Source: Agelas oroides (lineage: Eukaryota; Porifera; Demospongiae; Agelasida; Agelasidae). From it: a stretch of 64,000 nucleotides of DNA. The stretch is taken from positions 15,102,405 to 15,166,404 of the forward strand of contig OX422184.1 in the NCBI GenBank assembly GCA_949130485.1. Direction: 5' to 3'. The notes under the pieces were generated by a model that worked only from the letters and a program-made list of their open reading frames with translations, had not been told where the DNA came from and did not search any database. A program made the position numbers and the translations under genes. Positions 1-64,000 of the stretch are shown piece by piece. Every line of letters starts with the position of its first letter. Positions within the stretch are counted from its first letter, which is position 1.

Positions 1-2
1 AT

Positions 3-111
3 GGCTGCAGAGTAGCAAATCACTCATGCGTGCCTAATTGAATAGTACTAGCTACACAACACCTGCCATTATTCAATTAGGCACGCATGAGTGATTTGCT
101 ACTCTGCAGCC
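3..111. repeat. perfect 42-bp inverted repeat (hairpin)
   Basis: Arms at 3-44 and 70-111 are perfect reverse complements, starting GGCTGCAGAGTAGC, around a 25-base loop. This is probably one end, or the whole, of a small palindromic mobile element cut by the window start. No coding content was seen. Confidence 0.85.
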
Positions 112-169
112 GTTCCCTCAACCAACCTGAAACCATAATTTGATCACATAACCACTTAGTTCTCTTAAA

Positions 170-842
170 GTCACAAAAAGTTTGCCAAACGCAAACAAGC
201 ACATGTAGGGATGAAATCCTCAAAAACCAACCAAACAAGACGGGAACGACACCACAATACTTTTACACCATCCCTACATCTTGTGCCATTTTGCCAAAAC
301 TGTGTGTTTGTATTTGTTTTTTAGTTGTGTGTAGAAGAGGGTTGTCTTGTAGATGGAAGGGTGTGGCGTGGGTGTGTTGTGCATAGTGAGTATGTTGTGT
401 TGTTAGTGGTTGCTACTGAGTGTAGCAGGTATGGTCCAAGTTGTGTGTAGAAGGTGTGGAGTGAGTGAGGAGTGGTGAGTGTGTGTGTTATGTTGGAATG
501 TGCATTATGTTGTTAAGTTTTATGCCTGTTTAGCATGATAGATATGGGTTGTCTTGTATACAGGTGGCTGTGAAGTGAGTAGTGGTAATTTTGTAATGTT
601 TTGTGAAGGATGGGTTATTTTGTGAGATAGTTGAATGGAGTGAAGTACTATGTTTGTTTGTGGTTGGTGTGGGCTAATAAGTACAAATGTAGAGGGTTTT
701 GTGTTGTGTACAGGTGGCAAAATGGCACAAGATGTAGGGATGGTGTAAAAGTATTGTGGTGTCATTCCCGTCTTGTTTGGTTGGTTTTTGAGGATTTCAT
801 CCCTACATGTGCTTGTTTGCGTTTGGCAAACTTTTTTGTGAC
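170..842. mobile_element. non-autonomous element with ~127-bp inverted arms
   Basis: The stretch 170-296 is repeated almost exactly in reverse complement at 715-842; both copies hold CATCCCTACATGTG-type and TTTGCCAAACGC-type blocks. The interior (297-714) is G/T-rich low-complexity sequence with recurring GTGTGTAGA-like words and no gene. The open frames over it on both strands follow from composition and symmetry. A long-inverted-repeat MITE or foldback element is likely; superfamily unknown. Confidence 0.7.
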
Positions 843-1726
843 TTGTTTCTGTTGTTTTTTTTTGTTGTTGTTGTGTAACCACACCCCAAGTGAAATGACT
901 TGTTATGTAGTTTATTGTTGATGTTGATGGATTTCTGGAGGATGTTAGCTGTTTGCACTTATCCACTTGACAATGGAATCATGGGTGTAACTGTTGTCTA
1001 ATTGGGTATGTGCATGTGTGTGTGAGTGGTTGTTCTAAGGCACTGTGGTATATACATGACTGTCTACCTGTTCTGTTGTATGACAGGGTTGTAACACTGT
1101 ATGTTGTGTGTTGTCCAAGGAACAGTTTCTATAGCTGGTTATACATTGTGGGCAGGTGTGTGTAGGCTGTGTATGGTGGGTGGCAGGTACATAGGTCATA
1201 AAGAGGTAAGGCATAACTGTGGTAAAGGAACCCTTGGAGAGTAAGAGTGTTTTTCCGGGTTCTTCCAGTACTTGTTACGGGACGCTTGCCTTTTGCTTTC
1301 TTTGTTTCGCAGATAGTTCTGCTTATCCCGCGCCCGTTTCTTGTGGACGTTACGCATACTGCGTTCCTTGTCAAATCCAGCACAAGTACGTCAACTGCTG
1401 TATGAAAGTAGCAACATATGCAATCGTTTGGGAATCAATCGATCGTCAAGTTCTCTACGGAAGTAGAATAACCGCAGCTGCATGCCAACTTCACGTGCTG
1501 TAGCTGTTGAACTTCTGGTGACGTAATCGCTATGAATATTCTATTCTAACAAAATGGCGTATAGCAGCAAGCATAAGCGTGGGGTTACCTGAGAATCGCC
1601 GATTAATTCGACTTCTTTCTTTGAGAACGATGAGTGGTGGGTACAATACCCAGTAATTTATGCTGATCTTTCGCGTTTGAATCGTTGTAATAGCTTCAGC
1701 CGTTGTCGTGCTATCGTGGTGAGCAA
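843..1726. other. unannotated stretch, nothing recognised
   Basis: G/T-rich sequence to about 1200, then mixed composition. Short open frames around 1129-1503 on both strands show no domain, codon bias or splice structure that I recognise. I see no gene here. Confidence 0.4.
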
Positions 1727-1732
1727 AAGAAG

Positions 1733-1762
<30 letters not shown>
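1727..1762. repeat. (GAA)n microsatellite
   Basis: About twelve uninterrupted AGA/GAA triplets. The flanking 1763-2019 holds a short palindrome near 1978-2002 (ATGGCGTAC / GTACGCCAT) and no gene. Confidence 0.9.
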
Positions 1763-1763
<1 letters not shown>

Positions 1764-2019
1764 CAGAAGATAGACGATTTGCCTTTTTTAGCGACTTGAC
1801 TGTCAGGTACTTAGCGATGCTTTCCAGCAAATTTAACGATCCTGTTGCCCATGGAAGCACTCGATAATGTCTGATATGGCTCATGGAGGCCGTTGACTTA
1901 TCTAACGCGGACATTTCGAGCGTGTCATTTGTGCACTTTGAATGTGGCCGCCATTTTTTTTCGGGGTCATCCCTACATATGGCGTACTACCGTACGCCAT
2001 GATATACAACCATGAAACT

Positions 2020-2973
2020 GGTCGTCTCTAATCGCTGGACTGGATTGTGGACTGGATTACTGGACTGACCTTTGAACTAAATTGTGTGTATCACATGACC
2101 TCCACCCAATCAGATGTGCTGAATTGGGTCACATGTTCGATGCTTAGCGGCTAATAGATTTGCCTGCCGAGAAACAAAGGACGCGGCATGCAGCAACTGT
2201 GGGAGTTTTGTGCCTAAGAGACCTTAAAGGTATGTGTATACTACAGCAGATGGAGCAGCTTGGTAGGCCAATTGGCACAATAATCTACTCCAAGGCCTCT
2301 CGCTGACCAAGCATAGTTTTTACATTGCTACATTCAACAAGAGTACTGGTATTACATAGCCTGGTATCCACTAACCAGTATGCATCATGAATTCAAGGGT
2401 TACACGCAGTGAGCTCAAAGCACCCTCTGACTATAGCAAGCGTGCAAAAGATCATCAAAAGTACTGACAAAGGCCTCTTGACTAAAAACAATGTATGTCT
2501 GTCACGCTGTCAGCGTTGAAGTGCTGCAGAGCCTCTGTCATACACCCCAGTACTGCCGGAGTGTCATGGAGATCGCTAGTGTCAAATGATATGCTGGTTA
2601 GTGGCTACCAGGCTGTGTAATACCAGTAGTCTTGTTGAATGTAGCCATGTAAATACTATGCGAGAGGCCTTGGAAGAGATTATAATTTGTGCCAATTGGC
2701 CTACCAAACTGCTCCATCTGCTGTAGTATACGCATACCTTTAAGGTCTCTTAGGCACAAAACTCCCACAGTTGCTGCATGCCGCGTCCTTTGTTTCTCGG
2801 CAGGCAAATCTATTAGCCGCTAAGCATCGAACATGTGACCCAATTCAGCACATCTGATTGGGTGGAGGTCATGTGATACACACAATTTAGTTCAAAGGTC
2901 AGTCCAGTAATCCAGTCCAGCAGTCCAGTCCAGCGATCCAGTCCACAATCCAGTCCAGCGATTAGAGACGACC
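2020..2973. mobile_element. long terminal inverted-repeat element (~370-390-bp arms)
   Basis: The left arm (2020-2388) and right arm (2587-2973) are reverse complements with scattered mismatches and small indels, around a ~200-bp centre. The ends read GGTCGTCTCTAATCGCTGG and its complement, followed by reiterated CCAGTCCAG/CTGGACTGG words. Similar ends (TCTACAATCACTG, TCTATAATCACTGG) occur at 52745 and 7447, so the three may be one foldback-type family. No protein was found; the arms are open in places only by chance. Confidence 0.8.
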
Positions 2974-3079
2974 ATGAAAACTAGACCTACACAGAGGACC
3001 AGAAAATGAAGATTAATTTAGAGTGACCTTGCAATCCAAGTGTAGGTGTTGAGAATGCTTTCTTAGACTTCTTCACTTC

Positions 3080-3440
3080 ATAAAATGTGGGATAGAGGGA
3101 GGTGGGTGGGCATAGTCATGACATGGCATGCGCATGGCGACTGTCTTAGCTGGCTGTAGAAAGCCTTTGTCGGCACTGGTTGGACCATTTCTCACCTCGT
3201 TAGCACAAATGGGCATAGAAACCACTCCTCTTTCCCTGTAGGAGATGATCCCCCTACAGGGGGCACAATTCCATGGTACTTTAGGCAGTTTTCACTCAGG
3301 AGGAGCATTTACTGGTCGGAAGGACCTGACCATTGAAAGTGCTCACAAGTGAGTGGGTGTGGTCAAGATTGTAAACCCCGAGATTAATTGCTGAAATAAG
3401 CTTTGGGTCAAGTTTCTAGTGCTAGCTCCAAAGAGAAGTG
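3080..3440 (+). repeat. diverged dispersed repeat related to 12665-13030
   Basis: Blocks such as GGGAGGTGGGTGGG, CTGGCTG..AAAG, TTGGCACTGG-like and GAGTGCTGACCATT-like occur in the same order as in the TTAA-flanked element at 12581-13094. This copy is more decayed and its own ends are not recognisable. The rest of 2974-4458 shows no gene that I can support; the minus-strand open frames at 4001-4443 have no recognisable domain. Confidence 0.45.
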
Positions 3441-4458
3441 GAAATACGAACCAAAGAATGTATCCATAACCAAAAAAAAAAGACTTCTAGTAAATAGCCT
3501 ACTGTGGTTGAAAAGTTCAACAGGTTTGTAGATCACAAGTAACCTCCTTCCCAGGCCACTCCTGGTTTTGTGTTGGCTGTGAGACAAAATCTTGAATTGG
3601 CCTGGGAATCAGGCTAGGAAGTTGTATGATGTACATGTTTAACAGTTCTGTGAAGTGGTGAACTGTGGTTTAGTGGGTTATCACAAAGCCTTACTTGGCC
3701 ATGTAAGGTCTGAAGGGTAGTGCCCCAATTAACCACTATCAGATCTAGCAGTGTTGGCTTCTCTAAGCAGCCTAGCTCAGTCGGTGAGCCAGCTGTCCAG
3801 ATAATTGGATTTTAACTTGAATTACAACCTCTGAGCCATCCAGCAGTTTGCACATGCTTAGACAGAAGTTTGCTGGTTCACAAGTTGCAACACGGGCTGC
3901 TCTGTCTCTGTTTGCCTCGAAATTTCCATTGATCTGAGCTCCCGCGTGGCTAAAACAGGTGGCAATTTACCTACAAATAAAAGCGTCTATAGCGCAAAAA
4001 CTACCCGGTAGAAACGGCTGATTTTTGCATATTTTGTAGCATTTTCTGCGGGCTATCCGGCGATATATAGGTCGGCCTGGTTGCATGGGGCGAAACAAAT
4101 TGTAACCACTTAGAGTAGTACCGCCTATCGCGATCGTTCAGCGGGTAGGTCGACAGATGCCGCTCGTACGCCAGTCGTTCGAGTATATCGCTTATAAAAA
4201 GTAGATATTTGTGAAGTACAAAGTCTCTTCTACACAATCTGACGCAAGTCCGGCTTGAATCGGTACCTGGAGGAGAGAGCTGGTCTGTAGAAAAGACAGG
4301 AAGTAAGCACCATGATAATTAGTGGCCAAATTCCACACTCCGTACACTTCCGCTACTGAAGTTAAAATCCAATTATTTGGGCCGCTGGCCCAACGACTGA
4401 GCTTCAGATGGTTGGTTAGTTTACTACGGGCTTCCATGTACAATTAGTTCTGTCTTAG

Positions 4459-4708
4459 ACGTGTGGGAGTTCCGTGTAGAAATCGAAGGTTATTCCGTCG
4501 CGTATTTCGATCGCGTGACTGTGTTTGAAGCGCTGTATCGCTGAACTTCTGCTAAGGCCGGGGCTCATACGTGCTTTGTAGATGCATGAATCGCGTATGA
4601 GCCCCGCCCTTAACGGAAGTTCAGCGACACGGCGCTTCAAACACAGTCATGCGATCGAAATACGCGACGGAATAACCTTCGGTTTCTACACGGGACTGCC
4701 ACACATAT
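4459..4708. mobile_element. palindromic MITE family 1, copy 1
   Basis: This is a near-complete palindrome. The left arm (GTAGAAATCGAAGG, then TATTTCGATCGCG, then GCGCTGTATCGC) is mirrored by the right arm, with GGGGCTCATACG / CGTATGAGCCCC at the centre. Five further copies lie at 15159, 38465, 44770, 54690 and 58359. The outer ends resemble ATGTGGCAGTCCCGGG. The element is non-coding and its transposase superfamily is not identifiable from the sequence. Confidence 0.85.
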
Positions 4709-5268
4709 AACTCACACCTTATCCCAAGTAGAATCCGTTTGGGACAACTGGAGTATTATTTAGCATATCAAACCCTACAAGCAGTATTCTTCCCACAATC
4801 TATGTACAGAGAAGATAGATTTAGATTCCTTGGCATGCAACTGTCAAGATAAAAATGTTGAAGCATAGAATTTCTGAATCTCTCAACCTTTTTGTTCAGC
4901 ACACTCCAGGTTCATTATGAAAATGTAAACAGTGATGTTGTTGGTATAACTGATTATGAAATGGAATGCAATTAACCTCAAAGGACAGAACAAGATTCAC
5001 TTCACGTGATGTCAAAACAACTGGCTTGCAAGATTATTCTTTACAGTACGCACCGGAAACCGTGGAGGCAACTCGAACTTGAGTCAACTCGAACTCGAAG
5101 TTTATCCATCCCCGCAAACTCTCTGCATAATCAGCTGCAAAAAGAATGAACACCAAGCATTATGCTAACAGGGTACGGTGCTCCTCATTCAAAGGCCTTC
5201 ACCCACACATGAACTACAAATCAAAAGGAAGGGGATGAAGATAATAATTAGCCATACTCAAGGCCTCC
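4709..5268. other. unannotated stretch, nothing recognised
   Basis: A/T-rich sequence between two mobile elements. There is no open frame of note and no RNA gene seen. Confidence 0.4.
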
Positions 5269-5902
5269 TTAACCAATTATACGCGATAGATGCGTATACG
5301 TGTCACCATGGAACAATGCATTATACGCGGTAGGCGCGTATACGTGTCACAGCTGGAGTTGCCATAGGCTATTAACAACAGCTTTGATATCCGGTTTGTG
5401 GTTAGGTTGGGGTCTCCCCTAGTAATATGTAGGATTTGGTATAGAAGCCCTCAAGGGGTGGAGCGTAGTGAATGCCAGAAGCCACGATGGTCGTCGATCG
5501 GCTCGATCGCGAAAATGAGTTATTAACCACGTTTTCTTTTCAACGCCTGTAAGCAGAGACACAACGCGACCTACGAAGGTGCAGCGGACCTTAGCCTTCA
5601 TACATATCAAAGAAGCTCTGGGATTGCGCCTCGCTAAAAGCCAAGGACGCTCACACAACTATCAACAAGTAAGCGTTCCCCGCAAACCGGTACTGTATGC
5701 ATCATAACCACTTACCTATGTAAAAATTTGCCGTGTAGAACCTTTCTCCATCTTTTTTCCTCCGTCTGTATAGTTTTTTTTTGCATCTCAGATGCTTAAA
5801 ATTTTAGATACAAGTTTTTATAATGTTGACCTCACGTGACACCAACATTACCCGCATTTGAGGTTAATTACATTCCATTGAACTTAGCGGATAATTGGTT
5901 AA
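5269..5902. mobile_element. TTAA-flanked (piggyBac-like) MITE family A, copy 1
   Basis: The element begins TTAACCAATTAT and ends with the exact complement ATAATTGGTTAA (5891-5902). The terminal TTAA at each side matches the target duplication typical of piggyBac transposons, and no transposase is present. Internal landmarks shared with the other copies are GCCCTCAAGGGG near 5450, GATCGGCTCGATCGCG near 5500 and CACGTGACACCAA near 5833. The copy at 60863-61511 is the closest match. The assignment to piggyBac rests on the TTAA site only. Confidence 0.75.
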
Positions 5903-5904
5903 TA

Positions 5905-6540
5905 TTTGCGAGATTAAAAGGAATACAATTAACCTCAAAGGCCAAAATAGATTCACTTTACCTGATGTCAATTTTTACCAAGCTTTTTTCCAACAATTGA
6001 AGGGTCAGGGAAGTCGAACGAAGCTCTACAGAGTGAAATAAGGGACAGACAGAGGCTTTCTGAGGTTATTCTGAACCTAGGTATGTTTTCTCAAGTGGTT
6101 TATGGAGGACACTTACCTGCCATGTGTTTTTGTACCGTCTTTGGCTTTGCTCGTTGACTAACAAGGCACAGCTCGAGATCTGCCTTGATATTTATGAAGC
6201 CCAAGAGATGCTGTACCTCTATAGTTAGCGCTGTGCCTCTGCTTATTGACGTTGAGAAGAAAATGTGGCTAATGAGTTGTTTTCTCGAATGAGGAGATCG
6301 ACAACCACCTGGGCTGTTATCGCTCACTATGCTCTGCCCCTTGAGGGCTTCTGGACCAACTCACTTGTAATAGTAGGGGAAGCCCCAAGCTTATCACAGA
6401 CCGGATACAAAGTGTATAGCTATTCGCCCTGGTCCCTGATAACGCTTAGCCATATCCGTGATGCCAATTGGTGTCTATCATGTTTCGTGACATGTGTCGT
6501 ATGACACCAATTGGCATCTCTACCTCATATAATTGGTTAA
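5905..6540 (-). mobile_element. TTAA-flanked MITE family A, copy 2 (reverse orientation)
   Basis: This copy runs in the opposite direction to its neighbour at 5269. Family-A landmarks appear reversed: CAATTAACCTCAAAGG near 5930, GCCCCTTGAGGGCTTCTGG near 6337, and the terminal ATAATTGGTTAA-type end at 6529-6540. The 5' boundary at about 5905 is diverged. The two copies lie almost end to end. Open frames inside (6100-6504) are not genes. Confidence 0.65.
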
Positions 6541-6689
6541 GACACATTGGTGAGCCTCATGTTGGTAACTCAAGTGTGTGTGAGTCTCATACCCCCCCCC
6601 CCCGTAATGTAACTGTGAGTGTGACTCACATCAATAGCACTGAGTAGTCCCAGCCAACACCTAGCCCTAGCTCATCCTTATGGAACCGA
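6541..6689. other. short spacer with poly-C run
   Basis: Contains a run of about twelve C (6592-6603) and nothing else recognisable. Confidence 0.5.
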
Positions 6690-6903
6690 TTATACCCGTG
6701 TAGGTGTGGTTCTTCGTGAGGCAAAACCTCCTGCTTACAACTTCAACCAAAACATGAGATTGTCTCTCAAGAGCTTGAAGCTGGGTGAGAAAATTATCAT
6801 CCTGCTGGCTGATAAAGGTAATGCCACAGGAGTACAAAACAAACGCAATGAGTTGGTTGAAATTTGCACAACATACAAGAAGCTGAAAAGAACCCCCATA
6901 AAT
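6690..6903 (+). pseudogene. Penelope-like reverse transcriptase fragment (N-terminal)
   Basis: About 70 codons, including SLKSLKLGEKIIILLADKG and later TYKKLKRTP. These resemble the conserved LK-x(n)-ADKG-x-VV...Y..L..DP block at the N-terminal side of Penelope-like and related reverse transcriptases. The fragment has neither a start nor the catalytic part. The copia element at 6904-9895 interrupts it; the reading frame can be followed across the 5-bp duplication to a stop shortly after 9901. It is a dead remnant. The family call comes from remembered motif shape, not from a search. Confidence 0.5.
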
Positions 6904-7130
6904 TGTTGGAAAAACCAGCACTTGCGACTGACTCACTGTTGACTGAACAATATATGTGACTGCACACACTTTTACAAACACGTGGCTGCTTAAATACTAC
7001 ACACCCAACAGAAGATTCTAGAACAATCTAAATATGCATACACCATTATTACATCATAGTACATTCTATAGATAGACATACCGATGACATCACAGTTAAC
7101 AGTCTGACAAGAGTGCATCGTTCTCTAACA
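6904..7130 (-). repeat. copia 3' LTR
   Basis: Begins TGTTGG and ends CTAACA on the plus strand, so TG...CA in either reading. On the minus strand it has a TATTTAAG box (near 6990), a plausible promoter element. The polyprotein stop codon (7138-7140) lies just outside it. Its last 28 bases recur at 9868-9895. Confidence 0.8.
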
Positions 7131-7137
7131 CTCCTTC

Positions 7138-9867
7138 TCACTTGAAGTCTGACTGTTCTTTTACTCCTGACATTGCATGAAGTCTTGAGAACTTGTCATA
7201 CGTTAGTCCTTTTGTCAGGATGTCGGCTATCATGTCACTTGTTGGACAATATCGTAGCTCGATAGTGGTGTCCAGAACCTTCTCTTGAACATAATGATAC
7301 TTAATATCAATGTGTTTGGTCTTGTTGTGATACTGGGGGTTCTGGGGAATGCAGATAATGGACTGGTTGTCTTCACAGATAGCAGTTGGCTCAATTTGAC
7401 TATTAATTGTGAAGATCTTCCAACAGTTGTCTCATCCAAGTAGCTTCATGGGGGCTGTCTATAATCACTGGACTGGACTACTGGAATGGACTAATGGACT
7501 GACGTTTTTTGCACTAAAAATCATTTTTATGCCCTCTAACAACATTTGTCTGCCTTGCCACTCCTACATTATATAAGCTTTCCAACATGACCACTTGCTA
7601 GCCTTGCCTCCAGCTCTTGCTGTCTTCTTTTTCTGACCATATGTAGATAGGCAACAGTCAATTTCTACATGCAGTAACTGTAATGGAGACTGAAGTGAGA
7701 CATTAGAGTCTTTACTTGGTCACTTGAGACAGTAGCTTCACTGGGTTGATAAATGCAGGTCAGCTCCTGTTTGAGGAGATTGATCATCCACAGTTTGTAG
7801 GTACCATAGTTAAGTTTGCTTCACAGTACATTAATGAGTGATGAATATGTAAGCAGGTGTTGGACACACTATACCACTGCAAGTGCAATCTAGAACCAGA
7901 GCTGAACTGTGTCCTACTATGTGTTAGAACCTTCATGCAAGTTGGGCACAGATTGCCCTCTTTTAACATTTCAGTGATTCAGCCCTTCTTGGGTAGCAGC
8001 AGCCAATGCAATGTATTCTGCTTCCGCCGTAGAGAGAGCAACACATGTTTGTTTTTGGCTTTTCCAGCTTACTGCTGCTCCACTCATCATAAAGAAATAA
8101 CCAGAGGTGGATTTACGGTTGTTAGTGTCACCAGCCCAATTGGCATCTGAATATTCGAGGTAAAGAAGTGGCTGTGGCTCCTTCTGAGCCTGAGAGGGCT
8201 CCTTGAACCCACACTTCTGCTCATTGAAAATGACATCTCTGCTTTGAAACACCTTCTTCAGTGGATCAATACAATCAATATAACCTTTGGTGGTCATTCT
8301 GTATCCTAGGAGAATACACTTCCTGGATTTTGAATCCAATTTCTTTCTCTCATCTTTGGGTATGTGTACAAAGGCTTGACACCCAAAGACTCAGAGTCTG
8401 TCAACTCGTGGTTTTTCTCCTGTCCACACTTCGTGAGGAGTCATCCCACAGACTGCTTTGGTAGGGCTTCTGTTTTGCAGGAAAGTAGCAGTGGACAGGG
8501 CTTGGCCCAAAATCTGTGTGGCAAGTTCACATTGACAAGCATCGACCTGGCAGTTTTGACAAGGGTTCGATTCATACGTTATGCCACCCCATTCTGCTCT
8601 GGGTTTTTCGGAAATGTCAATTCGTGGTGTACTCCTTCTGCCGTCAGGTGTGCTTCAAACTCCTTGGAGGTGAACTCTCCCCCATTATCCGTGCGAATAG
8701 CCTTGAGTTTTCTCCTGGTAGATTTTTCGACCATGGCCTTCCATTCTAGGAATTTCTCAAATACCTGGTCTTTAGATTTCAAGAAATAGACCCATACGTA
8801 ACGAGTTTTATTCTCAATAAATGACAAAAAGTACTCAACTCCACTTTGTGGTTTTTAGTTCATTTTTCTGCACAAATCACTATGCACGAGGTCTAGAGGC
8901 TCCTCTGCCCTTCTGCTGCTTGAGGAAAACTTGGTTCGACGCTGTGTTTGCCTTGAGGGCACGATTCACAGAAGGTCAACTTCCTAGTTCAGTCAAAGTC
9001 AAAACCATCTGCAAGCTCTTCACATGCTAGCTTCTTGAGGCTGCCTATTCCCAGATGCCCGAAACACTTGTGCAAAATTTTGTGTCCACTTTCTCAGCAA
9101 AGCTAGCTTGTTCGTGGTTGGGCTTGTGGTTGAGTTGATACACACTTTCTATCTCAGTAGCCTTGGCAACCATCTTATGCCTCTTATCTAGCATGTAGCA
9201 AGCGAACTTAGCAAACTTCACAATCTTGCCCTTCTGAGAGGCTTTTGCAACACTGAGGAGGTTATATGAGAGCGTGGGCACGTAGAGGACATCATGCAAC
9301 GTATACGACTTCGACTCACAATTTGGTAAGACCATGTCTAATACCACTTCCCCTATTCCGACAGCCATAAGTGCTCGTCCATCTCCCAACACGACATCGA
9401 TGGGATCTTCTAACTGGTGGAGAGTGGTAAACGACTTGCTGTCCTGACACATATGGCACATAGCCCCTGAGTCAATGATCCAGATGAACTCTTCATTCAA
9501 ACTTGAGACGGACAGTGCGTGACTAGCAATGATGAATCCAGAGCTCTCACTATCTGAGTTCTCTGGCGTCGTTGTGGTAGCTGCCTTCTGAAGTTTGGTC
9601 TTTTTTCTCCTTCCGACCCTCCTTCTCAGCTTTGAAATCTTGGCAATTCTTCTTGATGTGCCCCAGTTTTCCACAATAGTGACACTTTATTGATTTGGGT
9701 CTGAAGGTCTTACGGGAGGTCATTGCACTTTCAGTGCTCAAACTGGCCCCACTTCTATCCTTTAACTTCCTCCTGGTGTAGAATACGTTTGGTGACAACT
9801 TCCAACTTGGGCACATCCTCATTTGCCTCGAGCGCAGTCACTAACACTCTGTAGGACTCTGGCTGGC
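7138..9867 (-). pseudogene. copia gag-pol polyprotein remnant
   Basis: The minus strand carries, in order: a gag zinc knuckle CHYCGKLGHIKKNC (near 9690); an aspartic protease start WIIDSGAMCHMC (near 9460); gag-pre-integrase sequence; an integrase core with RTDNGGEFTSKEF (near 8680) and PEQNGVA (near 8590); an integrase C-terminal part with [15 protein letters not shown]-like sequence (near 8370); then RNase H with YSDANWAGD (near 8145), [10 protein letters not shown] (near 8020) and, beyond a nested insertion, ICEDNQSI (near 7370) and ADILTKGL (near 7210). No YVDD-type reverse transcriptase block exists between integrase and RNase H. Several frameshifts separate the pieces (9822, 9674, 8827 and 8339 lie in different frames). 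The family order fits Ty1/copia. Confidence 0.85.
7447..7983. mobile_element. MITE nested inside copia RNase H
   Basis: RNase H coding sequence stops making sense after ..ATQE (about 7984) and resumes as ATWMRQLLEDLH at about 7445. The sequence between starts CTGTCTATAATCACTGGACTGG-like on the left and ends CAGTGATTCAGCC on the right, a TIR related to the ends at 2020 and 52745. No gene is inside; the short open frames are spurious. Exact ends and target duplication are unclear. Confidence 0.6.
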
Positions 9868-9895
9868 TCTGACAAGAGTGCATCGTTCTCTAACA
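9868..9895 (-). repeat. 28-bp remnant of copia 5' LTR
   Basis: Identical to the end of the full LTR at 7103-7130 and followed by the TAAAT duplication. The remaining ~200 bp of LTR, the primer-binding site and the start of gag have been deleted. Confidence 0.8.
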
Positions 9896-9949
9896 TAAAT
9901 AGCATTGTGACCAGAGTGACAAGTGACTAGAGCACATGCAAAGGTAAAT

Positions 9950-12254
9950 TTTTGAAGAACAACGTGAATTCCTGACATCGTGACATACTTCAACACAGCA
10001 ACTAGCGTACACCTGTCGCGCTTTCTCTTTTTCTCTCTTTCCTGCCTTCCTAGTTTTCTCTTCAGCTTTCCATTTGCGTTCCTCCTCTCTCTGTCTCTTC
10101 TTTTCTTCCCTTTCCTTCTTCTTCTGCTCTTTCTCCACTGCTTCTTTCTGCTTTTTTTGCTCTTTTTCAGCTAGAATTGCCAGTGCTTCAGCACTTGTCA
10201 ATAAACGTGCACATGGTGGAGCTTTCTTGGGGCCTGAAGGAATAGAAGTGCCAGACAGAACCAAATACTTTGACAAGGCACTGACTTTACTACAAGGAGT
10301 TGAAACAACAGGAGTGTTACTTAAATCGTTGTTGACACTCGAGTTAGACGCAATGTTATCAGCAACTGCACCAAGTGGATTCACTTCGGAGAAGTGGTCT
10401 ACAAGACTGTCAATGCCACTGGCCATTTGTGAGTCCTCCACTGACGACACAAAGGAATAGCGATCTGCCGGTACAGCCTTTAGTTCAAGCCATTTGACAT
10501 AGTCAGAGTCTTCATACACATCATAACCTTCTTCATAACGAATTTTAAAGCGATCCAGTTGTTCAGATGTGAAAGTGGGTGAACATCGGTATGTTGAGCT
10601 GTCAGACATCCCACCAGATGTACCAGACAACCTGCCCGACAACTGACGAGATGCACCAGACAAACTACCTGATGACTGAGGAGATGCACCAGACAAACTA
10701 CCTGATGACTGTGGAGACGCACCAGACAAACTACCTGACGACTGAGGAGATGCACCAGACAAACTACCTGATGACTGAGGAGACGCACCAGACAAACTAC
10801 CTGATGACTGTGGAGACGCACCAGACAAACTACCTGACGACTGAGGAGATGCACCAGACAAACTACCTGATGACTGTGGAGACGCACCAGACAAACTACC
10901 TGACGACTGAGGAGATGCACCAGACAAACTACCTGATGACTGTGGAGACGCACCAGACAAACTACCTGACGACTGAGGAGATGCACCAGACAAACTACCT
11001 GATGACTGTGGAGACGCACCAGACAAACTACCTGACGACTGTGGAGATGCACCAGACAAACTACCTGATGACTGATGAGACGCACCAGACAAACTACCTG
11101 ACGACTGTGGAGACAAACTGTCAGATGGTCCAGGAGAAGCACCAGACAAACTGCTATCGTTCTCCGGGACAGCAATGGCCTTCGGATTGAACGGATATAC
11201 ACCAGCTCTGTGAAACCCTGCCATCACATTTGAAGGAAAGACAGCTCGATTCCAAGCTTCAAAAAAGAGGTGACTGAAGTTGAACTTTGTAATGACTCTG
11301 CCAGGAATTTTTTTGGTAGAAATTGTGGCAAAGTCGAGACCACTGGGTCTTTAAAGGAGCAAAGACACCAAAATCAAGTGGCTGAGATTCATGAGTTGTG
11401 TGCGGTGGTAAACAAAGCGTGATTGTATCATATTGTGCTCCATTGCAAAGCGTACTGCCTGTGGCTGGTAATGAGTGCTGTGTCCATCCAATAATAAGAA
11501 CAAAGGGCGAGCAGAGACAGCTTTTTGGATGAAGTGCTCAATGAGCCATCCTTCAAAGAGTTCTGTGTTGTAATTTGCCCTTTACGACCAGATCAACGAT
11601 ATGGGACTTTCTTTGTTTTCCTTCCCTTAGCACTAATCACTTTTAGTGGTCGAGGGTTTAGGAGAATGCCAGTTTCATCATCATTGTATATTTGTGATGG
11701 TTTCTCTAGCAAATCATGAGTGCTCAATGTGTCATACAGCAATGAAAAATATTGATCCATTGTTTCCTTGTTCACTGCATCCATATGGACATGAGCGGTA
11801 TTGTCCCCCTGCCTCAGCGATGAATCCGACTGACGTTCCAAAAAACATTGCCACCAACCTTCAGTGATACGAGATGATTTAAGAAGCCCTTTATCTATTG
11901 CAGTTGACTCTGCAATGGCAAGCACATCCATGTTTTGGCACAGTGTTTCAGGAAATGTCTGAGGGTACCTTCCTCCTTAGGACTAAGGTATGGCCTTGGT
12001 CCAGGCTTTACACCACAAATCGCCCTACCACTGACACGGTCAAAAAGGGCCGTTTTAGGAATTCCATAGTCCCATGCTGCTCCCCTCACAGACTGGCCAT
12101 CTTCCACAGCTTTCAATGCAGCTTTCATGCTATCATCAGAACAAGTCTTACGTTTTTCCAACTTGTGCTTGCTTCCACGGCACAGGACAGCGGGTGCCGA
12201 TTTGGACAGCTTCCTCCAGGTGGTGATGGACCTCTTCCTGTGGGGCATGGGCAC
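9950..12254 (-). pseudogene. Tigger/pogo-type DDE transposase, broken
   Basis: Read on the minus strand, an N-terminal helix-turn-helix region (12254-11940, with AALKAVEDGQSVRGAA and YGIPKTALFDRVSG) is followed by the catalytic core. The first acidic block is YNDDETGI (near 11665), the second LLLDGHSTH (D codon 11486-11488) and the third HESQPLDFG (D codon 11373-11375). Then come GFHRAGVYPFNPKAI, a serine/glycine tandem repeat, and a lysine/glutamate-rich coiled-coil-like tail with LLTSAEALAIL. All three aspartates survive, but the parts lie in at least three frames (breaks near 11930, 11550, 11430 and 11280), so no intact protein can be made. The family is normally ~500-600 residues; this one is lengthened by the repeat. 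TIRs were not found with confidence. Confidence 0.85.
10617..11130 (-). repeat. 33-bp coding minisatellite (11-residue repeat)
   Basis: About fifteen units of 33 bp, each coding SGSLSGASPQS in the transposase frame, lie between the PFNPKAI block and the C-terminal part. Adjacent units alternate between near-identical variants (GATGACTGTGGAG versus GACGACTGAGGAG), suggesting amplification of a 66-bp dimer. Because 33 is a multiple of 3, the other frames are also open through the array; those frames are not genes. Confidence 0.9.
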
Positions 12255-12580
12255 ACACAGGCAGCTGCTTTCTCTAATAAAAGATGCAAAAGGACAGAAC
12301 TCAATAAACGCCAGCCTCGCAGCTAAACCTGTTTCGCCAAATATTTAGGCTTACCTCTTCGTGACACCCAATGACTCTGCACCGCATGAACACCACGAGG
12401 AAGAAACCGCATACCTCTGTGTTCTTCCATGCATGCAATATAATCAGGCAGTAGGTTTTCTGGCGTGCGGCCGTTTGATAATTTGTACCGTTCGATAATT
12501 GGCACCGTACACTATATGGCCTACTGAAGGTACACAAGTAAGCGATCCCACTAAGGCCCATAGTTTAAACCTTTGGGTCA
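12255..12580. other. flank of transposase remnant, nothing recognised
   Basis: Minus-strand open frames (12301-12561) directly upstream of the transposase could include its leader or a small upstream exon, but no motif supports this. Confidence 0.3.
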
Positions 12581-13094
12581 TTAACCCTTTAAACCCTATA
12601 GTACACTTTTGATAATGTCATACTGCGCACTGCGCAGAAAAGATAGTCTCTGCACGCTGGTGCGCAGGTTCTGCGTCAGCAGAAAGGGTGGGACAGGGGG
12701 AGGTGGGTGGGGTCACCCGCAGGGTGCTGTGCACATGGCAGCTGCTAGACTTGGCTGCAAAAGGACCGTGGTTGGCACCGGGTGGGCCAACTCTTGGCCT
12801 GGCTGCATGAGCAGGCTTAGAAAATGCTACTCTCACCTTTCAGGGGGTTCATTTCTGGCAGGGAAGGCTTCTTGGGCTCTAAGCGGGTGTTTGCCAATCG
12901 AGAGTGCTGACCATTGCATGCTCGTTAATGAGGGGGCGTGGTTAAGGTCACGTGTCTGCTTGCTAAGGCTGGAAGTGGAGTTGGGCTCAGTTTTGGAGTC
13001 AGAGCTTTGACACAAATGGAGATACGGTGCGTTAAAGGCATGTTTAGGCTAAAACTAATCTCCAGTGAAAAAAATTCAGTGTTTAAAGGGCTAA
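12581..13094. mobile_element. TTAA-type MITE (TTAACCCTTTAAACC ends)
   Basis: Left end TTAACCCTTTAAACCC at 12581, right end GTTTAAAGGGCTAA at 13081-13094. The terminal TTAA (diverged to CTAA on the right) suggests piggyBac-like mobilisation. The interior matches the older copy at 3080-3440. The long open frame 12609-13010 has no recognisable domain and is probably accidental. Its right CTAA is also the left terminus of the next element. Confidence 0.65.
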
Positions 13095-14465
13095 CAGATT
13101 ATACGCGTTAGACTACAATTGATGTCATACGCACATATGTCACGGAACGTGATAGACGCCAATTGATGTTACGAATGTGGCTTAGCGTTACCATGCAAAT
13201 AGCTATAAGCTTTGTATCTGGTCTGTGATGAACTTGGGGCTTCCCCTACCATTACAAGTGGGTTGGTCCAGAAGCCCTCAAGGACTGAGCATAGTGAGCA
13301 CAGTGAGCGATAAAAACTGTTGATCTCAGTCAAGAAAACGACTCATTAGCCACATGTCCAGGTTTGCCAAATTTGCATTATTAGGGGGTGGGGATGGGGT
13401 TAGGGTTAGGGTTAGAGAAAACAAAAACAGCAAAGACAAAAAGTTGATCAAAGGCACTATTAAACTTGTAATGACAATTCTGAACATCACTCACATTTTC
13501 TTGTTAACGCCCATAAACAGAGACTGTAACTATGCCTTGTGTGATCAATGAGCAGAGCCAAAGACGGTACACACAACACGTGGCAGGTAAGTGTCCTCCG
13601 TAAACCGGCTACATATAACTTCAGAAAACATACCTAGGTTCAGAATAACCCTGGAAAGCCTTTGTCTGTCCCTTGTTTCACTCTGTAGAGCTTTGTTTGA
13701 CTTCCTGACGCTTTAGTCCTTGGAAAAAAGCTTTGTAAAATTGGGCATCACAGGAAGTTAATAGCCTTGTTCTCAGGCCCCGCCCAGCTTTCCACCGCTT
13801 GCAGTACGGAAAAGCGGTAGAGGGCCTGGAATAATGAGTGATGTAGAGGGAAGAGAAAAGGTAGAGAGGACTTAATTGAGGGTAGACGGATCATCAACGT
13901 GCCCACACTCGTAGTTGCATAATCGACAGTAGCTACAGGTTGCTGTTTTAGTGGGAGCCCATTCTGGCTAAGCATAGAGAAGACTTAGCAAAGCCTAGGA
14001 AAGGGCCGCCTTAGTGCTTAATACACCCCGGAGGAAGGCTTTCAAGGCACTATTAATAATAGTACCTTGAAAGCCTTCCCCCGGGGTGTACAGTGGTCAG
14101 TTTGCCAGGTAAGCGAGTACGTTAGCGTGATTTTCGAATGTGTGGGTCTGTGTATGCTCGCCCTGGCTTGCTGTACTGCCAAGTAATGTAGCATAGTGCC
14201 GCCTAGTCCCCGTTCTGTCGGCCATAAGCTTTCGCAACCGAACAAAAAGATTCTGTCCATAAGCGTGAGTTCATTCGTTCGCCTACATGTGATTAAGTTC
14301 TCTCTACCTACGACATTTCTCATGTGATATATTTTACCAGGCTCTCCCCTTTCCTTTCGATTTTTGTTTGCGCGCGGGGAGAGCCTGGGAACGAGGCTAT
14401 CAAGTTAATCTATTTCCACATTTGAGGTGAATTACATCCATTTAATGTCACATGTAATCAGTTAA
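13091..14465 (+). mobile_element. TTAA-flanked MITE family A, copy 3, interrupted
   Basis: Starts CTAACAGATTATACGCG and ends TAATCAGTTAA (14455-14465). Internal landmarks GCCCTCAAGGAC (near 13276) and GAGGTGAATTACAT (near 14425) match the family. It contains three TTAGGG-like units near 13399. A hAT-like element (13763-14401) splits it. With that removed it is about 730 bp. Confidence 0.65.
13763..14401. mobile_element. hAT-like element with 8-bp duplication AAGTTAAT
   Basis: The ends read AGCCTTGTTCTCAGGC and GCCTGGGAACGAGGCT. AAGTTAAT is present on both sides (13755-13762 and 14402-14409), an 8-bp duplication as made by hAT elements. The centre has a palindrome (14025-14085, AAGGCTTTCAAGG / CCTTGAAAGCCTT). 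No transposase is present. Relatives lie at 24870-25491 and 55190-55772. Confidence 0.7.
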
Positions 14466-14842
14466 CCAGTCAGTTCCTGTCTTAACTTCTCTGTCTGTCC
14501 TGTTTGCTGCTATGTTGCGCCATTCACGTAGATGTGTCCGTTGTTGTTCAGTCAAGCGGTCCGGCAGTCAGTATTCATCCACTGACTTGGTTCCAGTAGA
14601 GGGTATAGCCACCAATTTATGTGCCAGAATTGCATGAGAGGTATTATCTGGGTAGGGTAACAGTGAGGGGATAGCTAAACTAAACGTGTTGTTTTATTGT
14701 AACGTAGCTTCCACTAAACTCTTATTTGCATCTGAGGGAAGAAATTATGAGAGGAAGATGAACCATCCCCCTTCCTTGCTTTGTACATAATTCAAGCTTC
14801 ATTGTAAATGAAGATTTATTTAATTATTCTTTTTCTCTATAG
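14466..14842. other. intron or 5' flank before FN3 exon A
   Basis: No gene seen. It ends in a good polypyrimidine tract (TTCTTTTTCTCTATAG) serving exon A. Whether FN3 exons exist upstream of the window cannot be told. Confidence 0.5.
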
Positions 14843-15148
14843 CCCTGGTTCAAGCTAAAGTTGAGAATTTGAAATCAACTCGAGATACTAACAGATCTTC
14901 CGTGACCTTGATCTGGGACCAACCAAGTAATACCATTCTCAATGGAGATGTGACAGCATATGACATACGTTTTAAACCATCTGGCTGGTGGATAGGAGGC
15001 TATCATGTGACTACTGTGAAGGCTCCAGCAACAAGTGTTCTTATTACAGGGAAATCTGGCTTCAATGCACTCTTAACCTATGAGTTTGAAGTCAGAGCAC
15101 GATGTGATGGTTGGAAAGGAGAGTGGATCAAAGTAGTAGAGAATAGAG
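14843..15148 (+). CDS. FN3 exon A (type I)
   Basis: Acceptor CTCTATAG, donor GTATGT; 306 nt. The module begins [19 protein letters not shown], with strand-B tryptophan in TLIWDQP, then [27 protein letters not shown] and [16 protein letters not shown]. This is the LVPxQVQNLRS-like subtype shared with B, H and O. The open frame continuing past 15148 reads into a MITE and is not coding. The following intron (7723 bp) holds the tyrosine-recombinase element. Confidence 0.85.
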
Positions 15149-18100
15149 GTATGTCTACATATGTGGCAGTCCCGGGTAGAAATCGAACAGTTATTTCGTT
15201 GCATAATTTGACCGAGTTACCGCGTTCGAAGCGCTGTGACGCAAAACTTCCGTTAAGGGCAGGGCTCATATGCGCAGCAAAAATGCATGAATACTTGATA
15301 AGTCTACATAGCACGTATGAGCCCCACCCTTAACGGAAGTACTGCGCTACAGCGCTTTGAACGCGGAAACGCGGTTGAAATATGGTACGGATTAATGTTC
15401 GATTTCTACCCGGGACTGCCACATATTCAGTTACTGGTAGCAGAATCGTCATTTTCAGGATTGTGTCACAAAGCTTCTCTAGCTCACAACATTCAAGTTC
15501 ATGTACCGTGACAGTTTCCTTACTTACTTCCATCCCTGCACTAAATGCAAACACCATGACAATCAATTAAAGTATGATATATAGTGTAGTGTAATGTAGA
15601 ACATTGTGGGGCAAGCCTGAGCGAGCAGTGCAAAGCAGCATCGCTTGGCTAACTAACACTTCACCAGTTTATTACCAGGTTACAGCATACAATACCGTAT
15701 TCTCCCGAAAATAGGCTCACCCTTGAAAATATGCCCACCTCCCTTTTGCGAATGACGTTGTTGCAAAGGGTGCTTTTCTCTCGAAAGTATGCCCACCTAT
15801 TTATGCCACAGTACATGCTGTTATGCAAGAAGCACTGAAGAAGCAGTACTGTGCAAGGGGAGGGGATTACGTCTGGTCTTCTGCTATCCTCTATTGACGC
15901 CTTCACCAACATTCTCTCAGTCAGACATGTCACAGCCTCCTAGTCCAAGGTAGCTGTTATATGTGACCCACTGAGCGAAAACCCAGCACTTCCCGCAAAT
16001 ATTGAATTCGAGTTTGAGGCGATTTTATCCAGACAGGTCGTTTTCCAGATTATTACATGCACTAATGTGTTACAGGGGGCTTGCACTGTATCATACTGAA
16101 TTATGAAGCCTGGCTCTACTATTATAAAGATGATATAAGCTCGAATTCACAGGCAGGTCAGCGAAATACGGGAATATGGACAGCTTAGTACGCATTTTAG
16201 AAAAACGCAACTTCACCAGCTTCCAGTCTACATATAATAGTTGTACCATGGGCTTCTAGGGTGTATGGGATTTGTACCCTGAGTGCAGTTTTATGTATTC
16301 CCGAGGGCGAAGCCCGAGGGAATACATAAAACTGCACGAAGGGTACAACCCATACACCCGCAGAAGCCCATGGTACAGCTGACTTGTACCTTGGTAACAC
16401 TAATTGACCACAATGACGTCAAACACACCAATTAGCTTGTTATTCATTTTACTATACTGCCGTTAAGTTTTGTTAGCAGCTATGGCTGACGTTGTAGCGC
16501 AGAGTTTGCTGGAGAAGCTCCAGTATCCGCCATCTGCTGGTACGAGAAAGAGAATAAAGGAAAATTTTTCCCTAGGAATGGAAGACTGGGACTCAGACGA
16601 TAGTGATTTTGAACCGCTTGCTAGGACAAAGCGAAAGTGCAACGGTGAAAGTCCTAAGCGGTTTGCTGACCTGAAGCCCTGGAGGAGACGTCGAAGGGTG
16701 TCGTTCCTAAGAATACGCAAAAGAACGACCAGTGGGCTCTGCGGGCTCTGACTGAGTGGATCACTGAACGCAACAAACGTTGCAGCGACAAATGTCCTAT
16801 GGACATCTTGCACACAGAAGACGCCGAAAGCCTTGCAAAGTGGCTATCCTTATTCACTATCGAACTCAGGAAAAAGGACGGCAGTAAGTACCCTCCGGCT
16901 ACGATCCATCTCATTTTGTGCGCTTTGCAACGTATTATGCGGCGAACCAACAGGCATCCGTTCGATATTTTCGACAAAAAGGACGTGCGTTTTAGGCGTT
17001 TTCATGGGACAATGGAAACTACTTACCAGAATTTGCACAAAGAGGGAATAGGAGTTGAAATCAAGCATGCATCAATTATATCAGAAGAAGAAGAGGCCAT
17101 TCTTTGGGAGCAGCAAATCCTAGGTTGCCATTCACCTAAAGCACTAGTGAGGGCTGTTTTTTTCCTTAATGGAAAAAATTTTTGTCTGCGAGGTGGGAAA
17201 GAATAGGGAACTCAAGCTTTCGCAATTTCAGAGAGAGAAGGACCACTGGAAGTACACCGAGTATGGGTCTAAGAATTTCCGTGGAGGTCTTACTGACTTA
17301 CGTCGAGAGAATAAAGTGGTTCGGCAGTTTGTTTGTCCCAGTGCTGGAGACCGTTGCCATGTGAGATTACTTGATTTCTATATCTTGAAACTGCCTAAAG
17401 GGGCCAAAGAGAAAGATGCCTTCTACTTCACGCCACTACCTAAAACTCCTGAAGACCCTGAGAAACCATGGTATTCCGTGGTACCAATTGGATGGAACAA
17501 GCTTGATCGAATGGTGAAGGACATATTTGCTGAAGCTGGTATGAGTGGAAAAACCAATCACAGCCTTCGAGCAACAGGAGCTACTCGAATGTACAACCAT
17601 GGAATTCCAGAGAAGACCATTCAGGTCCGAACTGGCCACAAGAGCATTGACAGTCTTAGAGTATATGAGCGACCTGGCTTGGAACAACATCGGGAAGCCT
17701 GTGAAGCCCTTGCTGACATTAGTAACAAGCAAGTAGTCCCAAAGAGAAGTACACTTGGTCATCAGAATATTCTTGCACCTGTCCTACTTTCCCTCCTGCA
17801 CAGTTTGCAAATTCTGGTACACCTGTACTTCCTCCAAGTTTCACATTCAGTGGCTGTTCAGTCAATGTCTTCACTGGGCCAGTCGTGACTAGTGGGACAT
17901 TTCAAACCTCCAGTACATCTTTTGGACTTTCCCAAACAGATATAGAGGACTTCAGCAAGTTTTGACTCTTTTGTGTTAAAACCTTTCATGTATATTGTGT
18001 ATATTGATGGTATGAAACCTTTCTTGTACTGAAATTGTTTTTCTAGTGAACTCACTTAAAAATCAATTCGTGGAATTAACCACAAGCTAGGGTACATCCA

Positions 18101-21100
18101 TGTACCCTAGGGTACATGACAGTTGTACACTTAGGCGGCATCTTTCATCCACCCACGCACCATGGTACAAGCAGTTGTGTTTCTGTGTATAGACACAATG
18201 TAAGCCCTCGCTTTTACAACCGCTGTCTTTCCCAACTGTCTTTGCTTACTTTCAAGCTGCCTTTTTACAAGAACATGTGTCAATTTTACGTAACACGATA
18301 GTAGACGGAGACATTTATGGTAGCAATGTAAAAACATTGCGTTTTCTCGAAACGTGTTCCGGGTCCGTGATGCTTTTCTCTCCGCAACTCAGGAACCAAG
18401 CAACTGATTGCTTCCATTTATTTACTGCTGTGTAATTACATATCGATATATCGATTTCCGGTCTTATCTCAATTTTCATAAAATGCAGGATGTGTCGGGT
18501 TTTCGCTCAGCGGGTCACATATGTGCAGTTCCTAAGGCAGAATTGCAACAATGATCAACAATTTTTCTGATAGCACATCTGTTGCTAGCACAACGGGGAC
18601 TGGCAGGAGTTAGGGAAAGCGGCAGGAGAGTAGGAGGAGGAGACAGAGGAGGAGGCAGGGGAAGAGGCAGGGGAAGAGGCAGGGGAGGAGGCAGGGGAAG
18701 AGGCAGTGGAAGAAGCAGGGGAAGATGCAGGGGAGGAGGCAGGGGAGGAGGCAGGTGAAGGGGTAGAGGAGGAGGCAAGGGAAGAGGCAGGGGAAGAGGC
18801 AGTGGAAGAAGCAGGGGAAGAGGCAGGGGAAGAGACATTGTACAAGGCTTTAAGGACACCAATGGCAATTCCAGGTATACCGTAGAATTTCGTACACCCT
18901 ATTAATTCCGTACTCTAATTTATTCATACACGTAAAAATGAATTATTATTCTATTGTTCGTACAGTGGAAGCGCTTTTGAACACAAACACTCTGAGTTGA
19001 CACAAATATGATGAGAGCGTTTCTAACGTCCACAAGTGCGAATAAACACGTTCTTTTGCACGCATTTTTCTTCTATTCTACTGTATCCAGGGCCAGATTT
19101 GAAATAATTTATTTTTCTACCTAGAAGTATGGCACTTACATTTTATTCACTTCACATGAAATGTGGTCCATATCCATCTTACAGAAGCAAGTTTTCCAAG
19201 AAAAGCACTCGCTACGCGTGGAGGCCTCCTTACCTCAGCGTTTTTTGTTTCAACTGCTTGCAGTACCTAAGATGCTTCCCAGATTAGCAGGATTAGCAAA
19301 AATTCCAAGAATTGAATTTCTTCCGCCATATTAGATCTACCGTTCTATTAGAATAATGATGGTACTTTGTGTTATACCGTATTTCCTTGATTACTTCCCG
19401 CGGGTACTATTAACATCAGACCATACTTACCCGTGAGTACAGTACAAGGGCGGGAACAAAATGAGGGTGGGTTCAATTAGCTTCAGCCTAGTCCGGCGTG
19501 CGCTCCAGTCGCCCTTGCGCCATCAAAATGCACACAACTGACGTCTTAATTTGTACGGCACAAATACTAGGCATGTACAGTGCAGTACAGTGTGTGAGTA
19601 CAGACCGGCTTGACAAGCAATCTGAGTCGTCGAAGTCGTCCTTGTTGCCAGCAATGAGTGTGGCTGTGTAACCATGTGGGAACTATTGAGGGCGGGGTTA
19701 ATTTTCTTCAGCTCAAGCGAGCCCTCACGTGCGGGGTTAACTCTTTACCCCCGATAGCGCCCGTATGCGCCCGGAATTTTTACAACCTTTAAACCCGATA
19801 GCGCCCGTAAGCGCCCAAGTTAGCTTCCGGCTGTTTATCGCCACAACTGCGCGTTTTTGAGTTAGTACATAGTTATTATAAGCCACAGGAAGTCGATCGA
19901 AGCATAATTAGCCGGGGTGTCCCATAGGGACTTTCCCCGGAAATCGCGTTCGAAGTTTGGCTGCCGACCGTGTTGAACCTAGCATCGTCACACAACAGCT
20001 TGTATCCTACGCGCAACTAGTTCTACAGAATTGTTTCTAGCTAATCATCTAAACAACAATGAAAACGTACCTTCGCTGGGAGTTTGGCCACGGATTTCCC
20101 GTCATTTCCAATGGATAGCAAGTACCCGCCCTTCATCCGTTCTGGCTTAGTCGAACTTCACCATCAACTCGTATGACTACTTCCTGAGTAAAGCAGGTTT
20201 GTTTTTGATCAAACTAAGCCTAACTATCAACCTGTGAACTCAGCTAGTTTACAAGATATAACGCTATGAATCGTCATGATACAAAATCGCCATTTTTTCA
20301 ATATCTTGTCTCGTGGCTACGAGATTGATTTCTGCGCATGCGCGTCGGGGGTAAAGAGTTAATTCAAGGGCGGGAAGAAATCAAAGAAATAGGTATGTTA
20401 AGTTGTATACCTTAGTCATAGAAGCAGTGAAGCATAAACCAGAAGATGTGGTTCCAGAAGTGCCGCTTTCAATGCGCTGAGGCTTGGCGGTATGATTTCT
20501 GTTACTTTGGAAATCTGCAGTGAGATTAGAGCTTACATGATTAGTCGAGTTTGATGACTCAATAAACCTTCGGTATTAGCTCTCTATATCAGCTAGGTGA
20601 GATGTAAGTAATAGCAGTGATAGCAACTCAGAAATTAATTTTAATTATACTGCTAAAGGATTTAGTTTCCGGAGTTCTTGGAAGCCCTTGCAGGGCACAA
20701 CCACCACAAAGCGAGACCTTTCAGTAACAAAATGAAATAGTGATACTCCTTCAAAATCTTTCAGGATAAGTGTCAACCATTTATTTTTTTTGTTCTTGAG
20801 GCAAGCTACTAAATGGTGATTGTGTGCATTTTCCAGTTCTCAATTAGCCTTGCGTAACCAGACAATTACCAGAAAGCAAGCTAGAGTCTGGCAATGTGAG
20901 TCCTTTATTGTACTAGGGGATGCTGCATCATCCTGGGGCGAGCCTGAGTGAGTAGCTGATTACATAAAAGATCCACGTGTAGGTGACCACACATGCTGAC
21001 AATGAAGCTATTTGTCCAGCTGGGGTAGCTACTACAGGCATGAGCTAAGTTCACATTGAAACCATGAACTAGCAGGGAAATACCTGCTGTATATGTACAG

Positions 21101-24100
21101 TCTAGCTGCCAGTCGTTCATGCACTACGCTTACCTGAGGAAAACTCAGCCACTGTGCATTCTACGATGACATGCCTCACGCAGCCACCAGACTCCTAGTA
21201 TAGCCCCCCCCCTCTTCTGGAAATCCTGGCTATGGGCCTGTGAGTGTGATATACAAGCACCCAGTCTTTGTACCGGCCCTTTCTGTCCTTCCTGAATAGT
21301 GACGTAAGTGGAAAGTTGTGGCCTAGACTTATTAGTATACAATAGGCAGGGATTTACCCTGCAATCTCATTTGACTTCATAACTTTGTGCTCTAGGCGCT
21401 TGTTTGTATTGTGTGCATATATATATGCTTCCCGCGTCCAGAGGGTTAATATCTGAAAGTAAGATGCCGTGCGTGCTGCAAATGCATTTAAAATTGAATT
21501 GTCTTCTCTTTCACGCCGAGATGCTACAGTTTGGCAGCAAATACATACATGTTGACGAAAAAATATTTGAATGCGCTCATTTGAAATTTATGGTAAGTGG
21601 TCGGTCCAAGCATACACGTTACACATGCATGTGCAAAATGCAGTCCCGCTAGTGTGGGGCTCGCTCAGGCTCGCCCCAACAAGGGGCTTTCATATTTGCT
21701 GAGAATCATTTTATCCTCACAAAGCTCTGGGCACAAAAACTGAGTGAGTGACTGCAGTCGCCATTTTCTTTAGTGTCATTGAAATCTCATATACTCAGGG
21801 GCATTAAAAGGACTGGGTCCAGGGCTTCTAAGGCTATATTATGGCAAAGTTTGAATCAATTTTATGACAAATGAAGAAGTTAAAAGTAGTTGTTTAATGT
21901 TGTTACATGTAGCCCCACCCTTATTGTTTACTGTGACATAATTTTAGGCCACACCCACAAACAACTTAGCTGTACCAAGCCCCTCCCACAAGGTATATCA
22001 GTGCAATAAACGTGATATGTGGAATTCGCGCGAGCAAAATTTCACGATTCTTTTTGCACCTTTATGTTCTATTTCAACTGGCCCTACTTTTTATCTGTGG
22101 GAATAGTCGATGTCGCTTTCCAAAGCGCTGGAACTGGCAAATATGCCACGCCCACTGGGCATATAAAGTTCCACTTCGTACCTTTAGCGGTAAGCTACGA
22201 ACTTTTCCCACGGTGAAATCAAAGACCATTAGATTTCTTCTCCATCAAACCAAGTAATACACTCCAGCTCTCTTCTGACGAATTCCGCATGAGTTACTTC
22301 CGGAAAAAGAGCTGCCTAGCGGCCATTATGCGCCTTATTCAAGAGTAGCTAGCACGTGCTACCGTACATGGTGCATGTGACTCCACTACAGCCGCTTTGA
22401 AAATTGCTGGAAGCGCTTTGCAGAATGACTTTTAGTGTTACAGACGTGCGTATCGCATCACGTTTAGTCGAACGAGGTAAGGACAAGACTGTTAGGAAGA
22501 GTATAAGCCTACAACTGTCCTTCGGACCGTGATAGCGAAGGTACTTAATTGCATTCCAAGGTTCCGCATTGTTTACGTAGATACAACCGCCTTCCTGTTT
22601 ATGGTAAGATAACGCCCGCCCCAAGGGTAATTTAGGCAGCGCGCGCAAAACAGCTGGACCCAGTCCTTAACGCGCCTGAGTACAGTACTGGTGACTAGCA
22701 TTTGTATGATACAGCAAAAGAAAAGGAGTGTCTGTAGAGTGACGCATTACTTGGTTTTGAAATTTTGCATTTTGAATTATTGCCTATAGTATGTACTCAT
22801 GAAGTCTATAAGCACCATTGATTGTTTATTGGTTAAATAATTTTTCTTCTTTTCCATGATGCTGTTTCCAGGACAAGTACAGAACCTGAGATCAACCCGA
22901 AGTTCTGACAGATGTTCTGTAGTCTTAACCTGGGATGAGCCAAAAGATGTCAAACACACTGGAGAAGTGACGGTGTATGACATTCGTTTTAGACCATCTG
23001 GGTCGAAAGATTCCTATCATGCAACTACTGTAAATGCTCCAGCTACAAGTGTCACTCTTACAAGGGAATCTGGCCTCAATTCACGAGTACCATACTGCTT
23101 TGAAGTCAAAGCACGAAGTACTAATTGGGAAGAAAAGTGGCAAAGTGTGTCAGATTATGCAGGTACATGTGTTTTCACGTTAGACTCATTGCAATCCTTA
23201 TTGCAACGATTTACACTTGCTAGAATTACTCTTCTCTAACTCGCACCATAATTGAATTGCAACCGGCTGTACTAGGCACCATGTCTTGTCTGGAATCTCC
23301 AGTACATTTCTGCACACATCTGCACTAACTGACAATGTGTGCACCATTTGTCATGCTGTTAAAATTCCCATTGTATTGTGTCATTTATTGATTTCTCTCT
23401 GAAATTCACGTGTACTGTAATGCGGAAAATAAGCTCACTCAACAAACTAAACCCACCCACTTTTTTATTGCAAAGAGTTTTTATCTCTCGAAATTGTGAC
23501 CACCCTTCTACACTGCAGTTGGGTTAAACAAGAAAAGATGGGAGGAGCAGTACAGTGAAAGATGTAGGACTAACAATTCAAGGCAGGCACAATTTGCAGA
23601 AGTTGTATGACAAGAGAAACAATTAGATCCATGCTTGCTTATAAGTATAAAGTTCAAAATGTTTGCATGTGAGGTAAGTGGCATTTTTGGGCCTTGGTAA
23701 AACCTGGACTGATTGGTGCAACTGTAGCTAAGTATACTGGAAATAGCTTGTAAATGCATAGGTGCATCAAAGAGTCAGAGAAGAGCTGATAGTGCGATTT
23801 CTCTGTTTGACACTGAGATCAATCAAGCAATTAGGCAGTTGCTTTCTCTTGATCAAGATCACTCTGCTTCTACCAGTGAAGGGTCACTGCATGTCTCACA
23901 CTCTCAACATGCATGGTTTGCTGATCTTGCTGCCATATCCCAGCTCTTTCAAAAAGCAAAATGTGAACATTAAGTATCCAGAATTTGTAACTGATTCAAG
24001 TTCACTTGCCGTCTATCAGCACATTAAAAAAGTATGCAATTCTGAAATGGTGAAGCAACTGCATGATCTATAATGCCTTGCCTTGGATCAGCATTAGCCT

Positions 24101-27100
24101 CACCACATTGAAATACTCAGCAGCCCTGAAATTTTTTCTAGCACTACTGTACAGTGTTAGATATCTGGTGATTAACATTACGTTGTTATTATCCTAGTTA
24201 ACCTCAGATTCATTCCTTTTTTACCCCCCACTTATCTACATATCGTCATTACTCTAATACTGTGTGCATGCTAAAAGAATAGGTAATGGTAGTGTACATT
24301 TTTTTAATTGAATTCATCATACTGATTCCGAATTTCTTACATATGTGAAATTAGATCGGCTTGAACAAAAATTTTATTATGTGGAAGAATGCTGTTGATA
24401 TAGCTAAATGAATAGCTGTTTTTTTTTTGTAAAATTGTGTACAGGTGTCATTGAGCTCGTCACCCATGAGACTCGTGCTTGTGCAGCCCTAAAGAAAAAT
24501 CTACAGTATTCTAAAGCAATTGCATTCCGCACACATTTATCCCTTGTTTTGATATAACTCTGTCTGGCTTATGTGATTGTTAATTCCTGAAATTGAGAAG
24601 TAGGTAATTCACTGCACCGCCGTGAGCATCTACTTTGCGTGCCACTGTATTGTAGAAAAGTTAGTTTTTAGTAGCTTAGCAAACAGTTGTTGAGTATTTA
24701 TTGTTTACATCTGAGTGTGTGCACACATGGAGCTGTTCACAGGCCATCGCTCCAATTTTTGTCACTTGCAGTACAAAGTTATCTGCCATCACTGATGATG
24801 GCTCACTATCTTTCTTCTGTAAGAAGTACCATGCAGTAGAAGCTGAAGATTACCCATGTTGCATGATCATTAGCCTTGTACCCAGGCGGCGTGGGAGGAG
24901 AAAGACGGCCTGGTATCAACTGCTTGCGCATGCATGATCATTCCCAGAAAAACCTGGGAATCCGTTTACATTTGGAAATTGTTGGTAATGGTAAAATCAA
25001 TACGTATACGTCCGATATATTTCCGTATCATCGAAAGATACAGCCATTTGCCAGTTGAATTGCCTTCAACTCCATGAATGTAGAGGATAATCGCTGTGTA
25101 TACGAAGGCAAAGATGCTTTTGTGCAGCTACCAACTAGTTTCGGTAAGTCAGCACACTACGAGGTGCTGTACGTCATTTGCGTGCTTGACCATAAACAAA
25201 GTGAGTTAGGTACAGGGCGGGGTAGCTACGCCATTATCTTGTTAGTCTTGCCGTTGGGTTCACTTGTGATTGCCAAATTAACGGTGTGAGTGTGCATTAA
25301 TTGTTTTGTTGTAGCTCTTTTTCAGCTTTGTACATATACTACTTTCGAATATCTTGTCCGTATACTATTGCATGTGGACAATCTACGTAAACATTACAAT
25401 TTTACGGAAATATAGCGGAAACGACCCCGCATGCACAAGCAGTCAATACCAGGTCGTCTTTCTCCTCCCACGTGGCCTGGGTACGAGGCTACATGATCAA
25501 TAATGGTGCTTTTTCTCCAGAACTGGGAAGACTTTTACAAGTCATCGTGAATGCTGTGGATATATAGTCGAGGCTAGTTGAATGTTCAAGTGAATGCGCC
25601 CAACCTTCTTTAAACCAGTCTTATCGATTATTGAAGGCAATTAACTTGCTTGGCTTCAGAAATGCTAGTTTTACTGTACTTTGAGGTACAAAGCTAAATC
25701 TTGCATTGAATAATTATGTATAGGATATGGAAAGTGCTTTTTGTTCTGGAGTGTTACACAAGTAGCCTGTAGCCCCATGTATTTACGGAGCAACCAAACA
25801 ACTTAAAATGAAGGAATTTAGATGTTATGAGGCGAAAATAGAGGGAAGTGAAAAAGGCTGGCACCTCTATTTTCGCCTCGTAACATCTAAATTCCTTTAT
25901 TTCCAGCGTGAGGCAAGATGCTCTGAGCAACTTAAAATAAAGTGAAGATTGAACACTTTTAAGAGGTAGCCTCATTTACAGTCCCTTATCATGGAGAGCC
26001 TAGGAATGAGGCTACCTAGGTCCATTGTTAGAGTTAGTGTTAGGGTTATGGTTAGCCTAACCTTGTGTTTTATGACAGTCGAAGATGTCTTTTATTTCTG
26101 ACCCAGTTGAAAACCTGACAGCACGGGTGGATACACATAAGCCTACTGTGTCACTGAAATGGGACCCACCAGCCAATGCTGGAGTGGTAGGTGATGTCAT
26201 TAAATATCAAGTTCGTTTCTGGGATAAGAAGAATGGTTGCTACAATGAGAGCACTGTAAATGGTTCCATCACTACCACTGTCATCACAAGAGAGTCAGGA
26301 CTCAGACCATTGACCCCATCCACTTTTGAAGTGAGAGCCTGCAGTGGTGGTAATTTAAGCCAAGAGTGGAGGACTGTGTCAACTTTTGTTGGTATGTAGA
26401 AGTTAGTAGTTCATTATTTTACGTGTGTAGACTGTACTAAACACCACCCTATTTATCGATATGTATGTATTCACAGAACAATTAGCCACTTGGCATTTAA
26501 TTACGTATTACATGGACATACATCCATCTGCCTAAGGATTATGTAATACTAGTTACCAGCACTGATATCTTTTACAGCTCTCACTCCTGACCCAGTTGAA
26601 AACCTGACAGCAGCTGTAGACCCACACCAACCTTCTGTGACACTGAAATGGGACCCACCGGCCAATGCTGCAAATATAGGAGATGTCACTAACTATCAGG
26701 TTCGTTTCTGGGATAAGAAGAAAGAGCACTACAATGAGAAAACTGTGAATGGTTCTACCACTACCACTGTCATCACAAGAGAGTCAGGGCTCACACCGCT
26801 GACTACTTCCACTTTCGAAGTGAGGGCCTGCAATGGTGATGGTGTAAGCCAAAAGTGGAGGACTGTGTCAACATTTGTTGGTAAGTACATGGGCGTTCAC
26901 AAGTGTACCATTTCTACATCTTAATCAATTGGTCATACTGTAAACACAATCAACAAAGGCAGTGTTAGTGCTCATGATACGTACATTTTCTCATGTTTCA
27001 GAATTATATGATGCTTGAATGTCTACTTCATTATCCCTTTAGCTCTGGTTCCAGCTCCAGTGGAGAACTTAAAGGCTCATGTAGATTCGAACACCCCTTC

Positions 27101-30100
27101 AGTGGCCCTATTTTGGACCCCTCCACGAAATGTTGGGGCTAGAACTCCATGTTCCTGCTCAGATGTTAGCTGTTATCAAATTCGTATCAAGTCAAACAGA
27201 AGACAGCACAGTAACAGTGACGAGTGTTGTGGTTTATATTGGGAAAGGAATGGTGTCTTCAGCAAGCACTTTGGAATCATTTCTTACACAAAGAAACAGA
27301 ATTACCATGAAATCAGCGTGGGTGGCTCCACAACTAGTATAGTCTTCAACAGAGAGACTGGGCCAGCACCACATACCACTTTTACCTTTGAAGTGAGGGC
27401 ACAGTGTGGTGAGGACTTAGGACAGTGGAGAGCGGTTCAAGTTTTTGTTGGTGAGTTGAAGCAAGCCTTTTAATCCATGTATACTGAGTACTTCAATTCT
27501 TTTGCTATTCTGACCAATCAGACAGCTATATTTGAGGGATTTGACAAATCACTTTTCTTGCTGCACATGCAAAAAGCTTCTGTTTCTAGTGCAACATCTG
27601 TCGCAATGCAACAAATCAGTCAGAATCATGGAAAGCGTAACAATTGTCACATGACTACATGTCATACATAAACCAAAGCATTAAGCAGCAATGTCTACTA
27701 GCTGGGAGGTTGTTCTATAGCTGAACACCCTGGAGGAGGCTACATAGTGAGATAGAAACACAACCATCTATGCTGAGGTATAGTGAACACACATGGTATA
27801 TAGCACCTGGATTTAACATGGGGAGGATGAAAGTTGAGAAGCTTGTACTTTACACCAACTTTCCCAATCTTTCACTACTTCTTTTATGTGCTTGTTTATT
27901 CTGTTTTAATTACTACCATGTGTAACTGCTATCTTGCTAGGACATAATTTATCCTCATCCTAGTTCTTGCCATGTCAGCTTTGTTTTGCCTCGGAACAGA
28001 ATTACTGAAGCATTATAGGTTAGATGTAGTATGATTTGTTAGAAAAGATCAGTGCCTGAGTAAAGCGATCGAAATGCCAACAACGAAAGCACTTTTCGCA
28101 GCTTCAGGCACACACTGACCTTTTCCAATGATTATATTAGGGACTTATATTGTGCTTGGCAGGAGTATATTACATACTAGGTATCAATAGTTAACCGATT
28201 ATATGTGGTAGATGCCAGTTGGCGTCATGTGCACATATGTCACGAAATGTGATAGACACCAGTTGGTATCACGGATATGTCTAAGCATTATCACAGCCTG
28301 GGGCAAATAGCTACAAGCTTTGAATCCGGTCAGTGATAAGATTGGAGCCCCTACTTTTGCAAGTGGGTTGGTCCAGAAGCCCTCAAAGGGCAAAGTATAG
28401 TGAGCGATTACAGCCAGGGTGGATCTATACATGTCCAGGTTTGCCAACAATGCATTGTTAGGAGGTGGGGTTAGGGTTAGGGTTGTGATTAGAGAACAAA
28501 GAAAGAACAAAAGAAGATCAAAGACACTACTAAGCGTTTGATGGCAATCCTGGACATCTCTCGGATGTCGATCTCCTCAACCTCAATGGAGAAAGTGCCT
28601 CAATAGCCATGTTTTCTTCTCAACGTCAATAAGCAAAGGCACAGTGCTAACTACGAAAGTACAGCGTCTCTTGGGCTTCATAAATATCAAGGCAGATCTC
28701 GAGCTGTGCTTTGTTAATCAGCATTTAAAGCCCAAAGACGGTAGGCACAACACGCGAGAGGTAAGCGTCCTCCGTAAACCGGCTACAAATAACTTCAGAA
28801 AACATACCTAGATTCATTTGTCCCTTATTTCACTCTGTGGAGCTTCATTTATTTTCCCTGATGCTTTAATCGTTGGTAAATAGCAGGAATTGACATCACG
28901 TGAAGTTAATCTTTTTCCACATTTTAGGTTAATTGCATACCATTTAATCTCGCTGAACAATTTGGTACCGATAGGACTTTAGGTCACATGGAAGTAGGAA
29001 AAAGTACCTACTATCTGCTGTGTGTGCAGGGAGTGTGACCATCATACGCAAACTATCTACTGTCTTCAATCTAACCTCTATCCCAGTGTAATAAGGCACT
29101 TCAATATTAGCAATAAAGGGGTAAAAGGTCCTCAGAAAAGCTGCATGCTGCTGAAGACGAAGCACGTACTTCAACAAAAGAAAAAAGAATGTTTTATCAA
29201 GTGGGAAATGGTTTGTATTTTTGACAAGTGTTACCATGGCAATGAGCCAGTGATTGCAAAATTGATTATTTTGTCAAAGGTGTTTGAAATTGTGCACAGA
29301 TGCCAAGAAGACAGACATCAACAGAGTCTACACACCATGAAGAATCATTCTAACTCACTACATTAACAAATTTTTCTGCACATTCATGATCATACAACTC
29401 TGTAATTTCCCAGATCTGGTTCCTGGAGAAGTTCAGTACCTGACATCAATTTTGAACAGTAGCAGACCTTCTCTGACCCTGTACTGGGACAAGCCAGAAA
29501 ATTGTGTAATTGATGAAGATGTCACGGCATATGACATTCGATTTAGACCATCTCCAAGTTTTGAAGAGAAAGACTACTGTCACATGGCAGTGACAGGATC
29601 AGCTGGAAGTGTTCTTCTAACAAGAGAATCTGGCCTTAAACCACTGATGAAGTACAAGTTCGAAGTCAGGGCAAGAAATACTGGAAGTGAAGGAAATTGG
29701 AGCAGTAAATTAGAATACATTGGTATGCATACTTGTGCATGATTACCAAAGCAGTTAGACCTCAGGCCATAGTGTAATGGCATGACTATCAACACATAGT
29801 TAGCCTCTGTAGATTATACACCGCACTAGAATATATTATGGTAGCACTGCATGGTGAAAAGTTGACAACTATGTCAACATGTTGATATTTAAATGTCTAA
29901 AAGATTTTGATTTAGAACCTTGAATTACTAGTGATTTCATTGAAGTCATCAGATTTCCACTTCATGATGTTAGTTGGTGCATTGCACTTGGGTAATAAAA
30001 AATGAGTTCTGCACCAGCAGAGTGAATGTGACGGGGTAGTTAGTCGAGGTGAAAAAGCACATCATGCACATGACTACTGCTGACAAGTGCCCTTTGGTGA

Positions 30101-33100
30101 ACTCTCAAAATGTGTGATCACAGCAGAAGTGGAAATATGGGATACATTGTGTAGAAGTGACCACTTAGGAGGATTTTGAGTGGTTATACAAGTACACATT
30201 ATAGACCACTAAACATTAACTTACCACACTTGTTCCTATGTAGTCATGATAATCTTTCTGCAGCTCTCACTCCAGACCCAGTTCGCAACCTGACAGCAAC
30301 TGTAGACCCACACAAACCTTGTGTGACACTGAAATGGGACCCACCAGCCAATGCCGGATGTGCAGGAGATGTCACAAAATATCAAGTTGTTTTTTGGAAC
30401 AAGCAGAATGGTTGCTACAATGAGAAGTTAGTAGATGGCTCTACCACTACCATTGTCATCACAAGAGAGTTGGGTCTTAGACCACCAACTGAGACCACTT
30501 TTGAAGTGAGGGCCTACAGTGGTGATGATGTAAGCCAAGAGTGGAGGAGTATTACTAAATTTGTAGGTATGTATACAAATTTTTAAAGCATGTCATGCAT
30601 ACTTGAAAACTGTTTCATTCCCTTCCAAAGGTCTGTTAACCTGAAGCAAAGAAGGTTTGGTAGCTGTTATACCAACAGTCTATAAGTCATTGTTAATTTT
30701 CTAACCTTTGGTGCATGTCTACAAAGAGCATACACTCAGGCGGGTTAAGGCAGGCTCTGGTTTTGGACAAGCATTGTTCAGACTACTTACCACAGAAAGT
30801 TTATGATGTATTTTGCAGAGAAGAAGTGCACTGGTAGTTATTGTATTGTGGCTAATGATGTAAACAAACAAATTGGTTTCCATGGAAATGTCCCACCCTC
30901 TCATAAACAATGTTCACTAATTAAGACTGTTATAACCGTATTTAGCGAACGCAGTGCTGACTTTTCCTTTTAACTGGGTAAACTTGGTACCATTCGAATG
31001 CTCTTTACATGCAGAATTCAGAACTAGCTGGAAATTGGGTATAGTAAGTTAACGTCACGAGTAAATCGAAAAAATGCCTGGAATGCAGTAAAGTGGCAGC
31101 TAATTATAAATTCTACTAACTCTCCTGCTCTTCAGAAGTGGTGCATGGGTACCGTCACTCCACCCGGATTATGAACGATGCCTGATAGCTGCTCCTATTT
31201 ACCAGTACTACAAACTGAGTTCTCTCAAATTCGGCACTGTGTTGGGGGGGGTGGGCTTATTGCTGAGGTCGGCTACTATATGAACGGCCTCGAGCCATTT
31301 TCCCATTTCTTGCTTCCAGAAACACAAAACTCTGTCCATTTGTAGCCTTGCTGCGAGTTAGACATGTCTAGTTAACAACCAGCTACAGTACAGACTAACA
31401 GCCTCAACCTGGCTAGCAAAGCTAAGAAGCCTTCACACGGCAGCCATTTCATCTCTGTAAATTGTAATACAACTTTCGCAAATTATAGCAATACCTTTGC
31501 ATACTTACATATCACGAACAATACATTTGGAGCCCGCCTTAACCTACCTGAGCAGTGATGACACCACACGTATTGCACAGTAGCGTACAAGGTATTGAAA
31601 CTGTTTTTTGATGTGTCACGATGCTTCACATTGTGATGATATAACTGGCTCAGTTTTATAGGGCAGTTTTGAGTTACTATAAACCCAATGGGCTATTAGG
31701 CTGTTTTCTCCACAAACTCGATGTAAGATGTTTTAATTAATGTCTGCAATAAGTTTGTTTTATATACCGTATTTGACAAGAACCTTGCCTACTTCTATCA
31801 TGAATTCAATGTTATATAGGCATATCCTTCAGGGTGAGGTTATGCAGTTTGTGTGGTGATGGATAGTAATAATTTAATCAACAATGCATGAGCTGTTTGA
31901 GCAATCACGTGAATATACACAATTTGATGAGTAACATAGGTGGTGTATGTGTTACAGTATTGATGAAGAGGTAGTTTTAGCAGTCACTTTTTCATGTGGT
32001 TTCAAGGTCGAAACTCTTTCTTCGTCATTCTATGCCACCCTAGGCTAGTAGCTCTTACTCTCAACCTTTTCCAACCAGTCTTGGCAAGGCCGGTGCAAGT
32101 GGTTTGGCTCGTACAGCTTGGGCTGTACCAATTTTTATTTTGTTGAGAGCTAAGCTTGTACCCACACTTCAGTCGACACTAGGAAGGAGAGAGCCAGCTC
32201 ATTACCTATAGACCCGCCTAGGCATTTGCTAGGGTAGTAGGAGTGTCACCATATTTGTGTGGTGATCATTTCAAGAGTTGTGGTAACACATGTATCTGAT
32301 GTGTTGAATCACTCTCCCGTAGAGAATTGCAAATATCTTCCTTCCAGAAAGGATTTATGCAGTCAAACTTCAGGTTTACATTGTAGAGTAGTGAAGCCTT
32401 AAAATGCGCATAGTGGAATTTAATTATCTATGACGTAATCACAAAATGGCTGCTGCAACGAGCCCCACCCTCAAAAATTTAAATCGCTAACTGCAAGCTC
32501 ATACTACGTGCGCAAGCGCTACAAATTGCAGGAAGTGTTTATAGTGTGAGGCCAAACAAAACTACAGAGCGTTTTCTAATAAAGCAAGTATTTAATTTCT
32601 GCACTGCAATTGCTGCCGTATTTCCATATGGTTCACTAAAAGTGTAACAACTAGCACAGACATTGCTAAAAAAAAAATCACTTGGCATGGATATAGTATA
32701 TTGGACAGTAAATAAAATTACAGAACCAAAATAGTAAACATTACACTATACATGATAAAGTCGAATGTGAAATCCATGGCAAATTACTGCCCCTCGGCAA
32801 CACGTCTGTGCGACTTGAACTGTTTGGAAAAGTTTTTTACCAACTGTTCAAGCTCAATACCAGCCTGGTGTCCCAGAAGGTACCCATACATGTACTGTCG
32901 AGCTTGACGAAAATAGTTTCGAATATTTTCAACTGAAATTGTATCGAATGATTCTGGAATGTTCCGTCTCAAGCCAGTGATGCTATAATTGCAATAAGCT
33001 CGTGTGTATCGCTTTGCCTGTGACCAGCAACGTTCAATTGCATTTAGTTCACAGTGATACTTGGGGATAAACAGGAAAGCATGTCCACGGCTGTTGATGA

Positions 33101-36100
33101 AGCGTTCAAGTACCGTCTTCTCATTCTTAAAGTCAGGATGAGTCGCAATTTCTTTCCGCATATCCTCCAGTTTCATTGTCCTGTTGTAGCAACCTCTTTC
33201 AGTGAACACCTCTATCAATCCTTTTGGAATCCATTGATAATGCCCACCAACTAGGATACGTTTTTTCATAGACTGTGGCTTTCCGTTGTACACTGTGTCG
33301 TGCATGAGCGGTTGCTTGCCTCCTGGCTTGGCATTCATCTTATTTGCATTAAGCGCATCATCACTGTAAGCACCGTGGCAGCTGCTCTGATCAAAACCCC
33401 AAAATAGATGATAGCCTTGCTCTTTAGGATATTTGGCTTCAGCTATCTTCACTGCATATTCCATTTGTTTCATAAATTTTTCTGATGTCCAATATCCTTC
33501 TCTTGATTCTCCATACTCTAGTAGCTTTCTTGCGGACATCCTAATATTAGGATTGTTCCTCTTTGCTGCCTGATATTCCTCCTCTGTTAGACACAAAAAA
33601 CCATCCCTTTCGGTGATGAAGTCTGACACCATGATGCCAGATCCTCGACTCTTTGGTCTAATCAATTGACTGTCAGGTGTCCCCCACTGCAAACCTTCGT
33701 CATCATTTGCATTGAAAGTCGTTTCATCATGAAAAATGAATATATTTTTTTGTCTTCGCTCTGCTGAAGGAGACTCGATATCATCCGGAAACGCATTCTT
33801 CGCCTCATCATTAGGTGCTCCATCTTTGGTCAGGAAGCCACCAGCAACAAGTTGACGCAGGAATTTCTTCCTGTGTTTGACAACATCCTCTCGCTCATGA
33901 CCATCTATGTACACACCCTTCTTCTTGTTGAGCACTTCAAATCCAAGCTCATGTAGCCATTTCCGTCCCGTCTCCACTCCGATGTGTCTTGGGAAGCCTG
34001 GTTCCAAGATGCTGTTTGGCAGAAGATGATCGTTCACCCAGCGAGTAAAACTAACTGCATTCGTGTTAGGTCTTCCTTTCACAACAGCATTTTGTCTTAT
34101 GTAAGTACGAGCTGCCACACAGAGCTCCTCATCACTCCAGAGGATACCTTGCCTCCGATAATGGCCTTGTTCACTGTCTGGGAAAGCTCCAGCATTGTCA
34201 TAGAAAAGCTTCCTCCACCTCCCAATAGTGCGTTTACCTTTCCCAGTCACTTCTGCAATTGTTGGTGCAGCATCAACTTTCTTCACTCCATGTACATTAA
34301 CAAGGACATGGTGAAGGGTTAGTGACAATGACATCACGTCATCCCGTGGCAGGACACTCACCCACTCTTCAATATGTTGCAAAGCAAGTGCTTGCTGCTC
34401 TTCTGTAGTAACCGACTCGTTAGGATTGAAATCGGCATCATCACTCTCATCAGAGCTGATCTCACTCTCTGGGCCTTCCTCTCTCCTCAAACTCACAGAG
34501 GTTTCATCTCTCATTCCACTCGCAGAGCTTTCACCTCTCCTTTCAACCCCAGAACCATGGCCTTCCTCTCTCCTCTCACTGACAGAGCTTTCATCTCTCC
34601 TCTCAGAGCTCTCACCTAGCTTTGCAACCTTCCTGGCTCTTGCAGCTTCCAACTGCAGCTTTCTCTTAGGCTTAGGAGGCATTCAGTGCTTGTATCTTGC
34701 AAAACAGTCGCAAATCGAAAGAAAATCGCCAAAAATCGCACCATCGTGAATGGGCATTAATTAGAAAACGCACGCGCTTACCTGCAATCTGATTGGTCAG
34801 TCCCTAGCAACGGAATAACAGTATATGAAAGTTTTTATTCTGGTGGATTAGACCATGCTGAGCATTTTTGTCAATGGTTGTCAAGGTTTATTGTTTATAC
34901 TTTCTGAGATATTTGCAAAAATATAGAATTTACTTTTTGGCCATTTATGCCTGGGTGCACCGTAATGATTTTATCATACGAACCTTCGATTTCATTGCAC
35001 GTTCAGACGCAGCGCACGTGACTTGTAGTACCTGATACGGATTCTCGCGTGACTTGTAGTACCTGATACGGATTCTCACGTGACTTGCAGTACTGATACG
35101 GATTCTCGCATGACTTGCAGTAAAAAATACGGCTTTTTATAAACTGCGCGCAGCTGCAAGGCTTCCCCATTGACTCCCATACATTAGCGTGAGTTAGACG
35201 TATGATAATATCTTGTAGCATTGAAGCCATACATTACAAAGGCACCGCCAATGGTTTATACAACAGACCCCAGTCGATGAAATTAGGGAAGTTAGAACAT
35301 GGGATTTGCTCAGATAAATTAGGGAGGGCGGTATAATATCTTGTAGCATTGAAGCCATACATTACAAAGGCACCGCCAATGGTTTATACAACAGACCCCG
35401 GTCGATGAAATTAAGGAAGTTAGAACATGGGATTTATACAAGTTAGAACACCACCTTTACAATGTGGTTAATACACAAAATAAAAATATAAGGCCCACGG
35501 ACAGCAACACAATACAGTAAATGTGCAAAGTTTTTTTCATACAATAGCAGAGTCCACAAGACTATCACTGCTCAATAATGTGTTCACAGAAATGTTCATG
35601 CCCTAGAATATTTCGGCAAATGTTCCAAACTGGCATTGCCTGTGTGTTTTAGCTGTGAGAACCTAAACTCCACGCCCATTACAGTAAAAAGCGCTGCGCA
35701 TCAGAGCACAAGGGGTGCCAACACCAAGAACACCACCTTCCCAGAGCACATTTCTTTATTCATGGAGATCGTAGCACTTGTTTACCCCTGCACTGACGCC
35801 TACACCCCTCCGTTTTCGAAAATGCGTGTCCATCGCCGGTGTATAGGCCCTGGATCCTTGGTGTTCATGAAGTTAGGTGATCACGCATATATCGCAGTAT
35901 GCCTTGCAACATTTGGTAGTTTGTTTTTGCTTGAAACAGCTCGCTGTCACTCTTTCTGGCTTCTGTCATGAACAAGGAAAAGCTCGACACAGTTCACTGC
36001 CTGAGTCTGTCCACTCGCTCATTCCAAGGTATGATTTATCTAGACACTTGCATGCTTGGGTCAATACGATGCAAAATGCAAGCCGAAACGGGTTCATCTC

Positions 36101-37894
36101 CCTCAACTGCTGAAACAACAGCCATAGCTAGCTAGTAGTTGCCACCTAAAAATACGGACGATTTACGTCACCCGTTCCCATGACACCACGTGGCAACCAA
36201 TCACAGCAGGGGAAAGAAGTCGGATAAATGCTACAAGCCACTTAACTTATCCCTACCAGGTGTTTACCTGAAAATACACTGACACTCAGAACGATTAAGG
36301 CGGCCTTAAATTTGTTATTCGTAACACGGAAGTACGCAAGGATATTGCAATAGTTTACGGAAATTGAATGGCTGCCGAGTGTAAGCTCTTAGCTTTGTCA
36401 TCGTTGTTCTGACCGTTAGTCTTTTCTGTATAGCTTTGTTTTAGCGCTGATTGTGAAGTATGAATGTCCGAACTTCAGAAGGGATATCACTGAGACTGAG
36501 AGCTGCGTGTTTCTGCAAGCAGAAGACAGAAGTAAAGCTCAAATCATTTCGAGCGACGATGACCGATCGTCTTTGGCGGTTTATGCGGAACACTCACCAG
36601 CCTTGGGACCAAGATCTGGTGGCTTTTCTGTGTACAGGAGGAGTTGAAGTTGTCATAACCAAGTGGCATTTGTGCTGTTAATGGTGTGCTGCGAAAACCT
36701 TAATGTTTAACTGGTAAGGGCTACCCGAATATGCCCCAATTTACGCATCTTTTCAATTATATAGCAGCCGTAAAAAGGATTGCTGTTTCATGCCACCGTG
36801 TTTCTGTTAGACCATGACCAGTAGTAATAGTGGCTACAGTGGCTTAGCTCTCAGGCTACGTCTTCAGTTCCGCATTTTGCATATTTATTGCTACAAACGG
36901 TTTGTTTACACGAGCGCAGCTGCTGTTAATTAGTTGCCATGACAACAAATTGTTTTCATTTACAGAATCGGGGAGCATCATTGTTGTCATTGTTGCAAAC
37001 CCCATGTTCATACTGCCATGGGTTCATGCAAGAGCACATAAGAACGGGTGGCTAGAGTAAGAGCGTGTAACTCCAATAGAAGCCCGTAGTCCGTTCAAAA
37101 TTATTCAACCGTACTAAAAATAGAACACACGGTCACGTGCGTGCTTAGCAACAATGCATAATGGCTTATGTCAACGCAGCATGCAGAGGGTGTGTTACTA
37201 TTTTTAGTACTGGCTCTTACTCTAGCCGCCCATTCTTATGCGCTCTTGGTTCATGAGATATTTACAGTTAAATTTACTATGTAAAAAGTTGATGGGTGTA
37301 TGATTTAATATGTAGATAGGTACCAACCTGTGAACTCAGCTAGTTTACAAGATATAACGCTATGAATCGTCATGATACAAAATCGCCATTTTTCAATATC
37401 TTGTCTCGTGGCTACGAGATTGATTTCTGCGCATGCGCGTCGGGGGTAAAGAGTTAACTATAACCTCGAAAACACATCATATGTGACATTATTTCCCAGT
37501 ACATGTTGCAAAACACCTAAAAGGCATTCAATTTCTGGAGACTAATGCAGCTACTGCTGTGGTGAATTTAGGTCTGGAGAATAGGAAGTCACAGCTAGAG
37601 CTTGTGTAACAGTATGTGCCATACAACAGCTCTTCCCTGAGTATCTGGTTGGAGCTTAACTAAATTTTTGAAGCTAGTCCTGACCTATAGTGTGTCAAGC
37701 AGTTCTTGGAAGTATTATGCAGCACATCTGCTTACACATCTTGAAATTGGCTGTCTCTACTTCAGCATACTATCTATCCATCTGCATGTCTGTTAGTCCG
37801 TCTGTCTGCCTGTCAAATTATCAATCTACCTATCTAAATACCTACGTATTTATCTATCTATCTATCTATCTATCTATCTGTCTGTCTGACTCTG

Positions 37895-37925
<31 letters not shown>

Positions 37926-40900
37926 GTCTGTCTACCTATCTATCTATCTATCTATCTATCTGTCTGTCTATCTATCTATCTATCTATCTGTCTGTCTACC
38001 TATCTATCTATCTATCTATCTATCTATCTGTCTGTCTGTCAATCTACCTATTTGTCCATCTGCCAGTCTGTGTATCTACTTTATCTGTCTCTTCATATTA
38101 TAGCATATAATATGGGGATTTATCTTCTATAGCCTTGGTTCCAGGACAAGTACAAAACATGAGATCAGCTCGAAGTACTGACAGATCTTCTGTGATATTA
38201 ACTTGGGATGAACCAAATAATGCCAAATTTTCTGAAGATGTGACGTCATATGACATTCGTTACAGACCTAATAACTGGTTGAAAACACCCTATAATACAA
38301 CTACTGTAAATGCTCCAACAACCAGTATTCTTCTTAAATCTGGTTTCAATTGTATGGAGAGGTATCACTTTGGAGTGAGGGCACGGAATGCTGATTTTGA
38401 AGGAGAATGGAGCACGATTTCTGAGTATACAGGTACCTTTTACATTTTCAGTTGTAAAATTGAACATGTGGCAGTCCCGGGTAGAAATTGAACATTATTC
38501 CGTTGCGTATTTCGAGCGCAATACCGCATTCGTAGCACCGTACCGCAGAACTTCTGTTAAGAAGGGGGTTCATACGTGCTGCGTAGATGCACAAACAGTT
38601 GACACGTCTACGCAGCATGTATGAGCCCCACCCTTAGTGGAAGTTCTGTGGTAAAGCGCTACGAACGCGGTAATGCGCTCTAGGTATGCAATGGAATAAT
38701 GTTCAATTTCTACCCGAGACTGCCACATATATGAATATTAATAAGCTACAGATTAGTGTGTTTCAGAGTAGCATGGGTCTATGTGCATTAAAGCCATTTT
38801 TGTAAGAGACCGTGTTTTGCTTTATTGGAGAAGTGAAAATTGAGAAGCATCTGATTCATTGACAGAAGTTAAGCAATTCTTCAAATTCCTGAAAAGGAAT
38901 TATGTGATTTTGACATGTTTCAGCACTTACAAGTGTATGCTATTTTTCGTCACATGAATAGCATCATATAAATGGCAGCGGGGCTGCCATGTACAGCAGC
39001 CTACTGGCAAACTGCACCATCAATAGTATAATATGCTTTCCTCTCTGCTGTTGTTTTGTGTTTGCTCAATCAATACTGATGATAAGGCTAAGCGGAGTTG
39101 ATAAATACTTTTGATTCAACCACATGCAGTTGAGAGGGAGGTATTTGTTATTAGTCTTGAGTCCCACTAAAGTTTTGGCTACTGCATGTGGAGTTTTGCA
39201 TGTAATCTGAACCGCAAACATACTTCACCTTTGCATAGTGTTAGTTGCCCTTGGCATATAGTGCTAGCGTTACCTAAATGTGTGCATCCGCACCATGCTA
39301 CGTAGAGGGCCATCGACTCTCTGATACATGTACTTTGCTTGTTACATTCAATTCTCATGTCTGGTTCCTTCTAAAACTGCCAAGGCTAAAGCCTAGCTGA
39401 AAGCCTATTAGCTATGTAAACTGCAGTGCTTATATAGGAGCATCTTGTGGTGTGGTTTAAACTTGAAACTAGTTTGAACATTATACAAACACACAGTTGC
39501 TTAAGTAGCATGCATGTATCTTATAGAACTATGATATGTCAAATAATAACTTATGGCACGTTGGAACTAGTGTATACATGGCCTAGCTTCATTGATTGGC
39601 CCCTCACCTGCTTTTTATCTTGTACAGTAGGTAAAGTAGGGAGGGCTATTGTCACATAAGTCTGAATGTGAGAGCTGAAATTATAGTGAATGTGGGTGAA
39701 TCTGATTGCAGTTATGCAATCTATGATCAAATGCTGCATAGACATTTTACTAGAGCATTTTGACTATCACACACATTGCGTACAAGTCTTCAAACTAACT
39801 TAGAAGCCTAGCACTGACTGGTACTGGAACAATATGCATTGACAGTTCTTTTGACTTGATGTGCATGGATCAATGTAGTACGTGATTTTCTAGCCTCACA
39901 ACTCGTATATATGCATGACTATCTGAACTTCCAATATCATCAGGAAAAAATGCACTACTGGCAGAAGTCAAAACAGATGCTAACTTTATGGGTTTCACCA
40001 TCACAGGAAGTCTCGATGCATACGCCAACTGTTATGACATATATAATTATGGATAACAGAAATGTTATGAAACTCAATTTTCTTCTTTATCATCACTGAT
40101 ATTGCATGAGTCAAGCCCTTTTCTTATTTACACACTACCAATAATGAAATGCTGAATAGGGGCCTGGAAATATGGGTTGGTGGGAATTAGGTTTGTACAT
40201 TGTTTATATTGCATGCAAGCTGTTGACTTTACAAGATGTATCCTCTCTCACAATCTAGTTCAAAACCTGACAGCAGTTGTGGACCCACACAACCCTTTTC
40301 TGACACTGAAATGGGATCCACCTCACAATCCTGGAGATGTGACAGCATATGATTTTCGTTACAAGCCATCTAATGGCTGGTGGTTTACACACAGTACTAT
40401 GGCTACTGTGAATGCTCCAGTAGCCTGCATTCATTTTACAGGGAAATCTGGCTACAATTTACAGACAACATATGATTTTGAGGTTAGATCACGGGATGGT
40501 GATTGTAAAGGAGAATGGAGCAGATTGTTGCAATATACAGGTAATTGTTGCACCAATTGTTATCTTTCTATTTAGGGGTGCGACAAGGGTGACATATCAT
40601 GTCTAAAGCCCTTGGCTCATAGTAAATTTGAGATTGATACAACTCTACTACTACATCTGCACTAACAATGTGCATGTTGAGTTCTCAGTTACCTTCTGCA
40701 TATGCTTAAAGAAGCTCTCTGTTAACAACTTTGAAGCCATTCCAATTAAATTAGTTGTTAACGAATTTCCTGACTGGTTTTCTTGCCTTGCGCATGTGTA
40801 GGAACACACGCAATGCAGGTCCACTGGCCCTAAAGGTTGTTTCGTGTCTCCATCTACTGTACTGGTCCCGGTGTTGGCCATTCGAATGGCCAGTAACTGC

Positions 40901-41351
40901 TGGCTTCCAGCTTTGAACGTAGCTGTAGCGCATGGATTGCTGCATATCGTGTGGAAGGTGTGCGGTTGTTTTGTCCTTGTGAAAAAACAGTAGCACATGG
41001 ATTTGCGCATGCTTGCTTCACAGTTGCAAACGTAGCCAAGCCAGTACTGCAAGGCACCCAGGCATGCACAATTTAATGCCGGAAGCACAAAACACTGAAA
41101 GAGAAGGTTATCTGTTACCAATTAGAACTCGGAAAATAACTTGCCGATGTTTCGACTGAATGCTCCAGTCATCATCAGGGCGAAAGATAAGATAATAGAT
41201 AAAATTTTATTTTGTACAGGAAATGCCTCTTCAGCAATTGAGCTGGTCTTCCAGAGGGTCATGTTTAACAACATAAGTGACACAAAATAGTGAGAGAGAG
41301 CAAGAGCTAGCACAGTACATTATTTAAGAACAGGGTACTAGCAAAAAGAAA

Positions 41352-41398
<47 letters not shown>

Positions 41399-44300
41399 TG
41401 CAAGTTCTTAATTGCAATTTTAAATGCTGTGTTCGAAGATAGTTCTTTTATGTTCTTAGGGAGTCCATTCCACTTGATGGCTCCTTGAAATTCAAAAGAC
41501 TTTCTGTAATATTCTGTATTTGGCTTCTCCAAATGTATATTATTATAGCCTCTGGTATGGGGGTAGCCCAAGCTAGAGTTGCTTGGAAACTTTGAGCACA
41601 TATAGCGGGCGGCATTGTTATGCAGGCATCTGTGGACTGTACTAAGTCGAAATAACTCTCTGCGATCAGTCAGAGTAGTCCACTGCAGTTTTGCCCTCAA
41701 CTCTGCACTCTGTGTCCGGCCCTCAACTCTGCACTCGGTGTCCGAGGGGGGGATGATGTGATTACTCTCATTCCATAGTTCTGGATCCTCTCAATCCCCT
41801 GTGCCAGTGTCGCTCTACAATAAGGCACAGCAGTAATCTATGTGTGGGAGCACCAAGGCATTACAGAGCCTGGTATGTATTGGAAGGAACTGGCTGATTC
41901 TCCGCATTTGTGACAACCCAATCAAGCATTTCTTCCGAACTTTCTGTATGTGCTTCTTCCACTTCAAATCCTCATCCACAACTACTCCAAAGTATTTCAC
42001 TTTGTGTTTTGACCTTATACATTCTCCACGATGTAGTACAGTGAACTCCTCAACCTCCTTTTGCCTACGTTTGCAATCCATCACCATCAGTTGTGTTTTG
42101 GCTGCATTCATCCTAAATTTGTTGTGTTCAATCCACAGTGCTATCGCTTCAAGCTCCCTTTCCAGTACTTCCTTTACTTCTTGAGGATTCCTATGCGAGA
42201 AGTAAATCATTGAGTCATCTGCATACAGGTTCACTGTACACTTGTTCAGTACATCTGGCAGGTCATTCACAAATATCATGAAGAGTAGTGGGCCTAGTAT
42301 AGACCCCTGTGGAACCCCCATCCATGAGGATTTCATGCCATTTATGGTCACTTGCTGTCTTCTTCCAGATAAATATTCTCTAAACCACTCCTTATCTCCT
42401 CCTTTTACTCCATAGGCTTCCAACTTTTCTAAGAGAATTTGATGGTCACAGAGTCAAAGGCCTTGCTGAGGTCTATCATGATGGTACGAGTGATTTCATC
42501 TTTGTCCAGTGCTCTCCTCCAGTTATCTACTGATCTGATCAATACATCCTGGGTACTGTGCTGGGGCCGGAACCTGACCGTGCTGCATGTAACAATGAGT
42601 TTGTCTCCATGTAACTATACAGCTGTATGTGTACCATTGCCTCAAAGATCTTTGCGACAATTGGTAGCACTGAGACAGGTCTATAACTTTCCACTAACTC
42701 CTCCCCTTTCTTTGGGACTTTGTCACACATGCAGTTTTCCATTCACTGGGTATCCTTGTCTCGAGACTGTAATTGAACAGATTTGTCAAACTCTCAGCTA
42801 TTGCTGAGGCAGTCATCTTCAGAAGTTTGGCAGATATATTGTCTGTACCTGTGGCTTTCTTGATGCTTAGTTTGCCAAGATAACTCAACACCGTGTCCTT
42901 GTCAATCCTTTTGAAGTGAAACACAGTCGGTGCTTTGGGAAGACAGGTAATTGAATGACCTTTACCACTGTTGTTATCTTTATTGCTTTCCTTAGCACAG
43001 TTTGAAAAGTAGGTATTAAATTCCTCTGCTATCACTTGACTGCTTGTTGTTTCGCAGCCTTCGTTCCTAATTACAGAGATTTTCTTCCTGTAAATACGGC
43101 CCAAGGCACTGTTAACTGCACTTCACATTTTACTAGCCTGGCCTGCTGCTTCCCTGCAAACATCTGCAAAGTACTCCACTTTTGAGAGTTTGAGTTGTTT
43201 CTTCACTTTATTTCGTAGGCTCTTGTATTTTTCCGCATCATATTGCCTTCGAGTTCTAAGGAATTTATTATGAAGATAATTCCGACATTTCATCAATCTT
43301 CTGACGTCTTCAGTGATCCATGGATGTGAGTTCTGTCTCACTCACTTCATTAGTGGTGCATGTTTGTTGTTGACCTCTGACATAAACATTGCCTTCCAAT
43401 ACCCCAATTTATCATCTACAAAAGTATCCATTACCTGCCACGGTGCATCATGCAAGTCACAAAGCAAGCTTTCCTTGTTACACCTCTTAAAGTCTCTCAC
43501 ATTTCTGATGTTGGCATGTCGAACTGCTTTCATCTCATCATTGTATACCGCATAGATCATCATATGATCACTGTCTGTAAGGGGGATACATCCCACCTTC
43601 TTGTCCTTGTCTGGCTGTGGGTGCGACACTAGCAGCAGATCAATCAGGGATTGTGAGTGGTTGGTAACACGAGTTGGGAGCTGTTTTAGGTTACACTCTT
43701 CTATAGATGTCAACAAATCCATTGTACATCTTTTTGACTGGGACAGCATGTAGCTAGCAGTTTAGGTCTCCCATAATCACCATCTCTTTACCTTCTTGGA
43801 CTGTGGCTTCCATCATTTTACACACAGCTTCCATAACCAGACATCCAGCATTTGGGGGACGATATATCGTGCACAAGAGAACATTTGACTTCTTGACTTT
43901 AATCTCAACCCGGACTGCTTCAACGTCTTCCGATTCAAGATCACTCCGTCTCCAACATCTCAACACATCTGGCACATGCACCATTACACCACCACCTCTA
44001 CCTTTCCTGTCTCTCCTGAAGATCATGTGGTTACTCATTTGCACTTCATCATCTCATCCAGCCATGTTTCGCTCACTCCAAAGACTAGCTGCTGTCTAGC
44101 CTGCTGGACAAAGCTCCTGCACTATTCAATCTTTGGCAAGATACTTTGCACATTAAGATGACAAAATGAAGAAGTGTGAACAACCATTGCTATTTATAGC
44201 CATGCACTACTGAGGATACACATTATCAGAGGTCAAAGGTCAGTGAGGATTGCTCCTCCCCCCCACCTAGCCTCCTCATCACAGCGGTCCAGCAACCAGG

Positions 44301-47300
44301 AACTTTCAGTCCTCCATCTTGGTTGAAACGCTCCTCCGAGGGTGTCATCTGGGTGTGCAGGACCTCCTTCATCAACAGCTCCTGTCCTTTGCCATAGTCC
44401 AGCACTGTGGTCTCCTCCCAGTAGATCAGGTGATGGTTCTCCCACGCATGCTCCGCTACAGCTGACTTCTCCATCATCCATGGGGAAGTCGCAACAGATC
44501 CATGTTGGCTATGTTCACCGGTGCAAAATGACCATGCCCATTCCCGGTGTGTGGATAGGCGAAGTTTCCGGAGTAATTCACTAAGAAAATGTGGCATAGT
44601 ATACAGAAATAAATTCATATTTATGCCGACCTACCGACGTACTGCATTCCATTGTTCAGAAAATCCGTTGAACAACTAATTTAATTGGAATGGCCTAAGC
44701 AAAAGTTTTATTAAAATGTACACAAACTTCTTCATTTTCTTGAGCTGTGAAAGTGGCGTATGTACATACATATGTAGCAGTACTGGCTAGAAATTGAGCA
44801 TTATTCCGTTGCGTATTTTGAGTGCATTCCTGCGTTCAAAGCACAGTAGTGCAGAACTTCTATTAAGGAAGAAGTTCATACACGCTGTGTAAATGTGTCG
44901 AGCATTCATGAATCTGTGCAGGACATATGAGCCCCGCCCTTAATGGAAGTTAAGTGCTACAGCACTTCAAACACAGTAATGCAATTGAAATACACACCAT
45001 TTCTACCCAAGAATGTCACACACACATATATGTTTGCATATACACTCTTAAAAACCATCTTTGTTACTAGGAAGTTACATGCATGTAGATTCCAAGATTC
45101 TGATAAATTAATTTAAGTAGAGACTAAAATCATAAGAGTATCCTAATACTGTATTCAGTCAAACATTACAACACACAAATACATAGCATTTTTAATAATT
45201 TACCATGCAAATGAGCACTGCTGATTTAATTGATCCTTGGCCAGCCTTCATGGTCTCATCCCTGAACAACATAGGCATTGACTTGACTTCTCTCTAAAGC
45301 TCTCACTCCAGACCCAGTTGAAAACCTGACAGCAACTGTAAACCCACTCGAGCCTTCCGTGACATTGAAATGGGACCCACCTGCCAATGCTAGGTATGAA
45401 GGATATGTCACTAACTATCAAATTCGTTTCATGGACAAACAAAAGGGTTGCTACAATGAGAGGACTGTGGATGGTTCTACCACTACCATTGTCATCACAA
45501 GAGAGTTGGGTCTTAGACCACTGACTGAGACCACTTTCGAAGTGAGGGCCTGCAGTGGTGATGATATAAGCCAGGAATGGAGCACTGTTTCAACGTTTGT
45601 TGGTATGTAAACATCTAAATTATGTACACAATGCAGAGATTTACACACTCCAACTACTTTGTTCATAAGGTAAACAAGGACCAGGATATTTTTGATGCTT
45701 AATGAAGATCTTTCATCACACTTACCTAGGTGGTCATGATTATGTAGCAGCAGCTAGTGAGATCTTTTCTTAGCTCTCACTCTAAGTGATCATGGATATC
45801 TTTCTACAGCTCTCACTCCTGACCCAGTTCAAAACTTGACAGCAACTGTAGATGCTCATAAGCCTTTTGTGACACTGAAATGGGACCCACCTAGCAATGC
45901 TAGGTATGCAGGAGATGTCACTAATTATCAGATTCGTGTCTGGGACAAAGAGAAGGGTTGCTACAATGAGAAGATGACAAACGGTTCTACCACTACCACC
46001 ATCATCACAAGAGAGACAGGGCTCAGACCACTGACTGAGACCACTTTTGAAGTGAGAGCCTGCAGTGGTGATGATGTAAGCCAAGAGTGGAAGACTGTGT
46101 CAACATTTGTTGGTATGTAGATGTTTGCAAGTGTAGCTACATCTGTGAACAGTAAACTTGGGTTGGAATTGTTAGTGCTTATGACATAAATGAGTTTTCC
46201 CATGTATGTTGTCATGAGTATGTAATGCTTGAATGGAGGTGGCTTATTTTTAACAGTTACTCCTTCTTGAACATCACCTCCTCTAGCTTTGGTTCCAGAC
46301 CAAATTAAGAACTTGAAGGTTCAGGTAGACCCAAACATCCCATCTGTCACCCTGAATTGGGTCCCTCCACAAAATCTTAGTGCTGGAACTCCATCTTTCT
46401 GCTCAATGTTTAGCAGGTACCATATTCGGTTCAAGCCAAAAGGAAGACAACACTATAATGAGATTGATATGGATTGGACAACAACTAGTATAGTCCTCAA
46501 CAGAGAGACTGGGCTAACACCACATACCACTTTTACCTTTGAAGTGAGGGCACAGTGTGGTGAGGACTTAGGACAGTGGAGAGCAGTTCAAGTTTTTGTT
46601 GGTGAGTTGAAGCAAGCCTTTTAATTAAATAATTTCAATCTGGCTTCCGCTAGATTAGATTCATAAAAACTTCTGCAGCGACTTCACAAGTGTTGTTTTG
46701 ATAAGAACACTTCTGGGTGCACTCGTTCTGCCTGTGACTTTGCTGTTTTGTTTGCTAAGAATGCTTTGTGGTGTCTACTACTACGGGCTCCTCCGCTAAA
46801 TTGGATTCACTTACCTTTCTATTAAAATAATGACTGTATACAGTTCAACTATTTTATACTCATACGCCCGCTTACCATTTCTGACATTTCCCTTGTAGTT
46901 CCAGTCAGGTAGTAGCTCAGACTCACGAACCGGCTGCTTTTGTGGCATCCCCAGGACCCCTTTGCTCCAGTGCCAAGGTTAGATCACTCTAGGCTATACC
47001 GCACACTGGAAAAGCGACACTGTTTGAAACACTGTCACACGTGTGAGAAATTGAGTTGAGTGGTCATCATTTGAGGAAACGCTCTGTTCAATCTTCGCGT
47101 ATAAAGAGTTAATATCGTTTAGGTTTTCAGGCATTTAAGCGCTACAGATATTCCCCTCATATCCCTTTTTATAGGCCTATTACTGAAGTAACTGTTCATT
47201 CTGCTGTTTGTTTCAGTTGCCTCATTTTGTTTTTCTGATTCTAAATAACTTTGCTTTTAGTTGCTGTATGCCTCCCTTATATGCCTGTTGTACATAGTCA

Positions 47301-50300
47301 CTATATTGTAATTGCTTACTGTACTATTTGGGCTTTGTTTAATCCAACTTAATAATGTAGGTCAAGATTTTGGGCACACCAAATAGCAGCTAACTGTACA
47401 GTGGACAACAGAGTATTTATGTCCTAATATAGTACATAAGTCATAATTATGGGTAATGCTTTTATGCCCAGGCTACAGATGCCTATGGCTACAAATATTT
47501 ATATTTGCTGTGTGGACACTTTTCTTGGATTACTGTAGCAACTAAACATCAAATAACTAAATTGTCTCTTTTAGTTCTGAGTCCTTTGTTGCATGTGTTT
47601 TTCCAGGTCTGGTTCCAGGGCGAGTTCAGAACCTGATATCAATTTTGGACAGTAGCAGACCTTCCCTGACCCTGCACTGGGACAAGCCAGTAAATTGTGT
47701 AATCGATGAAGATGTGACAGCATATGACATTCGATTTACACCATCTGGAAACTTTGATGAAGAAGGCCATTGTAAGATGACAGTGAAAGCACCAGCAAGG
47801 AGCATTCTTTTAACGAGAGAATCGGGACTTAAACCACTGATGAAATACAAATTTGAAGTCAGAGCATGGAATGCTAGCAATGAAGGTTACTGGAACAGCG
47901 AACTGGAATACATTGGTATGCATGTGCATGTTTGCGAAGGAACTTAGTAAGTGTAAGCCTCCGACCACTAATAGAACTTAGGTCATTGCCCAGACCATTT
48001 TGAATCTTGCATCAGAATACACCAATGCACAAACAATTGCACCGCACAGGTATCACGTCATTTGTCAGCACACCATTTTCTGGTATTGCAAAATGTTTAG
48101 TACTGCATGGTAGTGCCATTGAACAGCATAGGTTGATATATGATTTCTTCATACAGCTCTCGCTCCTGAACCAGTTCAGAACCTGACAGCAGCTGTAAAC
48201 CCACACAAACCTTCTGTGACACTGAACTGGGCCCCACCAGCTAATGCTGAAAATGCAGGAGATGTCACTAACTATCAGGTTCGTTTCTGGGATAAGAAGA
48301 AGGGTTGCTACAATGAGAGGACTGTGAAAGGTTCTATCACTGCTACTATCATCACAAGAAAGACAGGGCTCAGACCGCTGACTGAGACCACTTTTGAAGT
48401 GAGAGCCTGCAGTGGTGATGATGTTAGCAAAGAGTGGAGGAGTACATCAGTATTTGTAGGTATGTTTCTTGAAGTATGTGATATAGTTTGTTAAAAAGAC
48501 TGTTTAGAGTGTGTATGTCCAGGAGGTTTGCACATAATCACCATAGCTGTCTACAGTCCATTTTGTACATAAGCCTTGCTTCACCAAATTCAGAACCATT
48601 ATTGCTAGCTACATTGCTCTGTGGTTCATATCTCAGTTGCAGTTGTGTAGTGCTTATTTGAGGCTTTTACAAGTTCTGTGACTTTAAATAGTACATTTGA
48701 CTGGGCAAGTGATATGCTGAAGTGCGGAATCCGAAGTATGGAAACAGAAGGCGGTCATGAGTCAGTAAGGCACTAGACACCGATAGGCAGCTTTTCTTCT
48801 CACTTCCATACTTTCCTACTTTTCATACTTGCGTTTCCGTACTTTGGCTTTCCTACTTTAGCGTTTTCCACTTGCCCCATCTGACTCTAACTCACTGCAA
48901 ATAATCACCATACATACTTACAGGTACTTTTTGTTCATATTTTTTGCATAGAAATCAGTCATGTTTAGAGATATTATATATATGTGATGTAGAACAATTC
49001 TTTTCATCTATTATTTTGTAGCCCTTGTTCCAAGACAAGTGCAGAACCTGAGATCAGCTCGAAACGCTGACAGATCCTCTATGATCCTGAAATGGGACAA
49101 ACCAAATAATATCAAACTTGCTAGAGAAGTGACAGCTTATGAAATTCGTTACAAACACTGTAATAATAGCAGGTGGAGTATGTGTACTGTAAAAGCTCCA
49201 AAAACCAGCCTTCTTCTAAAAAGAAACTCCGGATTCATTTCTCTAATGGCATATGACTTTGAAGTCAGAGCACGGAATGCTGAATGTGAAGGGGAATGGA
49301 GAAGTATGACAGAATTTGCAGGTACATGTTGCACATTTTATATTAGAATGCAATAGTATCTTCGGGAAGGGATTGTCCCAATAAAGCTAGCTCACAATGC
49401 AATTTAAGTGCAAGCTCTTTGTTTGAGCACACTCTTGCCTGGGAAATCTCACAACTTTGCACATGTAAACACATGCACTCACGCATGCACACATACATAC
49501 ACGCACACACACACGCACCCATGCATGCATGCACACACATGTGGTGTACATATAGTCATTGAAGTGCCAGCTTTTTATTGCTTACTATGTGTGTCATTCT
49601 CACTAAGTGATATGAGAGCTAAAAGAGTCTTTGGACATGACTCAACGTGAATTTACTGTTGTTACATGCATACATGTGATCAAGTGCTTCAATGAATTAT
49701 ATTTGTATAATTTGACAAATGGGATACCTGTAAACCAAAGAAAGAAGAAGAAGGCAACAAAACAAGCCCAACAAAGATATCTGAATTTGTTCTGACCAGT
49801 TTCATGCACAACAGGTATAACTCAACACAGGCAGGAAGTCTTTCCCGTTATACTAGAACATCAAACACTCATCAGAATTCTGTCAGGAGCACATAATGAT
49901 TTAGAAAGTGGAAGGAAGATTTGGAGTGTGAAGTGACCACTCAATAATTAAAAATTTGTCATCGTATCTATGGTAGGCCTGTTGCTACTTTTATCGCTCA
50001 CATGTACAAACACACAATCGTCCAGAAACAAAGTATGTAGAGCTATATTACCATGCGACATATAGTGATGAATTTTTGCAGGGGGTTAATTCACCAGTCA
50101 TTCAAGTGGAAAATATTTGGGCCTTTTTTCTGTCTCACAATATATTACACGGAAGCAGAAAAGTGGTGAAAAATGGGGAAGGCCTGGGAAAACTTATCAC
50201 GTGAATGACATCATGTGGACATGAGTTGGATGTAGTGGGTAAGGTGTCCACATTCAAGTAACAAACTAAACTTTATCTATATAGCACTCCACGTCCACCT

Positions 50301-53300
50301 CACGCGTCCATGTCATGTGCCAAGTGTTCCCACCACTTTCTGCTTCTGTTTGTTATACTGAATGCTAATCAAAGAACAAAAAATTCAGGGGAGGCCTGGG
50401 AACAAGTGGGGTAAATTTTTGAAGTATTTCTGGATTGATGAATACAAAATAATAACTGGCATTTGCTTAGGCCTCAATTTAAACAACAAAAACAATCTCT
50501 TAGAGATAGTTTTGAGTGGTACATCTCACTAGGTGGGGGTTTGAATCAGTTGTCCACTGTACCTAAAAATACAGAACAAGAATTAGAAGAAGCCAAAGAA
50601 CACCATACTGTAAGTGGGTAGATACTGCATGTGTGACATAGTCTGGCGCCTAGCTGTCCACACTCCCAGACAGAGAATGCCTGGTGCTTTGATTTGAGTT
50701 TCTCGTCACTAACACTTTTGTCATCTGGAATGTGAGATGAGCAATGAAATTGCAGAGTGCACAATTAAAAGTTTCTACATCATCAAAATGCAAAATAGCC
50801 ACCGGGATTTTATTCCAAGGTTTGCAATTTTTGTGCGGAAGAGAGAACTCTGTGCATCAGTGCTCTGTTCTTTTGGGCTGCAACAAACCTACTTACGAAC
50901 GAACTCGGTTTGTGGGAGGGAAGGATGTTACCAGCAGCTTTAGCTCAAGGCTGACGACTGAAATCAAGAAATTTGCCGCTCCTTTCATTAGTGACTGATG
51001 CTTTGAGAGCTAACTTATTGGAAGTTGCTGACCACTTGAAGTTGAAGGTAAGGCTATACAACAAATTGAGCAGCAAATAGAGAACAGGTCTGATAATTGC
51101 ATCCTTGGCACAATAATTATGCGTTCATCAGACATGTCTTTGTGGCAAAAAATTCACCAGATGTTCTCAGCTGGGGTGCATGGAGGGCTGGACACAAGAC
51201 TAATGCCAACCCTTTTCTTTTGCTACATCTTTATACCCCTCAAATATAGCAAGATCTATGGATGTGTGCCCCACACATGCACCAATTAATTCAGTTACAA
51301 ATGAACTGTGGGCACAACATTTAGTAGTCCTCTGAGTGAGATGTAGTCAAAAATCAGCAAAAAAAAAGTGCCCATGGATACATTACTTTCAAGTTCCATA
51401 AGCTCATGGGTGGGTTTTGGCAATAAAATTAATGTGCCAAAATTTTACTGCAACATTACAGTATATACCATGCAGCTTTGGAGATTAAGGTTGCTAGTTG
51501 TAACTAGATTGTAGATACATTTCCCTTAGCATTAGAAACAAAACGCCACATTCCTTGGATCAGGAGACAGGAATACAAGGCTGAGGTGGTTGCTATGTCT
51601 GGATTCCAATTTCATTCGAACACACAGTGCATACTTTGTAATGAGATTCATTGCTGGCACACATGCATGTAGGCCAGTTTTGTCACTTAGTGATACATGT
51701 GTAGGATGTCTATAGCACAGAGTTAGCTTGATTAAGAATTTGTGAACGGGGAATGAACTACATGGCACGAGGCTGTTTTGATGGGTATTGGGGTGGATAC
51801 TTGCCATGAGCTTCGTCAGAGTTTGACGTGTAAGAGCAGTATCATAGTGTCAACAACCTCTATGGTCTTCCCACCTTTCCGCCACTTGACTGACTCTGGT
51901 TCCTCTTATGGACATAGGTCAGTGGGATCGAGCCATGAAGAGGTGAAAAGCCCACTTTCTAGAAGGGGCCAGTCAGTAGGATGTATTATTTGGTTAATAA
52001 ATAAACTCAAAGTCTTCTGACCTGTTCCTATAGGCTAGTTTCATAGTACAATGCTATACTGTAGATACAACATACTTGTATGCGACGCCATACAACAACA
52101 TCTATTAAAGCATTATACCCAAGGTCATGCTCTAGCTGCCTCTGCTTTGTTTGTAGTTTGTAGGTTTTTTTTTTGCTGCTTGGCAACTTACTGAATTTGT
52201 AAATCTGTGATGAGCCAGACTGCGACAGACGATAGGTGCAGACACTTGATTTCCTAGCATGTCAGCCATGTCTCAGTGTACTTCCTTCTAATACAGGCTT
52301 GGATTTTCTAAAACCAACCCAACAATGAATATCTCATCTCAAGCCTCCAGTTCTCTCAAAGGTTCTCTCACGGGTTGCTTCTTGCCACTCACTCATATAC
52401 TCTGAATGCGGCAAAGGCTGTACTGGTAGCTACGTACATTCAAATTTCTAGCAATACCACAGAAGGACGCCCCGTACCCAGGCATTGCCAAATTACCCTC
52501 CCGCATATATCAGGAGAGTATGCTGCTTTTCTTCCTGGCTCTTCAGATCTAACGTTTGACATTGCACTGGCTGGTATACACTACTCACTGAGAATGTTTA
52601 AACTGCCTGCCAACTGTTAACTGGCCTGCTTCATGCACAGGATGCACTACACAACACACAATGAGCAAGCTGTTTGAACAGAATTGAAATCTGAGTTGTT
52701 TTTTCTTCTTCATGCAAGGCTAACAGCACCCCAAATGGAAAGAAGGCCATCTACAATCACTGAACTGGACAAGTGGACTGGACTGGTGGACTCACACTAT
52801 AAATCGTTGATGTTTCTAATAAGACATACTCACCTATAGGGTTATGTGATGCATCAAATTAACCACCAGACAACCTTCTTCATGCACTGACTGATTTGAT
52901 GCCAACTAATAATTTTTTGAATAACAATAGCCACTCCACAACCTGTGCTTCATTTCCAAAAATTGTCAAAGTAGGGGAGGAGGAGCAAAGTTCCTAGTTA
53001 CAAATTTGAGGGCGCAACACCCAATGTTGTTTTTCCTCAAAGGACAATTTTTAATACTGATATTTGGCAGCCTAGGTGATGCTTGTAAGAAGGAACAAGT
53101 ATTGGACCGGGCATGTGAAGACACACAGTGTTACAGTGTATAGATAATTGAAAAATTTACCAGACTACATACCTCATCTGTAGTCTTAGGAACTAGAGTC
53201 AGGAGGTTGTCTACGCCATAACATATGGGTGGTGAAAGCCATTACACACTGGGTACAAAGACCTTCACTAATACTGTAGGCCTAGTGACTATGTATCGTG

Positions 53301-56300
53301 GTTGCTAGAGAAGGCTGCAGTGTTTTGATGCAACTTCACTGGTGAGTGAGTCTCATTAGAAAGTGTAAAGTGACTTTGGGTACCAGTCCACTAGTCCTTT
53401 CCAGTGATTGTAGATGACCTGGAAGGAAAGTAAAGACTACACAAGTTCAGTGTACATAGTTGCATGACTTGCGTAAACTCTGTACTCAGCATGTTACCAC
53501 AGTGTTTGCCAACTGCACTGAGTGGCTTCACCATCCAGATTTTATAGTCTGGCTTCTGTACATGCTCAGATAAGCTTTTTGAAAATTGTACACCATTTTC
53601 TTATCCCTCCTATGCTAATTCAAAGAATTTGTAAAAACATTCTGTGGGAAACTAGTAAAGTTTATTCAAGTATCAGCATGAATTCTTTTCCAGCACTGTA
53701 TTCATAAAATTTGCACAGTAAGGATAGTCACACAACTGTAGTAACCAAATATTTCGCTAAAATAACAACTTTGTTTTCTCTCAGCTTTGATTTAGTCATG
53801 CAACTGTGTATACTCAACTTGTGTGGCCTTTACTTTCTTCTCTCAGCTTTGATTTAGTCATGCAACTGTGTATACTCAACTTGTGTGGCCTTCTCTCAGC
53901 TTTGATTTAGTCATGTAACTGTGTACACTGAACTTGTGTGGCTTTTCATTTCTTTCCCTTTCCACTTGAGGTGTAATTAGTTCTACCTCGGCATGTTACT
54001 CTTAGGTGGTACAGTTGGTGTACAGGACACTAGATGAGAATGTCAGCAGCACAAGCCAAACCATTACGTGAAATTAGTACATGATGTATTCATTTTTTGC
54101 TGTAAGTGGATATTAAGGCTGCCTTAACATATTTGAGACAGTGTGATACTCATTTTTACTTATCACTAACTATGAAATGCATGCTGGCTAGAGGCCAACA
54201 ATACATGTATGGTCTATGGCATACATAAGCTATGGACAGTACACATGAAGTAATGTATCTTTTCACTTTTGACCCAGTTCAAAACCTGACAGCAGCCGTG
54301 GACACACACAAGCCTTTTCTGACTCTGAAGTGGGATCCACCAGCCAATGCTGAAGATGTGACAGCATATAAAATCCGTTATAAGCCATCTAACCTCCAAT
54401 GGATTTTGCCCTATAATACTGTGAATGCTCCGACAACAAGGCTCATCCTTGCAAGAAAATCTGGCCTTAACTTACCTGTTACATACCACTTTGAAGTCAG
54501 AGCACGAGATGCCGATTGTGAAGGACAATGGAGCAGATTTTCAATGTATAATGGTATGTGTTACTGAAGAATTTATTACAGTAAGAGTGTGCAACTCCCA
54601 TACGGTTTCGATACCCACCATCTGAACAGTTAGAAGTACGTTGGCAATCAGCAGTGAATATGTTTAAGCAGGTACTTAGCATGAACACACATGTGACAGT
54701 CCCGGATAGAAATTGAATATTATTTCATCATGTATTTCAAGCAGATCACCAACTTTGATGCACTATTGCGCTGAGCTTCTGCTAAGGGCAGGGCTCATAC
54801 ACACTTCATAGACATTACATAGTGTGTATGAGCCCTGCCCTTAGTGGAAGCTCATGCAGCACTATAACTGGTGATGTGCTCAAAATACGTGATGGATTAA
54901 TATTCCATTTTTATCGGGGACTGCCACCCATATAGAAATGCCAAGCTTGTTAAGCCATGCAACCACCTTCTCACGAGGTTGTCGTAACCTAGCAACAAGA
55001 TTGTAAAAGGAGGTTGTAACAACCATGTCACTGTGGCTAAATACCTGACACATGCTGTTGGATACCTCACATACGTATGATACCAAGCACATGCTATTAG
55101 ATACCTGGTGTGGTCATGTGGCAGGGTTCTGATGGGTTTGGGTACTTTATTGCTCAAACCAATACGACTGAGATGATTGCACTGCTGAATAGCCTCATTC
55201 CCAGGCCTTCCCCAGCTTCAGTTTTTGATTGCTTGCAGTATGCAAAAATGGAGGGAGAAGACCCTGTAAATCTGCCCACGTGATCCTGGCACAGATGACG
55301 TCACAAGTTCTTGACATATATAGCTACAGACAAGCTAGAGAGACAAGACAAGTTCCAGCTGAGAGACAAGTCCTGCCTCTGGAACATAACTGGGTCTGAA
55401 GCAGAACCGCTAAAGGATAGTTCCACTGCAAGCTTTGCAAATCCAAACGCAACTTCTTTTTCGCTATGTTAGCTAAATTTTGTCACTGTGGATATTTCAC
55501 ACATGTCGTTCGACAACACTTTGGAGCTATTCCTTCTAGCTCGGATATGTTTTGTACGCTTGATGTTGTTCTCTGTGGGCGCTTGTCTCATCTTCGTAGC
55601 TTGTATAGAATGCAAGATCGGTCTTCTCCATAGCATGACTATACATATAAGCATGACAGCATGTGATGCCTGTGCCATGGATCACATAAGATTCACCAGG
55701 CCTTCTCCCTCCGTTTTTGCATACTGCAAGCGATCAAAAACTGGATCCGGGGAAGGCCTGGGAATGAGGCTACACTTGAATGGGCTTAACAAAGCAAGGC
55801 ATGTTGGGGTGTGCCTGAGAGAGCAGTGCCGAGCAGCTTGAAGTGCTGATAATCTGTACAAAAGATGTCAGTCCACCAGTCCACTCCAGGTATGATCAAT
55901 ATCCAGACACATTTTGTGGTGTATAACTAACAATGCCATCTGCATTCATTAAAAACCTGCTGTGAGATGAAAGTGTTACATGTACAAGGTAGTGTTATAT
56001 AACAAAGATACACTCATTCATACTCATGCCACCATGTAAACAGATTTTTGTGTGCCTGTACTAACAATGCAGTAGTTTTCCAAGCTTTCAGACACTTTTA
56101 CAAACAGTCAGATTGTGCTTGCACACATTGCTGCAGTTTGATACAGCTCTGCCCTCACTGCATTCTCCATCCAAATACAAAGAACACCTGCTTGTCCACC
56201 TTTTCAGAAACTGGCAGACAACTGTGATGCAGTTTGGATTCCTCCTTGTCATTTTTTACATTTGGTTGCACTCGCTGACAATACTACAAATCCCCTGTTC

Positions 56301-59300
56301 AATCCGTACTGAACTCTTGCAAACAATTTTCTGTCATGCTGTCTAACAGCTAGTATATCTACACAAATCAAGCCGTTGGTGCAGCCAAAGACTTGTTAGC
56401 ATGCTTGTCACTTCGACTGTTCGAGTTGATAACGCTGATAATGGAACAACTTCTGCGTTAATAAACTGTCATGAATAAAATTACTTCCGCATTCAAAGGG
56501 TTAACTGCCCTGGCTGGAGAAATGGCTTGCATATCTTGAGGGCTACTGCATAGCATGCAAGTCATTAACTTCTGGGACTAGGCTGAATGAAATTTGAAGT
56601 AGTTGAAAACATTCTTGTCGGTATTGTCATAAGATGAAATAAATAATTTATTTTATTTTTTTTGTCATGACGAGAAGGATTTTCATTTAGTCAGCAGTGG
56701 CAAAACCTGTTGGACAGTTATCTCTGCAATCGTGTTCATTGCAATAAGTCAAGCTAGACTGCTCAAGCTAGACTGCTCCAATTAAACGTTGAAAGGATAT
56801 GGAAATCGGTGTCTGAAAATGGGAGTGGACTTGCTATCTATTGTGAAGAGAGTGTTGTTTGTGGCCATCATGTTCATAAGTGAGTGCGGGTCTCTGATGT
56901 TGGTGAGCTGTTTACTGTTGATAAACAGGATAACATCTCACAAGATCGCTATGCTCTCATGGTTAGCAAGGAGGGCACAGTTGTTAGCCACATTCCATAG
57001 TTCTTGAAACTTTACCTCAGACTTTCTAAGGCAATATAATGTCCAAAACGTGTGAATTAACCGGTAGCAGAAAGTGCTCTTTTATCGAAGGGAAAGGGCT
57101 TGTCATTCCGTGCATATATTTCCCCGTACTAACAAACCACTAACTCCAAAGCACTTGCGTAGCTGTGGCAAACTTTCTGTGGCACATACTAACCAGGTAC
57201 TAATTCCGAAGTGTGTAACTGCAGTGATAAGCTAATGTGGGTGCATAAATGCACTCACTAATTTACAATAGCAAAAAAACATATGACAGCTATCAGATGA
57301 GATCGCTGCTCCGCTTAACAATATGCATAATTAGTCTCTAGTTAGCTTTCTTCAATCACTAGGATACAGCCTAAGCTGTAGAACTTTGTTGGACTCAACA
57401 GCACTGCCTGATTGATCAACTGTTTTAAGCTCACTAAATTCAAAATTTATCAATGCATGGCTCACAGTCCGTCACCTGCATGTATGACCTGGTATTGGCC
57501 GAAATGCACCTGCGAATTGGCGACTTCACATAATATCTGGGCCTTTTTAAAAAGGGATATGTGGTTTGTTGATTGTTCATGCATCTTTTAATCTCGATCG
57601 TGCTGCGCTACACGTCAGAATCACGCAACTTACCCGTAAAATTTTCACACAAACACAGTTTAAATTTTTGCATCTTGATGCTCCATGTGAAGTATGCGAA
57701 ATTTTGTAGCATAAGAACATTTCCGACTATATGGTACTCAGTTGCATTCTTCTCAAGAGAGGCTCTGCCATAACACTTAATGTACCTAATCTAGCTCTAC
57801 AAGATTATTACAAGTTACAACAAAATTAAGTGCATAGCACATTCAGCACAGCATACTAGTTGTCAGTGCAAATCATTATTTTTTCTTTCTATAGCTCTTG
57901 CTATTCAGCCAGTCGAAAACCTAACAGCAGTTGTAGATGAACATACACCTTCAATGACTCTGAAGTGGGACCGACCATCCAATGCTGGAGGTGTGACAGC
58001 ATATGATGTTCGCTACCAGCCATCTAACAGTTGGTGGATAACACCATATCACAAGATTACTGTGAAGGCTCCAGCAACAAATGTCCGCATTACAAGAAAG
58101 CCTGGCCTCCATTCACCAGCAGAATATGACTTTGAAGTCAGAGCACGAGATGCTGACTGTGAAGGACAATGGACCAGAGTTTCAAAGTTTATAGGTACAT
58201 GTTGTAGCTAATTAATGTCATCTAGGAGAGAGAGGGGGGGAGAGAAATTGTGTCCAAATATTTCTGTAGCTAATATGCTTGACACTACCATCATTCTCAT
58301 GGTGCAAATATTTCTGTAGCATATAGCAAAAATTGCTTGTGCAAATTATGCTGTACATATATGTGGCAGTTCCGGGTAGAAATCGAACATTATTCCATTG
58401 CGTATTTCGACCGCGTTACTGCGTTCAAAGCACTGTAGCACTGAACTTCCGTTAAGGGCAGGGCTCATATGCACTATGTAAACTTATGACCCCCGCCCTT
58501 AATGGAAGTTTTGCGCTACAGCGCTTCGAAAGTGGTAATATGATCGAAATATGCAACGGTATAATTAATATTCGATTTCTACCTGGGACTGGCACATATG
58601 CAAGCTCTCTTCACATTTGCTATGTACTATAGATAATCATGTCTAATTGCACAATGGTTTATAAAAAGTGGAATTAATGCAGCTTTTCTCTACATGGCTT
58701 CTTCTCTTTACTAAACCTAACAGCTTTGTACATATCTGTACTAACATGGCAGTAACCTGTAATGTGCTGTTCCAATTATGATCTAGCCTCATTCTGAGAT
58801 CTCTGCACAGGTATATGTACTACTTATTATGTTGTTGTGAGTGCTATGGGCCTCAAGCTTTAACTCTTTACCGACCGTAGCGCTTTATTGCAATATTACG
58901 CGGATGACCGTAAAAATCGCGGACGAAGCGGTCAAGACGATGTGTTGTGTACTCCGTTTTATATCTCCAGCTATAAGCGAGCTACAAACTTCTAGTAAAA
59001 AGCAATGGATAGCCTTAGGCTTTGCCTAGCTACGCTGTAGTTTTGAAGCTTACAACTGAAGTACAAGCCTGCAGATAAACGTAAACTTTTCAAACCGGAA
59101 GTCGCCGTCTTCGGTATCTTCTGACACTTGTAACTTTCCTGTTACAGCCCTGTTTCCTTTGGAATCTGCAGCGAGGTTAGAGCTTTCGTTTAGCTATTTG
59201 TAGCTTTTTGTTTCATCTCTGTAGCTTGTTTAGTTCTTGAGATCGGTTTCGATAAAGATCACGACTTCGTCTGCGATAGCATCGCACGGTTCGCTACGTT

Positions 59301-62300
59301 GAACTTCCGGCTCATACGTACGCTATCACACCTCAAGTGGGCCCAATTTAGCTTCCGGTAGGTGTAATGAATACAGTTACGGAAGAAGGAAATCCGTAAT
59401 TCACCGCTATCTTCGGGAAAAGACTTGAAAACGCAGGTATGTATTCATGACGCTAAAACGCGTCATTGGTCATACAGGAGCACTAATTTCATGACGCTAA
59501 AACGCGTCATTGGTCGGTAAAGAGTTAAATCATGAAGTGCCATGCCAAGCTGGTACAAGCAACCACATCATAAGTAGTTTGGCTAGCTAACTTTAACCCA
59601 TTACACCTGATAGCGGCCAAATGTGCCCGTGAAATTTCTTGTCCATTACACCCAATAGCGGCCAAATGCGCCTGCACTTCGCTTCCGCTATTTATCGTGA
59701 TCGCTGCGCCTTTTTGGACTTGGAGTTAGTTATTACGTATAACAGGAAGTCAATCGAAGCATGATTAGCTGCGGTGTCCTATAGGGACTTCCCCTCAAAA
59801 TCGCATTCGAAGTTTGCCCACCAATCGTAGTTGGCCACAGTACAGCTTATATCCACACGCTACTTGTTCTATCGTCTATATACTGTCTAATCATGTCAGC
59901 GACAGTTGAAATGTACCTTCGCTGAAACTGTCTGCTAACTTTTGCCGTGTATTATCGGTCATTTTCAGGTACACAGCGGGTACCTACGTTTCCACCGTTG
60001 TAGCTTCTTCGGACATCACTAGCAGGTCTTCTGACTATGTTCTGAGTAAAGCAGGTTTGTTTTTAACTAAGCTAAGCCTAACTATCATTGCCTGAACTCA
60101 GCTATTTACAAGATATAACGCAATGAATCAACACTGCCAAAAATCGGCATATTTTTATTAGCTTCTCTCGTAACCACGCGATTGATTTCTGCGCATGCGT
60201 GGGGTTAACCGTTTACCTTCATTGCATGCGCATGCACAGAAATTAATCTCATAGCCACGAGACAAGATAGTGAAAAATTGGCGATTTTGCACCATATTGG
60301 TTCATAGTGTTATACCTTGTAAACTAGCTGAGTTCATAGGTTGGTAGTTAAGTTTAGCTCAAACCTGCTTTACTTGTGAAGTAGTCATATAAATTTTCCA
60401 GTGTAGCCTGAATAAGCTACAATGGTTGAAGAGCAGGTACTCTTTATCTGTTCAAAATCACTGGAAATCCCTAGCAAAATTCCAGCGAGGGTGTGTTTTC
60501 ATTGTTGTTTAGATGATTAGAAACAGTTGCACATGAGATACAAACTGTTCTGTGACAATGCTAAGTTCAACATGATCGGCAGGCTAACTTTGAATGTGAA
60601 GTCCCTATGGGTTACCCCAGTTAATTATGCTTCAATCGGTGAGTAGAGTAAGAGAATTGCACCAATCTATGCAGAAAGGCAAGGTGGGAGTACGTACAAA
60701 AGTACTTTGTGCGTCAGAGCAGCTTGGTGCTAAGGTCACTGCAAAGAAGGCATTTGTTTGCTTTTGAAAAGGTTTGTTCAAAGGCCAGTTGACTATTGCT
60801 TTTTATACTGCATTTAGAAAGAGTTGTTTCTGCTTTTACATAGTACCGTAGTGTCCCGTTAACCGATTATACGCGATAGACGCGTATACGCGTCACCATG
60901 GAACAATGCATTATACGCGGTAGACGCGTATACGCGTCACAGCTGCAGTTGAGTTTTATCACAGCCGTAGGCTATTAGCAACAGCTTTGATATCCGGTCT
61001 GTGGTTAGGTTGGGGCCTCCCCTAGTAATATGTGGGGTTTGGTCTAGAAGCCCTCAAGGGGCGGAGCGTAGTGAACGCTGGAAGCCATGATGGTCGTCGA
61101 TCGGCTCGATCGCGAAAGTCGGTTATTAGCCATATTTTCTTCTCAACGCCTGTAAGCAGGGACACAACGCTACCTACGAAGGTGCAGCGGGCCTTAGGCT
61201 TTATACATATCAAAGCAGCTCTGTGATTGCGCCTTGCTGTCAACGGGAAAAGCCAAAGACGCTACTCACAACTATCAACAAGTAAGCGTTCTCCGCAAAG
61301 CGGTACTGTATGCTTCGTAACAACTTACCTATGTACAAATTAACCGCGTAGAACCTTTCTCCATCTGTATTCCTCCGTCTGTAGAGTTTTGTTTCAGATC
61401 TCAGATGCTTAAAATTTTAGATATAAGTTTTTATAATGTTGACCTCACGTGACACCAAAATTACCCGCGTTTGAGGTTAATTGCATTCCAATGAACTTAG
61501 CTTGTAATCGGTTAATACGCCCCCCAATTTTGTACACTACATCCCGCCTAAAGTTGGGGGGGGGCTTATATTCGAGGATGCAATTAGTCTCGACTATAAG
61601 CCCCCCCCCCCCCCCCCCTATGAAATCAATGCCTTTCACTATCAACTAACTATGGCGACGACTTTCAGGATCGAGAGTACTGTTCGCGGACATCTCGTTT
61701 ACAAAGCTGCGTGGTCTCCCTACATCGGAGAAGAGCTGCCAGTTCAACGCGAGGTCAATAACATTCACGACGACTTCGCTGTAGCTGTCCTCAAGAACGG
61801 CAACACTGTCGGTCATGTACCACGGGAAATTTCCAGAGTCTGCTGGTATTTCTTGCACAAGAGTGGCAGCGAGATGACTTGCATCGTCAATGGTGACAGA
61901 AGACGTTCTGAAGTTGATGGGAAAGGACTCGTGGTTCCGTGCGTGTATACTAAGTCTTCAGAGGGAAACAAAAACACCTTGACAGACTGATAAACCTGTT
62001 TGCTAAACTAGCAGCTTAAAACTTGGAACATCTAACCGGCTTTTCTAAAAGCCACAAAACTTACAAAAGAAGTTCACTGACTACTATAGTCTTACTGAAC
62101 GCACTTGCAACGTATAGTAAGCACGTGTAGTTTTGATGTTCCAGAAGACGCTCACGGGGGGGCGTTATAACGAGTCAAACTACCCTGTGCAGGAACTTTG
62201 GCGGAAAAGAGGGGGGGGGGGCGTATTTTCGAAGGGGGCATATTAGCGGGACACTACGGTACTAGTTTTTAAGAAAAGAATATTGTTGGAGCATGTGAGT

Positions 62301-63529
62301 TGTTTTTATGGAGAGAAAAATTCAAATACTGTGTAGCTGATTGCTATAACAACCAAAAGACTGTAAATGCTCTGACTGCAATCGAGCGCACATTAAATAG
62401 CAGCAAACTTGCTTTGGAACTATTTTTTCTGAGCTTGGACCCACTTTATAAAGATGACACTTGAACGTCAAAGCATCATCAAAGCACCGTCCTACATGGC
62501 AAAGCGCAGCGACATACAACAGCCTTCACATGTGGTTCAAAATTTTGCTTTTTAAGGGTTAAACTTTCACAGTCTGAGACATATCCATCAAATTTCTTGC
62601 CATACAATATGTCTTCACCCTACATGTAGCTGAGTTCAGGCATTGTTACTAAAGGTTGGTAAGACAAATCTCCTTTCCTCTGAAAGTATTCGGAAGAGTC
62701 TAGTGAAGCTTAAATAGGATACAACTGTGAAGTGTGGGCAGCTGATAATTACTGAAGGTAGGTTTTCACTGGCAATGAGATGACTAGCTATATAAAACAA
62801 GTATATAGTGGGTGGAATAAATGTTGTATAATGTGATCGTCAACAAAACTTCTATTGCAATTTGGTGAAAAGTCAGGACAATGGTATAAAAATACAAACA
62901 AACATTTTCACTGTGGTGATAAGTAGCTGAAAGCTAACGCAGGTCCGTATGGGTACTGTACGACTCATAGTGTTATTTGTCTAAATTAGGGCAGCTTGCA
63001 CCATTTGTTGTGCAGATTATGAAGGTGTATCTGCATTCTGAAAGTTGTAAAGCGTTACATGTCATGAAGATTTTAAAATCACGACTAAATACTTCGTCTG
63101 ATTTTGATGGGACGTTGTCTGTAGAGATTCTTCTGTAATACCCAGGCCTACAAATATTACAGCTTGTATACAAAGCAACACTATACCAGTGAGCAGCACC
63201 AACACATTATTGCTGATGTTTATAAATTTTCTCTACAGCTCTCGCTCTTGACTCAGTTCAAAACCTGACAGCAACTATTGATGAACGTGCACATTCAATG
63301 ATACTGAAGTGGGACCCACCATCCAATGCCGGAGATGTTGTAGTGTATGATATTCGTTATAGAGAATCTTGTATCACACCCTACTGTAAGACAAGTGTGA
63401 ATGCTCCAGCAACAAGTGTTCTCCTTACAAGGAAATCTAGCCTTAATTCACCAGCAAAATATGACTTTGAGGTCAGAGCACAAGATCCCAATTGTGAAGG
63501 ACAGTGGAGTGGAATTTCAGTGTATAATG
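14843..63529 (+). CDS. multi-FN3-domain protein gene, partial (18 exons A-R)
   Basis: Eighteen exons each code one FN3 module of about 92-136 residues. Conserved features are a strand-B tryptophan (LKWDPP or LTWDEP), a Y-x-I/V-R-F/Y strand-C block and a C-terminal FEVRA block. Every exon starts after AG with two bases of a split codon and ends with a single G before GT, so all introns are phase 1 and every exon is a multiple of 3. The spliced total is 5487 nt (1829 codons) without a stop. FN3 tandem arrays of this kind occur in adhesion molecules, matrix proteins and the ectodomains of receptor kinases or phosphatases; which one applies here is not shown, because both ends of the gene are outside the window. 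Introns range from 162 bp to 7.7 kb, and size differences are largely mobile-element insertions. Confidence 0.85.
15159..15426. mobile_element. palindromic MITE family 1, copy 2
   Basis: The ends ATATGTGGCAGTCCCGGG and CCCGGGACTGCCACATAT are exact complements. The centre has GGGCTCATATGCG and CGTATGAGCCCC. It lies only ten bases after the exon A donor site. Confidence 0.9.
15427..15958. other. intron A-B, first part
   Basis: Holds a decayed repeat near 15683-15810 (CCCGAAAATAGGCTCACC, ATGCCCACCTCCC, CTCTCGAAAGTATGCCCACC) that recurs at 63642 and, more weakly, at 23420. A GGGGCAAGCCTGAGCGAGC end-like motif at 15610 matches the TIR of the element at 20934. No gene was seen. Confidence 0.5.
16243..16376. 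repeat. ~134-bp palindrome
   Basis: GTACCATGGGCTTCT..., GTGTATGGG and GCAGTTTTATGTATTCCC are mirrored by GGGAATACATAAAACTGC, CCATACACCC and AGAAGCCCATGGTAC, with a 13-base centre. It could form a cruciform or be the terminus of a smaller palindromic element just upstream of the recombinase gene. Confidence 0.8.
16482..17965 (+). pseudogene. DUF3504 / Crypton-like tyrosine recombinase, frameshifted
   Basis: ATG at 16482 ([17 protein letters not shown]), then an acidic linker ([13 protein letters not shown]), an N-terminal core-binding-like region ([31 protein letters not shown]) and a catalytic domain. Tyrosine-recombinase residues remain visible: box-I arginine in FCLRGGKE (near 17190), H-x-x-R in [10 protein letters not shown] (near 17560), histidine in [11 protein letters not shown] and the presumed nucleophilic tyrosine in VYERP (near 17665). 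The tail [16 protein letters not shown] ends at TGA 17963-17965. Three frame changes (near 16680, 17205 and 17770) break the chain. The family includes Crypton transposases and host proteins derived from them; here the breaks argue for a decayed transposon copy. Confidence 0.8.
18605..18838. repeat. 12-bp purine-rich minisatellite
   Basis: Reiteration of GAGGCAGGGGAA and variants. Strand asymmetry is extreme (almost only A and G on the plus strand), with recurring GGGG tracts that could form G-quadruplexes. The minus-strand proline/leucine and serine/alanine open frames are by-products of the repeat. Confidence 0.85.
18839..19373. other. intron A-B, unannotated
   Basis: A/T-rich; nothing recognised. 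Confidence 0.4.
19374..20396. mobile_element. TIR element with a TTAA element nested inside
   Basis: The outer ends ATACCGTATTTCCTTGATTA (19374) and TAATC-like complement AATCAAAGAAATAGGTAT (to 20396) form imperfect ~26-bp TIRs. A TTAA-flanked element (19737-20362) lies inside, so the outer element is itself only about 400 bp. Non-coding. Confidence 0.55.
19737..20362. mobile_element. TTAA-flanked MITE family B, copy 1
   Basis: Starts TTAACTCTTTACCCCCGA and ends TCGGGGGTAAAGAGTTAA, an 18-bp near-perfect TIR with TTAA at both ends. Internal GCGCCCGTA repeats occur near 19757 and 19800, and a GAGATTGATTTCTGCGCATG block before the right end is shared with 37322-37457 and, in related form, 59593-60208. 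Piggybac-like on target-site grounds only. Confidence 0.75.
20397..20933. other. intron A-B, unannotated
   Basis: No gene, repeat or RNA feature recognised. Confidence 0.4.
20934..21679. mobile_element. TIR element with GGGGCGAGCCTGAG ends
   Basis: TGGGGCGAGCCTGAGTGAG at 20934 and CTCGCTCAGGCTCGCCCCA at 21660-21678 are inverted. Similar ends occur alone at 15610 and 55803. Inside, short open frames have no recognisable product. Confidence 0.6.
21792..22682. mobile_element. TIR element with TACTCAGG ends (~0.9 kb)
   Basis: TACTCAGGGGCATTAAAAGG...CTGGGTCCAG on the left is mirrored by CTGGACCCAGTCCTTAACG...CCTGAGTA on the right. About 25 of 31 positions are complementary. No transposase is inside. 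The flanking 22683-22871 contains nothing else. Confidence 0.65.
22872..23162 (+). CDS. FN3 exon B (type I, shifted acceptor)
   Basis: Acceptor CTGTTTCCAG, donor GTACAT; 291 nt. Module: [65 protein letters not shown]. In sister exons LVPG precedes QVQN and is coding. Here the equivalent LFPG codons precede the only usable in-phase AG, so the exon is about four codons shorter at its 5' end. Confidence 0.8.
23163..24869. other. intron B-C, first part
   Basis: Contains a faint copy of the CTCTCGAAA/CCCACC repeat near 23420-23510. Open frames at 23508-24073 show no recognisable domain. No gene seen. Confidence 0.45.
24870..25491. mobile_element. hAT-like element with 8-bp duplication CATGATCA
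   Basis: Ends TAGCCTTGTACCCAGGC and GCCTGGGTACGAGGCTA, extended inside by GGGAGGAGAAAGACG and its mirror CGTCTTTCTCCTCCC. CATGATCA occurs at 24862-24869 and 25492-25499. Non-coding; same TIR family as 13763-14401 and 55190-55772. Confidence 0.75.
25768..26012. mobile_element. small palindromic element in intron B-C
   Basis: AAGGAATTTAGATGTTATGA..GCGAAAATAGAGG (from 25812) is mirrored by CCTCTATTTTCGCC..TAACATCTAAATTCCTT (to 25899). A second inverted pair, GTAGCCTCATT / AATGAGGCTAC (25967-26012), matches the hAT-like TIR. Boundaries are uncertain; two small elements may be side by side. After it, 26025-26055 has a few TTAGGG-like words before exon C. Confidence 0.6.
26107..26391 (+). CDS. FN3 exon C (type II, shifted acceptor)
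   Basis: Donor GTATGT. Compared with exons D and K, nine bases including the usual CAG acceptor are missing before TTTCTGACCCAG. The in-phase acceptor is therefore CTGACCCAG at 26106, giving 285 nt. Module: [20 protein letters not shown], then [15 protein letters not shown] and [10 protein letters not shown]. If the acceptor is not used, the exon could be skipped without a frame change. An ATG at 26085 is open in frame, but I do not take it as a start. Confidence 0.7.
26578..26880 (+). CDS. FN3 exon D (type II)
   Basis: Acceptor TCTTTTACAG, donor GTAAGT; 303 nt. [57 protein letters not shown]. It lacks the CYNE cysteine found in most type II modules and so keeps only one of the two conserved cysteines. 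Only 186 bp of intron separates it from C and 162 bp from E. Confidence 0.9.
27043..27450 (+). CDS. FN3 exon E (type III, enlarged)
   Basis: Acceptor TATCCCTTTAG, donor GTGAGT; 408 nt, the longest of the set. [37 protein letters not shown], then an insertion in the strand C-C' region with extra cysteines ([12 protein letters not shown]) before [12 protein letters not shown] and [15 protein letters not shown]. The insertion is absent from its partner exon L, whose last ~35 codons and first intron bases (GTGAGTTGAAGCAAGCC) are otherwise the same. Confidence 0.88.
27451..28190. other. intron E-F, first part
   Basis: The start resembles intron L-M over about 24 bases. The rest shows no gene or recognisable repeat. 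Confidence 0.45.
28191..28967 (+). mobile_element. TTAA-flanked MITE family A, copy 4
   Basis: Starts TTAACCGATTATATGTGG; contains AGAAGCCCTCAAAGGG (near 28376), three TTAGGG-like units (near 28465), CCTCCGTAAACCGGCTACA (near 28768) and GGTTAATTGCATACCATTTA near the end. The right terminus is diverged. Closest to copy 3 (13091). Open frame 28199-28510 is not a gene. Confidence 0.65.
28968..29413. other. intron E-F, last part
   Basis: A plus-strand open frame (29022-29366) has no recognisable domain and lacks splice support. Nothing else seen. Confidence 0.4.
29414..29722 (+). CDS. FN3 exon F (type I')
   Basis: Acceptor AATTTCCCAG, donor GTATGC; 309 nt. [37 protein letters not shown], a short insert [12 protein letters not shown], then [20 protein letters not shown]. 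Its close partner is exon M; the [15 protein letters not shown] block is the same in both. Confidence 0.9.
29723..30263. other. intron F-G
   Basis: 541 bp; nothing recognised. The partner intron M-N is 241 bp. Confidence 0.5.
30264..30566 (+). CDS. FN3 exon G (type II)
   Basis: Acceptor CTTTCTGCAG, donor GTATGT; 303 nt. [67 protein letters not shown]. The FEVRAC cysteine is replaced by tyrosine while the CYNE cysteine is kept. Partner of exon N. Confidence 0.9.
30567..32568. other. intron G-H, first part
   Basis: Two kilobases without any gene, tandem repeat or inverted repeat that I can recognise. There is a poly-G run near 31243. Confidence 0.45.
32569..34771 (-). mobile_element. candidate autonomous IS630/Tc1-type DNA transposon
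   Basis: GCGTTTTCTAAT at 32569-32580 and its exact complement ATTAGAAAACGC at 34760-34771 bracket an intact transposase gene on the minus strand. The 12-bp TIR is short and no clear target duplication is visible, so the boundaries are provisional. It lies in intron G-H, antisense to the host gene. Confidence 0.5.
32784..34682 (-). CDS. IS630/Tc1-mariner-type DDE transposase, intact
   Basis: 632 residues, uninterrupted. The N-terminus is basic ([18 protein letters not shown]) and followed by a charged low-complexity region with repeated ERREE/ESS motifs (residues ~25-85) and an HTH-like DNA-binding segment (residues ~115-235; [16 protein letters not shown]). A DDE_3-like catalytic core follows. 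Presumed acidic residues are in [13 protein letters not shown] (~315), [19 protein letters not shown] (~425) and [16 protein letters not shown] (~555, a glutamate). The arrangement HDETTF / DQS.H / [10 protein letters not shown] is that of a transposase group I know from fungi and invertebrates. The role would be cut-and-paste transposition in the nucleus. It could instead be domesticated, but nothing here shows that. Confidence 0.85.
   Translation of the reverse strand: MPPKPKRKLQLEAARARKVAKLGESSERRDESSVSERREEGHGSGVERRGESSASGMRDETSVSLRREEGPESEISSDESDDADFNPNESVTTEEQQALALQHIEEWVSVLPRDDVMSLSLTLHHVLVNVHGVKKVDAAPTIAEVTGKGKRTIGRWRKLFYDNAGAFPDSEQGHYRRQGILWSDEELCVAARTYIRQNAVVKGRPNTNAVSFTRWVNDHLLPNSILEPGFPRHIGVETGRKWLHELGFEVLNKKKGVYIDGHEREDVVKHRKKFLRQLVAGGFLTKDGAPNDEAKNAFPDDIESPSAERRQKNIFIFHDETTFNANDDEGLQWGTPDSQLIRPKSRGSGIMVSDFITERDGFLCLTEEEYQAAKRNNPNIRMSARKLLEYGESREGYWTSEKFMKQMEYAVKIAEAKYPKEQGYHLFWGFDQSSCHGAYSDDALNANKMNAKPGGKQPLMHDTVYNGKPQSMKKRILVGGHYQWIPKGLIEVFTERGCYNRTMKLEDMRKEIATHPDFKNEKTVLERFINSRGHAFLFIPKYHCELNAIERCWSQAKRYTRAYCNYSITGLRRNIPESFDTISVENIRNYFRQARQYMYGYLLGHQAGIELEQLVKNFSKQFKSHRRVAEGQ
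34772..35017. other. intron G-H, flank of transposon
   Basis: Nothing recognised. Confidence 0.4.
35018..35137. repeat. ~31-bp tandem repeat, four units
   Basis: TGACTTGTAGTACCTGATAC-GGATTCTCGCG units, the last two slightly shorter and with TGCAGT for TGTAGT. The final unit decays into a TACGGCTTTTTATAAACTG flank. Confidence 0.8.
35204..35434. repeat. ~103-bp direct duplication
   Basis: ATAATATCTTGTAGCATTGA... at 35204-35307 recurs at 35333-35434 with one or two changes (CCCAGTCGATG versus CCCGGTCGATG), separated by 25 bases. A recent local duplication. Confidence 0.85.
35435..37028. other. intron G-H, unannotated
   Basis: Several short plus-strand open frames (35636-35971, 36460-36681) show no domain that I recognise; 36460-36681 is a 73-codon frame with a plausible ATG but no further support. 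No RNA gene seen. Confidence 0.4.
37029..37248. mobile_element. 220-bp MITE with 7-8-bp duplication GTTCATG
   Basis: CAAGAGCACATAAGAACGGG..CTAGAGTAAGAG at the left is mirrored by CTCTTACTCTAG..CCCATTCTTATGCGCTCTTG at the right. GGTTCATG flanks both sides (37021-37028 and 37248-37255). The duplication length fits hAT-type mobilisation. Confidence 0.75.
37322..37457. mobile_element. solo end of TTAA MITE family B
   Basis: Almost identical to 20228-20362, including the terminal GGGGGTAAAGAGTTAA. The left part of the element is missing. Confidence 0.8.
37458..37840. other. intron G-H, unannotated
   Basis: Nothing recognised before the microsatellite. Confidence 0.4.
37841..38060. repeat. (CTAT/CTGT)n microsatellite next to exon H
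   Basis: Long interrupted runs of TATC with CTGTCTGTC interruptions, pyrimidine-rich on the plus strand and ending about 70 bp before the exon H acceptor. The long tyrosine/leucine/serine/isoleucine open frame across it is a by-product. Confidence 0.9.
38133..38432 (+). CDS. FN3 exon H (type I)
   Basis: Acceptor TCTTCTATAG, donor GTACCT; 300 nt. [69 protein letters not shown] shortened ILLK-SGF loop and GVRA in place of EVRA distinguish it. Partner of exon O. Confidence 0.9.
38465..38731. mobile_element. palindromic MITE family 1, copy 3
   Basis: CATGTGGCAGTCCCGGGTAG to CTACCCGAGACTGCCACATA, with GGGGGTTCATACG / ATGAGCCCC at the centre. It lies 32 bp after the exon H donor. Confidence 0.88.
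38732..40258. other. intron H-I, rest
   Basis: A/T-rich; no gene or repeat recognised. Confidence 0.45.
40259..40540 (+). CDS. FN3 exon I (type IIb, short 5' end)
   Basis: Acceptor CACAATCTAG, donor GTAATT; 282 nt. It begins directly at [20 protein letters not shown], without the LTPDPV leader of type II exons; then [16 protein letters not shown] and [16 protein letters not shown]. Partner of exon P, which has the same short start. Confidence 0.88.
40541..40734. other. intron I-J, first part
   Basis: Nothing recognised before the Penelope-like element. Confidence 0.4.
41338..44215 (-). mobile_element. LINE (CR1/L2/jockey-like) remnant
   Basis: Minus strand, in order: an AP-type endonuclease (from ~44120, with VSETWLD, then [14 protein letters not shown] and VIMGDLNC, then [11 protein letters not shown]); a linker; a reverse transcriptase with [20 protein letters not shown] and the YADD active site in [11 protein letters not shown]; and a C-terminal [16 protein letters not shown] / [13 protein letters not shown] block ending at a (TA)n tail. 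It is split by several frameshifts and stops (breaks near 43750, 43341, 43110, 42690 and 42430) and its 5' end is incomplete, so it is dead. The exact clade cannot be fixed by eye. Confidence 0.85.
41354..41392. repeat. (TA)n microsatellite at LINE 3' end
   Basis: About 19 TA units directly after the LINE coding end, in the position of a 3' simple-repeat tail. Confidence 0.9.
44226..44618 (-). pseudogene. Penelope-like endonuclease domain C-terminus
   Basis: The frame contains [45 protein letters not shown] and [12 protein letters not shown], which match the conserved C-terminal end of the GIY-YIG endonuclease region of Penelope-like polyproteins as I know it. Everything before SAVAEHAW (the GIY-YIG start and the reverse transcriptase) is missing. 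The residues before ~44500 do not fit the family and are probably accidental reading frame. Confidence 0.65.
44770..45029. mobile_element. palindromic MITE family 1, copy 4
   Basis: A diverged copy: ATATGTAGCAGTACTGGCTAG start, CGTTGCGTATTTTGAGTGCA, centre CATATGAGCCCCGCCCTTAA, and a decayed right end. It lies 270 bp before exon J. Confidence 0.8.
45300..45602 (+). CDS. FN3 exon J (type II)
   Basis: Acceptor TCTCTCTAAAG, donor GTATGT; 303 nt. [67 protein letters not shown]. First exon of the second seven-exon block and partner of C. It shares NARY-x-G with exon K, suggesting exchange between neighbours. Confidence 0.9.
45810..46112 (+). CDS. FN3 exon K (type II)
   Basis: Acceptor CTTTCTACAG, donor GTATGT; 303 nt. 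[68 protein letters not shown] decoy acceptor copy (CTTAGCTCTCACTC, 45771-45784) lies about 30 bp upstream and is followed at once by TAAG. Partner of D. Confidence 0.9.
46287..46601 (+). CDS. FN3 exon L (type III)
   Basis: Acceptor CACCTCCTCTAG, donor GTGAGT; 315 nt. [74 protein letters not shown]. It lacks the ~30-residue insertion of its partner E but shares its C-terminus and the first bases of its intron. Confidence 0.9.
46602..47606. other. intron L-M
   Basis: Apart from the opening shared with intron E-F, and a TAAAGAGTTAA motif at 47103 that could be a remnant of a family-B TTAA element end, nothing was recognised. Confidence 0.45.
47607..47915 (+). CDS. FN3 exon M (type I')
   Basis: Acceptor GTTTTTCCAG, donor GTATGC; 309 nt. 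[75 protein letters not shown]. Partner of F; the similarity is the clearest of any pair along with E/L. Confidence 0.9.
48157..48459 (+). CDS. FN3 exon N (type II)
   Basis: Acceptor TTCATACAG, donor GTATGT; 303 nt. [67 protein letters not shown]. Partner of G; both end EWRS-x-x-x-FVG. Confidence 0.9.
48460..49021. other. intron N-O
   Basis: Near 48703-48880 a loose inverted pair (GGGCAAGTGATATGCTGAAG / GCGTTTTCCACTTGCCCC) may mark a small decayed element of ~175 bp. No gene. Confidence 0.45.
49022..49321 (+). CDS. FN3 exon O (type I)
   Basis: Acceptor TATTTTGTAG, donor GTACAT; 300 nt. [70 protein letters not shown]. Partner of H; both have the LLLK-type loop. Confidence 0.9.
49322..52744. 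other. intron O-P, first part
   Basis: A CA-rich microsatellite with ACACGCAC/CATGCATG words lies at 49470-49545. Otherwise 3.4 kb with scattered short open frames (50737-50998, 51778-52020, 52375-52620) in which I recognise no domain. No RNA gene seen. Confidence 0.45.
52745..53419. mobile_element. MITE with CATCTACAATCACTG ends
   Basis: GGCCATCTACAATCACTG at 52745 and CAGTGATTGTAGATGACC ending at 53419 are inverted, each followed inward by CTGGAC/GTCCAC words. Its ends resemble those at 2020 and 7447. No protein inside. Confidence 0.65.
53775..53945. repeat. ~57-bp tandem repeat, three copies
   Basis: TTCTCTCAGCTTTGATTTAG...CTTGTGTGGCC three times in succession, the third with T-for-C and C-for-T changes. 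The rest of 53420-54277 holds nothing else. Confidence 0.85.
54278..54553 (+). CDS. FN3 exon P (type IIb, short 5' end)
   Basis: Acceptor CTTTTGACCCAG, donor GTATGT; 276 nt, the shortest. [70 protein letters not shown]. The former GAC-CCA codons now form the acceptor. Partner of I. Confidence 0.88.
54690..54933. mobile_element. palindromic MITE family 1, copy 5
   Basis: ACATGTGACAGTCCCGGATAG to ATCGGGGACTGCCACCCATA, with GGGCTCATACACACT / TGTGTATGAGCCC at the centre. It lies in the intron after exon P. Confidence 0.88.
55190..55772. mobile_element. hAT-like element with long TIRs
   Basis: TAGCCTCATTCCCAGGCCTT and AAGGCCTGGGAATGAGGCTA are exact complements, and complementarity continues for about 60 bp (TTTTTGATTGCTTGCAGTATGC / GCATACTGCAAGCGATCAAAAA). 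No convincing duplication of the target was seen. Open frame 55488-55841 runs out of the element and is not a gene. Confidence 0.75.
55773..56853. other. intron P-Q, unannotated
   Basis: A GGGGTGTGCCTGAGAGAGC motif at 55804 resembles the TIR of 20934-21679. No gene recognised up to 56853. Confidence 0.4.
56854..57126 (+). pseudogene. HIRAN-like gene remnant
   Basis: One frame reads VVCGHHVHK, a stop, [17 protein letters not shown], then [19 protein letters not shown], another stop, and after a frame change [12 protein letters not shown]. The order of blocks (GHHVYK, GE-L-V, DRYAV-V-K-G-VVGHIPR, GLVIPC) is the same as in the intact gene at 61652. It is interrupted by at least two stops. The flanking intron to 57894 shows nothing else. 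Confidence 0.55.
57895..58194 (+). CDS. FN3 exon Q (type IIb)
   Basis: Acceptor TTTCTATAG, donor GTACAT; 300 nt. [71 protein letters not shown]. It keeps the full leader, unlike I and P. It has no counterpart in the first block. Confidence 0.9.
58359..58600. mobile_element. palindromic MITE family 1, copy 6
   Basis: ATATGTGGCAGTTCCGGGTA to ACCTGGGACTGGCACATAT. The centre is GGGCTCATATGCACTATGTA followed by a shortened right half. Intron Q-R. Confidence 0.88.
58860..59528. mobile_element. TTAA-flanked MITE family B, copy 2
   Basis: TTAACTCTTTACCGACC at the left and GGTCGGTAAAGAGTTAA at the right, exact complements with TTAA at both ends. A 26-bp direct repeat (TCATGACGCTAAAACGCGTC...) occurs at 59446 and 59490. 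The interior differs from copy 1. Confidence 0.75.
59593..60208. mobile_element. TTAA-flanked MITE family B, copy 3
   Basis: Starts TTAACCCATTACACC; internally TATAGGGACTTCCCCTCAAAATCGC and CTGAGTAAAGCAGGTTTG match copy 1. The right end is shortened and closes on the TTAA at 60205-60208, which also opens the next element. Confidence 0.65.
60205..60645 (-). mobile_element. TTAA MITE family B, copy 4 (inverted, truncated)
   Basis: TTAACCGTTTACC followed by GCATGCGCATGCACAGAAAT, CATAGCCACGAGACAAGATA and TATGGGTTACCCC, the reverse of blocks in copies 1 and 3. The far end is missing. Shares its TTAA with the previous element, so the two are head to head. Confidence 0.65.
60863..61511 (+). mobile_element. 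TTAA-flanked MITE family A, copy 5 (nested)
   Basis: TTAA (60859-60862) CCGATTATACGCG ... TAATCGG TTAA (61512-61515). Very close to copy 1 at 5269. Inserted just inside the left TIR of the HIRAN-bearing element; removing it leaves TTAA once. Open frames at 61022-61243 on both strands are not genes. Confidence 0.8.
61652..61990 (+). CDS. small HIRAN-like domain protein
   Basis: 112 residues, ATG at 61652, TGA at 61988-61990, no intron. Blocks: [54 protein letters not shown] and [11 protein letters not shown]. The V-R-G-H...W-P..GE.L..E......HD..AVAV...G..VGH.PR pattern is that of HIRAN domains, which bind DNA ends in helicase-like repair factors. Short stand-alone relatives occur in invertebrate genomes as far as I know. 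It fills almost the whole protein. It is carried inside a TIR element, and a second, dead relative lies at 56854. It could be element cargo or a captured host gene; expression is unknown. Confidence 0.6.
   Translation: MATTFRIESTVRGHLVYKAAWSPYIGEELPVQREVNNIHDDFAVAVLKNGNTVGHVPREISRVCWYFLHKSGSEMTCIVNGDRRRSEVDGKGLVVPCVYTKSSEGNKNTLTD
62265..63238. other. intron Q-R, last part
   Basis: Nothing recognised; minus-strand open frames at 62322-62519 and 62973-63173 have no domain. Confidence 0.45.
63239..63529 (+). CDS. FN3 exon R (type IIb)
   Basis: Acceptor TTTTCTCTACAG, donor GTATGT; 291 nt. [74 protein letters not shown]. Last exon in the window; the phase-1 donor shows that the gene continues. 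Confidence 0.9.
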
Positions 63530-64000
63530 GTATGTATTGTATGTTTTGTTCCTTGTTATACAGTTGTCAAAATTATTTTATTTACGGGTGTAAGAGGGTA
63601 AGCAGAAATGTCCAAATGCTTCTATACTTTGTAACAACTTTACCGTAATCTCTCGAAAATAGGCTCACCATCACCATGCCCACCTCTTTTTTGAATGTAG
63701 TTATCGCGAAGGGTAATACACCCTCCTGTTTATGCAGTAGTACAAGCGGCATGTGGGATGTGAAACAGGAAATTAAACCTTGTTTGGCCTAAATGGGAAA
63801 TGTGTGCAATCAAAATTCTACCAATTTAGGTGGGCATATTTTCGAGAGTTGATATTTTTTCTTGAAAATGCGTATGCCCACCTCACACACAGGTAGTCTA
63901 GCTCTTTTTAACCCTTTAACACCGATTATATAGTGCACAATAGTGACAATTTCTACTGCTTCTTTCTCCCTGGACATGAGGTGAGAGAGATTGATACTAC
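63530..64000. other. intron after exon R, with two element fragments
   Basis: Near 63642-63850 lies the CTCTCGAAAATAGGCTCACC ... GGTGGGCATATTTTCGAGAG inverted pair seen in part at 15683. At 63908 TTAACCCTTTAACACCGATT looks like the left end of another TTAA-type element that runs off the window. Confidence 0.5.

Follow-up and report, generated by a model that had tools for sequence, protein, structure and literature searches.

Probable block duplication, blurred by later conversion, in a long FN3-array gene of the sponge Agelas oroides

We analysed a window of 64,000 nucleotides of the Agelas oroides genome, the plus strand of which carries a long array of FN3-like exons, presumably of one gene. 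The gene quite likely grew by a block duplication with the core D-E-F/K-L-M, the traces of which exon-scale conversion and local duplication then blurred. The multi-exon tandem duplication is supported by the order of the exons, by the exon pair F/M and by the intron between D and E, which is homologous to that between K and L. The subtype order makes it probable that seven exons were copied (C-I to J-P), for a gain of about 700 residues. We read the product as a long multi-FN3 chain with a putative role in binding or adhesion.

Anatomy of the array and its repeated exon order

The plus strand of the window contains 18 FN3-like exons (A-R), and in 18 of 18 the edges are predicted as AG/GT, the phase is 1-1 and the length is divisible by three; all splice sites were predicted from the DNA alone. 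The fn3 profile (Pfam PF00041, E ≤ 0.001) matched every exon except E (17 of 18), and the scores viewed singly, those of A, D, F, H, I and L, were above the 25-bit cut-off in all six cases. The block runs from the start of exon C (26107) to the end of exon P (54553), as the first-pass annotation had it. Its first run consists of C (26107..26391, subtype II), D (26578..26880, II), E (27043..27450, III), F (29414..29722, I'), G (30264..30566, II), H (38133..38432, I) and I (40259..40540, IIb), and its second of J (45300..45602, II), K (45810..46112, II), L (46287..46601, III), M (47607..47915, I'), N (48157..48459, II), O (49022..49321, I) and P (54278..54553, IIb). Outside the block lie A (14843..15148) and B (22872..23162), both of subtype I, and Q (57895..58194) and R (63239..63529), both of subtype IIb; a further copy of Q, exon U, lies past the window.

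The order II-II-III-I'-II-I-IIb, reported for C-I and again for J-P, does occur twice, and this collinear repeat is beyond chance. A run of seven was reached in 27 of 20,000 shuffles of exons A-W and in 8 of 20,000 shuffles of A-R, and, when runs of like exons were kept together, in 8 and 4 of 20,000, respectively. The exons labelled IIb group in the tree with I and I' and not with II. It is possible, though unlikely, that the duplicated unit was smaller (about II-III-I' or II-III-I'-II) and that separate local duplications on each side supplied both the second type-II exon and the pair I-IIb, the seven-exon likeness being partly convergent. The rarity of a seven-long run in the shuffles, also with runs of like exons intact, argues against this.

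Two features of the array were examined and set aside. Exon E is 31 residues longer than L, in frame; as a cryptic intron the insert was rejected, and it was kept as an in-frame insert, because candidate donor/acceptor pairs (a hand count, not exhaustive) gave lengths not divisible by three. The repeat of ~265 bp found just after exons A and H is not a sign of shared ancestry, because it is a palindromic mobile element present at eight places in 264 kb, and because the A and H copies (77.8% alike) are closer to each other than are the synonymous sites of the two exons (pS 0.44).

Exon trees and the F/M and E/L pairs

Trees were built from 55 rows (50 different), which remained after the removal of 4 of 59 FN3 hits that span too little of the profile (three at the related locus C10, one in the gene on the minus strand beside the array). 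One further C10 exon (7934512) and the exons of a third locus, C21, are outside the tree. Alignment columns filled in fewer than 40% of rows were dropped, which removed most of the insert of exon E.

The first-pass annotation had proposed a single clean duplication of seven exons, with no exchange afterwards, and had predicted a tree that pairs C/J, D/K, E/L, F/M, G/N, H/O and I/P. We consider this proposal highly improbable. It agrees with the subtype order; the SH test allows all seven pairs (0.074); the five pairs absent from the tree are not rejected singly (p 0.14-0.36); and synonymous divergence is homogeneous over the seven pairs (p 0.25), a result of little power because same-subtype pairs outside the scheme diverge similarly. 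The AU test, however, rejected all seven pairs jointly (p 0.008), so that seven exons in one step is not borne out; the type-II exons and the E/L tract, described below, also argue against a clean step. The five pairs C-G together gave AU p 0.020 and SH p 0.13, and pairs D-G gave AU p 0.031 and SH p 0.26. E/L, F/M, H/O and I/P were jointly allowed when type II was left free (AU p 0.36), and H/O with I/P gave a joint AU p of 0.19.

Two of the seven collinear pairs, F/M and E/L, were recovered in the DNA tree, E/L in a tract-dependent manner. Of the four trees, only the two built on proteins contained I/P (87/85 and 98/76), and none contained H/O, C/J, D/K or G/N. The behaviour of H/O and I/P favours a smaller unit, and these two pairs could as well be older copies. 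A tree with (C,D), (J,K), (E,L) and (F,M), also in keeping with a smaller unit, was not rejected (p 0.50). We also tried a register shift in which B is paired with H and the five pairs C-G are kept; it was rejected (AU p 0.013). This tells little about B/H, as the five pairs were rejected without B/H too and B/H alone was not (p 0.39). As for sequence marks of individual pairs, the LLLK loop ascribed to both H and O is present in O, whereas H has ILLK plus a two-residue gap. The shortened start of I and P is not specific to them, being found also in C and not in its supposed partner J.

F/M is the only firm, evenly similar sister pair. The two exons group as sisters, apart from three I' exons of the minus-strand neighbour (support 100/95), and the one tree breaking the pair that was tried (F with m147, M with m53) was rejected by AU (p 7e-5; SH 0.06). 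Their similarity is fairly even along the exon (89/100, 92/119 and 66/84), with no tract in common, and the 15-residue stretch that the annotation had recorded in both is present. These properties argue against the reading that both runs are old copies common to the minus-strand neighbour and that all likeness within the gene is due to conversion, which we regard as very unlikely.

The case of E/L is different, and here the old-copies reading gains a point, the likeness being tract-borne. The common end and the 24 identical intron bases described in the annotation are exactly as stated. They form a tract of ~108 bp across the splice site, made of the last 84 exon and first 24 intron bases, with one mismatch (27367..27474 on the E side, 46518..46625 on the L side). 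The exon alignment has 82/84 matches in its last 84 columns vs 156/213 before, and 27 consecutive polymorphic sites are identical (0 of 2000 permutations globally). Without the tract the E/L pairing does not resolve; its presence in the tree is therefore due to the tract, for which conversion after the block duplication is a better explanation than the duplication itself.

Introns, type-II exons and exchange

Intron D-E (26881..27042) is homologous to intron K-L (46113..46286), with an alignment score of 56 that none of 200 dinucleotide shuffles reached and a z of 9.4. The annotation had named two outcomes that would count against it, grouping of neighbours throughout and a lack of intron similarity off the exon edges. 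Neither was found in full: neighbouring exons within a block do not group throughout in the trees, and the similarity of D-E and K-L lies away from the exon edges. The z of this pair is above that of any neighbour or C10 II-III intron tried against D-E (best z 3.5; 75 intron pairs were tried in all), which argues further against old copies. Yet a likeness of K-L to one C10 II-III intron (z 6.3) was also seen, as was one of M-N to an I'-II intron of the neighbour (z 3.2).

The parallel intron sizes (186/207 and 162/174 bp) were correctly noted, but between C-D and J-K the likeness does not go beyond size (alignment score reached by 83 of 200 shuffles). Intron J-K (45603..45809) instead resembles K-L, as after a one-exon duplication, in favour of a smaller unit; against it, C-D and D-E are not similar (192 of 200 shuffles reach the score). 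Introns E-F/L-M have a weak likeness (1 of 60 shuffles), which was tied by a shuffle in a second comparison. F-G/M-N (31 of 200) and G-H/N-O (3 of 20) are not similar beyond chance. By blastn, H-I/O-P gave no match at E 0.01, and I-J/P-Q gave only 24 bases, inside a mobile element.

The type-II exons are all 78-85% alike, and pair identities alone were therefore set aside as pairing evidence among them. The identities of C-D (83.3%) and J-K (83.7%) exceed that of C/J (79.1%), as a smaller unit with local duplications would have it. Collinear matching of the type-II exons is the worst of six possible matchings; simulations on the seven-pair tree gave this outcome 13 times in 500, contrary to a clean step. 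A single step of seven exons is rescued only if later exchange overwrote the type-II exons, and the separate evidence for such exchange is moderate. Tracts were found within the gene in K/N and G/J (global p 0.037) and, with neighbour exons added, in N/m47 (59 bp, p 0.011) and K/m101 (p 0.043). The p-values of the type-II tracts are borderline within the gene (0.037-0.056), and with the neighbour's exons included they rise to 0.07-0.20. Outside type II, a tract of 25 bp is common to M and m53 (global p 0.001). That N/m47, K/m101 and M/m53 span both genes is in line with old copies.

For the block duplication that we favour, the gene would have been enlarged when consecutive FN3 units, each on one exon, were duplicated in tandem and in frame. 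Phase-1 introns flank each FN3 exon of the window, so any number of exons could be added with the frame intact, possibly when introns recombine by unequal crossing over or in a similar way. The copies would then have gone on trading short stretches, such as the E/L tract, and patches may also have been traded among the type-II exons of the two genes, this one and its minus-strand neighbour, while single exons may have been duplicated locally (J/K). With such exchange and local duplication, exon similarity would mix block history with overwriting.

Related genes and known systems

In the same genome, FN3-array genes that carry a PARP exon 3' of their FN3 exons lie on the minus strand of the same locus (C2), at C10 and, as a more distant relative, at C21. 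Their likeness to the gene studied lies in exons that fall in shared subtype clades: II and III for the minus-strand neighbour and C10, and I' for the neighbour only; the C21 exons have only weak matches to L and M. The neighbour is built from III-I'-II triplets, a module present several times, which fits both a smaller unit and old copies. For the gene studied, by contrast, no PARP exon was found in the stretch examined: in 264 kb of C2 the sole PF00644 match at E <0.1 was the neighbour's own exon. The search for common N-terminal exons among the three loci gave five short matches (15-27 residues), which we attribute to chance or repeats, and none of 57 pattern matches to exon L in the genome's contigs was confirmed as a relative.

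The relatives display both processes, multi-exon tandem duplication and exon-scale conversion. C10 carries, in the region 7897480-7905587, an exact tandem duplication of 4,055 bp with five FN3 exons, 100% identical, if this is not an assembly error. Exons m97 and m58 are 96.6% identical over 386 bp; the next I' exons are 80.3% identical over 320 bp.

Block copying with overwriting is a known kind of event and an ordinary growth mode for such genes. According to a study of the expansion of protein domain repeats (PMC1553488), such repeats often grow by several domains at once, nebulin mainly by seven and FN3 mostly by four, the latter being the usual FN3 unit there and so favouring a smaller unit here; exon borders lie within domains in nebulin and at domain borders in our gene. 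Titin (PMC10665226) also has Ig/FN3 arrays in which a multi-domain unit recurs and each FN3 type keeps its place within the unit; the A-band super-repeats have 7-domain units in the D-zone and 11-domain units in the C-zone. Our gene differs from titin in that its array is made of FN3 domains alone, the unit is present twice, each domain has its own exon between symmetric phase-1 introns, and exchange between the copies is visible. Single-exon FN3 domains also duplicate in tenascin-W (PMC1578592), where the duplication, once or repeatedly, was of the third FN3 domain; here several exons were probably copied together, with overwriting in addition. No paper on FN3-PARP proteins was recognised among the matches listed.

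We suggest, as a rather improbable extension, that the gene belongs to a fast-changing FN3-array family of an early-branching animal, several members of which have a C-terminal ADP-ribosyltransferase-like PARP domain. Duplication and conversion, even across neighbours on opposite strands, might keep making new FN3 combinations, as would be fitting for a putative receptor that recognises self/non-self or pathogens and is linked to an ART effector. Different parts of the history of the array are recorded in its exon order, in its intron relics and in the exon trees, and the best-looking exon pair is unsafe for dating block duplications. As the genome holds both the near-fresh duplication at C10 (with the proviso given above) and older, blurred ones, the growth mode of FN3 arrays is directly testable in it.

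Subtype order in the exon array

The window (C2:15102405-15166404, C2 being contig OX422184.1) carries 18 FN3 exons, A-R, on the + strand, each encoding about one FN3 domain. All 18 have AG/GT edges (splice sites predicted), symmetric phase 1 and a length divisible by three. Pfam fn3 matches 17 of them, the sole exception being E (window 27043-27450), which is longer than L by 31 residues, in frame. Beyond the window the array continues: five more FN3 exons, S-W, lie between window coordinates 64781 and 88599.

A tree of 55 exons (those of this array and of two related loci; 50 of the 55 rows different) sorted the array into subtypes I (A, B, H, O, T, W), II (C, D, G, J, K, N), III (E, L), I' (F, M) and IIb (I, P, Q, R, S, U, V). 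The label IIb, taken from the first-pass annotation, is misleading, as these exons cluster with I and I', away from II. The same annotation held that a block of about 700 residues, C-I (26107 onward), had been duplicated as J-P (to 54553). The subtype order of C-I is indeed repeated in J-P, and the block has roughly the proposed size (~730 residues for C-I and ~703 for J-P, summed over exons). When A-W was shuffled 20,000 times, a collinear seven-exon run (three or more subtypes, any offset) arose 27 times, and for A-R it arose 8 times in 20,000; with runs of like exons kept together, the counts were 8 and 4 of 20,000, respectively. This test was devised once the repeat had already been noticed; the margin is nonetheless wide.

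A palindromic mobile element of ~265 bp occurs at window 4459-4709, 15159-15426, 38466-38730, 44767-44996, 54687-54933 and 58359-58602. Exons A, H, P and Q each have a copy starting no more than 165 bp to their 3' side, a spacing that looks closer than chance would give. Transposable-element-like frames (DDE_3, reverse transcriptase, and an integrase-like one with DUF3504) lie at window 32784-34682 and 41815-42453 (minus) and 17151-17885 (plus), and a HIRAN-domain open frame lies within intron Q-R (61508-61987). About 5.8 kb 5' of the window, at C2:15096652, a frame that encodes a hydrophobic segment followed by a basic tail may be the last part of a membrane-protein gene lying upstream.

Pairing of exons and introns

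Duplication of the whole block predicts the pairs C/J, D/K, E/L, F/M, G/N, H/O and I/P. The DNA tree of the 18 exons recovered E/L and F/M (100/100 each) and none of the others, G grouping with J (91/93); the protein tree added I/P (87/85). In the 55-row DNA tree F/M (100/95) and E/L (100/96) still paired, with no exon of the related loci among them, I clustered weakly with S and V (81/13), P joined Q, R and U (97/92), and N grouped with m47, an exon of the minus-strand neighbour gene (87/89). I/P returned in the 55-row protein tree (98/76). Exon H grouped with A/B in DNA (82/81) and with T/W in protein (98/53).

None of the five pairs absent from the tree was rejected when tested alone (p 0.14-0.36). 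Jointly, all seven gave AU p 0.0077 and SH, the more conservative test, 0.074; the five pairs C-G gave 0.020 and 0.13, and the four pairs D-G 0.031 and 0.26. Trees with E/L, F/M, H/O and I/P and type II unconstrained (AU 0.36), or with (C,D),(J,K), E/L and F/M (AU 0.50), were allowed. A tree that joined F to m147 and M to m53 of the neighbour was rejected by AU (7e-5; SH 0.06), unlike one that joined E to m26 and L to m168 (0.15). The collinear match of C, D, G with J, K, N had the lowest identity among six possible matchings; when 500 alignments were simulated on the seven-pair tree, it ranked last in 13 and first in 261. Synonymous differences were homogeneous across the seven pairs (pS 0.28-0.42, p 0.25), which allows one event, with little power, since non-collinear pairs have similar values (B/H 0.42, P/Q 0.41).

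Introns D-E and K-L are homologous along most of their length (score 56, reached by 0 of 200 dinucleotide shuffles; z 9.4 in a second comparison), a likeness missed by blastn at E 0.01. For E-F/L-M the score was 51; 1 of 60 shuffles did as well, and in a second comparison a shuffle tied it. No similarity beyond chance was seen for C-D/J-K (83/200 shuffles reaching the score), F-G/M-N (31/200) or G-H/N-O (3/20). Introns J-K and K-L are also alike (1/200; z 5.5 in a second comparison), as after duplication of one exon. In 75 intron pairs compared, K-L reached z 6.3 against a II-III intron of the related gene on contig C10, M-N reached 3.2 against an I'-II intron of the neighbour, and the neighbour's m97-m89 reached 21.6 against m58-m53. 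Among all introns, the only collinear blastn match inside the block was the start of E-F/L-M (24 bases); at the block edge I-J/P-Q shared 24 bases inside a mobile element, and the other matches were non-collinear, many from that same element.

Probable exchange between exons

The chief clue of the first-pass annotation, the shared end of E and L with 24 intron bases, does exist: E and L differ once in their last 84 exon bases and agree fully over the first 24 bases of the intron, and likeness stops at once beyond them. In the remaining aligned exon 156 of 213 columns match. The run contains 27 identical polymorphic sites, a length reached in 0 of 2000 column permutations, and without this end the E/L pairing is lost; the clue is therefore more plausibly a conversion tract laid across the splice site at a later time than a trace of block duplication. 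F/M has no tract of this kind, its likeness being fairly even along the exon (89/100, 92/119, 66/84).

Type-II exons share tracts of 40-46 bp within the gene (K/N and G/J, global p 0.037 each; D/N, 0.056). With the neighbour's exons added, these p-values became 0.07-0.20, and N/m47 (59 bp, p 0.011) and K/m101 (67 bp, p 0.043) appeared. M and m53 share a 25-bp tract (p 0.001), and IIb exons gave Q/U, R/U and I/U (p 0.024-0.039); the same test found no tract in subtype I. Taken together, these tracts argue moderately but not strongly for patchy conversion, which would explain the absent pairing of type-II exons.

Related genes and the nature of the event

Among the first-look candidates scored, relatives of exons L and M turned up on C2, on C10 and, weakly, on contig C21. 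The minus-strand neighbour (C2:15202621-15217144) reads III-I'-II-III-I'-(partial II)-II-III-I'-II-II-III. Its m97 and m58 are 96.6% identical over 386 bp (exon and short flanks), in contrast to 80.3% over 320 bp for the adjoining I' exons, which we read as overwriting or copying of a single exon. The C10 gene has an exact tandem repeat of 4,055 bp with five FN3 exons (7897480-7901534 and 7901533-7905587; L037, L038), either a very recent block duplication or an assembly error. The window array itself has further copies, Q-S-T (window 57835-58206, 64520-65225, 68712-69541) as U-V-W (79953-80324, 81884-82572, 87885-88731), with no counterpart of R found in this run; identity is uneven (Q/U 86.6% over 372 bp, S/V 93.6% over 706 bp, T/W 75.7% over 888 bp) and extends into partly alignable introns.

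Beside the last FN3 exon of the neighbour, past a short intron, an open frame matches Pfam PARP (PF00644; 1e-10; C2:15201910-15202554, window coordinates 99506-100150, minus strand). Among 36 PARP matches in the genome, those at C10 7884434, 7910594 and 7935627 and at C21 927863 and 945258 adjoin FN3 exons; PARP exons next to the arrays are placed at C10:7910540, C10:7935561 and C21:927755, and frames were read at four loci. FN3 arrays paired with an ADP-ribosyltransferase-like PARP catalytic-domain exon are an unexpected combination. We found no + strand PARP frame in the C2 stretch examined and so do not class the window gene as an FN3-PARP gene.

Unequal exchange between introns may have produced the duplication, and conversion the overwriting. 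Domain repeats commonly expand by several domains per event, mostly four for FN3 and seven for nebulin (PMC1553488); titin has 7- and 11-domain super-repeats (PMC10665226), and in tenascin-W single-exon FN3 domains have been duplicated (PMC1578592). In kind, then, the event is a known one, and what makes the locus of interest is its mixed record. The FN3 chain would presumably serve in binding or adhesion.
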